DNA of 64,000 bases from positions 1-64,000 of IMG/VR virus record IMGVR_UViG_3300015261_000001; one strand, 5' to 3'. The position numbers were made by a program, and so were the translations under genes. The notes under the pieces are model-generated. The model saw nothing but the letters and a program-made list of their open reading frames with translations, was not told the DNA's origin and made no database searches. Shown piece after piece: positions 1-64,000 of this stretch (position 1 is the stretch's first letter; every line of letters begins with the position of its first letter). The DNA comes from a virus.

Positions 1-1437
1 ACGAGTGGCGTGATACGCCGAGTCCAGCATGGAGACCATCCCCAGGCGAGACACGATCGAATCCACCACGTAGTCCACCATGCTTTCCTGGAATGCGTTC
101 GGACCTTCGACAGCTTCCGACGGACCGGTCATGTTCAGGAACTTTTCCACATGCTCGCGGATCTGGTAAGGACCGGACTTGATGCCGATCTTCACATTAC
201 CGCGACTGGACGAGTTGACCAGCTCGAACTCGCCTTCCGAGATACGGATCATTTTCAGATCGTTGTAACGCGGAAGGGTGACTTCCATGGTGCAGTACTT
301 GTTCAGCAGATGCAGCGATGCCGTATGGAACGACTCGCGGATCATGCGCTGAGAGTTGACGTACACGTGACCTTCGCAGCTGAGTGTGCAGGCTTTGAAG
401 TTGGAGTTACGCAGGGTAACGTCGCTACCCTGAATTTCCGTCTTCTTGACCTCGGTGCGATACAGGCTGCAACGGTTGGCCGCTTTAACCGTCGAACGGA
501 ACAGGTTGCAGCTGGAGTAGAAACCTTCAGCCAGTTTGCTGTCAATACAAGTGGTCTTCTTGAACTGACTCTTTTCGTAGCGATGACGCAGGCTTTGGCC
601 GGTAACGAATTTGTCGTTGCGATTGCCGTATTCCTCGTGGTCACTTTCGGCGTAAGCACCGTACTCCCACGAGTAGCCTTGTACCGAACCCTTGGCTTCC
701 AGACGCGATTCGTTCAGCGTGTTTTCTTCGCTGTCGACGTTGATCAGGTAGTTCTCGCCGTAGTAAGCGTCGTTCTTGGACGACGAGTTAACCATAACGA
801 CGCTGGCTGCCTTGCGGTTATGCGCACGACCGAAGGAGTAAGGCACCTTACCTTGTTCCATGGTCACCGACGAGTACTCGTCGAGGAGCAGCAGAGTACG
901 AGAAGTATTCCCATTCTCGCCGCCCAGGTAATAGGCGCTGAAGGTCAGTTCTTCGTAACGGTGATTTGGATACGGCAGGTATACCGTTACACCGTTGATG
1001 TTCAGGTAACCGTGCTGCGACTTGAGATCGACAGCAACTGGTTCCAGGAACACACCATTCATGGAGACCTTCTTGGAAGGTTCCAGAACAGTACGACGAG
1101 GAGCGACCGCTGGTGACAACGGCTCATCCCATGGACTGAAGCTGATCCCGCCCTCTGGCGCTGGTTGTTCGGCAACGGGAGCGCTGACAACGGTTTTGTT
1201 GTCGGAACGTGCTGGCGAAGCTTTACCGATGGCCGTTTTCAGCAGTTCTTTGCCCCACGTTTTGGCTTTGGCTTCGGTGGAAAGGTCGCTGGCTGCTACG
1301 GTAACAGCTTTCTGGCCAGTTTTGTCCTCACCCGAAGTCCCCTTCGACGTCGCTTTCTTGGCCATGGTGTCGGTATTGTTACCGGTAGCCTTGGTCTTCA
1401 GAGCGTCCGTGTTATTGGGCTTTCCTTTCTCGGTCAT
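1..1437 (-). CDS. Virion-like protein with repeat-rich centre, partial (C-terminus outside window)
   Basis: The minus-strand frame opens at an ATG whose complement ends at 1437 and stays open to base 1, giving 479 codons with no stop, so the gene runs off the left edge. The first ~100 residues are Lys/Thr/Ala-rich and look disordered. A beta-rich part follows, and around residues 280-345 there are short alternating Ser/Thr/Asn/Cys-rich strands (for example RSTVKAANRCSLYRTEVKKT, then DVTLRNSNFKACTLSC) that resemble pentapeptide-repeat or right-handed beta-helix folds. The stop of the DNA ligase gene lies 3 bases upstream, so the two are probably co-transcribed. I recognise no family. A virion or host-interaction role is only inferred from composition. 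The coding frame itself is secure. Confidence 0.75.
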   Translation of the reverse strand, partial: MTEKGKPNNTDALKTKATGNNTDTMAKKATSKGTSGEDKTGQKAVTVAASDLSTEAKAKTWGKELLKTAIGKASPARSDNKTVVSAPVAEQPAPEGGISFSPWDEPLSPAVAPRRTVLEPSKKVSMNGVFLEPVAVDLKSQHGYLNINGVTVYLPYPNHRYEELTFSAYYLGGENGNTSRTLLLLDEYSSVTMEQGKVPYSFGRAHNRKAASVVMVNSSSKNDAYYGENYLINVDSEENTLNESRLEAKGSVQGYSWEYGAYAESDHEEYGNRNDKFVTGQSLRHRYEKSQFKKTTCIDSKLAEGFYSSCNLFRSTVKAANRCSLYRTEVKKTEIQGSDVTLRNSNFKACTLSCEGHVYVNSQRMIRESFHTASLHLLNKYCTMEVTLPRYNDLKMIRISEGEFELVNSSSRGNVKIGIKSGPYQIREHVEKFLNMTGPSEAVEGPNAFQESMVDYVVDSIVSRLGMVSMLDSAYHATR

Positions 1438-1440
1438 CGC

Positions 1441-3414
1441 TTAGTTCCCCTTGATAAAGGCAATAATCGCATCAATGCTGGAGTATTCATTTGAGTACAA
1501 CATAGGAATACCCAGCTCGGTTGCTTTTAACAGTTTGCTCTGTCCTGGCTTCTCACCCACGATTACGTATTTGCAATCTTTGGTAAGTTGCGCTGTAGCT
1601 TCAATGTCGTGTTCAGCGAAGTATTTGAACAGGTCATCACGAGGTTGACCCAAACTTCCGGTAACACAAACCTTGAAATCGTTTTCAGGGATAACCGACA
1701 TGTCAATCAGGACACGCTTCAGAGTTTCCTTGACGTTCTCCTCGAACATGGGATTCTCAAAAGCTTGAATGATCTTGATTGCCGTACCGGTAGAAATACC
1801 CTTGATCGACGTCAGGAACTTGACGTCTTTCATTTTGTCTTCAACACCGTCTTGCAAAATCTCGGTAGTGATCGAAGTAACCAATGCATTACCGACGCGC
1901 TTGGCCAGCACCACCCCAACATCAGGGAAGCACAGCGCTTTTATCACACGATGAATAGGGCGCACCATCGCTGCTTCGATGTTTGCGCGGACACGATCAG
2001 AGATGAAACCGTACTTCCCTAACTTCAGGAGGTCGATTGGCATCTTGACGTACCCGCGATCAATCAGATCAGCAATAGTTACCGGGCCTAATCCATCGAT
2101 ATCCATCCCAAACTTGTCAGCAAAGGTCACGCAACGCTGAGTAAGTTGTTCAGGACAGCCTGAGACGTTGTTACAGACGAGATCGGCGCTTTCCTTCCCT
2201 GCTCTAACCTCGAGCACAAACCCACAGCTTGGACACTCTGTAGGGGCTTTAAACAACTTACCCTTACCGGCCTTAACTACGTGGTTCAAACGAGGGATTA
2301 CATCATTGTTACGAGTTACAGAGACGACACTACCTTTCCGCAATTCCAGCGACATGAAGTTCTTGTAGTTGTCCAGCAGAGCGCGTTGACAGATCACTCC
2401 TCCCATTCGGGTAGGTGTATAGATGCCCACTGGTACAACTCGTCCCGTCTTCGTTGTGTTCCACTCAATATCGCTGATACTGGGAAAGCTTTCCTCTGGA
2501 GGATATTTATACGCTATCGCCCAGCGTGGATGTTTGTTGGTAACCCCGGCTTTACGCTGGAGAGCTAGGCTGTTCACTTTAATGACGATGCCATCACTAG
2601 GAACGAGGTCAGAACGCAGGTTCTCTTCAACAGCCGCCAGAGAAGCTGGAGGCGGTGTGTCGAACCCAAGATCACGCATGAACTCTTTCCACTGTTCGTA
2701 AGTCTGCGCGCCCAGCTCATCACTGGACCAGTACACAGCAAAGTTCAACAGATCGATTGCTTTCTCGTCCTGATTCTCTTTAGATGCACGCACCCAACCA
2801 CTGGCAGCACTACGAGGGTTCGCCTTTTTCTTTTCGGAGATCTCGTTGTAGTTGTGGTAATGAGAGATCGTCACAAACCCTTCACCCCGAACATTAAACT
2901 CGTCCGGGATAGTCACACCATGACGATTGCCCGATGGCAGCTGTAGCGGGATGTTGCAGAACAGCGGGATAGCGTGAGTAACGTCCTCGCCCACCATGCC
3001 AGCGCCACGGGTGACCATCTGAACCAGCATGCCTTTAACGTAACGCAGCTCCAGCGCAAGGCCGTCCAGCTTTACTTCGTAGACATACGCGGTATCAGGC
3101 TCGAAGCGTTTGAAGAAATTTTGGACGGGGTCCCAGCCCAAAGCTTTAGCCAAACTCAACATGGTGGTGTTGAGCTTAACCGGAGTCAGTCGATCACCAG
3201 TTGGCTCATGAATAGGCACAGGCTTGTCGTAGAACTCGAACAGCTCGGCAATCTCTGGATGTTCGCCGGCTAACTTGTTCCACTCAAGCTCCAGGTCATC
3301 GTATTCGTGGTTCGAGATTTCTTCCCGATCCTCCACGAAATAGATGTGCGCATGGTGAGTAATGAGCTTGTGCAGCTCCTCCATGCGGGAGTAAACAGTC
3401 TTTTTATCAGTCAT
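1441..3414 (-). CDS. ligA: NAD+-dependent DNA ligase (LigA type)
   Basis: This 657-residue protein is close to the length of bacterial LigA (~670) and carries all of its domains. They are the N-terminal NAD-binding Ia part (EISNHEYDDLELEW), the adenylation motif KLDG with catalytic Lys115, the RGEG motif near residue 173 followed by NPRSAASG, motif IV DGIVIKVN, motif V HPRWAIAYKYPPEE, a four-cysteine zinc finger (CPSC...CNN...GCPEQ), helix-hairpin-helix segments and a C-terminal BRCT domain (KVCVTGSLGQPRDDL). It seals nicks using NAD+ and should act in replication and recombination. The start is supported by AGGG nine bases upstream. It follows two nucleotidyltransferase-like genes after a hairpin at 3449-3469. 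No inactivating change is visible. Confidence 0.96.
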   Translation of the reverse strand: MTDKKTVYSRMEELHKLITHHAHIYFVEDREEISNHEYDDLELEWNKLAGEHPEIAELFEFYDKPVPIHEPTGDRLTPVKLNTTMLSLAKALGWDPVQNFFKRFEPDTAYVYEVKLDGLALELRYVKGMLVQMVTRGAGMVGEDVTHAIPLFCNIPLQLPSGNRHGVTIPDEFNVRGEGFVTISHYHNYNEISEKKKANPRSAASGWVRASKENQDEKAIDLLNFAVYWSSDELGAQTYEQWKEFMRDLGFDTPPPASLAAVEENLRSDLVPSDGIVIKVNSLALQRKAGVTNKHPRWAIAYKYPPEESFPSISDIEWNTTKTGRVVPVGIYTPTRMGGVICQRALLDNYKNFMSLELRKGSVVSVTRNNDVIPRLNHVVKAGKGKLFKAPTECPSCGFVLEVRAGKESADLVCNNVSGCPEQLTQRCVTFADKFGMDIDGLGPVTIADLIDRGYVKMPIDLLKLGKYGFISDRVRANIEAAMVRPIHRVIKALCFPDVGVVLAKRVGNALVTSITTEILQDGVEDKMKDVKFLTSIKGISTGTAIKIIQAFENPMFEENVKETLKRVLIDMSVIPENDFKVCVTGSLGQPRDDLFKYFAEHDIEATAQLTKDCKYVIVGEKPGQSKLLKATELGIPMLYSNEYSSIDAIIAFIKGN

Positions 3415-3448
3415 TGAAAAAGCCCTGATGCGGAATAAAGGGTAAGGT

Positions 3449-3469
3449 GCTAGGGGACAAGCCCCTAGC
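3449..3469 (-). terminator. Hairpin between nucleotidyltransferase-like gene and ligase
   Basis: GCTAGGGG and CCCCTAGC pair around the loop ACAAG, directly downstream of the stop at 3475 on the minus strand. The following minus-strand sequence is only moderately T-rich (CCTTACCCTTTATT), so termination may be partial, leaving some read-through into the ligase gene. Confidence 0.5.
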
Positions 3470-3474
3470 CCTGG

Positions 3475-3927
3475 TCAAGCAAGTTCCCGTACCTTGTTCT
3501 TTTCTTTCAAGATGTCGTTAAGAGCAACGATATCTTTGTGATCCTGCTTGCGTTTCTCAGCAGGACGCGCCGGTTCGATCAACGAGCCGCGCTTTTGAAC
3601 GGTGAGTGAAAGTGGGTCGAAAATGTTCAATTCCCCAACAGTAACGATAGTTGGGAAATAGCGATTACGTTTCCGTGTCCAGATAACACTCTTGTCCTCT
3701 GGAGGGACAACCACATCGTGCCAGGCTCGAACAGTAACACCTTGACGATCAGCCAGACGTTGGAAGTGAGGATCATCTACCCAGATGTTGAGGTCAGCCG
3801 TTTGTTCACGGATACCCATCACCACCAAAGCCCCACCGCCGCCTAAAGCGATCTGATCCATCGGTACGTTGTGCGCTACCGAGAAGAGAACGATTTGTTC
3901 GAGGATTTCTTCTTTGTTCTTAAACAT
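3475..3927 (-). CDS. Nucleotidyltransferase-fold protein, degenerate active site
   Basis: The 150-residue protein has a GGGGALVVMGIREQTADLNI segment at residues 29-48. This matches the start of the minimal nucleotidyltransferase/AbiEii-like fold (G[GS]-x(9-13)-D-x-[DE]). The second carboxylate is missing: the site reads D45-L46-N47. A C-terminal Lys/Arg-then-Asp helix (KRKQDHKDIVALNDIL) resembles the conserved K-x-R...KD...D helix of the same superfamily. The neighbouring gene upstream (3939-4379) has the same architecture with an intact D-x-D-x-D, so the two look like a duplicated pair of which this one has probably lost catalysis. The start has AAAGG upstream. Substrate and role are unknown. 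A regulatory partner of its intact paralogue is one possibility. Confidence 0.75.
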   Translation of the reverse strand: MFKNKEEILEQIVLFSVAHNVPMDQIALGGGGALVVMGIREQTADLNIWVDDPHFQRLADRQGVTVRAWHDVVVPPEDKSVIWTRKRNRYFPTIVTVGELNIFDPLSLTVQKRGSLIEPARPAEKRKQDHKDIVALNDILKEKNKVRELA

Positions 3928-3938
3928 TTACGTTGCCT

Positions 3939-4379
3939 TTACGCCATGACACGAGCGGTATGTTTTTGCCCACGAATGAGTTCTTCCAGAAGACTGATCT
4001 CTTTCAAGTCAGCTTCCCGTTTACCTTCCTTCCGCGTCGGCAGCTTCGCCAGATAGCGTTTCTGCGTTAGCAAGGCAGAAGGGCTGTACGTCCAGACACC
4101 GTCAACACAAACGATCCCGGTATCGGGTTCGAACTCGTGGATATCAACGTCTGGCGCGTACTTGATCAAATCGGAAATACCTTCTTCCGTAATGACCAGA
4201 TGTTTCCCCGACAAGAACCGAAACACGCCAGTGGAAACGTCAACATCAAGGTCTTGGGTGTCCTGTCGGATACCAAACATCACCAGCGCAGATCCAGCTG
4301 AGAGGATGACATTACGTGCATCCTCGTTCAGCTCGCCTAACAATTGAGTATAACGTTCCACTACTTGTGCTTTGTCCAT
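3939..4379 (-). CDS. Nucleotidyltransferase-fold (MNT/AbiEii-like) protein, active site intact
   Basis: I chose the second ATG (146 residues) because TTAGGGC lies eight bases upstream of it; an ATG six bases earlier (4385) is also possible but too close to that site. Residues 27-47 read SAGSALVMFGIRQDTQDLDVD, giving the G-S...D43-L-D45-V-D47 pattern of nucleotidyltransferase-fold enzymes that bind Mg-NTP. The C-terminal QKRYLAKLPTRKEGKREADL helix matches the downstream K/R...D signature of AbiEii/MNT-type proteins. This family transfers a nucleotide to RNA, tRNA or protein, and several members belong to toxin-antitoxin or phage-defence systems, but the target here cannot be read from sequence. 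It lies 11 bases upstream of its degenerate paralogue. Confidence 0.75.
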   Translation of the reverse strand: MDKAQVVERYTQLLGELNEDARNVILSAGSALVMFGIRQDTQDLDVDVSTGVFRFLSGKHLVITEEGISDLIKYAPDVDIHEFEPDTGIVCVDGVWTYSPSALLTQKRYLAKLPTRKEGKREADLKEISLLEELIRGQKHTARVMA

Positions 4380-4388
4380 ATTCATGCC

Positions 4389-4679
4389 CTAATGAAGTGT
4401 TGGTGTGTCAGCGAAGTACTGCACGATATTCTGCACCGACTGCTCTACTGGCAATGTAGGTGCTGGGTTGTACATCGTGAAGCTCACTGGTTGTTGACCG
4501 GCTGCATCGTAAGTAACGAAAGCCTGGTTCACGCCACCGAAAGCAATGGTGGCGACTTTTGCACCAGTCTCGTCATAAGAATACGTGATGTTAACCGTTT
4601 CCGGCCCTCCAGGGAAAATCGACAGAGAACCGTCAGGGAGGATCGTTGCTTGCAGCTGGATCTGAGTTGCAGAGTTCAT
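4389..4679 (-). CDS. Small protein of unknown function
   Basis: A longer reading exists, but the only ATG that clears the upstream ATPase gene is at 4679, giving 96 residues (MNSATQIQLQATILPDGSLS...). The predicted protein is beta-rich with many Thr, Val and Pro residues and no membrane segment. I recognise no family. It is the first gene after a candidate promoter at 4693-4709, and the two nucleotidyltransferase-fold genes and the ligase follow it, so it probably heads that transcription unit. Confidence 0.6.
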   Translation of the reverse strand: MNSATQIQLQATILPDGSLSIFPGGPETVNITYSYDETGAKVATIAFGGVNQAFVTYDAAGQQPVSFTMYNPAPTLPVEQSVQNIVQYFADTPTLH

Positions 4680-4692
4680 GGAGGTGATTCCT

Positions 4693-4709
4693 GAAGATAA
4701 TGTAGGTTT
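4693..4709 (-). promoter_or_regulatory. Candidate promoter element, exact 17-base repeat (copy 1)
   Basis: The plus-strand text GAAGATAATGTAGGTTT occurs here and again, identically, at 38272-38288. Both copies sit in a non-coding gap immediately upstream of a minus-strand gene, with A/T-rich sequence on the promoter-distal side (here CAAATTAAATG). Read on the minus strand the core is CCTACATTATC, similar to other minus-strand elements here with CTATATTAC. This copy lies just after the stop of the SbcC-like gene and about 14 bases before the start at 4679. Confidence 0.45.
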
Positions 4710-4713
4710 CAAA

Positions 4714-7176
4714 TTAAATGATGGTGCTGTGTTTGTTCGGTTCGCCTGGCATTGACAGCCCTTCATACCGCATAGCCACCACGTTTGGATTGTTGAAGAT
4801 GCCATAAGCCGAAAGGTAATGGCTAACGCAGAACAGTTGTCGCGCGTCTTTCTTCTGTGTGATGTCTTTAACGAAGTTGAAGAACCGCCCCCGTTTGATT
4901 TCGTCAAAAGCCGTACCTACCTCGTCCATGAACAAAGGGTAGTTGTAGCCATGGTAGGACAGAGCGACGTAACGGAAGGCGAAGTCGATGATGCCAGTTT
5001 GACCCAAGCTGCAATCCGAAATATCCGGCACAGGTTTAGAGTCACCGACCACAACAGGGAACTTGTAAGTCAGGTCACCATTGCCTTTATTACAAGGTTT
5101 CACATAAAGTGGTGTATTCCAGACCGATTGAATCACTGCGTTCATGTTACCGCAATAAGTCTTAATGAAGTCGGTCATCAGTTTCCCGATGTAACCCTTG
5201 TTTGGACACATCCCATCCATCCAAGTTTCAACGAGAAGAATCCGGCGCTTCAGACGGTCAATGTCTTCGGAAATGGAATTCACCACAGCGTTTAACGAAC
5301 GGCCTTGAATGATTGCCCGAAGGTTATTATCTTTTTCTTCGGTCAAGATACTAATCCGTGTGTCGACGCGCTTACGAAGATCCACCAGCCCCTCATGCTC
5401 CAAGCCTTTCAGGATCTCTCCGCGAAGTTTCTGTAGCTTATCCAAATCCTCTTCGTAACGACGCATGGTGTCCAGAGATTCACGATGGAGTTTCAGCTTG
5501 CGCCGATAGAACGCCACCTTGTTGTTCTCCATCTGGAGTTGAGCTTCCAGCCCAGCAATGTAAACAGCTGTACCCAACACGTTGTCACTCTTGAGCATCC
5601 CTATTCTCGTGTTTAAGAGGTCTTGTTCCTCCAACAGGGACTTCTTGCGCTTCTTGACATCAAACAACCCCATATACGCTCTGATGGCGTTTAACAGGAT
5701 GTTAGTGTCGGCCTTACCAATGTCATACTCCTTGACCAACTGAACCAAGCAAGGAACGTCTCCATGCTGACGACAGAACTGGTGCAACGACATCATGGTT
5801 TCATACCACTCTTCATCGTTGTCCAACTTACCGCGCAGGATTACCTTTTCTTGTTCGAGTCGTTCAATCCGTCCACTCAAAGCAGTCTGGTGAGTACGTA
5901 ACTTCGCGATCTCGGCCGCTGTTACACCCACCTTGAACTCGTGGTCACATTCGGGACAGTTGACAGCTTCCATGTTGTCATAATGCTTCAACTGATGATT
6001 GATACCAGTCAGTTGCCCGGAGACTTCACGCAGTTCGTTGGCGATCTGCTCGAACTTGACTTGGAATTGCTTGTACTGCCCGCCGTTGAGATTCTGATCG
6101 CTTGCCAGAACCACTCGACGCAATGCAACACAAAACGACTCATGCACATGTTCCAAACCTTTGAACGATTCGTTCGGATCTTTGAACAGAGCATAGTTGT
6201 TCAGGAGGACACTGTGTTTATCCGCTTCTTCCTTGAGCTTATTTAATTCCCCCTCCAGTTGTTCAGCCTGATGTTGGAACACCAACGGGTCTTCTAAGAA
6301 TTCTTCCATTCCTTCCAGAAGACCGGCGTGTTCACTGATCACACGTTGAGTTACAGCTGCTTGCTCTTGGTGATGTTGCAACAAACCTTCCATCATTTCG
6401 ATGGTGTCCAAAAGCTCAACTTCGGTATCGAAGAAACCACTCACCGTGTTAACCGCCATCCGGTCTACCATATCGGTAAAGATCCGAATGTTCTTTTGCA
6501 ACTCAGGACTAGCGTTGTACTGTTCCAGACTACCCCGTACCATCAACGACTGACGAAGTTCGTTGTCGATTGTTCTGATGCGGTTCTCCAGTTCCTCCAC
6601 CCCACACTCGGCAATGCTCGCCAGCTTGCGACTTTCCTCAGCGTGACGACCTACCTGATTCTTGATAGCAGCTTTAAGCTCGTTACGTTCAGTCTTGAGC
6701 TTGTTGAACACACTCATGACGTACTGAGTGTCATTCGGGTAAAGCCACATCATGACTTCTTTCCGACGGTTAATCGGCATGTTTGAAAACAGATCGAAGA
6801 CTTTGAGACCGGACAACACTTTGTTACGGTTAGCGTCGAGCTTGAAGTAACTCCACACCAACTCTTTCTGAGCGGTATACGTTCCGCCCTTGTTCAGGTT
6901 CACACCATTAAGCTTGAATGTGTGTCCGTCACTTTGACCGGTTACCGAATCGAGAATAAACAGATTCTGTCCGATCTTGATCTCCACATACTTCCGTCCG
7001 TTTTCGAAGTTACCGTTTTCGGGAGGGAGTGGATTCATTTCCTTAAGAATACTGGTTTTGCCAGTACCGTTCTGAGCGATGAACAAGTTCACCATGTGCT
7101 CAACATTCAGCTCTACCTTGGTAATCCCACTGCTTAAGAGCGGGACATAGTTCTCTAAGATCAGTTTAATTAACAT
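4714..7176 (-). CDS. SbcC/Rad50/T4 gp46-like recombination ATPase
   Basis: This 820-residue SMC-like protein has a P-loop near its N-terminus (NGTGKT, residues 36-41; the usual first Gly of the motif is Ala34). Long coiled-coil arms surround a zinc-hook CPEC near residue 407. At the C-terminus there is an ABC signature-like SLGQTG near residue 722 and a Walker B YPLFMDEVGTAFDE near residue 747. Rad50/SbcC/gp46 proteins pair with an SbcD/Mre11/gp47 nuclease to resect DNA ends for recombination-dependent replication. No nuclease partner is visible in the window. The gene is divergent from the spike gene with a 50-base gap. The ribosome-binding site before the chosen ATG is weak (GAAGAA). Confidence 0.88.
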   Translation of the reverse strand: MLIKLILENYVPLLSSGITKVELNVEHMVNLFIAQNGTGKTSILKEMNPLPPENGNFENGRKYVEIKIGQNLFILDSVTGQSDGHTFKLNGVNLNKGGTYTAQKELVWSYFKLDANRNKVLSGLKVFDLFSNMPINRRKEVMMWLYPNDTQYVMSVFNKLKTERNELKAAIKNQVGRHAEESRKLASIAECGVEELENRIRTIDNELRQSLMVRGSLEQYNASPELQKNIRIFTDMVDRMAVNTVSGFFDTEVELLDTIEMMEGLLQHHQEQAAVTQRVISEHAGLLEGMEEFLEDPLVFQHQAEQLEGELNKLKEEADKHSVLLNNYALFKDPNESFKGLEHVHESFCVALRRVVLASDQNLNGGQYKQFQVKFEQIANELREVSGQLTGINHQLKHYDNMEAVNCPECDHEFKVGVTAAEIAKLRTHQTALSGRIERLEQEKVILRGKLDNDEEWYETMMSLHQFCRQHGDVPCLVQLVKEYDIGKADTNILLNAIRAYMGLFDVKKRKKSLLEEQDLLNTRIGMLKSDNVLGTAVYIAGLEAQLQMENNKVAFYRRKLKLHRESLDTMRRYEEDLDKLQKLRGEILKGLEHEGLVDLRKRVDTRISILTEEKDNNLRAIIQGRSLNAVVNSISEDIDRLKRRILLVETWMDGMCPNKGYIGKLMTDFIKTYCGNMNAVIQSVWNTPLYVKPCNKGNGDLTYKFPVVVGDSKPVPDISDCSLGQTGIIDFAFRYVALSYHGYNYPLFMDEVGTAFDEIKRGRFFNFVKDITQKKDARQLFCVSHYLSAYGIFNNPNVVAMRYEGLSMPGEPNKHSTII

Positions 7177-7226
7177 GGTATGAATTCTTCAAAAGTTGTA
7201 CGTCTCTAGATAATGAGGTCAAGGGT

Positions 7227-8210
7227 ATGAACTTAATTAACTGGTTGGGCGTCGGGATTGTCGCTGCAACCAAACAAACGAACACCGGGGAGATCATGGT
7301 TCACCTCCCCAGCCAAGCTCCGACCGCTGACGGTCGCGTGGTGGCGCAGGTTGAACAGAAGCAAGAAACCAGTCTGAATGCCAACGGTGAGCAAGAAACC
7401 AGCACCACCATGGTGTCCAACGTTGTACCGGCTACTTGGAACTCGATGGGTGAACCTAACCGTAAAACTGCACCGGATGTGCGGGAAGGTTCGAAGGTTT
7501 CCGTCTATCAAGTGTCTGGGCAGAACAAGATTTACTGGACCACACACGGGTTCAGTGCGGATACTCACCGACTGGAGACGATTCAGTGGGGATTCTCCGC
7601 TAACCCTAACCTTGACGCCAACACACCGTTCGACATTAAGGATTATTTCTGTGCTACGGTGGATACCCGTGCCGGCTTCTTCTCCCTTCGTACGTCTCAA
7701 GCTAACGGCGAGAAGTCGAGTATGGAAGTTAAAATTGACGGTGCTGCGGGCCAGGTCAATATTCGAGGTAGTGAGAACAGTATCCTCAGCTTCGATGACC
7801 ACCAACATAAGTTGACTTACAACAATGTGGATGGAACCATCATTGGGGTCGACAAGAAGAACATTGCGATGTACGCGCCTGACAGCCTGACGTTGGCTGC
7901 TGAAAAGAATATCAACGTCAAGACTGAAACGCTGAACGTCCAGTGCAAGAACGTAAACATCAAAGCTGAACTGGCGAAGGTAGCAATCCCTAAAACACTG
8001 TGGGAAGGCGACATCGAACAAACCGGTAATTACAAGCAAGAAGGTAACTACGAGCAGGAAGGCGATTTTGAGCAAACGGGTAACACCACCAGTACCGGCA
8101 TCATTCATGCTGACACTGATGTTACATCTTTGGTCAGCCTGAATACTCACGTAACCTCTTTCGTAGAAAGTGGCGACGGGACATCTGGTCCACCTGTTGT
8201 TGGTACATAA
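7227..8210 (+). CDS. Baseplate central spike protein (gpV/gp5-like)
   Basis: The 327-residue protein begins with an OB-fold-like region (GIVAATKQTNTGEIMVHLPS...). A beta-helical shaft of short repeats follows, with a striking run of EQTGNYKQEGNYEQEGDFEQ near residues 269-288. It ends in a tip-like sequence with THVTSFVESGDGTSGPPVVG. The pattern of OB domain, intertwined beta-prism and a His/Gly-rich end with GTSGPP is typical of membrane-puncturing spikes of contractile tails, which form trimers under the baseplate. It is the only plus-strand gene between two minus-strand blocks and is followed at once by a strong terminator. AAGGGT precedes the ATG. No lysozyme domain is present. Confidence 0.82.
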   Translation: MNLINWLGVGIVAATKQTNTGEIMVHLPSQAPTADGRVVAQVEQKQETSLNANGEQETSTTMVSNVVPATWNSMGEPNRKTAPDVREGSKVSVYQVSGQNKIYWTTHGFSADTHRLETIQWGFSANPNLDANTPFDIKDYFCATVDTRAGFFSLRTSQANGEKSSMEVKIDGAAGQVNIRGSENSILSFDDHQHKLTYNNVDGTIIGVDKKNIAMYAPDSLTLAAEKNINVKTETLNVQCKNVNIKAELAKVAIPKTLWEGDIEQTGNYKQEGNYEQEGDFEQTGNTTSTGIIHADTDVTSLVSLNTHVTSFVESGDGTSGPPVVGT

Positions 8211-8220
8211 CAACCTTACT

Positions 8221-8250
8221 ACCCTCCCACCGGACTGCCGGTGGGAGGGT
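8221..8250 (+). terminator. Strong intrinsic terminator after spike gene
   Basis: A perfect 13-base-pair stem (ACCCTCCCACCGG with its complement) closes an ACTG loop and is followed by TTATTTTT. It lies 10 bases after the spike stop and before the converging stop at 8267. Confidence 0.85.
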
Positions 8251-8266
8251 AGGGGTTATTTTTGCA

Positions 8267-11137
8267 TCAGGAGATCAAGTCACGACGAGTAAAGAACTTG
8301 TTAGTTCCGTTCGCGCCGTCTTCATCGAACGCAGGAATAGCCGAACCACGACGCAGAGGACTCACGATGTGTTTGTCCAATACGAGGTACGAGTGGTTGA
8401 TAGCCAGGATGCCGTTGGTTGCTGTCCCGAACATTACCTCGTTGTTAGCTGCCTCACGGATGATTGGAGAACCAATCGCCTGCAAGACATCACCTTGGCG
8501 AGTCAAGTAGCAATACGTCACGCCAGCCGGGTTTACCTTTACAGGATATTCCCGATCCAGAATGTACGCCCGCCCACTCATAACCAAACGAGAACCAGCC
8601 GGGATGCGCACCCAACCTGTTTCGTTAACCTCATAAGGGTCAACACCGAGTGCACTGGTCACATCGGTCAACAGGGTCGAGTAACGACCGTTGGCAGGGT
8701 TGTGCTGATAGATCCCCTTCAGCGGAATCAACAACGGAGGATGAAGTTCATCTACCAAGTCGATTTGCTGAGTACCCTGATACAAACGGGCTGGGTTAGT
8801 CTTACCTGGAGTGATAACAGCTGTCGGCTGTGCAATGTTAGCCACAGAGAAACTGACGTCACCGTACACCGAACCAAACGCACGACTGATTACCACGTTG
8901 TACGCGTTGGCACTGGTTTGAATGGCCAGCAGATCCGATGAAGCAATCCACACACCATCGCCCGAGATCGACTTCCGAGAGTTACCGGCGGTGACTTGAC
9001 CAGTCGGAGTTACCGGAGTGAAGACAATCCCCGTAGCCGAGTTGATGACCAGAGTGAACGTGCTGCCCGACAAGGTGTAAGGAAGCACTGCGGCTTCAGC
9101 GTAGTTCACGCCGTCACTCACTACAACAATCGCACGGCTAGCAGTCAACGCAAACACTTGGATATGCGCTTCTCGCAACGCTTTGTTGGTTCCCGGATTA
9201 GCCAATTCAGCTCGAGCAATCACCGTACTTGCCGTAGCCCGCAGTGTCACCAGACTCGACTGCGACAACTTAACCGGAGCACCGACCACCAACGCACCGG
9301 TAGAGTAGTCAACCGAAGCGAAGCCAGTGAACTGGTTTTCGTTGGTGAAGGCCAGACCGCGACTGGTGATCCCGTTGCTTCCGACTGCCGCGTAAAGCGA
9401 CAAAGACAGAGGCACCGGGGTAGCACTGTTCAGTGAACGTTCCGATACCGGCATCGTCAGGCCAAATTTGTTCGCCGTTTGAGCACCAATCATGGTGTTG
9501 GCCGCCCACACGAATTCTTTCCACTCGTATTGCCCACTAACCTCATCGAGGCTGTAGACCAAGTAGTAAGTACCCGAGTCATCATGTTTCATCGGCAAGA
9601 TGCGTTCAGGCACCGGACCAAAGGGAGCATGACGAGAAGGCGAGAAAACTTCTGTACGAGCAGTCTTCACATCCACCACCCCACGGTTACCCACCATCCA
9701 GGTCTTCAGCTCAGAGAAACCACTCTCCATGCGTTTGATCCGAATAGCGTTACGGGTAGTAGCAGCTTTCACCACTTCGCCGCTTGGCAAGATAACGCCG
9801 GGGTTAACCACAGGGTTGTTCATGTCAGTCAGGTTGTTCACCCGTACCCACTGAGCACCCGCCACTGGCAACATATCAACGCCAATGGTGTCTTTGGTCA
9901 ATGTACCCAATTGACGGAACGTAGCAGAACTACCCGCCGACAGTTTACCCGGAATGATCGACTCAGTGAAGGAGATGATCAGTTTCTTGGATTGCCCACC
10001 ACTGCGAATGATCACAGGGATAGCTACGAACATGTAGATCTCGTAGTCTTGGGCGTTCCATGTCAAGCCCGTCACCACCGTGCCGTCTAGGGCGATCGTC
10101 TGACCAGCCGCCAACGTCACGAAGTCCAGCAGGTCGTAGTTGTGACTGCCGTTAGTAGCCCCAGCGTAAGGTGCTTTGTTGATCTGGGTGAACAGTGCTT
10201 GGTAAGAACCATCAACCAAATCCACCAACGTCGGGTCTGTTTCCAGCAGGTTGGTACGGAAGAACTTGTGCTGGAGAGTAACGACTGTCCCGGAGACCGC
10301 GATCGCCGTAGCAAAGCCTTTATAGGTCGCCGTCCCGTAACCGTCATACAACAGGAAGTTCCGGTTCGCGCCAGACATTGCCAACGAGCTTTTCATCTCG
10401 TAGATCTTCTTGTCAGCCAATGGCTTAAACAAGGCAACCTTACCCTCACCCGTTTCCGCACCAGCAGCGTTCCAGTTGGACCCGATGTAGTTGGTGTTGA
10501 GGTTCTGGATCTCCGACATCTGCGTTTTACGACGGATGTTCTGCGGACCGGAGAAGAAGATCGATTGCTTCTGGTAGACACCCGAATCAGAGGCCGGAGA
10601 AGCCACCAGACGGTCGCCGTTGGTCAACAGCGGACACAGAGGGCTGGTATTGAAGTAACGCGTCCCCTGGATCACTGTAGGGATCCCTACAGGGTATTCA
10701 TCCGGGTAGAAGTACGCCGCCAGAGTAAACGAGTCGTTCATCTGGTAAGCGTTCACGTTGAACGATGCACTGTTCTTGATAACCGAGGCTTTTGCACCTT
10801 GAGGGGTTACATAAGCCAATACCGGAACCAGATCCCGCTGTTCAGCCAGAGTAGCGGTCCGATAGTTATCCTTCTTACCCAACCCGATCGTTTTCTTCGA
10901 CTCATGGTGAGCCGCGCCCACGATTGCCATGTGGGTGGTAATCGGAGTTACAATCTGGTCAATAAAGGAAGTCATGTCCCGAGTGAAGGTGTCCAGTTTC
11001 TCACGGGTTGTTTCGTTGAACTCGGTGATGCTGTCATGCAGCTGATAGGACATTTGGTTCAGCTTGATGATAACCTCACCAAACCGGGGGTCTGGCTTTT
11101 CAATAAAGGGAGGTTCTTGTCCCGTGTAAACATACAT
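8267..11137 (-). CDS. Tail-fibre/structural protein, paralogue A
   Basis: This 956-residue protein starts at an ATG with GGAG upstream. An N-terminal helical part (residues 10-70) is followed by a long beta-rich body of Ser/Thr/Val-rich strands. The C-terminal ~80 residues (hydrophobic strands, then PLRRGSAIPAFDE and FTRRDLIS) align by eye with the ends of the two larger neighbours, which finish with RES.IIPVSSG...LRNAELLP and KRGNSIPASSG...IRSDELLP. It therefore belongs to a family of fibre-like virion proteins encoded in tandem, probably host-contacting appendages on the baseplate, as in the phiKZ gp131-gp135 region. Receptor specificity cannot be told. Low-complexity stretches are absent, so it is not a tape measure. 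Confidence 0.72.
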   Translation of the reverse strand: MYVYTGQEPPFIEKPDPRFGEVIIKLNQMSYQLHDSITEFNETTREKLDTFTRDMTSFIDQIVTPITTHMAIVGAAHHESKKTIGLGKKDNYRTATLAEQRDLVPVLAYVTPQGAKASVIKNSASFNVNAYQMNDSFTLAAYFYPDEYPVGIPTVIQGTRYFNTSPLCPLLTNGDRLVASPASDSGVYQKQSIFFSGPQNIRRKTQMSEIQNLNTNYIGSNWNAAGAETGEGKVALFKPLADKKIYEMKSSLAMSGANRNFLLYDGYGTATYKGFATAIAVSGTVVTLQHKFFRTNLLETDPTLVDLVDGSYQALFTQINKAPYAGATNGSHNYDLLDFVTLAAGQTIALDGTVVTGLTWNAQDYEIYMFVAIPVIIRSGGQSKKLIISFTESIIPGKLSAGSSATFRQLGTLTKDTIGVDMLPVAGAQWVRVNNLTDMNNPVVNPGVILPSGEVVKAATTRNAIRIKRMESGFSELKTWMVGNRGVVDVKTARTEVFSPSRHAPFGPVPERILPMKHDDSGTYYLVYSLDEVSGQYEWKEFVWAANTMIGAQTANKFGLTMPVSERSLNSATPVPLSLSLYAAVGSNGITSRGLAFTNENQFTGFASVDYSTGALVVGAPVKLSQSSLVTLRATASTVIARAELANPGTNKALREAHIQVFALTASRAIVVVSDGVNYAEAAVLPYTLSGSTFTLVINSATGIVFTPVTPTGQVTAGNSRKSISGDGVWIASSDLLAIQTSANAYNVVISRAFGSVYGDVSFSVANIAQPTAVITPGKTNPARLYQGTQQIDLVDELHPPLLIPLKGIYQHNPANGRYSTLLTDVTSALGVDPYEVNETGWVRIPAGSRLVMSGRAYILDREYPVKVNPAGVTYCYLTRQGDVLQAIGSPIIREAANNEVMFGTATNGILAINHSYLVLDKHIVSPLRRGSAIPAFDEDGANGTNKFFTRRDLIS

Positions 11138-11160
11138 AAGCGTGCTCCGTTATTAGAACG

Positions 11161-11176
11161 GGGGAGTTTCCTCCCC
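11161..11176 (-). terminator. Short hairpin between fibre genes
   Basis: GGGGAG and CTCCCC pair around TTTC between the stop at 11189 and the start at 11137. The minus-strand sequence after it is not T-rich, so it may attenuate transcription or protect mRNA rather than fully terminate. Confidence 0.4.
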
Positions 11177-11188
11177 TGCCCATTTTGC

Positions 11189-14100
11189 TTAAGGCAACAA
11201 CTCTGCGTTACGCAAGAAGCTGAAGTTACCAGCGTCCTGAGGGAACCCAGAGCTGACCGGAATGATACCGGACTCCCGTGTGTAACTGAGCATGTAGTCG
11301 CCGATCATGAACGGCTGGTGACGCACGATGGTGAGGATCTGCTTGTCGTTCGTTACCAAAGTACAGGCTGGCAACAGACTGCTACGACGACGCAGTTTCA
11401 CAGCCGACACAATAAACTTCGGCTTGTTGTCCTCAATCGTTGCATACACCCAGAACGTTTTGTTCTGTGGCGCAGGGTCCACATCCCGCAGGTCGATGGT
11501 TCCGCCGTCCATGACGTAACTCGTTCCGTTGATCATCAACTTGATACCAGCCGTGATGAACAAGATCCAACCTGTTTCTGGATACACCGAACAAGAAACA
11601 ATCCAGCCGTTCCCTGATTTGGGATGGATGGCCGCTCCACCGCCTGTGTACTGGTACGGACCACCCGGCGGTGGAGTGATGGAACCACCTTCGGGGTTGT
11701 TGGAGACCAACGTGATGTCAGACAATCCAATGCCCGGCCACATAACCGCCAAGTCACCATAGTTACGACCGTAGTGACCAACCGCCAGAGTTTCAATCTG
11801 GTTGGTTGCGATGTTCAGATCAAAGATCGCCTGCATGGTGTCACGACTACTGTACGGCACCATCTCGTAACCAGACACCATCAAGATCTTGAGGTAGTTC
11901 CCATTGCGGAAGGCGGTGAAGTAAGGCTTAGCCTGATACACCTGACTCAATTTCTCGAACTGGTTGTAGATAGTGTACACGATGCTCGCCGAGGTCGAAT
12001 AGCTCGGTGGTGTGTGCAACATCGTGAAACTGGTGATCAAGTAAACGCCCGGGTGGTCAGCATTGGGTGCTTCCACGTTTGGACGAGCGATGATCATCTG
12101 CGTCCGATAGCGACCCGTTGCCTCGACAATGTAGTTGACGCAAATCACTGTCAAGTTCAACCCACGGTACATCCCGCCGTTTTCCGCACCAAGGTGAACC
12201 ATGGTGAAGTTCCAACGAGGATTGCCTTGAGCATACGCTTTCAACTGGTCAATCACCGGCTGACGGAAGCCATAGAAGCTATTGGCTGCAAAGGTGGCTT
12301 CTTTCTTGACCGGGTCCAGCGTCTTGGTGAAAGTCCGTGGGAACGAGATTGCCACGTTACCCGATGCTGGAGCACGCATCGCTGGGTTTTCAGGAAGATG
12401 CTGAGAAACTGGGTATGCAGTCGAATAACCACAGAAGCTCAACGACGCACTACCAATCTCCACACCACCAGCCGCGCATTCAGCCGCTGTTCCCGTAATG
12501 CCAACAGTCCCGTCACTGTGGCTCAACCCCAAAGCTTTGTAGATCTCTGTGGTCAAAGGACGAGAGTAGATGTTGGCACCCAGTGTCAGGTTGTTTACCC
12601 CTTCACGAATAGCGTAACCGCCGCTTACCTTACGGTAATACATCTGACGGGCTAAGCTTGGATGCGTTTGGTCTACGGCTTCGAACAATTCGCCTTCTGC
12701 TTCGTACGTCAAAGATGCGGGAAAGGTTCCGTTCTTGGTAGCCGGTGTTACCGACGGCACTGTAACGCGCTGACGAGACATAGTGAGCACGTTGGTATCC
12801 ATCATTCTGGAGAGCAACGCTTCACCCGAAGTGATACCAGTAAAGGCGGTCACTTGGAATCGGGTAGGGAATTCACCCTGACCCTCAAACACGTTCGTCG
12901 ACACCAACTCACCTGTTGGGAAAACAACAGTGGCTGGTTGCAAGTAAGCGACGAGGTTGTTGATCAGGTATTGGTATTGCCGATATCCCACGTCGTTCGG
13001 ATTGGTGAAGTCAAGCGTCACTTGAGGGGACTTACCCGCCAAGCTCATCACACCGTTGGAGGGGTTAAAGACATAGAACATCTCGGTCACGCCAGCCACC
13101 ACGCTAGCGATAGGTGGATTTGCTGCGAGATCTACCAGACTCATGTGGAAGTACTGGTGGATGTGCAACAAGTGGTTACCACCACCGCCTGTTTGTGGCC
13201 ACGACAGACTCAAGTCACGACGCAGGATAGTTTGATAGTTCCACGGTTGGTTACCAACATAGCGCCCAAACCGAGTAACTTTACCTTGACCGTCGGTAGT
13301 GATCTTCTGTGCCACGAAGTCATAGACGCCGTTATAGGGGGTGCCTTCCCAATCCACATAAGTCAGCGCCATGGCTTCCCACGTCACATCACGACCAGCT
13401 CGAACGTCTTCGGTCAGCACGCGGTAATAGCGACTCTTTGGAACACCGCCATCCACCCGCGCCTGAATCAATACCAGATACGCGCCCATGTGGTGAATGG
13501 TGGCTTGATCGTTGTTACCGAATCGAGCAGCATTACCATAAGGTGATCCATGAATTGCAGTGACGGCGCTCATGTTGCAACGCACGTAGTTGTGAGCTGC
13601 TGGATCGAGGGTGTTGTTGGTCAGCGCGATGAACCAGTTGTCGGTTCCCAGCACGCCCGTCATGATCACCTTGTTACCACTACCCGCGATAACACGGTCA
13701 ACGTCGTAACCCCACGCAGCCAGCACAGGAGGTTTGTACTTGTAGTTGGTGTAGGTGATCTTGATGTTGTCTTTGTTGTAGTTCTCAACGATCGAGAAGT
13801 ACAGACCCTTGGTGCGACCGTCGTTGTGGTTGGTCAGCAACATCACCAGGCCGTTCGGTTCCAGACAGATAGCAGAAGCTTCGGTCTGTTGACCCATGCC
13901 TTCAAACGACCCGGAGATCATTGGAGGAATGAAGCTATCGTTACCCAACTGACTGATTGGGATAACACCGGCACGCATTGCTTGATCGGTATCCGGTTTG
14001 TAGCTGGCTGCCAGCTGTTGCACACCCAGCGGAGTACTGAACAAGTCAGCCCGCGTACCAGCGAACTCATCAGCCGGCGTAGCCGTACCGAAGTTGTCCA

Positions 14101-14782
14101 GGTTACCCAAGTCGATGTGGAACTTGGTGGTGCCGTGCGGAACGTTATAGTCGGAGTCGTGCGCATTGATGCGGGCCAACTGTGCCAACTTAACAGCTTT
14201 CAGTTGCGCGAAAGCATCATCGATGACGATATCAGCCTCCGCGTAAATCCCGACATCACGAGTACGGTAAATCCCCGCCATGTAGTTCCAGAAGAAGCTC
14301 AACTCATACCAGTCACCGATCTCGGTGATAACGCTGTGTTTATGCAGCTCCGGTGGCAGAGTCGGTGGAACACCAAACACTTTCGCCCAAGGCACTGGAA
14401 TCTTGCCGTGGGTCATCTTGTCCAACCACTCATCGAGGTTGTTACGAGGAACGAACCATGCGCCGATAGACTGATAAGTCCCGGTCACAAAAGCGTTTTC
14501 CGCCAGCACCGTTTCGGACAGGCGAATGAATGTGCAGATCGAACGGCCGGTCAGATCACAGAAAGGAGGGAACTCTTCCTCGAAGAAATAATCCTTGTTA
14601 AGTTTGAGTTCAGCGCCACGCTGGTCGTAGATCTTGGTGAGTACTTGTTCTGCAAAGAAAGGAGAACCGTTAGGAATAATCCAGGGACAGGTTTTATCCT
14701 TGATCAGCATTTTCTCGTCAATGATTCGATTGACGGGGTTGGTACCGCGAATATCGAACTGAACGATTTTGAACGGGTCCAT
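11189..14782 (-). CDS. Tail-fibre/structural protein, paralogue B
   Basis: I placed the start at 14782 (MDPFKIVQFD, 1197 residues) because AAAAGG lies ten bases upstream; the longer frame begins at a non-ATG codon. The N-terminal domain (GSPFFAEQVLTKIYDQRGAEL, then NKDYFFEEEF) is shared with the two genes upstream. The central segment (FIPPMISGSFEGMG, LLTNHNDGRTKGLYFSIVEN) is strongly similar to paralogue C (FIPPNIDGSFEGLG, LCNRMDGRTRGLYFSVMEN). The last ~60 residues share a cap with paralogues A and C. The middle is beta-rich. It is probably a large appendage or fibre protein of the baseplate. Tandem duplication and divergence is the simplest explanation for B and C, which are nearly the same length. 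Confidence 0.75.
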   Translation of the reverse strand: MDPFKIVQFDIRGTNPVNRIIDEKMLIKDKTCPWIIPNGSPFFAEQVLTKIYDQRGAELKLNKDYFFEEEFPPFCDLTGRSICTFIRLSETVLAENAFVTGTYQSIGAWFVPRNNLDEWLDKMTHGKIPVPWAKVFGVPPTLPPELHKHSVITEIGDWYELSFFWNYMAGIYRTRDVGIYAEADIVIDDAFAQLKAVKLAQLARINAHDSDYNVPHGTTKFHIDLGNLDNFGTATPADEFAGTRADLFSTPLGVQQLAASYKPDTDQAMRAGVIPISQLGNDSFIPPMISGSFEGMGQQTEASAICLEPNGLVMLLTNHNDGRTKGLYFSIVENYNKDNIKITYTNYKYKPPVLAAWGYDVDRVIAGSGNKVIMTGVLGTDNWFIALTNNTLDPAAHNYVRCNMSAVTAIHGSPYGNAARFGNNDQATIHHMGAYLVLIQARVDGGVPKSRYYRVLTEDVRAGRDVTWEAMALTYVDWEGTPYNGVYDFVAQKITTDGQGKVTRFGRYVGNQPWNYQTILRRDLSLSWPQTGGGGNHLLHIHQYFHMSLVDLAANPPIASVVAGVTEMFYVFNPSNGVMSLAGKSPQVTLDFTNPNDVGYRQYQYLINNLVAYLQPATVVFPTGELVSTNVFEGQGEFPTRFQVTAFTGITSGEALLSRMMDTNVLTMSRQRVTVPSVTPATKNGTFPASLTYEAEGELFEAVDQTHPSLARQMYYRKVSGGYAIREGVNNLTLGANIYSRPLTTEIYKALGLSHSDGTVGITGTAAECAAGGVEIGSASLSFCGYSTAYPVSQHLPENPAMRAPASGNVAISFPRTFTKTLDPVKKEATFAANSFYGFRQPVIDQLKAYAQGNPRWNFTMVHLGAENGGMYRGLNLTVICVNYIVEATGRYRTQMIIARPNVEAPNADHPGVYLITSFTMLHTPPSYSTSASIVYTIYNQFEKLSQVYQAKPYFTAFRNGNYLKILMVSGYEMVPYSSRDTMQAIFDLNIATNQIETLAVGHYGRNYGDLAVMWPGIGLSDITLVSNNPEGGSITPPPGGPYQYTGGGAAIHPKSGNGWIVSCSVYPETGWILFITAGIKLMINGTSYVMDGGTIDLRDVDPAPQNKTFWVYATIEDNKPKFIVSAVKLRRRSSLLPACTLVTNDKQILTIVRHQPFMIGDYMLSYTRESGIIPVSSGFPQDAGNFSFLRNAELLP

Positions 14783-14802
14783 GAAGTAAACCTTTTGGAA
14801 AA

Positions 14803-14833
14803 GGAGGAGCAAGGCTGTTAACCCTGCTCCTCC
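14803..14833 (-). terminator. Terminator after fibre paralogue C
   Basis: A GGAGGAGC stem with its complement, extended by a few pairs with one mismatch, lies just beyond the stop at 14839. On the minus strand it is followed by TTTTCC. Confidence 0.65.
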
Positions 14834-14838
14834 AATGG

Positions 14839-17800
14839 TTAAGGAAGCAACTCGTCAGAACGAATCCATGGGATCTGCCCCTCAGTGTTAGCCAAACCAG
14901 ACGATGCCGGAATGGAGTTGCCGCGTTTGAGTTCAGAGATACGGTTGCCGTTAATCGCGAACACGTTGTAACGCTCGATCGTGAGGATCTGACGTTCGTT
15001 CGTGGTGATCGTGGCGACCCACAACTGGTATGCAGACTCCAGCCGCTTATCCGTACCAATCTCGTACTTGGCGACACCGTTGTCCAGCACGCAGTACACG
15101 TAATACGTTTTCCAACGAGGATCCGGGAATAGGTCTCGCAGGTCCATGTTGCCAGGTTCCAGATAATAGGTCTTCCCGTTGAACACCGCTTTGATGCGAG
15201 TCTTGAAGAAGATCACCCAGCCAATTTCTGGATATACCGATCCCAGCAACGGGTTGTTGACAGTACCGTTCTGCAAGGTAGCAGCACCGCCCGTGGTCAA
15301 GTCCCAACCCCAGATCACACCGATGCCGTTATCCGGTGTCACGCAACTACCACCACCACGGCTGGAGTGTTCCACAGGAGTAACAGAACTCCAGCCGTGT
15401 GACGCTGTACGGTCATTGAAGACCATAGCAAAGTCGATGGTGTAAGCATCACCCGGTGTTTGAGCCATGACCCCACAACCGTGATACACGCTGAGGGTGT
15501 TGCCCGCCAGGTAATACTGAATACGCATTGGACCCAACGAACTCAGAGGAGTATCAGACCACTCAGTGGAACCCTGAACGTACGGCGTGTTCATCGCGCG
15601 ACTTTCACCGCGCCAGTGGGACACGTTGATGACCGTGAAACCTGTCACCACATAGCGACCACCACTCGTGCTGTAGGTCGGTTGAATATTCAGGATGGTC
15701 CCAAACAAGGTATTTTGGTCAGCGGAACCCAGTTGGCCGGTGTACTGAATCGACACGGTTACTGGGAGCCAACCAAAACGAGCCAAGTTAGAGTAGGTTG
15801 GGTCACACACCGTCACAATGCCCGGAACACGACTAGCAGCCAAGGTCGCAGGGAACTGCACTTGGTTCTTTAAAGCAGCGACGATATTGGATGGGTACAA
15901 CAACTCTGACGTCGGCACTAGCGTAAGAGTCCCATCCGCCTCCAGTCGGCGATTCAAACCGTTGATCAGAACGATGTCATCAAGACCGATTGGAGCAGTC
16001 CATCCAGTACCTACAGTCTCGCGGTCGAAGTAACGTTTCTGAGCGCTGACACAAAACGCTGATTCGCCTACCTCAATCCCGGCAAAGTCCAAAGCACTGG
16101 AAGGTACACTGATTGTCGCACCACCCATACCTGGCAACGCATTGATCCTTCGAATGTCGTTGGTCAACGGACGAGAGACAATGTTCCCCTTATAGAGGTT
16201 TTGAATCTCTGGACGTACAGCGAGTTTACCCGAAACATTCTTCCAGTAAAGCCCCAGCTGAGTAGCGCGATCCTTCCTGCCGGCAGTGTAGTACTCGCCA
16301 CCTGGCGCATACATCAGCGCTTTAGGGCAAACACTAGACGCGATAGGAGAGATCATCGTTTCTTCGACGACATTCCCCCCAATTGCCTTGAGGTCATCGC
16401 CTCGAGCCCAGTTCCTCGAAACACTCGCATAACGCGTGGTGGAGTTAGTCACTTTGCAGACCATACCACCGCGAGGGAAGCCGCTAAACCCATAAGCGCC
16501 TGCTGATACCACTCGTCCATCATCCAGCACGTTGCAGCCTTGGCATTGGTAGAAGAACGTTAGCAAGTACTTTTCATTGGTACGGGCGTACTCTGGTGGA
16601 ACAATCGGGTTAGCCGCAAAGTTAACGTTGAATACCGGCGACATGGACTTACGGGTGAATACCCCCGTGTAAGGGTTGAAATCGTAGTTGATTTCTGGGA
16701 CTTGATCCGCCGCGCCGTTAACACTAGGCGAGGTGTACGCTGCGTAGTGACCCGAGATAAACTTCACCGCGTAGTTCTGAGCGTTACTTGGATCTTGGGC
16801 CACCAACGTCAGTGAACTCCGGTACAAGCCGATCATGTTGTTGCAAGGATAAGGGGAGTAGGTATACAACCCTTTGGTCACCGCCCCATTACCGTCGATG
16901 ATTGGAGTGTACCAGCGCCAGAACGGACTATTGTTAACCTGCACTCCGTCAGCATCCATGAAACTAACCAGTTGTTTCACAGCTGTTACGTCAATGGTGG
17001 CTTTGATGCTGGAAACAGGTACTCGGAAGATATGTTTGTAACGAAGGTCCATGCCAACGGTGGCGTTGGCAGCTGGCGCAGGAACGTTAGCCGACAGGAA
17101 AATGTAAACCCAATCCGCCATCAAGGCAATGCTGACCATCCCGAAGATATCGGCAACCTTCACAGCTCCTGGGTTAGGCATGATTGCATCAACCAGCGGG
17201 CGCAAGTTAATCTTCGAGTAAACGTGTTTGGCCGGGTCCAAAGAACCGTTGGTCATGCCGATGTAGTAGGCGTCTTGGAAACTGTCACCCACCAGGATAC
17301 ATTCATGACCACTGCCTTGAGCGATCCGGTCCACATTGGAACCGCTAGCCTCAAACTTGGCGTGTTCGTATTTAAAACCGGTGTACGTCAGGGTGATGTT
17401 AGACCCACTGTTGGCGTTCTCCATCACGGAGAAGTAGAGACCGCGGGTACGACCATCCATGCGGTTGCACAGGTAGGTGATTGTCCCGTCACTCTCCAGC
17501 GCCATGCCGCCAGTTTCGATAACCCCACCCAAACCTTCAAACGAACCGTCAATGTTTGGAGGAATGAAGTTGGTGTTACCGAACTGGCTGATTGGCAGCG
17601 TTTCCGCTTCCAGGAACTCGGTGGAGTTGAAGCCGTATTTGTCGATGATGGTTTGCAGACCCTGAACAGTCAGGTGCAAATCACTACGAGGTTCCAGCGC
17701 CTGCGCGCCGATTGCTGTGGCGAAGTTGTCGACCTTTTCCAAGTGGACTTGCAGGGCAGTCAAGCCATGTTCGTCTTCGGTGTCGGTGTGGTTCTGGATG

Positions 17801-18408
17801 AACGTCAGCAACATCGTCTTGTACACGTCCATGAGATGAATGAACAAATCATAGTAGTGGTCGATCTTCACCTGAATCAGCGGGCGACCGTGGTTACGAA
17901 CGGCGTCCACGATCATGTTCATCAGTTCGATGGTGTCTTGCCACGCCACGATGTCATACAACACACTGTGACCGTGCAGCTTAGGACGGAATACCACCGG
18001 CTTGTTGTGCAGGTTTTCCCACCAAACTGGACGATCATCGTTGGCAGCATTGATGATCAGTTGCAACAGAGTGCTGTCGAACAGGGAGAACTCACCGACG
18101 ACATCGTAATCCATCGTGCCTTCGGTAATGTTTTCATCCATCAGCTCGATGAGGCATCCAACTTCCATGGAAGTCAGATCGGTCAGACGAGGCATCAGTC
18201 GGAACATCCGATAATGCGTGTCGTAGATCATCGGTTCCCCGTTCGGGAAATACAGCTTCAGGCTGGTGACAAAGAACGGACTGTGCCGAGGAACAATAAC
18301 CCGGGTCCAAATCCCTGCTTCAACCTTGAACGGTTCACCACGCTTCTCGTTTTCAAGGTTCGAGTTGTCAATGTCGGTTTTGTATTCCCGGACTATTGGA
18401 AATTGCAT
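14839..18408 (-). CDS. Tail-fibre/structural protein, paralogue C
   Basis: This 1189-residue protein starts with AGGAG nine bases upstream of the ATG. The N-terminal domain (HSPFFVTSLKLYFPNGEPM, then YRMFRLMPRL) matches paralogues B and D. A helical stretch runs through residues ~110-230. The conserved block QFGNTNFIPPNIDGSFEGLG near residue 275 and the following DGRTRGLYFSVMEN are nearly the same as in paralogue B. The body is beta-rich with many Gly/Ser/Asn turns. The C-terminal cap contains TNERQILTIERYNVF and ends IRSDELLP. It is co-linear with D upstream and B downstream. The likely role is a baseplate-attached fibre or appendage; the exact analogue is uncertain. Confidence 0.75.
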   Translation of the reverse strand: MQFPIVREYKTDIDNSNLENEKRGEPFKVEAGIWTRVIVPRHSPFFVTSLKLYFPNGEPMIYDTHYRMFRLMPRLTDLTSMEVGCLIELMDENITEGTMDYDVVGEFSLFDSTLLQLIINAANDDRPVWWENLHNKPVVFRPKLHGHSVLYDIVAWQDTIELMNMIVDAVRNHGRPLIQVKIDHYYDLFIHLMDVYKTMLLTFIQNHTDTEDEHGLTALQVHLEKVDNFATAIGAQALEPRSDLHLTVQGLQTIIDKYGFNSTEFLEAETLPISQFGNTNFIPPNIDGSFEGLGGVIETGGMALESDGTITYLCNRMDGRTRGLYFSVMENANSGSNITLTYTGFKYEHAKFEASGSNVDRIAQGSGHECILVGDSFQDAYYIGMTNGSLDPAKHVYSKINLRPLVDAIMPNPGAVKVADIFGMVSIALMADWVYIFLSANVPAPAANATVGMDLRYKHIFRVPVSSIKATIDVTAVKQLVSFMDADGVQVNNSPFWRWYTPIIDGNGAVTKGLYTYSPYPCNNMIGLYRSSLTLVAQDPSNAQNYAVKFISGHYAAYTSPSVNGAADQVPEINYDFNPYTGVFTRKSMSPVFNVNFAANPIVPPEYARTNEKYLLTFFYQCQGCNVLDDGRVVSAGAYGFSGFPRGGMVCKVTNSTTRYASVSRNWARGDDLKAIGGNVVEETMISPIASSVCPKALMYAPGGEYYTAGRKDRATQLGLYWKNVSGKLAVRPEIQNLYKGNIVSRPLTNDIRRINALPGMGGATISVPSSALDFAGIEVGESAFCVSAQKRYFDRETVGTGWTAPIGLDDIVLINGLNRRLEADGTLTLVPTSELLYPSNIVAALKNQVQFPATLAASRVPGIVTVCDPTYSNLARFGWLPVTVSIQYTGQLGSADQNTLFGTILNIQPTYSTSGGRYVVTGFTVINVSHWRGESRAMNTPYVQGSTEWSDTPLSSLGPMRIQYYLAGNTLSVYHGCGVMAQTPGDAYTIDFAMVFNDRTASHGWSSVTPVEHSSRGGGSCVTPDNGIGVIWGWDLTTGGAATLQNGTVNNPLLGSVYPEIGWVIFFKTRIKAVFNGKTYYLEPGNMDLRDLFPDPRWKTYYVYCVLDNGVAKYEIGTDKRLESAYQLWVATITTNERQILTIERYNVFAINGNRISELKRGNSIPASSGLANTEGQIPWIRSDELLP

Positions 18409-18422
18409 TTTCAGCTCCTGTC

Positions 18423-19172
18423 TTATTCACCGCCAAGAGGCAAAGTACCAGCAGCCAGTTGGCGAAACATTTCTTTGGCCACTTTCATCGAGATCATGAC
18501 GTTGTCGCTGTTGCCAGCAATGTCATCGGTGGTGGCTTTACGGGCGTTCGGAACCAGGTCAAGACCAATCATGGTTTTGTCAGCCATGTGTGCCTTGTCG
18601 AGAGTTTCCGCCATGTGTTCTTCAAGCATCTTCTTGACGCTGATCTGGTCGGTGCCGGTTTCCGTGATCGCCAGCAGCAGGTTCTTCAGGTACTCAACCA
18701 TGTCGAGGTAGTCGTAGGTTTGAGCAGCTGGTTGTTCGTGCGGATCAGGTGGGAAATCGAACGGTACATCGACCACATCAGACCAGTCGGCTTGACGAGG
18801 ACTGTTAACAATGTTCGCGACCAGAGTAGCGTAGGCAACCTCGTCGAGAATGAACGGACCGCCGATGGTGTCGTAGGCGGCAATCACTGGAGCGGCAACC
18901 GGCTTCAGCAGAATCACCGAACCATAGACGTTGCGCTTGAAGCGATTAATAAAACGATCGAACGTGTGACCGAAGATGTAGTCGATGCCAGGAACCAGTG
19001 GCTCGTTACTTCCTTGACGGAACAACTGGAAGTTGCGAGAGTAAAAAGGTGCTGCTCGTGGAACGAACTCGACTCGTGTACCGACACCGTTCGGCTTGAT
19101 TACTTCGTTGGGGATACGGCAGTCGACACGCTCCTGGAAGGGGTTCCAGCCGTAAACAATTGGTTGTGCCAT
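18423..19172 (-). CDS. Short structural protein sharing the fibre N-terminal domain (paralogue D)
   Basis: The second ATG is preferred (249 residues) because GGAG then has nine-base spacing, like the next gene; an ATG at 19178 is also possible. Residues ~30-75 (RAAPFYSRNFQLFRQGSNEP then GIDYIFGHTF) correspond to the N-terminal domains of paralogues B and C. The helical segment with QISVKKMLEEHMAETLDKAH may mediate assembly. It has no counterpart to their long beta-rich body or C-terminal cap, ending instead in a helical KVAKEMFRQLAAG tail. It may therefore be an adaptor that attaches the large fibres to the baseplate. It is the first gene of the minus-strand fibre operon. Confidence 0.65.
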   Translation of the reverse strand: MAQPIVYGWNPFQERVDCRIPNEVIKPNGVGTRVEFVPRAAPFYSRNFQLFRQGSNEPLVPGIDYIFGHTFDRFINRFKRNVYGSVILLKPVAAPVIAAYDTIGGPFILDEVAYATLVANIVNSPRQADWSDVVDVPFDFPPDPHEQPAAQTYDYLDMVEYLKNLLLAITETGTDQISVKKMLEEHMAETLDKAHMADKTMIGLDLVPNARKATTDDIAGNSDNVMISMKVAKEMFRQLAAGTLPLGGE

Positions 19173-19235
19173 TTTCATCAGCTCCGAAGCGGATGGACGG
19201 GGTATTTTATGATCAATAACCCATACAGATAAAGG

Positions 19236-19247
19236 TTCCTATAGGAA
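19236..19247. promoter_or_regulatory. 12-base palindrome in divergent intergenic region
   Basis: TTCCTATAGGAA is a perfect palindrome in the 121-base gap between the minus-strand fibre operon and the plus-strand gene at 19294. A second CTATAGG follows at once. Both operons must start transcription near here, so this may be an operator or part of a promoter; the sequence does not decide. Confidence 0.3.
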
Positions 19248-19293
19248 ACTATAGGGGCCGGATTTCATAGAATCGCTTAGGAGTTCCGCCCCT

Positions 19294-20532
19294 ATGTACA
19301 CGTATAAAAGGGCTGTTGGTGTTAACCAGCTAGTGCCCAGAGGAGAGGAATTGCTTGATATCAGCTCTTTTCAAACCCAAGCTTTGCCCGGTCAGTTCAG
19401 CCAACTGAAGATCGTGGTGCAGGATGGTTTGTATAAGGCTGAAGTCGCAATCGACATGGCGGACTACATTAACGAGTTCTCCGCTTTCGTTGGGACCATT
19501 CAACAATGGCTCGACACCCAGTCCAACGTACCGCTGAAGACCAGTAACACTCTACCCGGTAACCAGTATCGGTACGTCACCAGTCACGACATCCAGTACA
19601 AATGGTTTACCCTGTTCCCAGGTGATGCTCGTTTGACTGTTGATCGTCAAGCTTACCTTGATACAGCGTCTGCTCCAGATATCCGTGTAATTAAAACGGA
19701 TCGGACTGCTGTGGATTACAGAGCCCTCGCTGAACGCTCCCTGTGGACCATTAACGGCCATTTGGTACGCGCGGTGGGTGATGATGAAGCTTTGTACCTG
19801 TTGAACGCTGGCAAGCATTTCAACGTGAATGACAACATCCACGTGAACAGCCTCAACTTCAACACAGTTTCCAAGCTGAAGACTTACACTCTCAGCAAAG
19901 AAGACATCGAGTTCGATGATCACGACAGCTACAAGTTCCTGCACGTCCGTACCCCTGTCTCCATGAAAGGCAAGACGGTATGGATGAGCATCGGTGGTCG
20001 TCTGTATCTCAACGATGTTGCAACACCAGTCGGTGAGCGTTTGATCGCCATCCATACGGAACAAGTGGATTGGTTCACTCGTATCTTCGACTCGAAAGCG
20101 TTGATTGACCTGTCGGGTGTTATCGACAAAGAACGCGAAGTGGTGGGGAAGAAGTTCTTCTCTACTAAAGAGTTTTGGGAAGCGCTGTTGACCGACCAAT
20201 CAACGTTCTTCATTGTGCTGGACAACCCCAACCTGTTTGTATCGTTGGAACCCATCACAACGTACCGCTATCCCTTTACTTACCACACGGAGGAAACCAA
20301 ACCAATTCCTCTCATGACGGCGAATGGACTGCTGCCGAAATACTTTACGCGCAAGCTGATTAACCGGAGATTGCTAGACACCGATATTGGCATTCAGAAA
20401 CTTTACCTCAATAAAACAACCGGCACCGCTAACGGTGGTGACCTTTATCACGGGTATACCAATCGCTTTGCACCAAGCAAGCTGCACAACGGGTACCTTC
20501 TCTACATTCGCAGTGTGATCCAAAAGGATTAA
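19294..20532 (+). CDS. Virion structural protein, family not recognised
   Basis: The 412-residue protein has TAGGAG ten bases before its ATG. It is soluble and beta-rich with no membrane segment. The N-terminal third has helix-strand alternation (QWLDTQSNVPLKTSNTLPGN), and the centre contains TVWMSIGGRLYLNDVATPVG. It lies immediately downstream of the divergent fibre promoter region and three bases before the candidate lysis genes. The company of tail-fibre genes and absence of enzyme motifs suggest a virion component, but this is inference from position. I do not recognise a homologue. Confidence 0.6.
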   Translation: MYTYKRAVGVNQLVPRGEELLDISSFQTQALPGQFSQLKIVVQDGLYKAEVAIDMADYINEFSAFVGTIQQWLDTQSNVPLKTSNTLPGNQYRYVTSHDIQYKWFTLFPGDARLTVDRQAYLDTASAPDIRVIKTDRTAVDYRALAERSLWTINGHLVRAVGDDEALYLLNAGKHFNVNDNIHVNSLNFNTVSKLKTYTLSKEDIEFDDHDSYKFLHVRTPVSMKGKTVWMSIGGRLYLNDVATPVGERLIAIHTEQVDWFTRIFDSKALIDLSGVIDKEREVVGKKFFSTKEFWEALLTDQSTFFIVLDNPNLFVSLEPITTYRYPFTYHTEETKPIPLMTANGLLPKYFTRKLINRRLLDTDIGIQKLYLNKTTGTANGGDLYHGYTNRFAPSKLHNGYLLYIRSVIQKD

Positions 20533-20535
20533 GCT

Positions 20536-21039
20536 ATGAGCGTAACTAATGAGGGGTCTAGCAAACCCTGGATTCTCTTCGTGTTTCTGTTGTTGATTTT
20601 GGGGGTTGGTGTTGCGAACCTCCTTTGGCCCCGTTCCCCTACTATCTCGGTTGAAGCTGTCGCTGGTATTCAGCAAGCTACAGCCCAGATGGAGCGGGTG
20701 GCGGAAAATGTCGAACGTAGCACGAACGCTATGACCGACTTAAATAAGTCACTGATCTTGCAAATGCGAGATCGAGCAGCCGTGGATGACAAAGGCTATG
20801 AAGACACTCTTAAGAAATATGGCATCGACCTTGGGTTGCCTGCTAGCGGCAGTCTTGCTAACGGGTTGCAGCAACGGACCCTCGATCAAGGAGGGGGATA
20901 CATACCTCCAAGTTCGGGCGCAGCAAATCCAGCTGGACAGTTACCGCAATCAAGCGAAAGCAGCACAGGCCGGGTTGACAGAAGTAATCCCGGAGCTAAA
21001 GAGCTACCCAGCGGAAATGCCCCCAAGCCACCTCAATAG
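20536..21039 (+). CDS. Candidate inner-membrane spanin (Rz-like)
   Basis: The 167-residue protein has one N-terminal membrane helix (residues 12-31, WILFVFLLLILGVGVANLLW) after a short polar start. A periplasmic helical segment (residues ~40-90) is followed by a Pro/Gly/Ser-rich tail. A lipoprotein gene begins inside it in the +1 frame and continues past its stop, the overlapping arrangement typical of Rz/Rz1 spanin pairs of phages of Gram-negative hosts. These proteins fuse the inner and outer membranes at the end of lysis. AAGGA lies nine bases before the ATG. A plain single-pass membrane protein is the alternative; sequence similarity in spanins is poor, so the call rests on architecture. 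Confidence 0.6.
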   Translation: MSVTNEGSSKPWILFVFLLLILGVGVANLLWPRSPTISVEAVAGIQQATAQMERVAENVERSTNAMTDLNKSLILQMRDRAAVDDKGYEDTLKKYGIDLGLPASGSLANGLQQRTLDQGGGYIPPSSGAANPAGQLPQSSESSTGRVDRSNPGAKELPSGNAPKPPQ

Positions 21040-21259
21040 CCTGATCGGCTTTTTGGAGGCTAATGACTGCACGGAACCGCAGTTGTCACTTCAAGTAAAG
21101 GAGAACTGCTATCGTGTAACCCGTGTGTTGCTCATCAACGCCACTCGGGAGCTAGACAAAACCAGTGCGACTCTATACGCCGGGCAGCGTACGATCGCGC
21201 AGTTGATCGACAACATCAATATGTTGGTCAACAGTCTCGATGCAAATACAAAGAAGTGA
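20786..21259 (+). CDS. Candidate outer-membrane lipoprotein spanin (Rz1-like), out of frame with 20536-21039
   Basis: The 157-residue protein begins with a signal sequence and lipobox (MASTLGCLLAAVLLTGCSN; Cys28 would be the lipidated residue after LLTG), so it should be anchored in the outer membrane. The mature part is largely helical (DTYLQVRAQQIQLDSYRNQA...). It is longer and less proline-rich than the classical Rz1 of lambda. The first 254 bases overlap the candidate inner-membrane spanin in another frame. In-frame ATGs at codons 5 and 12 are alternative starts; all keep the lipobox. The strong lipobox plus overlap support the spanin reading; another secreted lipoprotein remains possible. 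Confidence 0.6.
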   Translation: MTKAMKTLLRNMASTLGCLLAAVLLTGCSNGPSIKEGDTYLQVRAQQIQLDSYRNQAKAAQAGLTEVIPELKSYPAEMPPSHLNSLIGFLEANDCTEPQLSLQVKENCYRVTRVLLINATRELDKTSATLYAGQRTIAQLIDNINMLVNSLDANTKK

Positions 21260-21275
21260 CAGATGACGTACAGTA

Positions 21276-21308
21276 ACCCTCCCGTTCCCCACAAGGGAAC
21301 GGGAGGGT
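21276..21308. terminator. Strong terminator between converging lysis genes
   Basis: A perfect 14-base-pair stem starting ACCCTCCCGTTCCC closes a CACAA loop. It sits between the stops at 21259 (plus) and 21320 (minus) and is followed by GTTTTT on the plus strand, so it mainly serves the plus-strand genes. Confidence 0.85.
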
Positions 21309-21319
21309 ATACATGTTTT

Positions 21320-21721
21320 TCATTGCTCTTGTTCTTGCTTCGGCGCAGGTACAACTTTAACTTCATCGGTAGCCAGTACAGCAGCCATGCGATTCCGTAC
21401 CTTACCGCTGACCCCTTTGATCTGCATGATCGTAGAGATCGTTTTGCTGGAGTTCATGAACGTCCACGAACAGATCACCGGACCCACCACCATGATGAAC
21501 ATGGAAGTTTCACTAGGCCAGATCTTGTTCGCCGTAACCGATACAAAGATCGTGTACGAGTTGAACACACCCATGACACACACCACCAGTACAGCAAAGA
21601 TGCCGCCGATGTTGCGCAGCGCTACGGACCATGGACCAAACAGTTCACGTTCCAAACCACCTTGGGTGGGTGTAACAACAGTTGGATCTACCTCCGCCTC
21701 ATCGTTTACGTTCGTGCTCAT
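21320..21721 (-). CDS. Two-helix membrane protein, candidate holin
   Basis: I start at MSTNVNDEAE (133 residues). Residues ~39-61 (GGIFAVLVVCVMGVFNSYTIFV) and ~73-90 (SMFIMVVGPVICSWTFMN) form two membrane helices. The N-terminus is acidic, and the C-terminus is charged and ends in PAPKQEQEQ. A small protein with two closely spaced helices and a charged tail, encoded tail-to-tail with the candidate spanins, fits a holin that permeabilises the inner membrane. An upstream ATG at 21736 is the alternative start. The first 23 bases overlap the end of the RuvC-like gene. No endolysin is visible in the window, and other small membrane proteins could look alike. Confidence 0.5.
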   Translation of the reverse strand: MSTNVNDEAEVDPTVVTPTQGGLERELFGPWSVALRNIGGIFAVLVVCVMGVFNSYTIFVSVTANKIWPSETSMFIMVVGPVICSWTFMNSSKTISTIMQIKGVSGKVRNRMAAVLATDEVKVVPAPKQEQEQ

Positions 21722-22307
21722 CGGGAAAGACCCCATAATGTCTTGCAATCTGCTCACAACGGTAAAGCGTGATTGCTCCACTATCAGCGGAGTGTTCGTC
21801 CGCCAGAGAGATATCAATCTCACCAGCATCTAACCACGGGTAGTCCATTACGCCCTTGTGAACATCTTCTTTCTTTGATCCCGGGAAGTCAGCACCAACT
21901 ACCTGCTTGGCCAACCGGGGTAATACGTACGACAGGTGTAGGTCGTTTTTACTGCACGCTTGACACAGCATGGACACCACCTGAATCAATTGCTTGAAAG
22001 TCAGGGGCGACATACCGAGGAAGTTATCTTCGCAAATGCCAGTGTCTGGTTCAAAGATCTGAATCAGTGTATCAGCGGAACGCATCATCGCATAACTGCG
22101 CGCCGCTACACTGGTTCCGGCTGTGTCGTCAAATTGCTTGGGAATGTCATAAAGCGCTTTATCACCGAAGATGGTGTTCATGTACAGAAGCTTAAATGGT
22201 TCAGGCTTCGTGATGTTCACGTCCATGACACTCACCCCCATGCACGAGGTACTCGGGTCAATCCCAAGTACCCGTACATAGTCGGGGGATTTCACGATTT
22301 CAAACAC
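21699..22307 (-). CDS. RuvC-like Holliday-junction resolvase
   Basis: The 202-residue protein shows the RuvC/RNase H-fold layout of acidic residues. LGIDPSTSCMGVSV carries Asp17 in the first strand, TGICEDNFLGMSP carries Glu93, and LADEHSADSGAI supplies Asp170 and Asp175 near the C-terminus. RuvC-type enzymes cut four-way DNA junctions and in phages resolve branched replication DNA before packaging. The start is a GTG with AAAGGG upstream and overlaps the previous gene by 16 bases, so translation is probably coupled. The neighbours are structural, so expression may be late, when packaging needs debranched DNA. Confidence 0.8.
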   Translation of the reverse strand: MFEIVKSPDYVRVLGIDPSTSCMGVSVMDVNITKPEPFKLLYMNTIFGDKALYDIPKQFDDTAGTSVAARSYAMMRSADTLIQIFEPDTGICEDNFLGMSPLTFKQLIQVVSMLCQACSKNDLHLSYVLPRLAKQVVGADFPGSKKEDVHKGVMDYPWLDAGEIDISLADEHSADSGAITLYRCEQIARHYGVFPDEHERKR

Positions 22308-22906
22308 AGGTACCCTTTCTGGTTACCGTTATGAAAGCGGAGGACCGCAATCATCGGGGAGAAATCGACCAGGAACTCATCCGGTACATCCAGGCTGTGG
22401 CCCTTATACACCAGTTCGAATCCCGCCGTACTCAGTTCAGCAAACGTACCCGACATCCAGCGCCCCAACACGTTGTGCTCGGTCAGAAGGGTTGCCAGCT
22501 TCCAAGCGATAGTGTTGTCGCCATCCATCGGGTAAGTGTTACCAGAACCCAACTCATCGAGGAAGGTGATTTCTTCTGCGCTATCCAACTGCACAGAAGG
22601 AGCCATCCACGCGTGTTTCTCAGTTGGGTTAGTCAGAGGGTTCCACAGCGACATCATGGCAGGTGTTGCCACTGTGTTACTTCTGGCTTTGTTCACAAAA
22701 CGAATTACAACTTCCCCGGTGGTTTTATCCGATACTTCCAACACCAATTGACCATCCGGGGTTTTGTACGCTTGAGAGTTGATGTAATCCTCAGCGTCCA
22801 AATCAGTTTGGTAGAACTGATTAGCAAGGGCAAGTGCTTCTGCCGTCACCATCTGTTCAGTCAGGGGAAGATGGACGTCCCCCTGAAGAATCTCGGGAAT
22901 GCTCAT
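22292..22906 (-). CDS. Unknown protein, possibly virion-associated
   Basis: The 204-residue protein is acidic and mixed alpha/beta with no membrane segment or catalytic motif I can identify. A short central stretch (KLATLLTEHNVLGRWMSGTF) is helical and the C-terminus is strand-rich. The ATG has GTAGG upstream and lies 2 bases after the stop of the structural gene at 22909, while its own end overlaps the RuvC-like start. The tight spacing implies one operon. I do not recognise the family. Confidence 0.55.
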   Translation of the reverse strand: MSIPEILQGDVHLPLTEQMVTAEALALANQFYQTDLDAEDYINSQAYKTPDGQLVLEVSDKTTGEVVIRFVNKARSNTVATPAMMSLWNPLTNPTEKHAWMAPSVQLDSAEEITFLDELGSGNTYPMDGDNTIAWKLATLLTEHNVLGRWMSGTFAELSTAGFELVYKGHSLDVPDEFLVDFSPMIAVLRFHNGNQKGYLCLKS

Positions 22907-22908
22907 AC

Positions 22909-23856
22909 TCAGTTACCTACGCCAACAGCTGGTTGAGTGGAGTTGGTGTGCAGCAACATTGGCACACTGGCGCCGTGGTCGAAAGCCTGTTGGATCTTGA
23001 CATTGGTCAAGGCGTTACGGCCGTCGCGTTCGGTGACATAGTGAGCAAAGATTGCGCTCATGACTTCGGTGTACTGGATCGAACCGCCGCCGCCGATCTC
23101 GCCACGGTTCTCGGTATCGATACCCCAGGCTACACCCACTTCGTTGATCGATGCGTAACTCGCGTCGTTGTAATAGATTTTGCACGCCAGCGAGATTTCA
23201 CGGAGGTCAGCTTGAGTCAGCGAGCAGTCCAGGATGGCGGAACTGTTCACGTATTCGTTGCTGATAGGCACAGAGCCTTCGCTGGTGAAGTCCACAGGCT
23301 GTGGGTTCTCCAGGTCGTCCTTACGGTGGATGTAAGGTTTCACATCCTCCAGACCGGTCACAGGGTCACGGGTGATCTTGTTCTCGGTTGGGTTGTAGCT
23401 GTCGAAGTTGATCAGCTTCAGCCAATAGAAGGCATAAGGGATGCCGTTACGCTCTTCAACAGTACGCATGCGGAACTGCAAGCGGTTGAAGTTGTCGAGG
23501 TCGTTGTCGATCGGCCGGCAGATGAACGGCACCGCAGTGAAGAGGTTGGCGTCGATCGGCTGGTGCTGGTTGACCTTCAGCTTGGAAACACCGCGACTGT
23601 CTTTACCGTCGCAGTTGGAGCCACGCACACCAATACCGAAGTATTTCAGGTAGAAGTCGCGGCTGTTCTTCTGACCGAGCGATTCGTCAGCCAGAACTTT
23701 GTACAGTTCGTTCAACGTGGTGTATTGCGGAACCACGAATGGTCGGCCGGTAGCCACGCACTTGTTGATCAGGTTGCCGATCATCGTGTTCGTAACGGTT
23801 TGCGCCGGCACTTCGGAACGGTTCTGATCTTGCAATTCGTTGGCGGAAAGTGTCAT
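22909..23856 (-). CDS. Probable virion structural protein
   Basis: The 315-residue protein starts at an ATG with AGGA upstream. It is soluble, with no signal peptide and no catalytic motif, and has many aromatic and Asp/Asn residues in loops (YWLKLINFDSYNPTENK; KIYYNDASYASINEVGVAWG). The C-terminal part contains an invariant-looking GEIGGGGSIQYTEV turn. The arrangement with the surrounding minus-strand genes and the abundance-type codon use (few rare codons) suggest a virion protein, but I do not recognise a specific counterpart. Confidence 0.6.
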   Translation of the reverse strand: MTLSANELQDQNRSEVPAQTVTNTMIGNLINKCVATGRPFVVPQYTTLNELYKVLADESLGQKNSRDFYLKYFGIGVRGSNCDGKDSRGVSKLKVNQHQPIDANLFTAVPFICRPIDNDLDNFNRLQFRMRTVEERNGIPYAFYWLKLINFDSYNPTENKITRDPVTGLEDVKPYIHRKDDLENPQPVDFTSEGSVPISNEYVNSSAILDCSLTQADLREISLACKIYYNDASYASINEVGVAWGIDTENRGEIGGGGSIQYTEVMSAIFAHYVTERDGRNALTNVKIQQAFDHGASVPMLLHTNSTQPAVGVGN

Positions 23857-23865
23857 GAAGTTGTC

Positions 23866-24267
23866 CTATTTAAAACTCATAGAAAAAGAGTGCTTAAAGC
23901 GCATAGAATTTGACGAACTGACCACTATCACCGAATTGGTTTTAATGACCAGTTGTCCAATGTCTGTTGGAAGCATCCCGAGGTTAGTCCAGCGGTTGAA
24001 CCAGCTAGCAATGCCATCCTTGTTGATTGCTGCGGTGTCGTACTTGAACTGTTCCTCAAGTTGCAGCGACTTGTAGTCGGTATACAGTCCGAGATCGATC
24101 CGGTCTTGTTCGTAGCGAGTAGCCTGAACCAGCGGACCAGACATCACGAAAATGGCATTCCCCGTCTTAGGATTCCGTTCCTGGTAATCGACGTTAATAA
24201 GCAGCACAACGGGGAGACCCTTGATCCGGCAGAAGTCTTCTTTGACTAACCGAAGCTCCTTACTCAT
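23866..24267 (-). CDS. Small protein of unknown function
   Basis: The 133-residue protein has AAGG nine bases before its ATG and overlaps the stop of the next upstream gene by four bases (ATGA), a sign of translational coupling. The N-terminal half has beta strands (KGLPVVLLINVDYQERNP) and the C-terminal end is Ser/Phe-rich (NSMRFKHSFSMSFK). No family is recognised. Its coupling to the 775-residue protein suggests that the two act together in the virion. Confidence 0.55.
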   Translation of the reverse strand: MSKELRLVKEDFCRIKGLPVVLLINVDYQERNPKTGNAIFVMSGPLVQATRYEQDRIDLGLYTDYKSLQLEEQFKYDTAAINKDGIASWFNRWTNLGMLPTDIGQLVIKTNSVIVVSSSNSMRFKHSFSMSFK

Positions 24268-26591
24268 TGCTCACCTTCTCTCGGTATGAACTTCAACCGA
24301 CTGTAATTAGTGTTGGAACCAATTTTGCTCTTATCCAACTCGTCATAACGAAGGCGACCATAATCAGTTTCCGGGATAGTCCGATCCAAGTTCGGGTAGA
24401 ACAACCGACCGTACTGGGTTGGAGGCACGATGTAATCCAGATCAGGATATTCCAGGCGACCATAATCGGTTTCTGGCAGACCCAGCTGATCAGGTGGCAA
24501 CACACGGAAGTACGAATCGTCAATGATCTTGATCGCGTAGTCAGCGAGGTTCGTCGAGAGGTCAACCCGTTTGAAGTCATCCTCAATAACGATCACTGCA
24601 AAGTTATCCGCATCCCGGCTAGCGATGATCCGCCCAGTTTCCCGGATATCCGACAGAGAGGTTACCCCGCGGATGCCATCCATGTTGTTGCCGATGTCCA
24701 AGATCGCCGAAGTCATATCAGCGTAGGACCCGTTACCCGGACCTGTCCAGCGACTGTCACCAACGAACATCTCGTTGTAGAGTTCGGTCAAGTCAGTGCC
24801 GTCATCCATTTCACGAATGGTGTGGATGGTGTACGACGACAAGCGCATCATGATGTCAATCAGCGCATTCTGCTTAATCCGCAACGATGGGTTCGTGCTG
24901 CTATCCCAACCAGTGACGCGCTTAAAGATCTCCCAAGCAAAGTTACGGGCTTCCTCCGGGGTATACTCCTCGAAGAAGAACTCATAGCGGTCTAGAAGCT
25001 CCTTATACGTCGTTGCGTCGGTCAAGTAGGCAACGCCCGACTCATACATCATGTCGACGGTATGCTGCACTCTAGCGCGCTTGTTGAGGTCGTAGAACTG
25101 GGCGTACAGTTTCTTGTGTTTCCACATGATTCCATACACTTCATCGCTGTACGACATCAGGTATTCCGGCGAGATAAAGATCTGCGGCGGAATCCACAAG
25201 TTGCGAATGTCGTAAGCAAGGAAAGGCTTGATGAACTCAGGCCCGCCAATGTCAATCAACTGCTCAACGGTCGGAGGGACCACCTTCAGCACGTTCTGGT
25301 AATACGCCGGGCAGATGTGATCCTTGGCCTGATCTCGTGAAAGGTCAGTCAAGTAACGCCAGATGTAATACGCGTCTCCAACAGGCAACCGCACTTGCTT
25401 GCCGTTCTTGGGATCGGTAACCAGAATGCGACCTTTATAGTAACCTTTGGCCGCCAGATAAACCCAGTTGTTGAACGTAACAGACATCTTGGTATCAGCA
25501 TGTCGGTTCGTGTAGTCCATCATCTTGGATTCGAGTGCTTTGGTTGGCAACTCCGAGTGCAGGCTGAATGTACCCTTCTTCAGGGCGTCGTCGTACCAAA
25601 TAGCACTTTGATCGAAGTTCTCCTTCGCCAGACTCTGTTGTTTCAGAATCATTTGACTGGTGTCGATATAGCTTGGTGTGCGGCCGTACTCTTCCAACAG
25701 GTTAAGCTGGAGTTTACGGTACATCGGTGTTGGTGTCAGTACTTCTACCTGAGTCTCGGTATTCCCTACCATGTCGTACTTGGCCAACGGGATGCTAGCG
25801 TGGGTCAACAGGTTATCTTGCAAAAGACCGAAGGTGAACTGCGCGCCAGGGTTATTCTTGAGCCATGCGATGTTGCGGTACAGCCACATGATCTGGTAGC
25901 GACTGAGACTGGCTTTGTACTTGGAGAAATCACCGTACGAGTCGATGCGACTCCAAATATAGAAGTCATGCGCATACCGCGTACCTTCCGCCTCATGACG
26001 AATTACACAGATAGCCTTAATGACGTCTGCATAAAGCTGCATAATGCCTATAGGCAGCATCAGGTTGTCTGTGAAGCGGTATTCGTGATCAAAGATCTGA
26101 CCAACCAACGAATAGATGGTTTCTTGCAGTTGGGGGATCAATTGATCCTCGTTCCACAGAACCAGCGACTTGTTGTATTTTAGGATCTTATAGTCATCCG
26201 CCTCGATGGTCTCCTCGTAAGGGATCGGTGCGAGAATGCCTCGTACAAGATCTACCTGACCCGGATACTTTTCAACGATGCGGTTAAACCAGTAGCCGCC
26301 CGCCGAGTACTCTCGGAAGGTGGCCAAATGGGTAATCATATTCTGTTTGTTGAAGATGATTTCATCGCCAGTGTCAATCGAGACAATGGTCATGATTTCA
26401 TCGGTAGGGTGGTAATCCCCGTTCATGTTCATGTAATAGCGCCAAGTGCGCTTGTCACTGCTTACGGGATATCCAGCAGCTTGCTGGACGTTGTTGTCCC
26501 GAATTGCAATGGCCTCCATCTTGATGACCATCGTTCTCGCTAAGCGAAAGACGTCAGTCATATATGCATTGAATTCAATATTGTCCATAAT
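24264..26591 (-). CDS. Large structural protein with C-terminal YGRL repeats
   Basis: The longer frame is not used because it would read through the start of the divergent portal gene. The first sensible ATG is at 26591 (MDNIEFNAYM), giving 775 residues. The protein is rich in aromatic residues with mixed helices and no recognised enzyme motif. Its last ~75 residues hold about four copies of a ~20-residue unit built on ETDYGRLEYPDLDY. The start codon lies only 19 bases from the start of the portal candidate on the other strand. A virion role, perhaps at the head-tail junction or baseplate, is inferred from its neighbours. Confidence 0.65.
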   Translation of the reverse strand: MMDNIEFNAYMTDVFRLARTMVIKMEAIAIRDNNVQQAAGYPVSSDKRTWRYYMNMNGDYHPTDEIMTIVSIDTGDEIIFNKQNMITHLATFREYSAGGYWFNRIVEKYPGQVDLVRGILAPIPYEETIEADDYKILKYNKSLVLWNEDQLIPQLQETIYSLVGQIFDHEYRFTDNLMLPIGIMQLYADVIKAICVIRHEAEGTRYAHDFYIWSRIDSYGDFSKYKASLSRYQIMWLYRNIAWLKNNPGAQFTFGLLQDNLLTHASIPLAKYDMVGNTETQVEVLTPTPMYRKLQLNLLEEYGRTPSYIDTSQMILKQQSLAKENFDQSAIWYDDALKKGTFSLHSELPTKALESKMMDYTNRHADTKMSVTFNNWVYLAAKGYYKGRILVTDPKNGKQVRLPVGDAYYIWRYLTDLSRDQAKDHICPAYYQNVLKVVPPTVEQLIDIGGPEFIKPFLAYDIRNLWIPPQIFISPEYLMSYSDEVYGIMWKHKKLYAQFYDLNKRARVQHTVDMMYESGVAYLTDATTYKELLDRYEFFFEEYTPEEARNFAWEIFKRVTGWDSSTNPSLRIKQNALIDIMMRLSSYTIHTIREMDDGTDLTELYNEMFVGDSRWTGPGNGSYADMTSAILDIGNNMDGIRGVTSLSDIRETGRIIASRDADNFAVIVIEDDFKRVDLSTNLADYAIKIIDDSYFRVLPPDQLGLPETDYGRLEYPDLDYIVPPTQYGRLFYPNLDRTIPETDYGRLRYDELDKSKIGSNTNYSRLKFIPREGEQ
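24285..24495 (-). repeat. Tandem ~20-residue coding repeats
   Basis: At the end of the 775-residue protein the units PETDYGRLEYPDLD, PPTQYGRLFYPNLD, PETDYGRLRYDELD and NTNYSRLKF follow each other. At DNA level CGACCATAATC recurs with the same period. Such repeats often form a binding surface for a multimeric partner. Confidence 0.75.
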
Positions 26592-26610
26592 TCGCTCGAA
26601 GAGGTTAAGA

Positions 26611-29600
26611 ATGGTCGCTCCAACTCGCGGTACCACCAGAGGTAATCGACATGTCGACATCGCTCGGGTGCGCCAGGACCTCACGTCACTGAACCCTGTT
26701 ATTGCGAGCACTATGCGCAACGCTGTACCGCGCAACGGGCAGTCGCCAGAGGGTGATGAGGTTACCGGCAAACGCACCGTCAACCCGTTTAAACTGGAAC
26801 GGTTGAGCAACATCATCAGTAACAACATTAACGCAGCTACCGACCTGCGAACCATCACACCATACATTGATAAAGCGGAGCTGATCTGGCGGACAATCCT
26901 GCTCTATCCAAACGGGAAGCAGGACAAGATCCTTCGGTACGACACTCAACCCTCACCAAAGAAAAACGCAAAATTGCACAGCGAACTGTTGCCCATCTGG
27001 GACAACTACTTCACGAATGGCTATAAGATCGAGAAAGATTTAAAGAAGATTGTCAGCGATATTCTCATTAATACTGGGAGTTACACGCTGTTCAATTTGA
27101 GTCGTCCAGGCTTGGATTACTTGATCAACGGCAGTGAACTTGTTGAGGTTGCTGGTAACGAATCCTTCAAGGCTGATGCTACCCGGTTCTACGATGAAGA
27201 GTTTCGTAATGAAGCTGGCAAGGTCATCGTCAAGAACAAGGGTAAATTCATTCGTGACGCTGATGTAACTGTTGTTCCGGTGAGTGGTCTGGAAGCCATC
27301 TTCGGTGGCGCTGCTCCGTATCAGGCTGACGAAGTTAAGTTGTTCGGTAAAGAAGACCCGAACAACGATTTCGGCATCACCATCACTGACAACCCGGCTG
27401 TGCTGTACTTGCAGAAGTTCGGGCAAGTCAAGCGTCGGAAAGACGTTGAAAGTGTGACGGGGATGGAAAACCTGAACCTCATGATTCAATCCGCCTTGCA
27501 CAGTAAGGATGTGAATGATCGTGGGGATGATGGCGAGAACTACCTCGGTCCGAACGATCACCGCCCTACCAAAGGCAAGGGTCCGGCTAAACCGGTCGCT
27601 ACAACTCAGAACCTCACCGACAAACAAGTAGAGGAGTTGAGCAACAAGTTCTTCCCTACTCGTAATGTGGACAGCCAGACTATTCAGTTCGTCAAGCCTA
27701 ACGACGCATTGAAGGTTGCTCCTTACGGTCGTGGTCTGACTTGGCACGTACCGAGTGAGGCGGTTATTCCGATCCACTTGAACGGAAGCAACGGCACTCA
27801 GATTGACTTCATCTTTCTGACTGACCCGAATGACGGTAGCTTCCTGAAGAACACGAATGACTTCGAGTTCTATCAAGGGTTGAAGAAGAACAGCGACGGC
27901 ATTGCCAACAAGCCAAAGAACGGTAGCGGTAACAGCCTGATCTCCAGCCTTCGTGCAATTCAAGAAGGTAAGGAATGTGACTTCGACATGTCGGAGTTCG
28001 CAGATATGGCCAAGTCCAACATCGTCCGTCGTTTCATGCAGTCGATGGTCAGCGGTCGTGGTGACAACGTCAGCATTCAGCTCGACGAAGAAACCAACAA
28101 GATCTTCCTGCAACGGATGTTCCGTCGTCAAGGTATTCGCTGCTTGTATGTTCCTGGCGAAGCTGTTACCTACATGGCACTGAACTACAACCGTTTGGGT
28201 ATTGGTCAATCGCTGACCCAGATGGCGAAGATGCACATCGCTCGTTTGGCAGCTATGGACCTCGCGGATGCAATGGCCAACTTGGAAGCGGCCACGCCGC
28301 ACAGCCTGATGACCATTAACGTCAACGAGAAGTCGCCTGAGCCGTTTGCTGACATCGCCGCAGCCCGTGCTACGTACTTCGAGGCTAACCCTCGTCTGCA
28401 CAGCATCCTGGCCACTGCACAGTTGTCGGTTCCACAGATCGTGGATGCTTTGCGTGAATCGTCTCTGACGGTTAAGGTGAATGCGGGTGACAACCCTCAT
28501 ATCCCTGTTCACGATATCCAACTCGAACACATGGACAAAACCAACTTCAAGCCGATTGATCAAAATAGCCGGCAAGAACTGTTGAATAAAGTCTCCAACT
28601 ATCTTCACTTGTCGAAGAGCTGGTTGGATGTGTCGGACGATCAGAACAACTTTGCGATCGAGGCTCTGGCCGAACACCAAATGCTTCTGAACCAGGTGGT
28701 TAACTGGCAGGAAGAGTTGGGTGATTTCCTTGTTGACTTCCAGCGTAAGCATGCTCAGGTTTGTGCTCCTTTGATGAAGGAGTTGATCGACAAGATCATG
28801 GAAAACAAAACCATGTGGATGCCGGACAGCAAGGAGAAGATCGAAGGTTCCGATGATACTGTTGTGAAGACAATCCTGTTGGACTTCCTGAACAACATGC
28901 AGTGCCTGTTCCCCACACCTACCAGCATTGAAACCACTACCAAGATTAAGGACAGTCTGGATGTGGTTAAAGATCTGGTGGACAAGTGGGTCGAGATGGC
29001 TGGTCACTCGGGTAACTTGGAACAAATCGCTAAGCTCTTGGGCTTTGGTGACTCCGAGGCGAAAGATCTGGAAATGGTTAAGGCTCAGATTAAGTCTGTG
29101 TTCTTGGCCGAAGCTTTCCGTCGTTACAACTTGCCAATGCCATTCGACGATATCATCAACGACGGTAAAGGCGGTGGTCTGGCTTCGATGGTTAACGCTA
29201 TCGTGCATCAACGTCAGAACATTGGTGAGTTCTTGGCAACCATGATGGTCGGTATCAGCGAAGTTGATGCCAAGGTTCTCAAGACACACGCCAAGAAGAT
29301 CGACAAGGCTGTAGCTAACTTGGCTAAGGCTAAGGAGGCAGCTGAAGGTGAAGCCGAGGTTGATTCTTCTTTGACCAACGGCGATCCAAATGGTGATGGT
29401 TTGAGCGCTGATGACGCCCCGGCGCCTGAAGACGGTCTCGATACCGATGCACCACCAGTGGATGACGACACCCCACCTGTTGATGATCCAGAAGCTCCGG
29501 TAGAAGAGGAGGAGGAAGAGGAAGAACCTGAGCCAAGTCCTGACGATAACGCCCCACCAGCAGATGGTGATGCGCCAGCGCCAGCGGGTGACGGAACTGA

Positions 29601-29637
29601 TCCGACCAAGAACGACCCTACCAAAAACCCGTTCTAA
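26611..29637 (+). CDS. Probable portal protein
   Basis: I start at MVAPTRGTTRGN (26611) because GAGG lies nine bases upstream and earlier codons overlap the divergent gene; the product is 1008 residues. Residues ~660-730 (ELLNKVSNYLHLSKSWLDVS... then MLLNQVVNWQEELGDFLVDF) resemble the stem/clip helices of myovirus portal proteins, which form the twelve-subunit DNA gate of the head. The segment AQLSVPQIVDALRESSLTV at residues 603-621 recurs in the 279-residue protein at 44052-44891. The last ~90 residues are Pro/Asp/Glu-rich with an eight-Glu run, a disordered acidic tail. Its position upstream of the RNA polymerase and capsid genes agrees with the phiKZ gene order. Function is inferred from fold-like features only. 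Confidence 0.6.
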   Translation: MVAPTRGTTRGNRHVDIARVRQDLTSLNPVIASTMRNAVPRNGQSPEGDEVTGKRTVNPFKLERLSNIISNNINAATDLRTITPYIDKAELIWRTILLYPNGKQDKILRYDTQPSPKKNAKLHSELLPIWDNYFTNGYKIEKDLKKIVSDILINTGSYTLFNLSRPGLDYLINGSELVEVAGNESFKADATRFYDEEFRNEAGKVIVKNKGKFIRDADVTVVPVSGLEAIFGGAAPYQADEVKLFGKEDPNNDFGITITDNPAVLYLQKFGQVKRRKDVESVTGMENLNLMIQSALHSKDVNDRGDDGENYLGPNDHRPTKGKGPAKPVATTQNLTDKQVEELSNKFFPTRNVDSQTIQFVKPNDALKVAPYGRGLTWHVPSEAVIPIHLNGSNGTQIDFIFLTDPNDGSFLKNTNDFEFYQGLKKNSDGIANKPKNGSGNSLISSLRAIQEGKECDFDMSEFADMAKSNIVRRFMQSMVSGRGDNVSIQLDEETNKIFLQRMFRRQGIRCLYVPGEAVTYMALNYNRLGIGQSLTQMAKMHIARLAAMDLADAMANLEAATPHSLMTINVNEKSPEPFADIAAARATYFEANPRLHSILATAQLSVPQIVDALRESSLTVKVNAGDNPHIPVHDIQLEHMDKTNFKPIDQNSRQELLNKVSNYLHLSKSWLDVSDDQNNFAIEALAEHQMLLNQVVNWQEELGDFLVDFQRKHAQVCAPLMKELIDKIMENKTMWMPDSKEKIEGSDDTVVKTILLDFLNNMQCLFPTPTSIETTTKIKDSLDVVKDLVDKWVEMAGHSGNLEQIAKLLGFGDSEAKDLEMVKAQIKSVFLAEAFRRYNLPMPFDDIINDGKGGGLASMVNAIVHQRQNIGEFLATMMVGISEVDAKVLKTHAKKIDKAVANLAKAKEAAEGEAEVDSSLTNGDPNGDGLSADDAPAPEDGLDTDAPPVDDDTPPVDDPEAPVEEEEEEEEPEPSPDDNAPPADGDAPAPAGDGTDPTKNDPTKNPF
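28417..28473 (+). repeat. 19-residue segment shared with 44280-44336 (copy in portal)
   Basis: Encodes AQLSVPQIVDALRESSLTV. The other copy differs by one residue (E for D). At DNA level 46 of 57 bases agree and nearly all differences are silent third-position changes. Confidence 0.9.
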
Positions 29638-29663
29638 GTAAAAAGCAAAAAAAAGAAAGGTAC

Positions 29664-29698
29664 TACCCTACCCAGACCTTTACGGTCTGGGTAGGGTA
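29664..29698. terminator. Bidirectional terminator after portal gene
   Basis: A perfect 15-base-pair stem beginning TACCCTACCCAGACC closes a TTTAC loop. The A-run on its left (from 29640) provides a T-run for minus-strand transcripts ending the 29714 gene; the plus strand has TATATGCCGCATTTTG after it. Confidence 0.85.
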
Positions 29699-29713
29699 TA
29701 TGCCGCATTTTGA

Positions 29714-30271
29714 TCAGACGACTTCTGGATAGATGTACGTCGGGCCGAGACCTTGCATGGAGCGCATGAAGTTGATCGACTTCAGAATACGGTCGGTGGC
29801 CGGATCAGCAATGACGAACTGAATGCTGTCGAGGTCCGCTTCCTGGAACTTGGCCTGCTCGATGTAGCGGGTAACTGGACCCACCAGCGAAACAGCCAGC
29901 TCTTCTGGAGTCGGAACACCGTCCGGCAGAGGAAGGTCGACCAGCAGCTCAGTCAGCGAATCGATCAACGGTTGAACGCTGACAACACCGTCAATGATCA
30001 GGACTGCCAGAGGCTGTGCAGCGCGGAACAGCAGGCTGGCCGCTTCAGCGTTGCCTTCTTCCAGTTGCTTGTCGGTGACCAGCGGAGTTGCCGGTGCATC
30101 GCCAACAGCAGGAGCAGCGCCATCCGGTGCAGTAGCCGGAGCTGGAGCGGATTGGTCGTTCACCTGTTCAGCGTTAGGCTGTTGGGTGGTGTTTGGTTTT
30201 TGGTTGTTACCGCCTTGATTTTTAGCCACGAGAAGCACCCTTTGCGTTGATAATTTTTGAAAGATTGACAT
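29714..30271 (-). CDS. Unknown protein with disordered N-terminus
   Basis: The 185-residue protein has a short hydrophobic N-terminal stretch, then a Gln/Asn/Pro/Ala-rich linker (~residues 20-65, APAPATAPDGAAPAVGDAPA), then a helical domain with LLFRAAQPLAVLIIDGVVSV and a mixed C-terminus. The ribosome-binding site is weak (AAGATAAATACT before ATG). It is separated by 13 bases from the gene upstream. I do not recognise it. The linker and small folded domain would fit a minor virion or decorating protein. Confidence 0.5.
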   Translation of the reverse strand: MSIFQKLSTQRVLLVAKNQGGNNQKPNTTQQPNAEQVNDQSAPAPATAPDGAAPAVGDAPATPLVTDKQLEEGNAEAASLLFRAAQPLAVLIIDGVVSVQPLIDSLTELLVDLPLPDGVPTPEELAVSLVGPVTRYIEQAKFQEADLDSIQFVIADPATDRILKSINFMRSMQGLGPTYIYPEVV

Positions 30272-30284
30272 AGTATTTATCTTG

Positions 30285-31010
30285 TCAGTTATCAGTTACG
30301 GTGATCCACCAACCATCACCTTCACGGTGGATGTTCACGCCACTGAATGTAGGCCGAACATCCAGGCCGCCGAAATACAGCATATACTTGCGATAAGGAA
30401 GCAAATCAAAGAAGTTATCTTTGATGAACCCCATCACAATTTCGCTGGAATAATCGGTGGCTTGTTTCGCGATAGCCTTGTTGCCGTTCTGTCTGGCTTC
30501 AATAAGACTGTCATTGATATTGCTCAGAATGTTCTTGGTGCCATCACGGTCCATTTCCCACATGACGTTCAAATCAATAACGAAAGAATGGCCTTCGTGT
30601 TTACCGAAATACGGTAGACCGCCAAGATCATCGACAACCGTTACTGATTTATTACGCCCCTTGACCGCAACTTCCTTGGGGATACGGGCTATGAACCATT
30701 GTGAATCAGGAACCAGAACATTAACCCCGTTACCGGTGTTGTAGGTGGCCAAGGAGAGCGGTGTTTTCCAATAGCCTACATAGAGACGGTATTCATGCTT
30801 ATCGTCGTCTATACGGCCGTACAGGTTGTTCTCGTTGAGGTAACGGTGAACTTCGTCTGCTATTTCGTTGTGGGGCTTGATATCTGGTGGGTATTGACCC
30901 AGATCCACGAACTCTTTGAGTAACTGTTTAAGGATGGAGACAAAATCAATAGATCCGTAAATACGGACATAGCTGTTCAGCAGCACCATCACTCGGTTGT
31001 CTTTATGCAT
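30285..31010 (-). CDS. Unknown 241-residue protein
   Basis: TAGGAG precedes the ATG by seven bases, a strong signal. The protein is mixed alpha/beta, with a helical N-terminus (SILKQLLKEFVDLGQYPPD) and strands in the centre (HEYRLYVGYWKTPLSLATYN, then KSVTVVDDLGGLPYFGK). It ends in Trp/Thr-rich GDGWWITVTDN. No motif is recognised. It is in a tight run with the genes on either side (9 and 13 bases). Confidence 0.6.
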   Translation of the reverse strand: MHKDNRVMVLLNSYVRIYGSIDFVSILKQLLKEFVDLGQYPPDIKPHNEIADEVHRYLNENNLYGRIDDDKHEYRLYVGYWKTPLSLATYNTGNGVNVLVPDSQWFIARIPKEVAVKGRNKSVTVVDDLGGLPYFGKHEGHSFVIDLNVMWEMDRDGTKNILSNINDSLIEARQNGNKAIAKQATDYSSEIVMGFIKDNFFDLLPYRKYMLYFGGLDVRPTFSGVNIHREGDGWWITVTDN

Positions 31011-31019
31011 TTTGTTCTC

Positions 31020-31385
31020 CTACTTCCGTTTAAGTAGATTCCGTAACCATTGGAACCGTTTAGGTTTTTCTTTGACTATCCGCAACGTCATAAGCAATGG
31101 CCACAATTGCGGATTGTTGCGAAGGATCTTGAAAGCTGTTTGGCTTTCGGTTTCCCAGTACGCGTCAATCATGTTGGTGAGTTGAACTTGCAAGACAAGC
31201 ATCTTGACCAGCGCCATAGCAAAGGCGTTATCAGGATTACCTGCGGTGTTCGCTGCATACCACAAACACCATGCTTCAGAAACCGTGCCCGTCTTCACAT
31301 TGAAGAACGTCGGTTCTTCTGGAAACTGTGCGCGAATCCCCATAACGAACTCGCGGGCTTCCTCTTCTTCTTCTTTACTGGACAT
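31020..31385 (-). CDS. Small helical protein, unknown
   Basis: I start at the ATG at 31385 (MSSKEEEEEAREF, 121 residues) because GGTGGAG lies a few bases upstream; the longer frame begins with TTG. The N-terminus has five consecutive Glu residues; the middle is an amphipathic helix (AFAMALVKMLVLQVQLTNM) and the C-terminus is basic (KEKPKRFQWLRNLLKRK). This charge polarity suggests binding to nucleic acid or to a protein with complementary ends. It is not recognised. Confidence 0.6.
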   Translation of the reverse strand: MSSKEEEEEAREFVMGIRAQFPEEPTFFNVKTGTVSEAWCLWYAANTAGNPDNAFAMALVKMLVLQVQLTNMIDAYWETESQTAFKILRNNPQLWPLLMTLRIVKEKPKRFQWLRNLLKRK

Positions 31386-31410
31386 GACTCCACCCAAAAT
31401 AAATAAGTAG

Positions 31411-31436
31411 GGGAAGAGGGTCGTGTGACCCTCCCC
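31411..31436 (-). terminator. Terminator after 31446-31859
   Basis: GAGGGTC pairs with GACCCTC around GTGT, extended by G-C pairs past a two-base bulge. On the minus strand it is followed by the T-rich TACTTATTTATTTT. Confidence 0.7.
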
Positions 31437-31445
31437 GTACCTGGA

Positions 31446-31859
31446 TCAGATGCGGTCGATACGATCTTTCATCAGATCGACCAGCATCTCACGTGTTACT
31501 GGAGTGAGGTGCTCAGACAGCGGCTTGAAGTCCGTACCGAAGGTTTGTGCGTAGTAGCTGGCCTCGCCGCCGTCTTCTTTGGTGACCTTGCAGTAAACAT
31601 CCAGCAAGTAAGTTTCAGCAGCACGGAACTCAGTGAACACCACTTGAACTTTTGGATGTTCGCGGCGGTCCGGGAACACCGTGTTCAGTTGTGGCACCCA
31701 GCGTTGGACTGCTTTAAGGTAACGAGTTTGTACCTCTTCCAGCATGTCGGTGGCTTTTTCGTTGAAGTTACTCCATTCACGGAAGTTCTCCAACTTGTTC
31801 ATGAGTTGCTGGTCGGAAAGATCAGCGAATTGATTCGGGGTAAGGTCTACGGTATCCAT
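31446..31859 (-). CDS. Small acidic protein, unknown
   Basis: The ATG at 31859 (MDTVDLTPNQFADL, 137 residues) is preceded by GAGGA and avoids the upstream terminator that a longer reading would include. The first half is helical (QLMNKLENFREWSNFNEKAT), the second half has strands, and the end is REMLVDLMKDRIDRI. It lies between two strong hairpins and so is probably transcribed as its own unit. No family is recognised. Confidence 0.6.
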   Translation of the reverse strand: MDTVDLTPNQFADLSDQQLMNKLENFREWSNFNEKATDMLEEVQTRYLKAVQRWVPQLNTVFPDRREHPKVQVVFTEFRAAETYLLDVYCKVTKEDGGEASYYAQTFGTDFKPLSEHLTPVTREMLVDLMKDRIDRI

Positions 31860-31890
31860 AGAAAAATCCTCGTTTAAAAGAAAAAAGAAA

Positions 31891-31908
31891 AGGAGCCGTG
31901 AGGCTCCT
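31891..31908 (-). terminator. Terminator after glycine-zipper gene
   Basis: AGGAGCC and GGCTCCT pair around GTGA. On the minus strand the hairpin is followed by TTTTCTTTTTTCTTTT, a textbook U-tract. Confidence 0.9.
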
Positions 31909-31922
31909 CTCTTGTGGGGCAA

Positions 31923-32252
31923 TCACTCAGGAGAGCGATCACCACCGATTTTGGAGATGCTATCGATCAGGCCAGTGCCCAGACCGCCGATCGCCATGCC
32001 GAACATTGCCGACGTGGTGCCACCCAGAACTTTGATCGCCAGGCTTTCGCTTTCACCACCGCCCAGGATGTCTGCAAAGGCGTAGCCAGCAGCTGCGCCG
32101 ATTGCACCACCAGCGGCAGCAGAGATCAGAGAAGAACCTTCAGCGTAGTTGGAGAGAGCACCAGCTACTGCACCGACGATGCCGGCGGCGTGTACTGCGT
32201 TGAAACCGGATTTGCGTTGACCGACGAATGCGTTAACTTGTTTGGAACTCAT
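31923..32252 (-). CDS. Small glycine-zipper membrane protein
   Basis: The ATG at 32252 (MSSKQVNAFVGQ, 109 residues) has CTAGGAG about ten bases upstream. From residue ~24 on, the protein is nearly all Gly/Ala/Ile/Val in short hydrophobic helices (AAGIVGAVAGALSNY, AAAGGAIGAAAGYAFADIL, GMAIGGLGTGLIDSI), the glycine-zipper pattern of membrane-inserting or pore-associated proteins. It is a single-gene unit between a candidate promoter (32319-32326) and a strong terminator, so it is independently expressed. It could disturb the host membrane or be a minor virion membrane-contact protein; no specific homologue is recognised. Confidence 0.6.
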   Translation of the reverse strand: MSSKQVNAFVGQRKSGFNAVHAAGIVGAVAGALSNYAEGSSLISAAAGGAIGAAAGYAFADILGGGESESLAIKVLGGTTSAMFGMAIGGLGTGLIDSISKIGGDRSPE

Positions 32253-32318
32253 GGTGCGTACTCCTAGGACGTAATAAAAGTAGACTAGCAAAGACTGCCA
32301 TGTCTTAATTCACCCTAA

Positions 32319-32326
32319 GAATATAG
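32319..32326 (-). promoter_or_regulatory. Candidate promoter core CTATATTC (minus strand)
   Basis: Minus-strand CTATATTC with A/T-rich sequence on its far side (TTTAAATTTAAG...CTTTTCAGAT) lies ~67 bases before the glycine-zipper start. It resembles the CTATATTAC elements at 32978-32985 and 43885-43892, which also have CAGA/TGT before the core. Confidence 0.35.
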
Positions 32327-32351
32327 ATCTGAAAAGAACTACAACTTAAAT

Positions 32352-32945
32352 TTAAAGCTTAGCTATCTTGTCACGCATTTCATTCAATTGACTTCCAAAG
32401 GCGCGCAGATAAACATTTGGGTAGCGGGCATAGCCACCATGACCAAACTTATCCTTAATGTGTTGGATAACCCCAGCCATACGCTCATCATCAGACATTT
32501 CTGGCCATTTTGCTAACCAGTATTTATTAGAACGTTCTACCATTGCTGGAACGTCATTGGGAAACCCGCGATCCGCTGCATTGATCATGGAGGTAAATTC
32601 GCTGTAGAAGTCACCTTTATAACTCGCCCTATGTTCATGACAAGCAAAGGCCACTACATTGCGCTCATGTTGCGTTGGTAGATATTTCAAGATTAATGGG
32701 TGGTCCGTGCTGCGCATGAACTCATAACTAAGGTCATGGTGGTTAACACGGCTCCACGCAAACAGATCGTGGAAGTAAGCTGCAAAAAGGATATGGACTG
32801 GATCGAAGTCATACCCTTGATCTTTGCTGATATGCATACCAGTTTTAAATACGTCCTCGAAATGATCCTGACGATGGGCTGGGTCATTCAAGGTCCAGTG
32901 AGGGGAAAACGCGGCGATCAGTTCCTGACGAATTACATCGAGCAT
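32352..32945 (-). CDS. HD-domain metal-dependent phosphohydrolase-like protein
   Basis: The 197-residue protein has the HD-superfamily pattern: His24 in AHRQDH, the His59-Asp60 pair in AAYFHDLF, further His residues (ACHEHR, ~103-105) and Asp125 in NAADR. HD proteins are metal-dependent hydrolases of nucleotides or phosphodiesters. AGGG lies about eleven bases before the ATG. The gene stands alone, with a candidate promoter 30-40 bases upstream and its own short downstream gap, among structural genes. A nucleotide-signalling or nucleotide-pool target would fit a host-takeover or counter-defence job, but that is speculation; only the fold is supported. Confidence 0.75.
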   Translation of the reverse strand: MLDVIRQELIAAFSPHWTLNDPAHRQDHFEDVFKTGMHISKDQGYDFDPVHILFAAYFHDLFAWSRVNHHDLSYEFMRSTDHPLILKYLPTQHERNVVAFACHEHRASYKGDFYSEFTSMINAADRGFPNDVPAMVERSNKYWLAKWPEMSDDERMAGVIQHIKDKFGHGGYARYPNVYLRAFGSQLNEMRDKIAKL

Positions 32946-32977
32946 AAATAAAAATCCCTGTTGTTAAGTTCATGTGG

Positions 32978-32985
32978 GTAATATA
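32978..32985 (-). promoter_or_regulatory. Candidate early-type promoter core TATATTAC (minus strand)
   Basis: Minus-strand TATATTAC lies 33-40 bases before the HD-protein start, with TTTTATACCGTATTTTTTGT on its distal side. TATATTAC is the conserved core reported for phiKZ early promoters. Confidence 0.45.
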
Positions 32986-33011
32986 GACACAAAAAATACG
33001 GTATAAAAGAA

Positions 33012-33045
33012 TACTACCTACTGTGGAATTCCACAGTAGGTAGTA
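33012..33045 (-). terminator. 34-base perfect palindrome, probable terminator
   Basis: TACTACCTACTGTGGAA is followed directly by its exact complement, with GAATTC at the centre and no spacer. It lies 24 bases after the stop at 33069 and is followed on the minus strand by TTCTTTTATACC. Confidence 0.7.
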
Positions 33046-33068
33046 AGTCTAATTTAATCGCGATTGAA

Positions 33069-35405
33069 TCAGATCAGCGGGAGGAACAACAACGACTGCC
33101 GACGGCTTACACGGCGCAGGGTAGCGACGTTACGGTCCATCGAAGTATAGTTGAACGCCCACAGATGTTCGTCACTGGAGAATTGCAGGAGCTTATCCGT
33201 TACACGGATATTCTTGTCACTACCCATCGTGGGTTCGAATCCCTTCTCGACAAGATCGAAGTACTCAGGGAACTTGCTACGCTTGATAAGAAGCGGCTCG
33301 CCGTCCTGCTCTGCAACCAGCCCGTGACGCTTGTTGATTACCGTAATGTGCAACGCCCGTTCCATGGTCAGCTCTTGAAGTTTCTGAGCTTTCTGGATCA
33401 TGCCTTGATCACCACCAATCGAGTCATACTTGTCTTCAGCAGTGAAGATTTTCATATTCTCGGTAAGGAAGTTCTCAGGACCTGGTGGCGCATTGAACCA
33501 ACGATGACCTTCTTCGTCCTCTTCTTCCAGAATTGCTTCCAGATCGTCATAGTCGCGCACGATACTTGTGACCGACAGGTGACGAGGACTGTTTGGATTG
33601 TTGCTGTAACCCAGGCAGCTCACGAGCCACTCGTTCGTCAGGATAGTCAAACGACTATCAATGAAGTTAGCGAGTTCGTCGCCAATCATCCCTTCACGGA
33701 AATAATTGTTGAGCTTTTGCATCTTCATGAAGAACGACAGTGGACGTCCTTCTTCTTTGCCATCCTTGAACAGGAACGGCAGGTCTTCAATGATCGTAGC
33801 GCGTTCAGCTGCATCATCGCAGGTGTACGATTCCCAGATCACGGTGTTGAACGATGTAGCGTTGACGGTCTTGAAGTTCTTGGTCAGGTGGTCGTTGGTG
33901 GTAATCACCGCCGCCATCAACTTCTTCGAGTTGTTGGTTGCAATGAGTTCCTTCACGGTCACTACCGGAATACCTTCCAGCGTATTACAAGTTTCTACTG
34001 GGATTTCCAGAGACTTGTTTTTCTTACCCAGAGCTGCTTCGACAGCCATCTGTTTAACAACTACGTTCGTGCTATCTTGCTCTCCTTCTAGCAATGGAAG
34101 TAACTTGCTTGGGTTTGTTAATACGGTTGGCATATCCAGTCCCTCACCGCGTACTACGGTACTGAACCAACCCGAGTCATGCTCCAAGTCGATAATGACA
34201 ATACGGAAACAACCGTGCAGCACACTTTCTTCTTGAGGCGGTTGATCGGGATGACGTCTGAACACATGTTGAATGGTCTTCCAATCACTCTCAGGAACCA
34301 TGTAATGGTTTTCTTTCCCGATGTAATGGAAGAAGCGGCGGTAGTCGTAGGACTTCTTGTTGGTCGGGGTGATGTTTTGAATGTCACTCCGATACTTGTC
34401 CCAACGAGGTTGGTCCTCGTCTTGTTCGACATACGCAGTACCCTGTTGGGCGCTACGTTTTGCTAAGTTGGCATTGCGCTGAATCATTTTGTAAATGTCG
34501 CCGCTCACGTTCTGCGAGTGACTATCAACGCCTTGCTCATTACTGTAGCTGTTATACATGAACGCAGTCTGCGACTCGGAGATCAAACTGATATCAGTCC
34601 GAGTTGGCAGTTGTACATCGTACACCAAGCCAGAGTATGGATTGGTTACCCCAAAGGTTGCACAGGCCACGCCAAAGATATCTTTGTACGTTTCCAGTTG
34701 GCCAACCATGTGTTTGATTTCTGGTGTGAGGTTGTAAGCCTGTTGCCGACCCTGCGGTGTTTTGCAGAGCCATGAAATCATTTCCATAGTCAACACGTTG
34801 CGAATTGCAAAATGGATGGACGCCAAGTACTCACTGCGATCAACTTCGCCTGTGGGCTTGGATTTAGCGATGTTTACCAACCGCTGACCATACATTGGAG
34901 CTGCGGCTCGCGCGATACCCTGAATCAACTCAGGGTGGCGGTTTACCGTATTGACGAACTCATTCCTGATCGCACAAGGAGCATGCGTCTTCAGATTCAG
35001 CCTGAAGTTTTCCAGGATATTCCGATACTCGTCGTAATACAGACCACGACGCGCCATCAGAAACATTGCGAACTCAGCACACGCTTGCGCGTACTTTACA
35101 ACATACACTTGGTTGATATCGTTTTCAGTGTTGCTTTCGTTCCGAATATCGCGCAGAGCTTGATCTTCAAAACGGGCGTCACCGTACTGCTCCCACTTGA
35201 TAGTTCCACCGGCCGCACCCCCTTGGGCGTTCGGTGTATCTACCATTGCTCGGAATTGAGCCAGTGGGTCCTGCGCTACACCGTAGGGGTTAGCAGCGGC
35301 AGCCGCTCGACCCCCGATCCCCGGCAACACCGGGGAAGATGCATTCGGCATAGGGGTTGTTACACCCATATTCCGAGGTCTCAAAATACCGTCACTCATG
35401 GCCAT
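33069..35405 (-). CDS. Large protein of unknown function, downstream of RNA polymerase subunit
   Basis: The 778-residue protein begins with a Gly/Pro/Ala-rich disordered stretch (residues ~1-50), then a helical region (YVVKYAQACAEFAMFLMARR), and ends in a mixed domain. There is no P-loop, nuclease or membrane motif I can see. Two ATGs are possible: 35405, or 35399, which would give an ATGA overlap with the stop of the RNA polymerase-like gene at 35396. Coupling to that gene suggests a joint role. It may be a further transcription or virion protein. The downstream palindrome marks the end of this transcription unit. Confidence 0.55.
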   Translation of the reverse strand: MAMSDGILRPRNMGVTTPMPNASSPVLPGIGGRAAAAANPYGVAQDPLAQFRAMVDTPNAQGGAAGGTIKWEQYGDARFEDQALRDIRNESNTENDINQVYVVKYAQACAEFAMFLMARRGLYYDEYRNILENFRLNLKTHAPCAIRNEFVNTVNRHPELIQGIARAAAPMYGQRLVNIAKSKPTGEVDRSEYLASIHFAIRNVLTMEMISWLCKTPQGRQQAYNLTPEIKHMVGQLETYKDIFGVACATFGVTNPYSGLVYDVQLPTRTDISLISESQTAFMYNSYSNEQGVDSHSQNVSGDIYKMIQRNANLAKRSAQQGTAYVEQDEDQPRWDKYRSDIQNITPTNKKSYDYRRFFHYIGKENHYMVPESDWKTIQHVFRRHPDQPPQEESVLHGCFRIVIIDLEHDSGWFSTVVRGEGLDMPTVLTNPSKLLPLLEGEQDSTNVVVKQMAVEAALGKKNKSLEIPVETCNTLEGIPVVTVKELIATNNSKKLMAAVITTNDHLTKNFKTVNATSFNTVIWESYTCDDAAERATIIEDLPFLFKDGKEEGRPLSFFMKMQKLNNYFREGMIGDELANFIDSRLTILTNEWLVSCLGYSNNPNSPRHLSVTSIVRDYDDLEAILEEEDEEGHRWFNAPPGPENFLTENMKIFTAEDKYDSIGGDQGMIQKAQKLQELTMERALHITVINKRHGLVAEQDGEPLLIKRSKFPEYFDLVEKGFEPTMGSDKNIRVTDKLLQFSSDEHLWAFNYTSMDRNVATLRRVSRRQSLLFLPLI

Positions 35406-37057
35406 GGTTCTCTATAACGAAGCCGCTTATCTGTTCGTTCATACAGGTCTTTGAATTCCGGGTTCAGGCCCGTTGTTTTCCCGTTGATCAGATAAAGGCA
35501 AGGGCTGAGGAATCCTCGTCCGTCTGGGTTTGGATTCGTTACCCTCAAGTAACTATTCACGAAGGGAAGCGAGGCGTGTGTGAAACAAGCGCTGTCATTG
35601 ACATCGAAGTCTCCGCGTTTCTTCTTCCCAACGCCCGTATACACTTTGTGCTGGGGCATACAGCCCAGAACGTAGTCTACAAACGGGTTGTCCGTCGGTG
35701 TCGGTTCTTGTACAAGGTTTGCATTGCGTGCATTGTCGATCTCCTTGATGTGGAAGTGACTGGTCAAGAATCGGGCTACCTTTTTCTGGTTAATCTCCGA
35801 ATTGTTCTTGATGTCATGCTTGAAGTTGTTGGCCGCTGTTAACAGGCTGTCCAGCGTGAACTCCAAGCTTGCCAGCTCCTTATAAAGCATAGAAGCCCGG
35901 TCAGTAGTTTGTACGATCTCACTACGGTTAGCGATGATGTAGTTAAACAAGTCGAACATATTCGTCACCACAATCGACTGTGATGCGAACTTTTTGATGG
36001 AGTCCTCATCCAGGTATTCGTTGATGGCATCGAAGTGTTCATACATCAAACGCATGATGTACTCATCAGTATCGCCTGCTTTCACAGAGCAACGGCCGAT
36101 GATCAGCTTCCAATAGTCAGGGTCGTCCAAACGATCGATGTCGAAGTACGACGAGCAGCAGTCAATGATGAACAACAGCGAGCAGGTGTACTGCAAAGCC
36201 ATGGCGCTCAAAGCTGGCCGCTTTGGTGACAGGTTACGTACTGCAATGCCCATGTCCAGGTTGATGAAATCACCCAGAGAGCATTTGTTACTGGTGGAAC
36301 TGCCGGGACGGGTAAAGATCTCCCAACGGTCTTCAGGACGGCACTCGGCTAAGAGAGCATCCACGGTACCGATGCGATAATCACATTCCCCGTATTCAGT
36401 CATAGCTGCACTGAAACCCTTGTTGGCGAAGATGTACCACGCCAGCAGAGGAGTTGGGGTTTTGCTATCTTTAATCTTCCGGGCTTCCGTCGGGCTGTAA
36501 AACCGATTGGCTGCCAGGTTGATGTCCGTCGAACGGTTGATCTGCGTGCCAGTCTCCATGTGGATCTGGTCGAAGTTGAAGTGCTCAACACCGATTTTGA
36601 ACTTGAAGCCCAACACTTTAACGAACAGCGAGTTTTCCTTCGTGACTGGCAACCCTCGTTCAGCCAACACGAATTGTGCACTGTACTGTGCCCCGCGCAG
36701 AAAGATATCACCATGACGGTCCGTATACGGGAGCATGGTGTAAGACGTAAAACTGATAATCTTGCCCCCTTTGTCCCGATAGTCGATCATGATTTTAACC
36801 GGGTACAAAGTTTCCTTATGAACGTCGAAAACTTTGCGGCTGCTGTTGATCAAGTAGTTGTTGAACTCGGTCGGTGTCGCACGCACGCATTTTTGAAAGA
36901 AGACTCCCCGTTTTTCAACGCTCTTCAGTATGTTTCTTAAGGCATGATCGAACCATATAACACCGTCTTCAAATTCTTTCTGGTGGAAGCCATCGACAAT
37001 GCTCTGGTTAAATTTCGGCATTTTGTCATTGATAGCTGGTATTAACCGATGGTCCAT
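35396..37057 (-). CDS. RNA polymerase beta-subunit N-terminal-like protein (phiKZ gp123 type)
   Basis: The 553-residue protein contains LPYTDRHGDIFLRGAQYSAQ followed by VLAERGLPVT at residues ~107-137. This mirrors the beta-subunit pattern LPLMT..G.FIINGTERV...QL.RSPG, preceded by a strand region with YPVKIMIDYRDKGGKIISF. phiKZ-like phages carry multi-subunit RNA polymerases split into fragments, and a beta N-terminal fragment of the non-virion enzyme lies close to the capsid gene in phiKZ, as here. Other subunits are not visible in this window. The start is supported by AAGGA. The gene follows a candidate promoter at 38272 through the 37070 gene. The assignment rests on motif resemblance and synteny; no catalytic residues are expected in this part. 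Confidence 0.55.
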   Translation of the reverse strand: MDHRLIPAINDKMPKFNQSIVDGFHQKEFEDGVIWFDHALRNILKSVEKRGVFFQKCVRATPTEFNNYLINSSRKVFDVHKETLYPVKIMIDYRDKGGKIISFTSYTMLPYTDRHGDIFLRGAQYSAQFVLAERGLPVTKENSLFVKVLGFKFKIGVEHFNFDQIHMETGTQINRSTDINLAANRFYSPTEARKIKDSKTPTPLLAWYIFANKGFSAAMTEYGECDYRIGTVDALLAECRPEDRWEIFTRPGSSTSNKCSLGDFINLDMGIAVRNLSPKRPALSAMALQYTCSLLFIIDCCSSYFDIDRLDDPDYWKLIIGRCSVKAGDTDEYIMRLMYEHFDAINEYLDEDSIKKFASQSIVVTNMFDLFNYIIANRSEIVQTTDRASMLYKELASLEFTLDSLLTAANNFKHDIKNNSEINQKKVARFLTSHFHIKEIDNARNANLVQEPTPTDNPFVDYVLGCMPQHKVYTGVGKKKRGDFDVNDSACFTHASLPFVNSYLRVTNPNPDGRGFLSPCLYLINGKTTGLNPEFKDLYERTDKRLRYREPWP

Positions 37058-37069
37058 TCCTTAACGTCC

Positions 37070-38206
37070 TTAGGAAGTGTACAGTTTATATCCCGTAACA
37101 ACAATAGAACCAATTGCCCCTATGGCTTTGGCGATTTCTCCCCAATTGTTCGCGTTGCTACGCTTTTTGTCTAGCTCCATATTTGCCTTATGAACACTGT
37201 CCTTGATATCACTTCTTGCCTTCGAAGCGTCTTGCGATACTGCTTGCTTCAACAATTCCATCCGATGATCGTTTTTGATCTGCTGTACTTCAAGTCTGTG
37301 ATCCGCTCGGACTTGGGAGAGTTCTTCACCCAGCTTTGCTACACTTTGAGAGGTCTTTTCTAGGAGATCCTCCAGTTTCAACTTTTCACCTTGCAGAGCA
37401 TCGATAACCTTAGAATTGTTCTTCACTTTATTTTCAGCGGTAATCGTGCGTTCTGTGTTACCTGCCATAACACTGCACAGTTCTTTCGTTTGGAATAATC
37501 CCAAGAAGTCCAAATCATCTTTGGTCAGTTGGTCGAAGCTGTAGTATGCCTTGTGTGGTGGAGAATTACCGTATGATAATCCAACGTACAGCCCACCGGG
37601 TTTTGTGGGGTCTTGTACTACCGGCACCTGGACAGCTTTGCCCATGACGTTTGTGTAGACAGGTTGGCGTGTGCTTAAAGGATCGTTGATGTGAACAAAA
37701 TAGTGGAGTCCCCCTTCGGGTTGATCTTCACGAGCATCCCGACCAGCTTCAAAAAGCTGCTCCAGCGTAAAGTCAGGTGATGTAATAGGGGCTACACCTG
37801 CCTGACCGCTATCAGCAAAAAGGCTGATACCTAAAATGTCACTATGAATAATTTCTTGTTCGTCCGCCAGATCACCAGTCAGATCAATTACGAACTGCAT
37901 GTCATGGCTAAACTTCTTGTAAGAAAGAGCACCTTCCTTGCCGATGCGTTCTTGCTCAACTTTGAGGTTGGCTAACAGCTTGGCGTCGAAACGGGTCCGC
38001 GCACTTTTAGGATCTAACCACAAGTCATCGAACTTCACACCAGACAGCTTAATCCAAACGCGGCGGTGTTGATTATCAGGATGGGTCAGTTGCTTAGCTT
38101 TGCGGATGATGTAATTCAAACCACCTTGGGTTTTGACCACCAGCTCTTTGTTACTGTTGTTACTAATTCGGTATTCCAATTTAAAGTTGGAAACGTTGGT
38201 GTCCAT
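37070..38206 (-). CDS. Coiled-coil protein with C-terminal membrane anchor
   Basis: The ATG at 38206 (MDTNVSNFKLEY, 378 residues) has GAGGA ten bases upstream. The N-terminal two thirds are globular. Residues ~260-350 form a heptad-rich coiled coil (LQGEKLKLEDLLEKTSQSVA, then KARSDIKDSVHKANMELDKK), and the last ~20 residues are hydrophobic (IAKAIGAIGSIVVTGYKLYTS), like a tail-anchored protein. It directly precedes the RNA polymerase-like gene, with a 12-base gap, and follows a candidate promoter. It could tether a complex to the membrane. No family is recognised. Confidence 0.6.
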   Translation of the reverse strand: MDTNVSNFKLEYRISNNSNKELVVKTQGGLNYIIRKAKQLTHPDNQHRRVWIKLSGVKFDDLWLDPKSARTRFDAKLLANLKVEQERIGKEGALSYKKFSHDMQFVIDLTGDLADEQEIIHSDILGISLFADSGQAGVAPITSPDFTLEQLFEAGRDAREDQPEGGLHYFVHINDPLSTRQPVYTNVMGKAVQVPVVQDPTKPGGLYVGLSYGNSPPHKAYYSFDQLTKDDLDFLGLFQTKELCSVMAGNTERTITAENKVKNNSKVIDALQGEKLKLEDLLEKTSQSVAKLGEELSQVRADHRLEVQQIKNDHRMELLKQAVSQDASKARSDIKDSVHKANMELDKKRSNANNWGEIAKAIGAIGSIVVTGYKLYTS

Positions 38207-38271
38207 GTTGAGGATCCTCGGGAACAATAGTGATAGTCTTGTGCACAGACCATCATTATTAATACGGTCCA

Positions 38272-38288
38272 GAAGATAATGTAGGTTT
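38272..38288 (-). promoter_or_regulatory. Candidate promoter element, exact 17-base repeat (copy 2)
   Basis: Identical to GAAGATAATGTAGGTTT at 4693-4709. It lies ~66 bases before the start at 38206, with AT-rich AAAATATTC on its distal side, in the 232-base gap after the capsid gene. That gap otherwise holds only the hairpin at 38320-38360. Confidence 0.5.
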
Positions 38289-38319
38289 AAAATATTCTAA
38301 TCGAGTTTTCTAAATGCGC

Positions 38320-38360
38320 TATAAACCCCCTCTCCCCATTGCAGGGAGAGGGGGTTTATA
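38320..38360 (-). terminator. Terminator after major capsid gene
   Basis: A 17-base-pair stem (TATAAACCCCC... with exact complement) closes a CATTGCA loop 79 bases beyond the capsid stop. The next minus-strand sequence contains TTTAGAAAAC. It separates capsid transcripts from the promoter element at 38272. Confidence 0.8.
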
Positions 38361-38438
38361 TTTCTGCTTTGAGACTTAACGCTAACCCCCGCTATGGCAA
38401 CTCAGGGTAAGTGAGCTGCCCGTAGCTCGTAGCAGGGA

Positions 38439-40631
38439 TTATGGTGCGTTTGGGTCTACAACTGGAACGTTGGCGCCTGCATCACCGATGTTGTCGACGA
38501 TAACGCGCTTCGCGGCCAGCTTGTTGATCAGACCTTCGTTGCTCAGGAACTCGTCGGCGTCGGTGATCTCGAGAGTACCGATGATGACGTTGAGTGCCCA
38601 GTGCTTGTAGGTCGGCAGGGTCATGACCACACCGAAGTCCTGGTCGCCACGAGTGACGTTGCCTTGAACCACGATGTTTTCTTTCGACACGACGACACCG
38701 ATGCCGGCGAGCGGGTTGATCTGCTCGGAGCTGGAGTCGTTGTAAGGAACGATGATCATGCGGCCGATTTCGCTGTCGAAGTTGGTTTCAACGACTTCGA
38801 GGTTGTCGATCGGGCCGATGGTACGAGCATCACCGGAACGGAAGATGAAACGGCTGAGGTTCTGGTGAACGACGCAGGTCCATTTGTTCTTGGTGTTGCC
38901 GCTCGAGTATTCGGCGATAGCAGCCAGGCCAGAACGGGTGTTCAGCGCGGCGACGATGTCGGCGATCTCGTTGGTGATGGCAGAGCTGATTGCGTTGAAC
39001 ACATCGCCCGAACCGTTGGCGGAGATTACTTCCGACAGGGTCAGGGAACGGCGCACAGCAGTCGCGGTCACGAAGTGCTGACCGGCCAGAACTTCAGAAC
39101 CCTGGGTGTTGGAAACAACCGGAGAACCGTCGATGCTGGTGATGTAGTCGATGTGCTTGGTCGCTTCGTCGAACGCGTGCTTGGAGCACTGGTTGTTGAT
39201 GACGATCGACATGTGGGTCAACGCGAAGTCCAGCGACGCTTGGTTCACATCGTCCTTGGCGATCGGGTACTTGACCGAGATCGGGGAACGACGTTGTACC
39301 GACAGGTGTTTCTTGGCGTCGTAAACTTCAATGCGGTAGCCGAAGTTGCCGCGGTTGGTGTTGCTCACGTTCTGGGTGGTGCCAGCAGCCACAACCGAAC
39401 CAGCGGTCAGGGAGTGGATCAGCGCCTTTTGAACGCTGTCGGCGTTACCGACCTTAACGATGTTGGCAGGGTTGTTCAGTGGACGCAGAGCGAACACGGT
39501 AACCGAGCCGGAGTTCAGGCTGAACTCGTTGGTCTGACGCTGGAAAGTACCGGTCAGGGTAACGGACAGCAGCGGCTCGTAGCCGGCGTCTTTGAAGGTC
39601 TTGAACAGAACTTCGCCGATGGCGTTGCCGTCTTTGTCGGTAACCGAGAAACCAGGCAGTTGCTTGATGCGCAGGTTCAGAGCACGGTCATCGGTGGTCT
39701 GAGCGTTGCTGGCTGGTGCGAACGTGTTGTTCGACATGGCCGCGGTGTTGATGAAGAAGTTCTTGTCGGTACCGGCCAGTTTGGCGGCGACGGCAACAGA
39801 CTTCACGGAAATCGAGTTGGACTCGAGTTCGTCAGTCGAAGTCCATGGACGCTGACCAGGAACTTGGGTCAGAGCCAGCAGGTTCGGAACGTTGACCGGA
39901 ACAGCGAACATCTGGGTGTTGTGGGTGGAACGACCGTAGGCGTCGCCCTGCATGTAGCTGACCGGGGTCGGTGCAACCAGAGCAGTAGGGGCGAAGAACA
40001 GGCGGTTGTCGCTCTGAGCGTCGTCAGGGAAGACGGTGTGCACAGACAGCACTTCGTCTTTGAACATTTCGCCGGAGCGCAGCAGGCCGAAGATCGGACG
40101 CAGATCCGACGCCGATTGCCAGGCGGTGTTACCGTAGGCGTAGGTACCCAGGCCAGCAGCACGAACGATCAGCTCGGCGCCTTCTTCCTGGTAGCCAACA
40201 CCGACGGTGGCGAACAGAGCTTCAGCGGCTTTGGTTTGCAGGTGGGACTGGGCGTTCAGGGTCAGGTTGGCTGCCTTGATGTCCTGTTCCTTACCCTGGA
40301 AGTTCTGCATCGAGAAACCTTCCAGACCGGTCACAGCGCTCAGACCGTCTTTCGCCTCGTCGAAGATCTTCACGAGTTCGTGAGGAGTCTCTTTGAGGTT
40401 TTGGCGTTTCAGAACGCCGAGGATGGCATCCTGGGTACGGCCGCTGTGGGTGCCGATGACTTGTTGCACGATCAGAGCTTCGTTACCTTGAACGCTGCTC
40501 AGAGCGGTTCCTACGTCGGTGAAGCTTTCATTGCCGGTAACGGTAGCCAGTCCGCCGGAGGTCAGCGATTGACGGATCGCGGCGAACAGGTTTTTACCCC
40601 CGTTCAGGGAGGTTTGAAGTTGCTTGGCCAT
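38439..40631 (-). CDS. Major capsid protein precursor (phiKZ gp120-like)
   Basis: The 730-residue product is close to the size of the phiKZ capsid precursor (747). The N-terminal ~115 residues look like a propeptide with repeated G-N-E and G-L-E motifs: VTGNESF (residues 32-38), VQGNEAL (48-54) and VTGLEGF (100-106), all candidates for the S/A/G-x-E specificity of phiKZ-type prohead protease. The mature part (from about NLTLNAQSHLQTKAAEALFA) is the HK97-type shell protein that forms the icosahedral head. Codon use is strongly optimised, typical of the most abundant virion protein. The 5' leader holds an 18-base perfect palindrome at 40672-40689. The start has AGGA upstream, a somewhat long spacing. 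Confidence 0.8.
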   Translation of the reverse strand: MAKQLQTSLNGGKNLFAAIRQSLTSGGLATVTGNESFTDVGTALSSVQGNEALIVQQVIGTHSGRTQDAILGVLKRQNLKETPHELVKIFDEAKDGLSAVTGLEGFSMQNFQGKEQDIKAANLTLNAQSHLQTKAAEALFATVGVGYQEEGAELIVRAAGLGTYAYGNTAWQSASDLRPIFGLLRSGEMFKDEVLSVHTVFPDDAQSDNRLFFAPTALVAPTPVSYMQGDAYGRSTHNTQMFAVPVNVPNLLALTQVPGQRPWTSTDELESNSISVKSVAVAAKLAGTDKNFFINTAAMSNNTFAPASNAQTTDDRALNLRIKQLPGFSVTDKDGNAIGEVLFKTFKDAGYEPLLSVTLTGTFQRQTNEFSLNSGSVTVFALRPLNNPANIVKVGNADSVQKALIHSLTAGSVVAAGTTQNVSNTNRGNFGYRIEVYDAKKHLSVQRRSPISVKYPIAKDDVNQASLDFALTHMSIVINNQCSKHAFDEATKHIDYITSIDGSPVVSNTQGSEVLAGQHFVTATAVRRSLTLSEVISANGSGDVFNAISSAITNEIADIVAALNTRSGLAAIAEYSSGNTKNKWTCVVHQNLSRFIFRSGDARTIGPIDNLEVVETNFDSEIGRMIIVPYNDSSSEQINPLAGIGVVVSKENIVVQGNVTRGDQDFGVVMTLPTYKHWALNVIIGTLEITDADEFLSNEGLINKLAAKRVIVDNIGDAGANVPVVDPNAP

Positions 40632-40671
40632 AATGAGTCAGGTCCTGTGGAAAATTTGAGAACAATCGCTT

Positions 40672-40689
40672 TTCTATTGCGCAATAGAA
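40672..40689 (-). promoter_or_regulatory. 18-base palindrome in capsid leader
   Basis: TTCTATTGCGCAATAGAA, a perfect palindrome, lies 41 bases upstream of the capsid start. On the minus strand, promoter-like TCATTATATTTTATG precedes it. It could be an operator or a hairpin that stabilises the capsid mRNA. Confidence 0.45.
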
Positions 40690-40716
40690 CTGCACATAAA
40701 ATATAATGAGCAATCC

Positions 40717-41259
40717 CTAGGGGTTCTGTATATGGACGAGTTTATACACCTCGGCCATCGTGAGTTCCCCCAAAGCAGGTTTTATTACAGATCCAAAATG
40801 GGTGTCCAAATATCCAACACGCCCATATATTGTCTCGAGAACAGCGGCAGAGATATTCTTGGCGTTCAGTTTCTCCCAACTTCCGATGTGTGGATTGGCG
40901 GTGTTAGCGGCAATCAGAAGAACCTGTCCCACTTTCGTGGAGTGGAAAGAGGTAGCTCCACGCAGGTACTCGGTTATTGCTTTACTGTCGATCGCATTAA
41001 ATGCTTCGGCGACCATACCACCGTTGTAACCCTCACCAAACGAATGAGCTGCGTCCGGCATGTCCACACCGAACAGCTGAGCCGCTGCGCGTTGGGTTGC
41101 GATGAACTGAGCCACTTCATTGTAAGTGAGCTTGTCATGGTATGCAGATATTTTTCGCAATCCGTCAAAAGGCACGGTTTGCAGAGCCAGGGCTTCTAAC
41201 ATTTCCCCGGTCACAAAATACAACTCGAACGGAAAACCGTTAGGGTATTTGAAGATCAT
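40717..41259 (-). CDS. Unknown protein upstream of capsid gene
   Basis: The 180-residue protein has AGGAG nine bases before the ATG; the same palindromic ribosome-binding site also serves the divergent helicase gene. It is mostly helical (YNEVAQFIATQRAAAQLFGV) with a C-terminal MAEVYKLVHIQNP. No motif is recognised. It is divergent from the helicase and is the first gene of the capsid unit. The long open frame on the opposite strand within it has no ribosome-binding site and is a shadow. Confidence 0.6.
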   Translation of the reverse strand: MIFKYPNGFPFELYFVTGEMLEALALQTVPFDGLRKISAYHDKLTYNEVAQFIATQRAAAQLFGVDMPDAAHSFGEGYNGGMVAEAFNAIDSKAITEYLRGATSFHSTKVGQVLLIAANTANPHIGSWEKLNAKNISAAVLETIYGRVGYLDTHFGSVIKPALGELTMAEVYKLVHIQNP

Positions 41260-41268
41260 AGACTTTGC

Positions 41269-41280
41269 ACTCCTAGGAGT
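41269..41280. promoter_or_regulatory. Palindromic ribosome-binding site shared by divergent genes
   Basis: ACTCCTAGGAGT reads AGGAG on both strands, placed a few bases before the plus-strand ATG at 41286 and nine before the minus-strand ATG at 41259. One sequence thus supplies both Shine-Dalgarno sites in a 26-base gap. Confidence 0.8.
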
Positions 41281-41285
41281 TAGGC

Positions 41286-42818
41286 ATGAACGATTTACTG
41301 GTGTTGGTCAAACTGTTGACAGCACTGTACCAGGCAAAGAAGCTAAAAGACCCAAACCTGGTAACTGAGCTGACGGAGATCCTGGAAGAACTCCCAGTAC
41401 CCCCTCCAGATATTCTGACGCAAGACAAGAACCTTCGGGAAAGCATCCGGGCAGCAATTCACTGGCTGCTGAGTCAGGACGACGACGACCCACTTATAAA
41501 ATCTCTCTTAATGCAACGCGTGGCCATGTTTGTCAAGGGCGACGACGGTATTAAGGACATTATCGAAGATGGGTTGGAAGAACTGGCGACGGAAGAACTC
41601 ACTCGTAAGTTGGTCTATAAACAGATCACCGAGATTCGTCTGAATTCTGAAGACGAGACTTTCCAGAAGAAGTTCAAGCAGAAGATCAAGGATTTTCTTT
41701 ATAAGGATCATGCTGAACTGAAACGAGAGGACTGGGCTAACCTGATGGACTTGATTACCGAGAAGGTAAACAGTTCGTTTGGTGAACGTCAGTCTGAGGT
41801 TGTGGTGAGTGTTAACACCAACGACCCTGAAAGCTTCTTCGGCATCATCGAGATGGCCAAGAAGGAAAACAGTAAAGAAGGTATTCTCCGTTCAGGTATC
41901 CAAGGACTTAACCAAGGTCTGGAACCGGATGGTGGTTTCCGTCGTAGCAAGATGTACATGCTGGAAGCACTGACCAACCGTGGTAAGTCTTTTGGTATGG
42001 CTCACATTCTCGCTTCTGTGGGTATGTACAACGTACCACAGCTTCGGAACAAGGCCAAGATTCCAACGCTGTTGTTTGAGTCCTCAGAAGACACCATGGA
42101 CTTGGTGATCATGCGGATGTACAAACTGGCGTGCACAATCGATCTGAAAGTAGACGGTGACTTCCAATCTGCTGAAACGACCAACATCGTTGATGCGATT
42201 GCCAACTGCTTCAAGAAGAACGGTTGGTATCTGGTGATGAACCAGATTGAAGCTTACAAAGATAACATCTCCAACATGTTTGCTCGAGTTCGTAAGCTTG
42301 AGCTGAAAGGTCACGAGATCATCTTCTACGGCTACGACTACCTGGCCCTGCAAAACATCGACAAGGTTCCGGGTGAAAGTAAGTCCGACAAACTTCAGTT
42401 GGTTTACCGTCGTGTTCGTTCGTTTGTAACTGCTCGTGGTATCTGCTTCGTAACTCCTCACCAGTTGAGTCCAGAAGCGAAGAAGCTGCTGAAAGAACTT
42501 GATGATGAGTCAGAAGTTTACTTTGCTCGAGAAGTGGCCGGTAAGTCGATGACAGAAACGTCGACGAAGATCACCAACGAAGTAGACGGTGTGATTTGTA
42601 TTCATGTTGCTAAAACTGCTACAAAGACCTACTTCACTGGTGCTATTGGCAAACAGCGTGGTGAAGGGTGTTCACCAGAGAAGCGATTCTTTATCTATGA
42701 TCTGGATCCTGTACTTGGTTTGAAACATGACATCAATGGCAAACCAGCGTTCCGTCGAAGCTTGCAACAACGCTTCAGCGATAGTGGCGATGTCGAGAAC
42801 GATATCGACATGATGTAA
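41286..42818 (+). CDS. DnaB-like replicative DNA helicase
   Basis: The 510-residue protein has a helical N-terminal half (~residues 1-190) and a RecA-like C-terminal half. There A-L-T-N-R-G-K-S (near residues 230-237) matches the Walker A of DnaB-type helicases (A-R-P-x-x-GK[ST]). LFESSEDTMD follows, and a Walker B-like IIFYGYDYLAL lies near residue 340. A later VTPHQLSPEAKKL block resembles the DnaB sensor/Q-loop region. Such helicases unwind the phage fork as hexamers. It is a single-gene plus-strand unit ending in the strong terminator at 42870-42906. AGGAG lies six bases before the ATG. A primase domain is absent. Confidence 0.82.
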   Translation: MNDLLVLVKLLTALYQAKKLKDPNLVTELTEILEELPVPPPDILTQDKNLRESIRAAIHWLLSQDDDDPLIKSLLMQRVAMFVKGDDGIKDIIEDGLEELATEELTRKLVYKQITEIRLNSEDETFQKKFKQKIKDFLYKDHAELKREDWANLMDLITEKVNSSFGERQSEVVVSVNTNDPESFFGIIEMAKKENSKEGILRSGIQGLNQGLEPDGGFRRSKMYMLEALTNRGKSFGMAHILASVGMYNVPQLRNKAKIPTLLFESSEDTMDLVIMRMYKLACTIDLKVDGDFQSAETTNIVDAIANCFKKNGWYLVMNQIEAYKDNISNMFARVRKLELKGHEIIFYGYDYLALQNIDKVPGESKSDKLQLVYRRVRSFVTARGICFVTPHQLSPEAKKLLKELDDESEVYFAREVAGKSMTETSTKITNEVDGVICIHVAKTATKTYFTGAIGKQRGEGCSPEKRFFIYDLDPVLGLKHDINGKPAFRRSLQQRFSDSGDVENDIDMM

Positions 42819-42869
42819 TTCCAACCAACACTTAACCTTAAAGCAAAAAAAAAAGACAAGCCATAAAGA

Positions 42870-42906
42870 CTACCCCTCCCTAGCCTCTGAGGCTAGGGAG
42901 GGGTAG
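42870..42906. terminator. Bidirectional terminator after helicase gene
   Basis: A perfect 16-base-pair stem beginning CTACCCCTCCCTAGCC closes a TCTGA loop. The ten-base A-run upstream (from 42846) gives the minus strand a T-run for the gene ending at 42927; the plus strand continues TCTATGTTTGCTTTTGG. Confidence 0.88.
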
Positions 42907-42926
42907 GTCTATGTTTGCTTTTGGTA

Positions 42927-43445
42927 TTACGCCGCGGTAGCAATGATCTGCTTGTAACCGCGTTCAGCCAATTCTTCATCACCTTCAAAGATGTATTTGA
43001 ATTGAGCCAGGTAAGCTTCACGCTCCCATGGGAATTCCACATAACCTTGAAGGGTAACGTTAAAGTGCTGACCTTCCCAGATCATGTGGCCAGCTTCTAC
43101 GATAGCCAGACGGCCATCCAGGACTTGTTGTACGTGAGTAAGCTCATGCACAAGGTAAGACCGACGGAAACGCTCACGCGCATCCTCAGGTATCTGCTTG
43201 CTCTCATTCACCATGGCATCTGGATAAATGATCAGTGCTAACTCGCGGCCATGCTTGGGAAGGATTTCTAATGTTTCTGGATTGATCTGAAGTACGACCC
43301 CGCCAACTTCACCGTAAGCTTCTACGGCTGGGAACATGCCGCGTGTAGCCATGCAAACGTGGATGTCGTATTGTTCCAACATCGCAACACCCTCTTCACC
43401 AAAGAGAGCGAGCACTTCTTCCATTTTGGTTCGCAACAGTTTCAT
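42927..43445 (-). CDS. Zincin metallopeptidase-like protein (HExxH)
   Basis: The 172-residue protein has H100-E-L-T-H104 in a helix and, about 37 residues later, EFPWEREAYLAQ, whose Glu141 or Glu143 can be the third zinc ligand. This is the layout of small gluzincin-like peptidases with an HELTHVQQ...WEREA pattern. The rest shows strands and helices with no membrane anchor, so it should act in the cytoplasm. AAGGAATCC lies before the ATG. It follows the 43466-43810 gene, and both are downstream of a candidate early-type promoter at 43885. A role in host or phage protein processing is possible; the substrate is unknown. Confidence 0.72.
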   Translation of the reverse strand: MKLLRTKMEEVLALFGEEGVAMLEQYDIHVCMATRGMFPAVEAYGEVGGVVLQINPETLEILPKHGRELALIIYPDAMVNESKQIPEDARERFRRSYLVHELTHVQQVLDGRLAIVEAGHMIWEGQHFNVTLQGYVEFPWEREAYLAQFKYIFEGDEELAERGYKQIIATAA

Positions 43446-43465
43446 GAAAAGGATTCCTTAATTAA

Positions 43466-43810
43466 TTAACGAGTTTTCTTCAGGGCGGAAGTTACCAAAC
43501 TGTTACTCCAGTTGGAATCTTCGTTCATGAGTTTAAGCAGGGATGGACTGGCCTTAACCAAGTTACTCATGTCCATTTCAAAACGCCCGCCTTTACGGAT
43601 ATGCAGGACGCCCAACTGGTGACCAAATTCAGTACTGGCGAATTCGATGAAGTCGCCTTCATTGCAATACGAGATAGCCAACTGCAACATCCGCGGCATC
43701 GCGGTGTCGAAGTAATTGTAATGCCGCACCATGATGACATCCTTGGAGCGACCGCGGTACATAGTTGCTACAACGCGACGGCGAGAAGGGCTGTTGAAAT
43801 CAGTGCTCAT
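43466..43810 (-). CDS. Small basic protein, unknown
   Basis: The 114-residue protein has GGAG eight bases before its ATG. The N-terminus is basic (RRRVVATMYRGRSKDVIMVR), the centre is strand-rich (GDFIEFASTEFGHQLGVLHI), and the C-terminus is helical. It is the first gene after the TATATTAC-like element at 43885-43892 and precedes the metallopeptidase with a 20-base gap, so they probably form one unit. No motif is recognised. Confidence 0.6.
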   Translation of the reverse strand: MSTDFNSPSRRRVVATMYRGRSKDVIMVRHYNYFDTAMPRMLQLAISYCNEGDFIEFASTEFGHQLGVLHIRKGGRFEMDMSNLVKASPSLLKLMNEDSNWSNSLVTSALKKTR

Positions 43811-43884
43811 GTTGTTTCTCCGAATGTGTTTGAACGCTTACAACGTACAGGTAAACAGCTTAGTTACTAAACTTATCTACCCGG

Positions 43885-43892
43885 GTAATATA
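43885..43892 (-). promoter_or_regulatory. Candidate early-type promoter core TATATTAC (minus strand)
   Basis: Minus-strand TATATTAC lies ~75 bases before the start at 43810, with ATTTAACTTATACTTCATTT on its distal side. It shares the element CAGACCTATATTACCC with similar sites at 32319 and 32978, and TATATTAC is the core reported for phiKZ early promoters. Confidence 0.5.
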
Positions 43893-43921
43893 GGTCTGAA
43901 ATGAAGTATAAGTTAAATAAA

Positions 43922-43956
43922 CCCCTCGCCCCCGGAAAGGCCGGAAAGGCGAGGGG
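43922..43956 (-). terminator. First of two tandem hairpins after 44052 gene
   Basis: CCCCTCGCC pairs with GGCGAGGGG around a 17-base loop that contains the direct repeat CCGGAAAGG twice. The following minus-strand sequence is TTTATTTAACTT. Together with the hairpin at 43976 it fills most of the 241-base gap 43811-44051. Confidence 0.75.
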
Positions 43957-43975
43957 AGAAAAACATAAGTTAAAT

Positions 43976-44006
43976 CCCCCTCACCTCGGGATACCGAGGG
44001 AGGGGG
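43976..44006 (-). terminator. Second tandem hairpin, nearest the 44052 stop
   Basis: CCCCCTC and CCTCGG (separated by a bulged A) pair with CCGAGGGAGGGGG around GATA. On the minus strand it is followed by ATTTAACTTATG. Confidence 0.75.
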
Positions 44007-44051
44007 TTAATTGAGTTGGTGTAGTTAAATAACAGTAACAGTAATTAATTA

Positions 44052-44891
44052 CTATTTGCTGATAGGCCGTTGTCCGTAAAGCTCCGGGCTATCGATGTCG
44101 ATGTTCTTGCTGATACCACGGAGTGTTCCCAAACCTTCGATGGTCAGAATGTCGGCCCCGCTGTTCCAGGCTTCAGTGACTCGGGAGATCAGGTGGTCCA
44201 GTGGATCAACGCCCTCTTCCAACTGTGTTTCTTCAACACAGTTACCCATGTCGATCGACAACGTTGGTTTCTGTGCAGGGACAGTCAGGGACGATTCGCG
44301 CAGAGCTTCCACGATCTGTGGAACAGAAAGTTGCGCGGTATTCAGGGTTTCCCGCAGACTAGGGTGGGCATCCCAGAACTTTTGAATCTCGGCCAGGTCT
44401 TCTGGAACAATGTCGTTGAACGTCTTTTCCATCGGGGAAACAACGCGTTCGCCGGTCGTCATGTCTTCGGCGTAACCTTCTTTCGACGGAGGATCTACTT
44501 TGTCGAGCAGGTAATGAATCGTGGCAGACAAGTAGTCGAGATGTTCGCCAAGATGCTGCAAATAGGTATCTGGGTCCAGAGAAGCACAAGGACCGTGCTC
44601 TTCGGTAATCACCCGACTAGGGATGTGTTTAAACCCGTCGGTACGAATAGCCGCCAGCAACTCTTTGGTTTCCTGAGTGTTGAAGATGGTGTAGCCCAGT
44701 TGCTGAAAGAATTTCTTCAATGCTTCGCGGATGCCACCTGGATAGGTGTCCAGAGTGTGGCCATCCAGTGCTTTACGCATCGGGCAATTTTCATCCACCC
44801 AAGCGGCATTCCACCCGTAGTTTTTTGGTTGTTCTTCATTAGTCCGGCCAATAGCATCCATTGCCGCATTCAGATCTTTTTGCGAAGTCAT
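44052..44891 (-). CDS. Unknown protein carrying a portal-derived segment
   Basis: The 279-residue protein has GAGAG before its ATG. Residues ~186-204 (AQLSVPQIVEALRESSLTV) are identical but for one residue to residues 603-621 of the portal candidate, and flanking positions also match (HPSLRETLNT against NPRLHSILAT). The rest has no recognised motif: a helical N-terminal half with QQLGYTIFNTQETKELLAAI, then DMTTGERVVSPMEKTF, and a C-terminus with SGADILTIEGLGTLRGISKN. Its differences from the portal are nearly all silent, so the shared segment is under selection as protein. It may contact the same partner as the portal, or bind the portal itself during assembly; neither can be shown here. Confidence 0.65.
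   Translation of the reverse strand: MTSQKDLNAAMDAIGRTNEEQPKNYGWNAAWVDENCPMRKALDGHTLDTYPGGIREALKKFFQQLGYTIFNTQETKELLAAIRTDGFKHIPSRVITEEHGPCASLDPDTYLQHLGEHLDYLSATIHYLLDKVDPPSKEGYAEDMTTGERVVSPMEKTFNDIVPEDLAEIQKFWDAHPSLRETLNTAQLSVPQIVEALRESSLTVPAQKPTLSIDMGNCVEETQLEEGVDPLDHLISRVTEAWNSGADILTIEGLGTLRGISKNIDIDSPELYGQRPISK
44280..44336 (-). repeat. 19-residue segment shared with portal (copy in 279-residue protein)
   Basis: Encodes AQLSVPQIVEALRESSLTV. It matches 28417-28473 at 18 of 19 residues and 46 of 57 bases; the exact match GTTCCACAGATCGTGGA lies in the middle. Confidence 0.9.
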
Positions 44892-44915
44892 TGCGTTACT
44901 CTCTGTCAGAAAGGT

Positions 44916-45059
44916 TTATTTGGATTCAAACGACGGACGTGCTTCCATCAACTGGATTCGTTCGAAAGTCCGTTGCATTTGTTCGAGTACTTCGTTTTGT
45001 ACAGGCTCCTGCGGAACCTCGATGATTGGAGCGGGCTGATTCTCTTCTTGATCATTCAT
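44916..45059 (-). CDS. Small acidic 47-residue protein
   Basis: A short frame on the minus strand starts with MNDQEENQPAPIIEVPQEPV, ends EARPSFESK and stops with TAA at 44916. The second half is an amphipathic helix (NEVLEQMQRTFERIQLMEAR). GGTAGG lies about twelve bases before the ATG. It fits between the 279-residue gene and the gap 45060-45207, where a CCTATACT element (45174-45181) may be a promoter. It is below the size most gene finders keep. Codon use is like its neighbours. Confidence 0.55.
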   Translation of the reverse strand: MNDQEENQPAPIIEVPQEPVQNEVLEQMQRTFERIQLMEARPSFESK

Positions 45060-45173
45060 GATCTAACCTACCGGTTAAAGGAATAAGGCTTAGGTAAGCT
45101 ACGCTCACCTGCTGTCTAAGAGCAAAAATACTTCCCTACTCTCCCACCTGCTTTCGCAAGTAGCTCTCAATCC

Positions 45174-45181
45174 AGTATAGG
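45174..45181 (-). promoter_or_regulatory. Weak candidate promoter core CCTATACT (minus strand)
   Basis: Minus-strand ACCTATACTGG with TTTTCTTTCAG on the distal side, in the 148-base gap before the 47-residue gene. It is less similar to the CTATATTAC elements than the others listed. Confidence 0.25.
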
Positions 45182-45207
45182 TATCTACACCGGACTGAAA
45201 GAAAACC

Positions 45208-46548
45208 TTACACTTGAGCAGTGAACTCTTCGTTGTTAAGGAAGAGGGTTAAAGAGGAGTGTTCCCGGAAGACCATGTCTGGACTCTCAGTATCCTTCTG
45301 TAGCTCGCTACGAGCCCCTAGGAGCGTTCCTTCCTTGTATTTCAACACATCCCCACTCATGTAGAAGAAGCGCAGCGGCATAGCGGGTTGCAGCACGTCA
45401 TGGTCCGAGTTGTTCCACTGAATGCTTTCTACGTCCCCGTCATTAAAGGAGTTAGCCGACAAGTGTTTGCAGAGGTTGTTAGTAGGGGCGTCCAAGAAGG
45501 GCGCAATCTCTTCACCACTGGAACGCTTAGCCGTCTGGTACTCGCTCAGGCTGTCTTGGCGGGTCGCAGCCGCCTGACCGCTGCCGTAGTAAGCACCTGT
45601 CTCCCCCATCACCGCATCAGAGCTTAGGATGCGTTTACCGGTACCTTCGTTCTGCCTGACGATGTCATTACCGTCAATATGCTTACCTTTACCTGTAGAC
45701 AGGATCGTGGTGACCTTGCCTTGGGTAAAGTGCGTGGCGTGCAGTGTAGGGAACACGTTCTCAGGAAGCCGGTAAATGTTCAGCACCTTACGCGCCTGTT
45801 CATACCGACCAGACTTGAACAGAGGATAGATCCACCACATTCCTTTGTAGTAGTACATCCCGAACCCTTTACTGTAAATACCGAACTCATCGTGGTTCTG
45901 CAACCAACGTCCCAGCTGAGGCAACGGAATAGCCGACGGAATGATTACCATCTGGAAAGCCCGAGCGTTGTCGATAGGTCGTTCGATATTCACACCACGG
46001 AAAGCGTCAGCGCCAGTTAGTTGAAGTTTCTTCCCGTACTTCGACAACTGGTAATGCAGAACGCTATCCAACGTGGACATCAGGTGTCGGTCAGACACCA
46101 TCTCGTTCTTCAGGATTGAGTAACCAGTCTCCATCAACTGGAACTTGACGGTAATCATGTTGATATCGTCTTTGGCACTCAGGTTTGCTGTTTGGGTGTT
46201 GTTACCAGCCATCTCCGGGTTACTGTCTCCCAGAGGAATCGCACGGTAACGCTTCATGGTTTGACTCAACCCCTGACGCTCAACAACCTCGATGTACAGA
46301 TTGTCCTTATTCGGGAGAATCTTGTTCATGTAGATACCCGGTTGAATCTGCGCCTGAATACGGAGGTCATCCGAAGCGTTGATGGCGTACAGACTCATCC
46401 GGGAAATGCCTGTTGGCATAATCAACGAGATTTGCTGGTGGTCAGGGAGAATAACCATTGCGGACAGTCTAATCTTCTTGTCGTTTCGCTTGGCTTCTAC
46501 TGAGTTAGCAAAGGCGACAAGGTTAGATAACGGACGTGGCAAATCCAT
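45208..46548 (-). CDS. Virion structural protein, possibly baseplate hub
   Basis: The 446-residue protein starts 3 bases after the gene upstream, with AGGG before its ATG. The N-terminal part (residues ~30-110) has strands such as LSAMVILPDHQQISLIMPTG and IYMNKILPNKDNLYIEVVER. This reminds me of the tube-like beta domains in baseplate hub proteins, but no motif is decisive. The remainder is mixed, with a Gly/Tyr-rich GFGMYYYKGMWWIYPLFK segment. It is the last gene of a tight four-gene run (45208-50078) of virion-like proteins. The hub reading is a guess from fold-like appearance and order. Confidence 0.55.
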   Translation of the reverse strand: MDLPRPLSNLVAFANSVEAKRNDKKIRLSAMVILPDHQQISLIMPTGISRMSLYAINASDDLRIQAQIQPGIYMNKILPNKDNLYIEVVERQGLSQTMKRYRAIPLGDSNPEMAGNNTQTANLSAKDDINMITVKFQLMETGYSILKNEMVSDRHLMSTLDSVLHYQLSKYGKKLQLTGADAFRGVNIERPIDNARAFQMVIIPSAIPLPQLGRWLQNHDEFGIYSKGFGMYYYKGMWWIYPLFKSGRYEQARKVLNIYRLPENVFPTLHATHFTQGKVTTILSTGKGKHIDGNDIVRQNEGTGKRILSSDAVMGETGAYYGSGQAAATRQDSLSEYQTAKRSSGEEIAPFLDAPTNNLCKHLSANSFNDGDVESIQWNNSDHDVLQPAMPLRFFYMSGDVLKYKEGTLLGARSELQKDTESPDMVFREHSSLTLFLNNEEFTAQV

Positions 46549-46551
46549 CGG

Positions 46552-47274
46552 TTATTTCCCTGTTTTAAAGACCCACTCTCCGAGGTTGTGCACGGAGTCA
46601 GGTGTGGCGAGGCTATCAGCAACCGCCTTGTTGGTGAGGATTGGGTGGTCAGCAAAGGACGTACCACCGAACTCCGCTTGTTGGATGCCGTCCAAATGAC
46701 TGAACCAGCTGATGCCGTCTTCGGTAGTAGAGCCAGCGGCAGCCATACCAAACAACTGCGCCAGCCCCAACAGGTTCGCTCGGTTGGCTGCTTTCTCGTC
46801 GATCACCTTGCGGTAAACGTGGGCGTTGTTCAGGTAGGACTTGATCCGCTTGTACTCGCCAAAGACGCTGTACGCCATCAACTCCAAGTTGCGGAGTTCA
46901 TCCATCGGTGGCAACGGGAACTCAGGTGCCTTATGGAACAACTCACACCAGAGCTGCAAGTACTCTTGAATCGATTCGTAGATCTCGACAATCGCGTTGT
47001 TGGGGTCGCGAAACCCCAACTCCTTCTCACTCACCAAGTTAGGCAAGATGTCGATAATTTGCGGAATCTTGTACAGTCGCTCTTGGTACTCGTCGTAATG
47101 GTTGGGGTCGTTAACGAACCCGTCCTGGGTGTACTCCGGTCTGTCCCGCAGTTCCTCGATCGACATCAACATCTTGGGTGTTACATAAACGGCGTACAAC
47201 CGGTTATTCAAGATGTTGAAAAGAAAGAAGATACGGTCCCGGATAAAGTTGTATCGACTGAGCGGTAGACTCAC
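46552..47274 (-). CDS. Virion-associated protein, GTG start
   Basis: A longer frame exists, but the true start is probably the GTG at 47274 (VSLPLSRYNFIRDR, 240 residues). TAGGAGG lies seven bases upstream, and the GTGA overlaps the stop of the previous gene by four bases. The protein is helical and rich in Tyr, Leu and Asn, with YESIQEYLQLWCELFHKAPE in the centre and no membrane segment or motif. Translational coupling to the 431-residue neighbour suggests a fixed stoichiometry in the tail or head. The family is not recognised. Confidence 0.65.
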   Translation of the reverse strand: MSLPLSRYNFIRDRIFFLFNILNNRLYAVYVTPKMLMSIEELRDRPEYTQDGFVNDPNHYDEYQERLYKIPQIIDILPNLVSEKELGFRDPNNAIVEIYESIQEYLQLWCELFHKAPEFPLPPMDELRNLELMAYSVFGEYKRIKSYLNNAHVYRKVIDEKAANRANLLGLAQLFGMAAAGSTTEDGISWFSHLDGIQQAEFGGTSFADHPILTNKAVADSLATPDSVHNLGEWVFKTGK

Positions 47275-48566
47275 AGAGGTCCTCCTATCCGCCGAGCAAA
47301 GCCCAACAGGCGCAGAATGATCGCGCCATGATAAAGCTGCTCCTTCGGTGTCAGGGTGAAGTAAGTTTTGCAATACGCCAACAACCGTTCGTGGTCAATG
47401 AGCTGATCACGATAGGACGAGTAAACGAGGTTCTCGAACTCGCCTTCTGGCTGGCCTTTATAGAAGCCTGCCGAGAACAAGTAAGTGATTTGTTCCTCGT
47501 TACCCGGTTGTAGGATGGGATACCCATCGTTGTTGTAATAGAGCTTGTATTGCTTGAAGTCTTTCGGGTTGGTGGTGATGAACCATTTGATCTTGCTGGA
47601 GCGCAGGTTGCCGTACAGGCGAGTGTTTTGCAGACGGCTGGTTTCCATGCGTGCGGCTTGGTTGTCGCAGATCTGGAGCAGGTTCATGTCGCAACGCAGC
47701 AACACTTCCCAGATGTTCACCGTCCCCCAACGACCTTTCTCCAAGCCACCATACTGAATGGAGAACTGGCTGATTGGTGGGTAGAGCGTACGGGCTTCAG
47801 GGTGAAGTACCGCGCACAGGAAGTTCACCAGATACGGGTCATACACCATGTCGACGTTCGGGTCAGTGCCGTACGGGAACACGATGGTGCGTTCAGGGTT
47901 CCAGTAGAACTCGCGCATGATGTAGTTGGAGATGGTCAGATTCCAGTTGAACAGTTCCTGACCGGTTTGTTCTTCTGCGGTGGTGATCAGCGAGTGACCA
48001 CCGTGCAGCGCCGAATCCTTCGAATAGACTTTACGGTCTACTGTTTTACCGACCAGAATGTCGTTGTCAGTTTTGGTCAAGAAGCCCAGCTGACGAACTT
48101 GAATCTGGTAAACCTTGTTCGCAGTGAAGTTGCGGATTTCAGGCTGTTCGACAATGGCAAACAAACCAGCGTGACCATCACCGATGTCCATGATCATAAC
48201 GTCATGGATGATTGGTGCTACATCGAAGATAATCCAGACGCTGTAAATGACCGTACTTTCACCGGTTGTCGGGTCATAGCTGAACGAGCCATCACCTTCA
48301 ATCTTGATCGACAGTCGCTCGATACTGGTGTAGCTCTGGTAAGTGCCGACACCACCCGGTGCAAACGGTTTAGGTTCTTCACCGTCTTGCAGAAACTGGC
48401 GGTAGTAATGAGTCAGTCGAGGACGACCGGTCACCATCGTTAACAAGCTGAGTTCGGGCTGCCAAGTCGAATCAACAATGGAGTGACGGAACGTTTCACT
48501 GTAAATCTTCGGAGCTTCCGGTTTAGGTGCTTCCGGCGCTCCTACTGGGCTAACTGCTAATGGCAT
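47271..48566 (-). CDS. Virion structural protein
   Basis: The 431-residue protein has GAGG before its ATG and starts with a Pro/Ala/Lys-rich stretch (GAPEAPKPEAPK). The body is beta-rich with many aromatic residues (STVIYSVWIIFDVAPIIHDV; NLTISNYIMREFYWNP). A central segment has ISQFSIQYGGLEKGRWGTVN. The last part is helical. It is co-translated with the genes on both sides (4-base overlap downstream, 6-base gap upstream). It looks like a tail or baseplate component, but the specific counterpart is unknown to me. Confidence 0.6.
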   Translation of the reverse strand: MPLAVSPVGAPEAPKPEAPKIYSETFRHSIVDSTWQPELSLLTMVTGRPRLTHYYRQFLQDGEEPKPFAPGGVGTYQSYTSIERLSIKIEGDGSFSYDPTTGESTVIYSVWIIFDVAPIIHDVMIMDIGDGHAGLFAIVEQPEIRNFTANKVYQIQVRQLGFLTKTDNDILVGKTVDRKVYSKDSALHGGHSLITTAEEQTGQELFNWNLTISNYIMREFYWNPERTIVFPYGTDPNVDMVYDPYLVNFLCAVLHPEARTLYPPISQFSIQYGGLEKGRWGTVNIWEVLLRCDMNLLQICDNQAARMETSRLQNTRLYGNLRSSKIKWFITTNPKDFKQYKLYYNNDGYPILQPGNEEQITYLFSAGFYKGQPEGEFENLVYSSYRDQLIDHERLLAYCKTYFTLTPKEQLYHGAIILRLLGFARRIGGPL

Positions 48567-48572
48567 GATTGA

Positions 48573-50078
48573 TTACCTCAAACTGTTAAAATTGTGGGCA
48601 ATAAAGTCCAAATTCATTTCGTAGATATTAAACGGCTTCTGCCATTTGCCCCAGCCTTTGTCGATCCCTTTCTTGATCAGGTGGATGTACTCATTCAGCG
48701 GACGAGGGATTTCACTGAAGTCGAACCAGCTGAAGATACTGAAGATCAAATTCCAACCTTCTGGATAACGCGTTAGATCGCCCCACAACAGCTCAGAGTA
48801 ATCGCGGATCGCGTAATCAAGGGTTATGACGATACGATACGTCAAACGCAAATCAGGGGCCTTGTAGAGCGTTACAGTGCCATCAGCACTCATCCTGAGC
48901 AACGAGGAGTCGACTTGACGGTCACCTTCCCATACTTGCAGGAGGAAAGGGGTGTCGTGGTGACTGAAAGCCACTTCATGGCGACGCAGCAGGTACGCCT
49001 TGGCAGTAGGGTTCCAGTTGAACTCTGGGATGTCGAAGATGTTGCACAGCACTTGCTCTTCAACAGGATCCACTACCAGTCGTGCTTGCAGGATTGGCTG
49101 AATCCAGTATTGCCCCGGATGCGCCCACGGATCGTGTTTCGGTTGTTTCAAATAGAACGGTGTTTGCACGTATGCAGTCGGTGGATTGATTGCACGCATG
49201 TCTTCGATTTCAGGAGCAGCTCGCACCAACACATCTTCCTGATGCTGAATCTGTGGCAGGGTAATGAACTCAAAAGGAATCTCTTCCTGATAAACGTTCA
49301 ATGGGTATTCCAAATCCCAGCCGATGAAATCGTTTAAATAGAAGCTGTAACTGAACTCTACTTCGAACTGACCGTAAGCCTGACCTTTGTTAACTTGCGC
49401 AACAAACGGTTCAGTGAACTGAATCCCCACGCTACTGGATTTCAGTGGCACAACCATCTGTGCGTGATTACCGGCAACGTTGGTCACGATGGTAGACGGC
49501 ATCCGCATGTTGGCGTAGAACCAATCAGCAAAGTCTGGAGTGTCTGGCTTGTTGCGTTGAAGCATGCCGTGGACGATCTCCAGAAACTCCATCAGCTCTT
49601 CGTTAATAACCATGTGCGTGATGGGGTTGTAGTTGAAGTCTACGATCTGGTTCTCGCGCTGACGGTTGATACGGATACGCATCTGTTCCGCTTCAGTCGA
49701 CGAATTGTGACGGGCAACCACACGAACGGTAATCTTCTTGTTCTCAAACGCTGGGCAAATCATCAACGGCAGTTTGTCGCTGTCGATGAAAATAGGTCGC
49801 TCAGTCATGGCAACCCGATTGTTCCAGAATTCACTACGCTGAACATCAGGAACAATGAAAACTTTGTTACGGAACGTGCCGTCAGTATAACGACCAGCAG
49901 TCGCGCCGTCACTCATGTTGGTGCCTACCAGCTTAGCAACATCGTTGCCGCCGTTGTAGTAGATCTGAGCAGCGGTCTCAAGCTTGTAAAAAGCGAGCAC
50001 TGCTTTGATGGAATCGTAAATCGCCGGACGCAGATAGGCGTCATAATGTTCGTTAGTAGCAATGAAAGTTTGAAGCAT
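48573..50078 (-). CDS. Virion structural protein
   Basis: I start at MLQTFIATNEHYDAYL (50078; 501 residues) since GAGGA lies eleven bases upstream; the longer frame would begin inside the upstream hairpin. The protein is beta-rich with repeated Tyr/Phe/Trp strands (FEVEFSYSFYLNDFIGWDLE), and the C-terminal end has IPRPLNEYIHLIKKGIDKGW. There is no enzymatic motif. It heads the four-gene run 45208-50078 and is separated from the inner-body block by the terminator at 50102-50124. Confidence 0.6.
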   Translation of the reverse strand: MLQTFIATNEHYDAYLRPAIYDSIKAVLAFYKLETAAQIYYNGGNDVAKLVGTNMSDGATAGRYTDGTFRNKVFIVPDVQRSEFWNNRVAMTERPIFIDSDKLPLMICPAFENKKITVRVVARHNSSTEAEQMRIRINRQRENQIVDFNYNPITHMVINEELMEFLEIVHGMLQRNKPDTPDFADWFYANMRMPSTIVTNVAGNHAQMVVPLKSSSVGIQFTEPFVAQVNKGQAYGQFEVEFSYSFYLNDFIGWDLEYPLNVYQEEIPFEFITLPQIQHQEDVLVRAAPEIEDMRAINPPTAYVQTPFYLKQPKHDPWAHPGQYWIQPILQARLVVDPVEEQVLCNIFDIPEFNWNPTAKAYLLRRHEVAFSHHDTPFLLQVWEGDRQVDSSLLRMSADGTVTLYKAPDLRLTYRIVITLDYAIRDYSELLWGDLTRYPEGWNLIFSIFSWFDFSEIPRPLNEYIHLIKKGIDKGWGKWQKPFNIYEMNLDFIAHNFNSLR

Positions 50079-50101
50079 CTGAGCGTCCTCAAAGAAAACC
50101 A

Positions 50102-50124
50102 CAGCGGAGGGGTTACCTCCGCTG
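50102..50124 (-). terminator. Terminator after 50136-50885
   Basis: CAGCGGAGG pairs perfectly with CCTCCGCTG around GGTTA just past the stop at 50136. On the minus strand it is followed by TGGTTTTCTTTG. Confidence 0.8.
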
Positions 50125-50135
50125 GGGCCTAGTGG

Positions 50136-50885
50136 CTATTCCGGGTCTACGTCACCGGGAGAAGGCATGATGATGTCCTCCCCTTTGGAACGATAGCGGA
50201 TGAAGAGGTGAGGCCCCTTCTTGGGCTTCAACACCACCATCCCTGAAAACCCATCCGTTACAACATCAATGATCTGACCTTTACCCAAGTCAGCCGCAGT
50301 CAGGTCAGTGATACCTACAGTTTCGAGGTAAGCAATAACCTTCTTGGAGAACTTGGCGGTCAGGGCCTTTTTACCCGAGGTGAAAACTTCACCCTCGCCC
50401 TGGAACACATGACCCGACAGTGCGATTTGCAGACGTGGACCCTGCAAAGGAACTTGGATCGTTTGGTTCTTTGTTTCGGTGGGTTGTTCTTTATGAACCC
50501 ACAGGACGATATTGCCCGTCCAGATAACGCTGTCTTCTGGAACGGTCAGGTCATAAACAAAGTGAGTGAGGTCACCGAACTCAACCACCTGTTCATCTAC
50601 CTTGTAGTCAACACCTTCTACCCAGAACAGGTCGTACTTCTCAGCAAAACGTTTGATTACGTCAGTGAGAGTTTCGCCGGCAGTTGCGGTAATACCGGCT
50701 TCAGCCCTTTTCAGGAAACTCGGTAGCGATGTCTTTTCCAGCTGCACGTTATCGTTGGTAACACCATCGGTAACTACGGTCAAAACAGACCGCAACAGGT
50801 TATCGGAACGCGCGGCAGTAATCGCACTACCTTCTGGCAATTGCGCCAGGAAACGTTCAAGAACTCGCGGATGGAGGTTGTTCAT
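50136..50885 (-). CDS. Structural protein at end of inner-body block
   Basis: The 249-residue protein starts at an ATG that shares one base with the upstream stop (TAATG), with AAGGG upstream. It is beta-rich in its second half (GRLQI-type strands, ALSGHVFQGEGEVFTSGKKA) and ends in KGEDIIMPSPGDVDPE. The N-terminal half is helical (LHPRVLERFLAQLPEGSAIT). It lacks the G-x-E-[GDS]-[FL] motif of its upstream neighbours. It is probably a virion component co-expressed with them; the family is not recognised. Confidence 0.55.
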   Translation of the reverse strand: MNNLHPRVLERFLAQLPEGSAITAARSDNLLRSVLTVVTDGVTNDNVQLEKTSLPSFLKRAEAGITATAGETLTDVIKRFAEKYDLFWVEGVDYKVDEQVVEFGDLTHFVYDLTVPEDSVIWTGNIVLWVHKEQPTETKNQTIQVPLQGPRLQIALSGHVFQGEGEVFTSGKKALTAKFSKKVIAYLETVGITDLTAADLGKGQIIDVVTDGFSGMVVLKPKKGPHLFIRYRSKGEDIIMPSPGDVDPE

Positions 50886-52312
50886 TATTTCTTACCCTTC
50901 TTCTCATCGTCGTCTTTAGTGGCGGCAGCGCCCTCAGCAACGAAGATGTGCGGAGTAATGCCCGTGATCGCCTTACGGATACCTTCCGTGATTTTGTTGT
51001 GCTCCTTGACCTTCTTCTTGGCACTGTTAACAGCTGCCTTGGCGTTCTTGATCTTTTCCTGCATGCCCGACTTGGTAGCAGCCGCTGCTTCGGCATTCTT
51101 GTCATCACCGTTAGCAGAATCGCCAGCCTTCTTCAGTTCAGCAAGAGCAGCTTCGGTTTTCTTCTTTTCATCTTGAAGATCCGAACTGCCCGCGCTTTGC
51201 TTAGTCAGCAAACCCATCAGGCCGTCGATCACACCACTCGCCGAAGCAGGGTTAGACAGACGTGCAACGATCTTGCCCATAGCGCCAGTCGGGTCGACTT
51301 TAGCGGCCAGCGCAGCGATACCGGTTTTAGCCGCATCGTTGATCTGCGCGTCAGCCGCCTTGTCCATACCCTGAATGGCTTTCTTGTTGTCGTCAGCCGT
51401 GGACTCAACAACCTTGTCCTTCTCTTTCTCACCGTCAGAGTCGAACCAGTCCTTAACCGCCGTCCAAGCAGCCATCACCGCATCGTAGGCTTTACGCCCC
51501 AGTTCCTTGATCGCGTCGTAGACAGGACCTTCGTTACCGGTGTACAGCTGGAGACGAATGCCATTAGCGTTAGCCACGCCTTCGAAATACAGGCGGTCGC
51601 TACTTTCAGTACCGTTGAGGAAGTCCTCGATACCTTGCAGCATGGATAGTGGGTGATCGAACGCTTTCTCGAAAGCACAGCCGCAGGCGCAATCTTCGAG
51701 AGTGGTGCATTCAGTGCCGGCAACCCAGTCCATCATCGGAACGGTGTTGACGTAGTTGTAGTCGACCGGAGCAAACTCTTCCAGACCGGCCAACATACCC
51801 AGACGACTGGTAACGAACACATCCACCAGCGAAAGGATCTTCGCGATGTAAGCCAGTTGACTGGAAACAGCGTTACAGATCTCAACGCTGAGATCGTTCA
51901 GCCTTTCTTCGCTGTTGAAAGTTTCCAGCAGAGAGTAAGCTGCGCTGATCAGGTTGCCTACCGCCGATTGACACTCGTGGTCGTTGTTCTTGTTACCCAA
52001 CGAACAGATCATCATGGAGATGTCACGACCGGTGTGGCGCAGACCAGAATGCATGTCTTCCAACAACTGGACCAAGTAGCGTTCCAGCAGTTGGTTAACT
52101 TTCAGCTCGGACTCGTCGTAGTAGTCGAGTTCACGACCCACCACTTCAGAGCAACGAGTGATTTGTTCCCGGAGTGCTTCTTTGGTCAAAGCGATACCGT
52201 GACCTTTCAAGTACTCGAGCAGCTGGGGAGACTGGCCGGCGTCAATCGCCGTTTCATCCAGACGGGAGTAAATCGTCCCCATCAAACCCAGACGATAAAT
52301 GGATTCACTCAT
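50885..52312 (-). CDS. Candidate inner-body/head protein with C-terminal Lys/Ala-rich tail
   Basis: I begin at MSESIYRLGLMG (52312; 475 residues), overlapping the previous gene by eight bases with AAGGA upstream. Two G-x-E motifs occur: AGLEEF near residue 176 and QGIEDF near residue 226, close to the AVTGLEGF site in the capsid precursor and the sites in the paralogues upstream. The region between holds a Cys-rich CTTLEDCACGCAFEKAF. The C-terminal ~150 residues are Lys/Ala-rich and helical (NAKAAVNSAKKKVKEHNKIT), which would suit DNA-contacting inner-body material. The family is a phiKZ-type guess based on block organisation and the shared motif. Confidence 0.55.
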   Translation of the reverse strand: MSESIYRLGLMGTIYSRLDETAIDAGQSPQLLEYLKGHGIALTKEALREQITRCSEVVGRELDYYDESELKVNQLLERYLVQLLEDMHSGLRHTGRDISMMICSLGNKNNDHECQSAVGNLISAAYSLLETFNSEERLNDLSVEICNAVSSQLAYIAKILSLVDVFVTSRLGMLAGLEEFAPVDYNYVNTVPMMDWVAGTECTTLEDCACGCAFEKAFDHPLSMLQGIEDFLNGTESSDRLYFEGVANANGIRLQLYTGNEGPVYDAIKELGRKAYDAVMAAWTAVKDWFDSDGEKEKDKVVESTADDNKKAIQGMDKAADAQINDAAKTGIAALAAKVDPTGAMGKIVARLSNPASASGVIDGLMGLLTKQSAGSSDLQDEKKKTEAALAELKKAGDSANGDDKNAEAAAATKSGMQEKIKNAKAAVNSAKKKVKEHNKITEGIRKAITGITPHIFVAEGAAATKDDDEKKGKK

Positions 52313-52811
52313 CAACAGATTCCTTCTTGAACTTGACAGCCAGCACACCGCGGTACATGACCGAGTTGCGGGCATCAATGAGTAGAGTGTCTTCAGAAGT
52401 CGAAAGTTCTACTTCATGGCGGGGCAGGCTAGAAAGACCGACGAAGGCTTGCCACAACGAATACAGTTTGCCCAGTTCGTCGCCTTCACGCACTTCAAGC
52501 AGTTCACCTTCAACCAGCGGTGACTCTTCTTGAGCGGTGTCGATACCCAGACCAGCAGCCACATCCACAGCGCCCAAAGTGGAACCCGGGGTGTAGGTAA
52601 GCTCACTGATATCCTGAGGTGCGGCGAAAAGGTCGTTCAGGTCAATACGCTCGATCAGGACAACTTCTTTACGCTCTCCTGAGAACACGTATTTGAAGTA
52701 TTTGTCGTTAACCTGAGTGGTTACACCGAAACGAGTGTTGCTCAGCTTACACAAGCCTGTGGAGCTTGCCAGAGCCACGATGGAAGAACCATTGAGTACA
52801 TTCAAACGCAT
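52305..52811 (-). CDS. Small virion-like protein in inner-body block
   Basis: The 168-residue protein has AAGGG nine bases before its ATG and overlaps the next gene. It is strand-rich (SSIVALASSTGLCKLSNTRF) with an acidic central region (EESPLVEGELLEVREGDELG) and no membrane or catalytic feature. It lacks the paralogue-type amphipathic helices. Its stop and the next start overlap by 8 bases, so it is co-translated with the Lys/Ala-rich protein. It is not recognised. Confidence 0.55.
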   Translation of the reverse strand: MRLNVLNGSSIVALASSTGLCKLSNTRFGVTTQVNDKYFKYVFSGERKEVVLIERIDLNDLFAAPQDISELTYTPGSTLGAVDVAAGLGIDTAQEESPLVEGELLEVREGDELGKLYSLWQAFVGLSSLPRHEVELSTSEDTLLIDARNSVMYRGVLAVKFKKESVDE

Positions 52812-52814
52812 GGC

Positions 52815-53861
52815 TTAACCCTTCTTGGTAGCGGCGGAGATAACGTCCAGGATAGCGTTAGCCGAACGGTACAACGCAGTCTGAAGCACCTTAATGTTGG
52901 CCATGGCTTCACGCACCAGCGCCTTGGTGTTCTCAACGGACTGTCTACCCTTGGCGTTATCTTTAGCCACCCGAGCCGAAACAATCAGTTGGTTCTCCAG
53001 TTGCTTGATGAACTTGCCTTCAAGGTCGTGGACGTTCTTCGCCATGGTGTCCAGTTTGACTTTCAGCGCTTTGTACTCTTTGACGTGAGTCTGGAGTTCC
53101 GAAGTCGTGGTGTGGAAAACCGCACCGCTGACATTGCGCTGGGACTGGACGTTGATGTGGTAAGCAAAGCGACCATCTTTGAAACTCAGGTCGTCAAGGC
53201 TCAGGAAGCTGATCGGCTTATTGGTGATGCCGAACGCAGTAGCAACTTCTTTGCTGAACGATTCGTTGATACCGGTATAATCGATTTCAGAGGTTTCGTT
53301 CATCAGCGCGGTGTGCGCGCTGTCCGACAGACCCTTCAGCAACTCGGTGTACTTGTTGGTCTTGTCGATGGCTTTGGCTGCGTTGGTGATTGCAGCGGTC
53401 AGCCAGCTGATGTTGGATTCCGGCTTACCCGTCTTCAGATAAATGAAGGAAACCGATTTCGGGTAAGGAATATCACCATCTTTAGCCCCGTGGGCATCAA
53501 CCAGGTTGGTGATGTTCTCAGCCTTTTGTTCGATGATCTTTTTCTTGCTGCCAAAGAAACTCCAAAGCCACTTGAAGAAATCTTTAACCGCTTGAATGGA
53601 AGCTTTAACACCACTCTTAATAGTGTCAACAAAACCTTCAACACCACCAACCGAATCAAACATGACGGGTGGGCTTGGGCGGTTGTTGAGGATGTAGCTG
53701 TAAACGTGTTCCAGACCGGAGATCTGATCGTTTTCGTTAGAGAGCTTCGCCAGCACTGGTTCTTCTGTAACTGCGTCGAAGCCTTCTTTGTCTTCTTCAT
53801 ACAGCTGAGCAACAGCTGGCGCTACGACGTAACGCAGAGGAATAGCAGAGGCGGGATTCAT
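52815..53861 (-). CDS. Candidate inner-body protein, propeptide motif family
   Basis: The ATG at 53861 (MNPASAIPLRYVVAP, 348 residues) has AGG about ten bases upstream. Residues 48-53 (SGLEHV) and 72-77 (GGVEGF) are G-x-E sites; after the second comes an amphipathic helix (DTIKSGVKASIQAVKDFFKW) that aligns with the paralogue at 54001 (GTIKAGASKAVEYIKHIFNT). The remainder is a helical body with Lys-rich turns and a C-terminal helix ending AILDVISAATKKG. The family resemblance suggests packaging inside the head and processing by the prohead protease, as for phiKZ inner-body proteins. No direct evidence for function is visible. Confidence 0.6.
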   Translation of the reverse strand: MNPASAIPLRYVVAPAVAQLYEEDKEGFDAVTEEPVLAKLSNENDQISGLEHVYSYILNNRPSPPVMFDSVGGVEGFVDTIKSGVKASIQAVKDFFKWLWSFFGSKKKIIEQKAENITNLVDAHGAKDGDIPYPKSVSFIYLKTGKPESNISWLTAAITNAAKAIDKTNKYTELLKGLSDSAHTALMNETSEIDYTGINESFSKEVATAFGITNKPISFLSLDDLSFKDGRFAYHINVQSQRNVSGAVFHTTTSELQTHVKEYKALKVKLDTMAKNVHDLEGKFIKQLENQLIVSARVAKDNAKGRQSVENTKALVREAMANIKVLQTALYRSANAILDVISAATKKG

Positions 53862-53890
53862 AATGCTTACCTGTTGGCCATTAAGGTTTA

Positions 53891-53898
53891 GTACATAG
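53891..53898 (-). promoter_or_regulatory. Weak candidate promoter core CTATGTAC (minus strand)
   Basis: Minus-strand CTATGTAC with A/T-rich ATTTCGATTTATCC on the distal side lies ~30 bases before the start at 53861 and after the terminator at 53924-53961. Confidence 0.3.
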
Positions 53899-53923
53899 CA
53901 TCGGATAAATCGAAATGCGTAAT

Positions 53924-53961
53924 AAAACCTACCTACCAGGTTGCCCCGGTAGGTAGGTTTT
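53924..53961 (-). terminator. Terminator after 54001-55287
   Basis: A 14-base-pair perfect stem (AAAACCTACCTACC with its complement) lies 40 bases after the stop at 54001. On the minus strand TTTTATTACG follows. Confidence 0.8.
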
Positions 53962-54000
53962 TCAGGCACTGTGGATTAACCACGCCGGCCGCAGTCAGGC

Positions 54001-55287
54001 TCAGATGTGAGCTTGAACAGCGTCCATGGTCTGGCGAGCCAGAGCGGCGTACAGTTTTTCCATGGTGATGGTCAGGCCGGAAGCCGAAACGAAGATCGCC
54101 TTAACCAGGTCGATTGCTTTGCCGTTGGCTTCTTTGCCGTCGCTGTTGGACTTGGTCTTGACGTTCAGAGTACCGACCACGCGATCACGCTCAGCTTTGG
54201 AGAACTTCTGCTGAACCTTGCTCGAACGGATTTCTTCGACGTAGGACTTGACCGAGGCCAGGGCGCCTTGCAGTGCAGCTGGAGTCGAGACCTTGGTGGC
54301 CACTTCGCCGGTGCTGAACTTCTTGGCGTCTTCGGTTTTACCGAAGGAGATTTTGATCGAGCGAGCAGCAGCAACGATCTCGGCGTCGGTTTCGTACTTC
54401 TCGGAGAAGACCGCGAAGATACGGAAACCAGCGTGAGCGCCCAGGACGGTGTGCTTGTCGGCCGAGTCAGTTTTCTCGCTGACTTTACCAACGGCTTTTG
54501 CAACGCCTTTGATGTCAGCGATCAGCGCGCCGTAGGCAGACTTGAACTTGGCGGCGTCGATGCCGTCGAGGTTCTTGCCCAGGTCCATGAAGGCTGGCAG
54601 AGCAGTGGCGGTCAGTTCGAACATCGAGTGGCCGGCCAGAGTTTCCAGACCTTTCAGGCCGTCGGTGGCGTAGTCGAGGCCGACGTTCCAGCCGCCCAGC
54701 TTGATCTTGTCCTTGATGGTGGCGGTCTTCACGCGCTCGCTCAGTTGCTTTTGACGGCGTTCCAGAGCGGAGGCGGTGTTGAACATGCCCACGAAGAAGT
54801 TGATCACGGTGTTGAAGATGTGCTTGATGTACTCGACAGCTTTGCTGGCACCGGCTTTGATGGTGCCCATGAAGCCTTCGATACCGGACACGGATGCCAG
54901 GCGAGCGGTGGCCGCATCGGAGATGGATTCAGCACCCAGGGTGGCGAAGTTTTGGCCGCCCAGTTTGGCGTTCAGTTTCAGAGCGCGGTTGTACTTCTGA
55001 GCGAAAGCCAGGGACGAGAACTGACCGGAGGCCAACAGACCTTCCATGCCGCCGACTTCTTCCTGAAGCTCTTCAACAGCTTCTTCGTGCTCGACCAGTT
55101 CTTCTTTGATTTCGACAACAGCTTCAGCCAGCTGCTCAACTTCAGCAATGGCTTCGGCAACGTCGGCACGCACTTCTTCTACAGCGGCTTCGGTTACGAC
55201 GACTTCGCCGTTGCCTTCGCCACCAGGTTCGCCGGTGCCACCGGCCAGAAGATCTTCAACACCTTGGTACAGAGAGAGAATGCTCAT
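54001..55287 (-). CDS. Candidate inner-body protein with acidic coiled-coil propeptide
   Basis: I start at the ATG 55287 (MSILSLYQGVEDLL, 428 residues). G-x-E sites occur at residues 9-13 (GVEDL), 80-84 (GMEGL) and 135-139 (GIEGF). Between the first two is a very acidic heptad-rich helix (EAVVEIKEELVEHEEAVEEL), which could act as a scaffold-like propeptide. After GIEGF the amphipathic helix GTIKAGASKAVEYIKHIFNT matches the 52815 paralogue. The C-terminal body is helical and Lys/Ala-rich. Codon use is strongly optimised, as in the capsid gene, so it is likely an abundant virion protein. Confidence 0.65.
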   Translation of the reverse strand: MSILSLYQGVEDLLAGGTGEPGGEGNGEVVVTEAAVEEVRADVAEAIAEVEQLAEAVVEIKEELVEHEEAVEELQEEVGGMEGLLASGQFSSLAFAQKYNRALKLNAKLGGQNFATLGAESISDAATARLASVSGIEGFMGTIKAGASKAVEYIKHIFNTVINFFVGMFNTASALERRQKQLSERVKTATIKDKIKLGGWNVGLDYATDGLKGLETLAGHSMFELTATALPAFMDLGKNLDGIDAAKFKSAYGALIADIKGVAKAVGKVSEKTDSADKHTVLGAHAGFRIFAVFSEKYETDAEIVAAARSIKISFGKTEDAKKFSTGEVATKVSTPAALQGALASVKSYVEEIRSSKVQQKFSKAERDRVVGTLNVKTKSNSDGKEANGKAIDLVKAIFVSASGLTITMEKLYAALARQTMDAVQAHI

Positions 55288-55304
55288 GAGCACATGTTCC
55301 TTTG

Positions 55305-55333
55305 TTCGTTAACGAATGGATTGTTTATAAACA
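55305..55333 (-). other. Two 12-base palindromes upstream of 54001 gene
   Basis: TTCGTTAACGAA at 55305-55316 and TGTTTATAAACA at 55322-55333 lie in the 49-base gap before the start at 55287, with AAGGA between the first and the start. They may be operator sites or leader hairpins. Confidence 0.35.
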
Positions 55334-55336
55334 GGT

Positions 55337-56350
55337 TTAAGCGAAAACCCCGAGCACACCATGAATGTACTTGTCGGTATACCCGACGACACGCGGGGTG
55401 AATCCGCTATAAAATGCGAGAGCACCCATATTGCCTGCCATCAGCTTTTCTGCTTCACCAACTACGGTTTTGCTTACCTGATCCAGCTGACTCAGGTTAC
55501 CGTCAACTCCTTTGACCATTTCGGCCCAGGATTTGATGAATCCAAGGTAGTTGTCATAGGATTCCTTAACACGCTTGTGGAGGGCGTTAACCTTATCCAG
55601 CTTGTTAAGGATTTCCGAGATTTCCGACTTGGACATGGTCAGGGTTTTAGCCTCACCTTCGGGGGCTTCCCCGGCGATGGAGTACTTCGGCGAACCCTGG
55701 TTGCTGAAGATGAAGTAGCGACCACCTGGGAGAACGTCCGACTTGAACGCATTGCCCATGTGGTTACCCAGATTGAAGTCCGGGTACTTCAGGTCATTGA
55801 ACTCGTCGATGACCGAATGAACTTGTTCAGACTTGTTGGCACCCTTCAATTTCTTGAGAGTCACCAACTCCTTATCCAAGTAAGCGATAAGGTCCTTGGT
55901 ATGCTTATCGAAAGCTTCGAGAACTTTGATGAGCGTATCCATGTCCTGCAAAATATGGTCAGGGTCACCTTTCGAGGTAATCGTTGCAACCTTGGCAGCC
56001 GACAACTTAATGTCTTTATCCGCCACCTTGTTCACATCTTTGAGGATGTTTTTGATCAAGGAAGAGTTGTCATCGAACGACTTGGTTACCGCGTTCCCTG
56101 CCAGAGTTACCCCTTTCAAGAAACCATCGATAGCCTTGCCGCCTACCCACTTGGTGACGCTGAACAACCCACGCCCCACACTGGTGAGGGTGTCGAGAGC
56201 ATCTTCTTTCAGATCCTCGCAACCCGCAACAATAGGAGCGCGGTCAGAGCCCATGATTTTACCCAACTCGATCAGATCGCGTTGGAGGCCGATGAGGGTC
56301 TGGTGGTGTTCCAGTGCATCGGCGTAGCTGCGTTTATGACCGGCGCTCAT
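55337..56350 (-). CDS. Candidate inner-body protein
   Basis: The ATG at 56350 (MSAGHKRSYADALEHH, 337 residues) has AAAGGA eight bases upstream. Residues 43-47 (GCEDL) form a G-x-E site like those of its neighbours. It is followed by Gly-containing hydrophobic helices (SVGRGLFSVTKWVGGKAIDG, then FLKGVTLAGNAVT). The rest is a long helical Lys/Asp-rich body (KHTKDLIAYLDKELVTLKKL) ending in a short Gly/Ala/Tyr-rich segment. It belongs by motif and layout to the same paralogous set as 52815, 54001 and 56362. A signal for membrane insertion is not clear. Confidence 0.6.
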   Translation of the reverse strand: MSAGHKRSYADALEHHQTLIGLQRDLIELGKIMGSDRAPIVAGCEDLKEDALDTLTSVGRGLFSVTKWVGGKAIDGFLKGVTLAGNAVTKSFDDNSSLIKNILKDVNKVADKDIKLSAAKVATITSKGDPDHILQDMDTLIKVLEAFDKHTKDLIAYLDKELVTLKKLKGANKSEQVHSVIDEFNDLKYPDFNLGNHMGNAFKSDVLPGGRYFIFSNQGSPKYSIAGEAPEGEAKTLTMSKSEISEILNKLDKVNALHKRVKESYDNYLGFIKSWAEMVKGVDGNLSQLDQVSKTVVGEAEKLMAGNMGALAFYSGFTPRVVGYTDKYIHGVLGVFA

Positions 56351-56361
56351 GTTGTTGTCCT

Positions 56362-57666
56362 TTAAGGCGCGTTGACCTTGATGGAGTTGTTGCAGACATC
56401 GATCAGGCCGTTGATGATCAGGGTCAGGTAGTTCGACACCGAAGCACGGATCACCAGCAGTTCCATCTGGTTCTTGCGAACGATAGAGGAGAACCACTTG
56501 GCCAGAAGGGTTTTGGTTTCTTCGCTGATGTCCGTTTCGAGGAAGCCCTTGATAACGTCGTTGTAGTCGTTATCCAACAGCTTGAACTTCTCGGCGTTTT
56601 CGAAGACCTTCGCCCAGTCCTTGAGGACACCACGCAGCAGTTTGATAACCGCCTTGATTTCCTTGCTGGACAGCGAACGGATTTCAGCACCCAGTTCTTT
56701 GAAGGTGTACTCGTCGGTGTTCTCGAAACCAGTGCCGTCAAACTCCTGGTAACGAATGAGGAAGTCTTTCACCTCATCGACGTTGGTGGCCTGCTTGGCG
56801 CGCTCTTTCTGACGCACGTCGTAGAAGTAGGCACCACCCATCAACTCAACCGATTGCTTGGCCACCAGGTTTGGTCCGCCGTGACGGTTGTTCGGGTAGG
56901 TGCACTCCTTGAACGGAATCGAAGGAATGCTGATCGGCAGCTGAGTGATGCGATCATCAGCGCTGACCTGATCCAGACCAGCGAAACCACCGAAGTAGCT
57001 GAACGTCGATTGCAGCACGTTCTTGCTGTTCAGGAAGTAGTTGGTGCTGAGGCCGCCGATGGTGCTGCTGAGTTTGGTCAGGTTACCCACCCAGTCCTGG
57101 CTCACCTTGCCGTTGACCTTGAACAGGTTGTACAGGCGGTGTTCCAGAATGAACGACTCAACCGAAGCGAAGTCAGGGTGGGTGTCGACCAGGTTCTCCA
57201 GCAGGTCCAGTGACTTGGACAGGCTTTCCTGCGATTCGGTGAAGATAACGTACGAATCCTTAAAGGAAGCGCCGATACGCTGCACCACTTCACGAGAGTT
57301 CTTGTAGAAGTCACCCAGGAAGCTCTCACAGCCCATCAGACGGGTCATGAGGTAATCCTTGGGCATGAGGCTGATGCCGAGGCTTTCTGCCCCTACAACG
57401 GACTCATGGCCTTCTGCGACCGGGATTTCAACGCCGGCCTTAGTCAGGCTGCGATCGACCTCGTAAGCCACTTCAGGAGTGACCTCGTAGGCTTCCAAGT
57501 TTTGCAGGGTTTTCTGGGCGTCCATGACACGGTCCAGCGAGTCGTCCAGTTTGTTCTGGTAAGCGTTCAACTCACCAGCACTGGACGCTGCCGCCACGAT
57601 CTCCGTGGACTTCACCGCGCTGACTGCCGCCATTTCGGCTGCCAGCAGTTTATCTTGTTCAGACAT
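56362..57666 (-). CDS. Candidate inner-body protein
   Basis: The ATG at 57666 (MSEQDKLLAAEMAAVS, 434 residues) overlaps the previous stop by eight bases and has GGAG upstream. A helical Ala/Glu-rich leader (residues ~5-90) is followed by VGAESLG (91-97) and MGCESF (111-116), two G-x-E motifs. Then comes an amphipathic helical body (DFYKNSREVVQRIGASFKDS, SLDLLENLVDTHPDF). The C-terminus has WFSSIVRKNQMELLVIRASV. It matches the pattern of a short leader and processed body seen in the other members of this block. No enzyme motif is present. Confidence 0.6.
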   Translation of the reverse strand: MSEQDKLLAAEMAAVSAVKSTEIVAAASSAGELNAYQNKLDDSLDRVMDAQKTLQNLEAYEVTPEVAYEVDRSLTKAGVEIPVAEGHESVVGAESLGISLMPKDYLMTRLMGCESFLGDFYKNSREVVQRIGASFKDSYVIFTESQESLSKSLDLLENLVDTHPDFASVESFILEHRLYNLFKVNGKVSQDWVGNLTKLSSTIGGLSTNYFLNSKNVLQSTFSYFGGFAGLDQVSADDRITQLPISIPSIPFKECTYPNNRHGGPNLVAKQSVELMGGAYFYDVRQKERAKQATNVDEVKDFLIRYQEFDGTGFENTDEYTFKELGAEIRSLSSKEIKAVIKLLRGVLKDWAKVFENAEKFKLLDNDYNDVIKGFLETDISEETKTLLAKWFSSIVRKNQMELLVIRASVSNYLTLIINGLIDVCNNSIKVNAP

Positions 57667-58171
57667 AGTAGGCTTCTCCGCCGAGCAGCTGCAAGAACCG
57701 CCCAACGTTGGCTGGGCTAATGCCGGCCATCAGGCGATAGAAATCATAGTCATGTACGACATAACCATCTTCCAATAAAGGAAGCACGTTAGCCGCACGT
57801 TTGGAAGGGGTGTAAAGAGCGGAGCGGATGCGGTTGGCACTTTGCAGCTTTTGCTCTTCGATCTTCAGACTGGTGACAATGGACTGGTGACCAATCCGGC
57901 CATTGAGGTAATGGACGATGTCCTTCACCAAGTTGGCCAGAGGACCAGACCCACCGTCATAGTTCGCTTCCATGAACAAACGGAAACTACCACCAATCAG
58001 ACGACCGGCTTCACGCAACGTTTCAACGGCGACATGGCCACCAATCACCAACTCGAAATCGCTGTATGCATCCTTGCGGAGCAGACTCAGGTTCTTGAAG
58101 ATGGCCGCCATGTCACCATCACTCAGTTCAGCATTAACGAACCCGTGAGGTGCAACGCGATAATTAGGCAT
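57659..58171 (-). CDS. Small inner-body-block protein
   Basis: The 170-residue protein has GAGAAAGAG before its ATG and overlaps the next upstream gene by eight bases. It is helix-strand mixed with no membrane segment (GDMAAIFKNLSLLRKDAYSD; NRIRSALYTPSKRAANVLPL). No G-x-E-[GDS]-[FL] motif is apparent. It is not recognised. The tight coupling on both sides places it in the same operon as the head proteins. Confidence 0.55.
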   Translation of the reverse strand: MPNYRVAPHGFVNAELSDGDMAAIFKNLSLLRKDAYSDFELVIGGHVAVETLREAGRLIGGSFRLFMEANYDGGSGPLANLVKDIVHYLNGRIGHQSIVTSLKIEEQKLQSANRIRSALYTPSKRAANVLPLLEDGYVVHDYDFYRLMAGISPANVGRFLQLLGGEAYYV

Positions 58172-59048
58172 ACTCTTTCTCGATGGATTCGATCAGGGCG
58201 ACGTTCTTGATGATTTCGTCCTGATAGATTTCGATCTGATGATCCAGATCGGCGTCATCGACACCATTCTTCTGGTTCACCGCCTGGGTGATCTTCATGG
58301 CGAAGACCTCGTTGTCCTTGCGGGCTTTGTCGATGCGCGCGAGGTTGAGGTTCATCTTGTTCAGCTTGTACCAGAAGACCGGGTTGATCTGATGGATGCC
58401 GAAGCCCTGCTGGATCAGCGAGGCCATCTCAGCGCCTTCGGTCGATTCCATCACAGCGATCGAGGTTTCCGACACTTCTACTTCCGGGATAGCCATCAGG
58501 TTATCCAAGATGATGCGAGAGCCTTTCAGCAGCATCACAGTGCTGCCTTTGTAGAACTCGATGGTCTGGTTGATGAAACGCAGATCAGCTTTCGCCAGAG
58601 TCTTCTCGGCTTCACGATCACCTTTGTTCTTCATGGTGATCAGGACGTCGTAAACTAGACCGGTGTAACGGACCCAGTGGGTCAGGTGTTCGATCAGGTT
58701 GAGCAGGTTGGCCTGACGCAGGTCAATCAGCTTGCCGTCCCAGATTTCGTCTTTACTGGACTGAACCATTTTGGTCAGACCGAGTACCAGAGCCGACACG
58801 GTAGTCAGCGAGGTTTTCACCGCGTGCTGGAAACCCACGCCGCGGAAGCCGACGTTGTCGAGTTCACGGGTAATGCTTTTGGTGATCATCCACTGATTGA
58901 TCTCGTGACCGAGGTCGATCTTGTTGGCTTCCATCCGGGTGATGTTGGCCGTCAGGTCAGTGGCTACCACGCCGAGCGCGGTGATCTGGTCGACCAGCTC
59001 GCGCTTCTTAAAGGTCTTGACACCTTTAACGTAGGAAAGAATATCCAT
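58164..59048 (-). CDS. Helical inner-body-block protein
   Basis: The 294-residue protein starts at an ATG sharing one base with the upstream stop (TAATG), preceded by GGGGGT. It is almost entirely helical (ANKIDLGHEINQWMITKSIT; LTHWVRYTGLVYDVLITMKN) with an acidic C-terminus (DHQIEIYQDEIIKNVALIES). There are no membrane helices and no catalytic motif. It resembles a coiled or bundle protein that would suit the internal head structure. It is not recognised. Confidence 0.55.
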   Translation of the reverse strand: MDILSYVKGVKTFKKRELVDQITALGVVATDLTANITRMEANKIDLGHEINQWMITKSITRELDNVGFRGVGFQHAVKTSLTTVSALVLGLTKMVQSSKDEIWDGKLIDLRQANLLNLIEHLTHWVRYTGLVYDVLITMKNKGDREAEKTLAKADLRFINQTIEFYKGSTVMLLKGSRIILDNLMAIPEVEVSETSIAVMESTEGAEMASLIQQGFGIHQINPVFWYKLNKMNLNLARIDKARKDNEVFAMKITQAVNQKNGVDDADLDHQIEIYQDEIIKNVALIESIEKEYA

Positions 59049-60154
59049 TACATACCCCCATTCAACAGTTTAACCAGGTCCTGGAGGGTGTTGGCGGAGC
59101 CCTCTTTCTTCGACTTCACTGCCAGGTCGCGGCGAGTGTAAGTTTCCGGCATGGTCTGGCCGTCAGTGTAGAAGAAGAAGATGCCACGGTCATCGTCACA
59201 TACGACGATGGTGTTTGCAGACAACTTCTCGAAGATCGTTTGACGCGAAGCCGAGTTACTGAACTTCTTGCCGATAGCCAATTCGATCTGTGTAACTTCA
59301 GCCTGACTCAGGATGATGGAGTTAGCCATCGAGTTCACGCTGAGAACGCCGGTACGCACAGCTTCCAGGGCGTTGTTGGTGTCGCGTTTCATGGCTTCTT
59401 TATAGTAGCCAGTCGCGTCGCCGTTCTTCGCTTGGAAACGGGCTTTGACGATGTCAGTACCGTTGAACCATTCCGGGTTGGTGATTTCACCGGTGCGCTT
59501 CATCAACCAACGCATTTGCAGATCTTCGTCATTCTTGGCCACGGAGAACAAGCGGCGCAGGCCGGCGTCGTCCATTGGCACAGGAATCTGACGGAAGGTC
59601 ATCGGGAAATCGATCTTGATGCCGTTCTCGCCGAAGATGGTGGCGTTAACTACGCGACCAACAGACAGAGGGGTGTATTCCATCAGGTCAGGGATAGTCT
59701 TGCTACCCACCTGAACGTAGTTCACCTTGCCTTCGTCTTCATTCTTCTGCGCTGGCTTGATGTTGGTGTCCAGCGCTTCGAGGCCGGCCATCAACGACAA
59801 CATACCTGCACGGTTCGGGTTGATGCTCCCGATCAGGCTTTCAACCTTGACGCCCACACCAGTGGCATTCTGCAAAGCCAGGTGTGTCAGGGTGGCAACG
59901 ATGTCCCGCAGGTTGATTACGGTCATCAAATCTTGCATGTATTCTTGATGGAGCAGACCACGGTCTACAACCACCATTGGAGCGAGAACGCCCTTCGCAG
60001 CACTGCGGTGAACCGAGCTGGTATTCACCACATTGTATGCATGTCTGGCCCGGTCCGTCACTTTGGCGGCCGCACCGATGTCCGAACTTTCAGGATAAAG
60101 CTGTTTGGCAATGTCCAGAAAGAAGGACCCGATATTGAGAGCTGGTCCGATCAT
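59048..60154 (-). CDS. Inner-body-block protein, first gene of the block
   Basis: The 368-residue protein has AGGGG before its ATG and is the promoter-proximal gene of the long minus-strand block 50136-60154. It has a helical N-terminus, a central domain with GMLSLMAGLEALDTNIKPAQ (AGLEAL resembles the G-x-E motif), strands such as DFPMTFRQIPVPMDDAGLRR, and a mixed C-terminus (VVCDDDRGIFFFYTDGQTMP). Its start lies 29 bases from the divergent plus-strand gene at 60184. The family is unknown to me; a virion role is inferred from position. Confidence 0.55.
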   Translation of the reverse strand: MIGPALNIGSFFLDIAKQLYPESSDIGAAAKVTDRARHAYNVVNTSSVHRSAAKGVLAPMVVVDRGLLHQEYMQDLMTVINLRDIVATLTHLALQNATGVGVKVESLIGSINPNRAGMLSLMAGLEALDTNIKPAQKNEDEGKVNYVQVGSKTIPDLMEYTPLSVGRVVNATIFGENGIKIDFPMTFRQIPVPMDDAGLRRLFSVAKNDEDLQMRWLMKRTGEITNPEWFNGTDIVKARFQAKNGDATGYYKEAMKRDTNNALEAVRTGVLSVNSMANSIILSQAEVTQIELAIGKKFSNSASRQTIFEKLSANTIVVCDDDRGIFFFYTDGQTMPETYTRRDLAVKSKKEGSANTLQDLVKLLNGGM

Positions 60155-60183
60155 GGGAAACCCCTGTTTTAAGGTATTAAAAA

Positions 60184-61257
60184 ATGGCTGACAACCCGAA
60201 AGATAACGATGGGTGGCTGTTAAGAACTCCCGGGAACACCGCCCCGGAGCAACCCATTTCCGCTCAGAACGCTCGTGATTGGTTCAATTACGTGTTCAAG
60301 GAAAATGGCGGGCCTGGCTACGACAGTGCGCTCACTAACCTGCTTCGCGGCATTCGTATTCTGGGACCGGGCAATACACTCGCTCCCATCCCAGATGACA
60401 CCATAGGATTAGCGTTTGTTACACGGCCGATGCTGAACCTGTCGGACTCTAACGTCATCAAGCATCCTCAACTCCTTCCGCTGTATCGTCCAGACCGCAA
60501 CAGTTTGCTCGCTTACATCAAAGGGTTGTTGGATCCGACATGGGGTGCAGCGAACAGCGGTGACGATACTGTCCTTGATCCACTTAACCCATGGATCCCC
60601 CCGCTCACCAACTTCCTGAAAGTGAGTTCAGGTTTTCCTGACTTGACTTTGCCTGTCGGTAAAAGCCAGCCAGGTTTCCGTGGTGAGGTCTACGCGTACG
60701 TCGACGGCATCCTCAAAGTCAACTATGACTACGACATCCGTCAGAGCTACCACAACGCCAAACCTTCTTTCCTTCCTTATATGTTTGAAGTCTGGACCCA
60801 CTACATTGAAGGGGTAACAGTCGGCGACGAAGGGTTGGAACCGTATTGGGGTGCGTTGGAACAAAACTACCTCGATTACACCTGCCGTATTTATCACATC
60901 ATCCTGAACAAGAACATGCGCAACATCGAGTGGATCTTCTGCTGTGGTGGTGCGTGGCCTACGACCTTCCCGTCTGGTGCTTTCAGTACCATCGACAGAA
61001 CGCAGAACACTCTGCGTGGTCAAGGTCAGGATGAGTTGGAAATCAACTTCACCTGTCAAGGTTTCCGTTTCAGTAACATTCGTATTGCGGATGCGTTCAA
61101 TCGCACAACCTTGTTCCGTAATCCGAACATGCACCCTTCGGTGCGCGACAAGTATTACAGAAAACTCCCATTCCGAGATTACTACTTGAGTGGGTATGGC
61201 ACCTACCCATGGATCGAACTTGGAACCATGGAACTGGAATATTGGGGTAAGAAATAA
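60184..61257 (+). CDS. Virion structural protein, tail-tube/baseplate-like
   Basis: The 357-residue protein begins with a polar N-terminus (MADNPKDNDGWLLRTPGNTA). The second half has strands typical of virion proteins (GEVYAYVDGILKVNYDYDIR; RDYYLSGYGTYPWIELGTME). There is no signal peptide or enzyme motif. AAGG lies about twelve bases upstream. The next gene starts inside its stop codon (TAATG), so the two are co-translated, which suggests they act together in the tail or neck. The specific role is not recognised. Confidence 0.55.
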   Translation: MADNPKDNDGWLLRTPGNTAPEQPISAQNARDWFNYVFKENGGPGYDSALTNLLRGIRILGPGNTLAPIPDDTIGLAFVTRPMLNLSDSNVIKHPQLLPLYRPDRNSLLAYIKGLLDPTWGAANSGDDTVLDPLNPWIPPLTNFLKVSSGFPDLTLPVGKSQPGFRGEVYAYVDGILKVNYDYDIRQSYHNAKPSFLPYMFEVWTHYIEGVTVGDEGLEPYWGALEQNYLDYTCRIYHIILNKNMRNIEWIFCCGGAWPTTFPSGAFSTIDRTQNTLRGQGQDELEINFTCQGFRFSNIRIADAFNRTTLFRNPNMHPSVRDKYYRKLPFRDYYLSGYGTYPWIELGTMELEYWGKK

Positions 61258-64000
61258 TGACCATCTCTCAAGACGAGCTGGAGCGGTTGGCGAATAACCC
61301 CATCCGCGGGATCAACCTTGTTGTAAACGAAGTCGAGACCAACTGGTTCAACGGCACGGTTAAGCTGAACAGTAAGTCGCACCCAGCAGTCCTGATGATG
61401 GATTTGATCTTGGGTACGTCTCACGGTTTCACTAACCGTCTGCTCGACGCTACCAGTCGGAATCACTTGCGTCATGCTCGTAACGTCTCTGAACTCAGCC
61501 GCAACATGGGTGATGAAGAACGTTACGGGCTGTTCGCTTATCCTTCCGCTTCGATGGCTCAGTTGGCTATGGACATCGACACCTTCATGGCGATTGCTCA
61601 AGATCGTATCGAGCAAGTGGGAAAGATCAGCGTTACGTATAAAGAGCTGACGATTCCGAAGGACACTGTACTGCCGGTCAATGGTTATGACTTCATGATC
61701 ATGAACGGCATTCGTGTACAGTACAACGAACGCAGCGGCTGGCGTGTGATGTACGACGGTGACACCAACAACCCGTTGGCACCGATTTCTGACAACCTGT
61801 TGGCACGCGACTTCAAGCAAGTCGAAGATCGTAAGTATGTGTTGGTCAACATTCCCGTGTTGCAGTTGTCTTGCCTGGGTCTGGAAAACATCACAGCAAA
61901 CGAGGCGTCCGGTTGCCGTGGTAGCTACACCTTCACGGACAATCTTTTCGGTGTTCGTGCTTTCCTGATTAACGACAACGGTCTCAACGAGATTCGCGTT
62001 AGCTTTGACCAGGACGTGTTTGATCCACTGACGGTCACGCTGGCGCTGGATATCGACACGGTCAACAACAAGATCGCGTACGAGATTCCCGACGTTTACA
62101 TCCAGAACAAACTGGGCGTGGGTTCGATCCGTATCTACACGTACACCACCAAAGGTGTGCTGACGAAGAACCTGACCGACGTAGCACCGACCACCATCCA
62201 GCCCAACTACCAAGACTACCGTTACGGTATGGGCAATCTTGACAAGTATGCTGCTCCGCTGCGAAATGCAAGCGGTATTGCGTGGCGTATTGTTGAAATG
62301 GTTCGTGGTGGTGTTGATCCTGTTCCGTTTACCGTGATGAAGCAGCGTGTGATTGACGGCCGCCAACAGCGTACTCTGCCGATCACTGAGAACAACCTGA
62401 AGGGTGCCGTGGAGAACTACGGCTACAACCCAGTGAAGGCAATCGACTATGTGACCGGTCGTAAGTACGCCCTCACCAAGGAACTGCCGATTCAGGACAA
62501 CAAAGGTTTCTACGCGCCGATGGCGTGCTTTGTGGGTAGCTATCTGGCTTCGGTTAACGATCTGGTTAACAGCGGCGTTGTGTTCGATAACGGTGCTCGC
62601 ATCACCATCCCGCACAACGTGATGTTCGACGTGAGTGTTCCTACCAGCAAGTTGATCAACAAGCTGACTCAGGATCGTTATAACCAAATGAGCGGCGAGC
62701 AGTTGGTTGATCTGTTGTCGAAGATCACTCTGGTCTACACGCCGTTCTATTACGTGATGGACACCACTGACCAACAAGCCGTACTTCGCACGTATCACCT
62801 CGATGCTCCGAAGATCAACACGCAAACCTACAAACAGGCTAACCCTGCGTTGGGTCTGGGTGTAGGCGTTGGTCAGATGATGATCGTTCAACGCGACGGT
62901 GGTTACACCATCACCATGGTGACTCAGTCGGACAACGCGTACAAGAAGCTGGAGAACGATCAGCTCGGTGTCCAGTTGTCGATTCATCCGCAAGACACCA
63001 ACAGCTTGGCCAGTATCGCTGGTGTGCTGGTGGCGGTAACACAAGAAGGTGAGCGAGTTTGGGAGTTCAATCTGAATACCCAGTTCGATGTGGATGTCAA
63101 TGACATTCTCTACTTCACCAACTTCATGCAGTTTGGTTCGGTACAGCTGGAGACCGGTACTCCGTTGACCGTTGACACCACGTTCATCTTCACGGTGGCT
63201 GGTGACAAGGATGTAACGCAGTCGGATATCGATGACAAGATCGATGACTCTATCTTCCGTATTCCGATGGTAGGGATTCTGGAGACGAGTTACAGCATCA
63301 CTTACGGTAAACGTTTGGCCAACCTTTATAGCCGGATTCGTCCGCTGGTAGGTGAGGCGCAGTACAAGCGTTATGATGCTGACATTCCTGCTCGCTACAC
63401 GTCGACCAAGTTCAAGCGTGACGAGAACGGTCAGTTGATATTTGATGAAGTGACCGGGCAACCAATCACCGAGTATCAAGCTGGCGATATCATCTACAAC
63501 TCTGACGGTACTCCAAGCCTGATGTATCGTCGTGATATCGACATCGTCTACGAGAACGGCGAACCAGTTATGCTGGAACCTCGTTTCTTGAAGTACCACT
63601 GGGACTTCATCGCGTTTGACGGTAACTACAAGTACAGCAAAGACGATTACGATATTCAGTTCGCTCAGGAGACGAAAGACTTCTTTGCTAACACCATCGA
63701 CCAGGACATGTTGGGCTTCACGTCTCAGTCGTTGGACCGCACCAACCTGTACTTCCAGCCTCGTAGCAAGTTGGGGTATCAGCGAGTGGTGGTGAACAGT
63801 AACTACGAATCCGTGCTTCGCCAGGATCTGTCGTTCACTGTGACCTACTACTTGACGGAAAGCGGTTATCGCAATCAGAACCTTCGGGATGCTCTGGAGG
63901 TCAGCACTCCACGTCAACTCAACACCGGCTTGTTTGGTGAGACCACAGTCAGCGTTGCGGCTTTGGTTAAAGCGTTGCTGGATAATGCTGGGGCTGATGT
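61257..64000 (+). CDS. Large virion structural protein, partial (C-terminus outside window)
   Basis: The frame starts with ATG in the TAATG overlap and stays open to base 64000 (914 codons). The product begins MTISQDELERLANNPIRGIN and is rich in beta strands and Asn/Asp/Thr (for example VYIQNKLGVGSIRIYTYTTK; GEAQYKRYDADIPARYTSTK). No transmembrane segment or enzyme motif is visible. The size and beta content fit a baseplate or tail-fibre protein. A 904-codon frame on the opposite strand inside it has no ribosome-binding site and is a shadow. Confidence 0.7.
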   Translation, partial: MTISQDELERLANNPIRGINLVVNEVETNWFNGTVKLNSKSHPAVLMMDLILGTSHGFTNRLLDATSRNHLRHARNVSELSRNMGDEERYGLFAYPSASMAQLAMDIDTFMAIAQDRIEQVGKISVTYKELTIPKDTVLPVNGYDFMIMNGIRVQYNERSGWRVMYDGDTNNPLAPISDNLLARDFKQVEDRKYVLVNIPVLQLSCLGLENITANEASGCRGSYTFTDNLFGVRAFLINDNGLNEIRVSFDQDVFDPLTVTLALDIDTVNNKIAYEIPDVYIQNKLGVGSIRIYTYTTKGVLTKNLTDVAPTTIQPNYQDYRYGMGNLDKYAAPLRNASGIAWRIVEMVRGGVDPVPFTVMKQRVIDGRQQRTLPITENNLKGAVENYGYNPVKAIDYVTGRKYALTKELPIQDNKGFYAPMACFVGSYLASVNDLVNSGVVFDNGARITIPHNVMFDVSVPTSKLINKLTQDRYNQMSGEQLVDLLSKITLVYTPFYYVMDTTDQQAVLRTYHLDAPKINTQTYKQANPALGLGVGVGQMMIVQRDGGYTITMVTQSDNAYKKLENDQLGVQLSIHPQDTNSLASIAGVLVAVTQEGERVWEFNLNTQFDVDVNDILYFTNFMQFGSVQLETGTPLTVDTTFIFTVAGDKDVTQSDIDDKIDDSIFRIPMVGILETSYSITYGKRLANLYSRIRPLVGEAQYKRYDADIPARYTSTKFKRDENGQLIFDEVTGQPITEYQAGDIIYNSDGTPSLMYRRDIDIVYENGEPVMLEPRFLKYHWDFIAFDGNYKYSKDDYDIQFAQETKDFFANTIDQDMLGFTSQSLDRTNLYFQPRSKLGYQRVVVNSNYESVLRQDLSFTVTYYLTESGYRNQNLRDALEVSTPRQLNTGLFGETTVSVAALVKALLDNAGAD

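Follow-up and report, generated by a model that had tools for sequence, protein, structure and literature searches.

The window analysed here is a 64,000-nucleotide stretch of a 238,193-base virus record, which was assigned to an EL-like jumbo phage on the basis of synteny and of the 67% identity of its portal protein to that of Pseudomonas phage EL. The portal gene occupies positions 26611..29637 on the plus strand and encodes a 1008-residue protein of the phiKZ gp129 / EL gp103 type (phrog_3004, E 2e-245). Its reading frame is open back to 26446; however, 17 homologues agree on a start at 26611, which places the 19-residue core considered below at residues 603-621. The protein matches solved portals both by sequence (36za, 11ed 'Portal protein gp36' and 9xpe PHIKZ129, with E values from 1e-30 to 5e-33) and by profile search (E down to 3e-42). 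The AF2 model built from 33 sequences was of modest confidence (mean pLDDT 56), and the one built from 17 sequences was unusable (43). Foldseek of the portal model retrieved the phiKZ portal 9xpe first (E 4e-20) and HFTV1 next, and the portals of lambda and T4 with weaker E values. On these sequence and model comparisons, the initial annotation was right to call this protein a portal candidate: it is a true portal of the phiKZ type, belonging with phiKZ gp129, SPN3US gp81 and EL gp103.

The 279-residue protein and its locus

The second gene of interest, at 44052..44891 on the minus strand, is preceded by CAGAGAGTAACGCA with an SD-like GAGAG and encodes a protein of 279 residues. Its upstream neighbour, a phrog_3245 / EL gp71 homologue (45208..46548, minus strand), is conserved in that position in the relatives G005 and G031 and serves as the left-hand marker of the locus. 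Downstream lies a 172-residue gene with the motif HELTHVQQ (42927..43445, minus strand), a homologue of which (31%) is found in the same place in G031, and a convergent gene for a DnaB-like helicase (41286..42818, plus strand) marks the right-hand side.

The N-terminal part of the protein (residues 46-138; 44478..44756, minus strand) is homologous to a 125-residue protein at the same locus in G005. For the C-terminal tail (residues 207-279; 44055..44273, minus strand) no relative was found, and the similarity of the C-terminal region to repeats in the G031 protein described below, though suggestive on inspection, was not clearly beyond that of shuffled sequences, 18 of 300 of which reached the score. 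Between the two lie residues 152-204 (44280..44438, minus strand), which BLASTP aligns with the portal and which we call the graft. Searches of the whole protein against Pfam and PDB returned nothing, the PDB matches being designed TIM barrels with weak scores, and its own patterns retrieved no homologue from named phages or IMG/VR. It carries two candidate prohead-protease sites of the form [SAG]xE: SKE-138, on the border between the N-terminal part and the graft, and SPE-270.

A portal clip stretch in the 279-residue protein

According to the initial annotation, a 19-residue core of the portal, AQLSVPQIVDALRESSLTV (28417-28473, plus strand), recurs as AQLSVPQIVEALRESSLTV in the 279-residue protein (residues 186-204; 44280-44336, minus strand), the two copies differing at a single residue and at 11 of 57 bases, with nearly all of the changes silent. 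Our comparison reproduced these positions and counts, the base differences falling twice at first, never at second and nine times at third codon positions. The likeness continues beyond the core: portal residues 565-621 (28303..28473, plus strand) and residues 152-204 of the 279-residue protein share 30 of 57 identities by BLASTP (53%, E 2e-11), with an E value that stays near 1e-6 once corrected for every possible pairing of the phage's genes. In a profile search of the genome, the stretch was found at these two places only. On these alignments the 19-residue match forms the core of about 57 homologous residues, the others lying upstream of it, and is not a product of chance.

In the modest-confidence AF2 model, the portal stretch runs strand-helix-helix-helix-strand between two long helices; we read these as the stem helices, and the elements enclosed by them as a strand, a helix and a helical hairpin of the clip domain, in the place of the T4 clip. 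Judged by this secondary structure and topology, by comparison with solved portals and by the description of the T4 portal, the stretch is part of the portal clip. It is kept in all aligned portals, and the core retained in the graft represents the well-conserved hairpin and strand (SLTV) of the clip. The 279-residue protein is not itself a portal. Of the roughly 1000 residues of a portal it contains no more than about 55, and of the wing, stem, clip and crown only the clip is matched, by residues 152-204.

A search with the segment gave portals as the significant matches listed in phages, and a pattern scan of 84,980 genomes found no relative. The latter result, and the lack of a Pfam or PDB match for the 279-residue protein, led us to reject a widespread cellular motif or an HTH domain. 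A proteome-wide control with reversed sequences gave a single false match at E<1e-4, compared with 149 real ones. In a control of 134 families, the portal-derived matches all lay within the clip. Most of the remaining real matches represent the inner-body motif or Hint/intein-like segments of the terminase and helicases. Segments of other core proteins were also seen in ORFans, namely a 42-residue piece of RNAP beta and pieces of phrog_3520.

Second copies in related phages

Of about 36 EL-like virus records, 6 contain a second, non-portal copy: the present one (G000), G002, G011, G016, G019 and G031. The recipient proteins differ. In G031 the recipient is a 707-residue protein at the locus of the 279-residue protein, and the two resemble each other in the portal-like stretch (score 61, against 29.5 +- 4.1 for shuffled sequences) but not in their N- and C-terminal parts. 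In G002, G011 and G019 the recipient adjoins the prohead protease and carries the graft as a C-terminal extension, whereas in G016 it is a 586-residue protein, which differs at several core positions. Named phages gave no tblastn match to the G031 and G016 recipients. Altogether the graft occurs in at least three unrelated recipient families and is sporadic across phages, so that the single fixed pair of proteins implied by the initial annotation gives way to different, mutually unrelated recipients in different phages.

Homologues of the recipients that lack the graft are also present: the 125-residue protein of G005 is without it, as are EL gp193 and the product of 132671-133414 in G000, both homologues of the protease-adjacent protein. 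A decayed copy was found in G018 and half modules in G009 and G010. Given its sporadic presence and the decayed copies, the graft is dispensable.

Age of the copy and selection on the recipient side

The graft of the 279-residue protein agrees with the portal of its own genome at 53 of 72 bases, and the portals of G003 and G006 score alike. The own portal is nearer in bases to the portals of G005 (62/72) and G006 (60/72). Since the copy is no closer to the own portal than to those of other phages, it must be old, and both a gene conversion tract and a recent duplicate of the own portal were ruled out by the silent-site distances. The duplication claimed earlier stands, but the copy is not a recent derivative of this portal.

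The accompanying claim of purifying selection on the protein was upheld. Between the two 19-codon cores dN is 0.05 and dS 1.0, and 18 of 19 residues are kept in G000 despite silent sites near saturation relative to the portal. The recipient-to-recipient comparison of G002 with G011 shows purifying selection on the recipient side: their cores differ by 14 silent and 2 replacement changes (dN 0.04, dS 1.5, dN/dS ~0.03, p 3e-6). No other segment of these two recipients is as constrained as the core, which has a dN below that of the rest of the same protein. A piece of the portal that sits in unrelated proteins and is kept by selection suggests, on sequence grounds, a reusable docking module.

Possible role of the graft

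At the portal clip, the packaging motor hands over to the neck. The T4 clip comprises gp20 residues 279-358; gp17 and gp13 attach there, and a 24-residue clip peptide (288-311) alone binds gp17 and inhibits packaging (PMC4493910). Because the clip forms the outer face of the portal, on which the large terminase docks in T4, followed by the neck protein, and because the T4 peptide blocks packaging, the same outer partner would be the likeliest target of the graft. We therefore favour, with a probability of about 0.45, the reading that the graft is a portable portal-clip docking module in accessory proteins, most likely for the large terminase or the neck adaptor. The T4 precedent makes either a better guess than the scaffold or protease named in the initial annotation. 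A counter-point is that the gp17-binding peptide, placed solely by the order of structural elements, matches the upstream helix, while it is the hairpin after this helix that the grafts keep best. The sporadic presence of the graft, its decayed copies, the deviant core of G016, the lack of sequence similarity to T4 gp20 and the modest confidence of the AF2 model also count against this reading.

On this reading, an older protein of about 135 residues at a variable locus would have gained a portal clip piece of about 55 residues, followed by a tail, so that the 279-residue protein would be a mosaic; several EL-like jumbo phages would have placed the clip piece in accessory proteins of unrelated kinds, either through repeated events or through spread. 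The graft would let the accessory protein bind the outer partner of the portal and so deliver its own domain to the packaging vertex; alternatively, it may compete with the portal and thereby time or tune packaging. We consider it possible, though rather doubtful, that the clip-derived hairpin acts as a transferable address tag, with its carriers brought to the packaging vertex via terminase or neck and the protein set of the vertex evolving by module capture.

A homotypic contact, in which the graft binds the portal itself and anchors the accessory protein there or regulates ring assembly, appears unlikely. In portal rings, adjacent subunits are interlocked through their clip strands and helices, so that a grafted hairpin could join a portal subunit or ring. 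The inter-subunit beta-sheet formed by T4 clips (PMC4493910) is consistent with this, as are the conserved hairpin and SLTV strand of the graft core and the position of the G002, G011 and G019 recipients beside the prohead protease, a head-assembly locus. However, the residues that continue the strand after SLTV in portals (KVNAG) are replaced by PAQKP in the G000 graft, and SLTV is absent from the G019 and G031 grafts, so a strand swap is not the common denominator.

It is quite improbable that the grafts are functionless residues of ectopic recombination, which would insert pieces of core genes into rapidly evolving ORFs. The RNAP beta and phrog_3520 pieces in ORFans and the decayed or half copies of G018, G009 and G010 would fit such a process, but the constraint on the G002 and G011 grafts, the near-complete core of G000 at nearly saturated silent sites and the exclusive origin of the portal copies from the clip argue against it.

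A decoy role also has a low probability; here the recipient would act as a dominant-negative mimic, either titrating the motor with which a co-infecting relative packages its DNA or holding back the packaging of the phage's own genome. The recipients vary between phages and occupy variable loci, as competition genes often do, and the core of the 279-residue protein is equally like its own and other phages' portals. The inhibition of T4 packaging by the clip peptide alone (PMC4493910) points the same way, but a mimic so near the own clip should also strike the own motor unless it is timed. Constraint at the DNA level (a recombination, packaging or homing-nuclease site), suggested by a 17-base exact run common to both copies, was rejected on the codon-position pattern of changes (9 of 11 at third positions, none at second), and the recipients of other phages have residues, not bases, in common.

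For the preferred docking module, a close parallel is the T4 gp20 clip peptide, a short clip fragment that acts outside the portal, as is proposed for the graft; it is, however, an experimental peptide and not a gene product, and hhalign profile comparison of the EL-like clip with gp20, including the gp17-binding peptide, detected no similarity. The graft may represent a natural counterpart of that packaging-inhibiting peptide, and a naturally transplanted clip piece under selection would be a ready-made probe for the clip partner in phiKZ-like phages. It also bears on how accessory proteins reach or regulate the clip in giant phages. The graft also shows that ORFans of these phages can be put together from parts of core virion proteins, a partial explanation for some of the proteins that have no relatives.

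The capsid-targeting sequence of T4 is N-terminal, is not portal-derived and directs proteins into the core, whereas the graft is internal or C-terminal and derives from the portal. The two are alike in that a short shared module routes, or in the graft would route, unrelated phage proteins into one assembly, in T4 the internal head proteins (PMC5694885). In the genomes studied here, the inner-body or internal head protein family, with its GxEGFF...SIWDFFF motif, likewise has a short motif common to otherwise different EL-like proteins; these proteins form recognisable paralogue families, whereas the portal graft sits in unrelated proteins.

Portal clip segment in a second protein

The initial annotation had reported a 19-residue segment common to a portal candidate (28417-28473) and a 279-aa protein (44280-44336), and both locations were borne out, with 18 of 19 residues identical and 11 of 57 bases different. 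By codon position, nine of these base differences fall in the third and none in the second. Whole-protein BLASTP gave a single long match (30/57 identical, E 2e-11), far from chance even when the E-value is corrected for the number of gene pairs in the genome. Thus the homology spans about 57 portal residues (565-621), with the 19-residue segment (603-621) as its core. A profile of the region found the module at exactly two places in the whole 238,193-base record (G000).

The portal gene occupies 26611-29637 (plus strand, 1008 aa); its start is agreed by 17 homologues, and that of a 1063-aa ORF is too early. The product belongs to phrog_3004, is 67% identical to EL gp103, and resembles in sequence the solved phiKZ gp129 and two further solved portals. 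An AF2 model built from 33 sequences, of modest quality (mean pLDDT 56), retrieved the phiKZ portal as the top Foldseek match (E 4e-20), ahead of those of HFTV1; the lambda and T4 portals matched with weaker E-values. The stretch is modelled as a strand (564-571), three helices (578-592, 595-601, and 607-616) and a strand (619-625), flanked by long helices (535-561 and 681-717). In this model it is placed like the T4 gp20 clip, residues 279-358 between the stem helices (PMC4493910). Profile comparison with T4 gp20 revealed no demonstrable sequence similarity. A T4-like crown, wing, stem, and clip were also predicted for a relative, SPN3US gp81 (PMC5694885). The clip stretch was found in 29 of 29 aligned portals, and residues 152-204 of the 279-aa protein derive from it.

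Recipients of the clip module

A module search of EL-like virus records identified one portal copy in almost all of them; six also have a second copy, outside the portal. The recipients are the 279-aa protein, a C-terminal extension of the protein encoded beside the head maturation protease (G002 and G011), a member of the same protease-adjacent family (G019), a 586-aa protein (G016), and a 707-aa protein (G031). The extension is absent from EL gp193 and from the protease-adjacent protein of G000 itself. Decayed or half modules occur in G018, G009, and G010, and weakly in G005 and G014. A 401-aa, possibly hydrolase-like ORF of G005 (L082, near 23032) has the upstream half only (TLTVEVDPADPEPERTVALARQAFNEAQ, weak E 0.003). 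In thirteen named phages, among them EL, RisingSun, OBP, Miami, and Vibrio phages, the only copy is that of the portal, and a pattern scan detected no module in bacterial genomes.

The 279-aa protein (gene 44052-44891, minus strand) has no relatives in Pfam, PHROG, or PDB; in 50,697 phage records it has no homologues outside the graft, for which all significant matches are portals. Its residues 46-138 are homologous to a 125-aa protein of G005 (29%, E 2e-11 to 4e-9), which is encoded at the same locus, between an EL gp71 homologue and a convergent DnaB gene, and stops short of the graft. The portal-like piece was thus gained by, or lost from, a pre-existing gene of a variable locus, where EL, RisingSun, and FishSpeaker have different genes or none. 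The 707-aa recipient gene of G031 also lies there; the resemblance of its product to the 279-aa protein is confined to the portal-like stretch, which aligns with a score of 61 (shuffles 29.5 +- 4.1), similarity of the flanking parts being not clearly above shuffles. Exactly at the border of the old domain and the graft, an [SAG]xE motif (SKE-138) resembles the sites that prohead proteases of this phage group cleave and offers no more than a lead to a putative cleavage site. Two tandem GC-rich hairpins immediately 3' of the gene (43920-44015) are likely terminators. Downstream, a possibly metalloprotease-like 172-aa protein with a HELTHVQQ motif (42927-43445, minus strand) is kept at the same place in G031.

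The case is one of several in EL-like jumbo phages where a piece of the portal clip, kept by selection, has been grafted into another protein. The earlier interpretation is supported in part: portal identity and selection on the core stand, the fixed portal/partner pair being abandoned. A limited literature search found no comparable grafted clip, which is weak evidence of novelty.

Selection, age, and proposed role

Between the window portal and graft, the 19 codons gave dN 0.05 and dS 1.0 (p 4e-4 against neutrality), a signal half of which could reflect the portal's own constraint. The cleaner test compares recipient with recipient: the 24-codon core of the G002 and G011 grafts has 14 silent and 2 replacement changes (dN 0.04, dS 1.5, p 3e-6). 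For the N-terminal domain of these two proteins dN is 0.11 and dS 0.68, and for the stretch immediately upstream of the core dN is 0.40; the graft core is thus their most constrained part. The window graft matches its own portal at 53 of 72 bases, no closer than the portals of G003 or G006, and the window portal is closer to other phages' portals than to the graft. The copy must therefore be ancient or have been acquired from a different phage. The grafts may descend from one event or from several.

The T4 clip faces outward; its partner is the terminase gp17 while packaging lasts, and gp13 once it is over. A clip peptide of 24 residues also binds gp17, and it inhibits packaging (PMC4493910). 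By analogy, the clip piece could recruit its recipient to the motor or neck through the same contact as the portal clip, or alternatively could compete for the partner of the portal clip. A portal-portal contact made by the graft is less preferred, since strand residues past the hairpin are not conserved in every graft. A neutral remnant is disfavoured by the constraint on the graft core.

Fragment sharing beyond the portal

As a control, HMMs of 134 families (each represented in three or more of five complete or long records) were compared with all 1041 predicted proteins. With Hint/intein-like segments (terminase, helicases) and an inner-body motif set apart, four partial matches were to the portal clip, one was a piece of RNA polymerase beta within an ORFan of G016, and one was a weak case; the reversed sequences yielded a single match. 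All four clip matches fall inside portal positions 561-637 of 1008, and no other part of the portal was found as a donor among the partial matches. Fragment sharing extends beyond the portal, yet the clip is the commonest donor.

The 311-aa ORFan (G016 114610-115542, minus strand; 14610-15542 of its stretch L173) joins 42 residues from RNA polymerase beta (394-435 of phrog_3295, E 6.5e-14) to a segment of about 52 residues in common with a phrog_3520-type protein, and is another protein assembled from core-protein pieces. A 222-aa protein without relatives (G000 230543-231208; 6543-7208 of stretch L167) and the conserved phrog_3520 protein (G000 86697-88160; 2697-4160 of stretch L160), both on the minus strand, have in common a segment of 56-65 residues (40-43% identity, E 6e-12) that is also carried by a 556-aa protein of G011 (191352-193019). 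Hint/intein-like segments ending in VTHNT are common to large-terminase-like and helicase genes of G000 (113182-116451 and 167561-170410, respectively), G002, G005, G011, and G016. Internal head proteins and other ORFs (window 52818-53861, 54004-55287 (-); G000 70285-71355, 224002-225075) have in common a motif of the type GxEGFFSxIGxGxxxAWxYIxKMFKSIWDFFF, which may belong to the inner body or to ejection.
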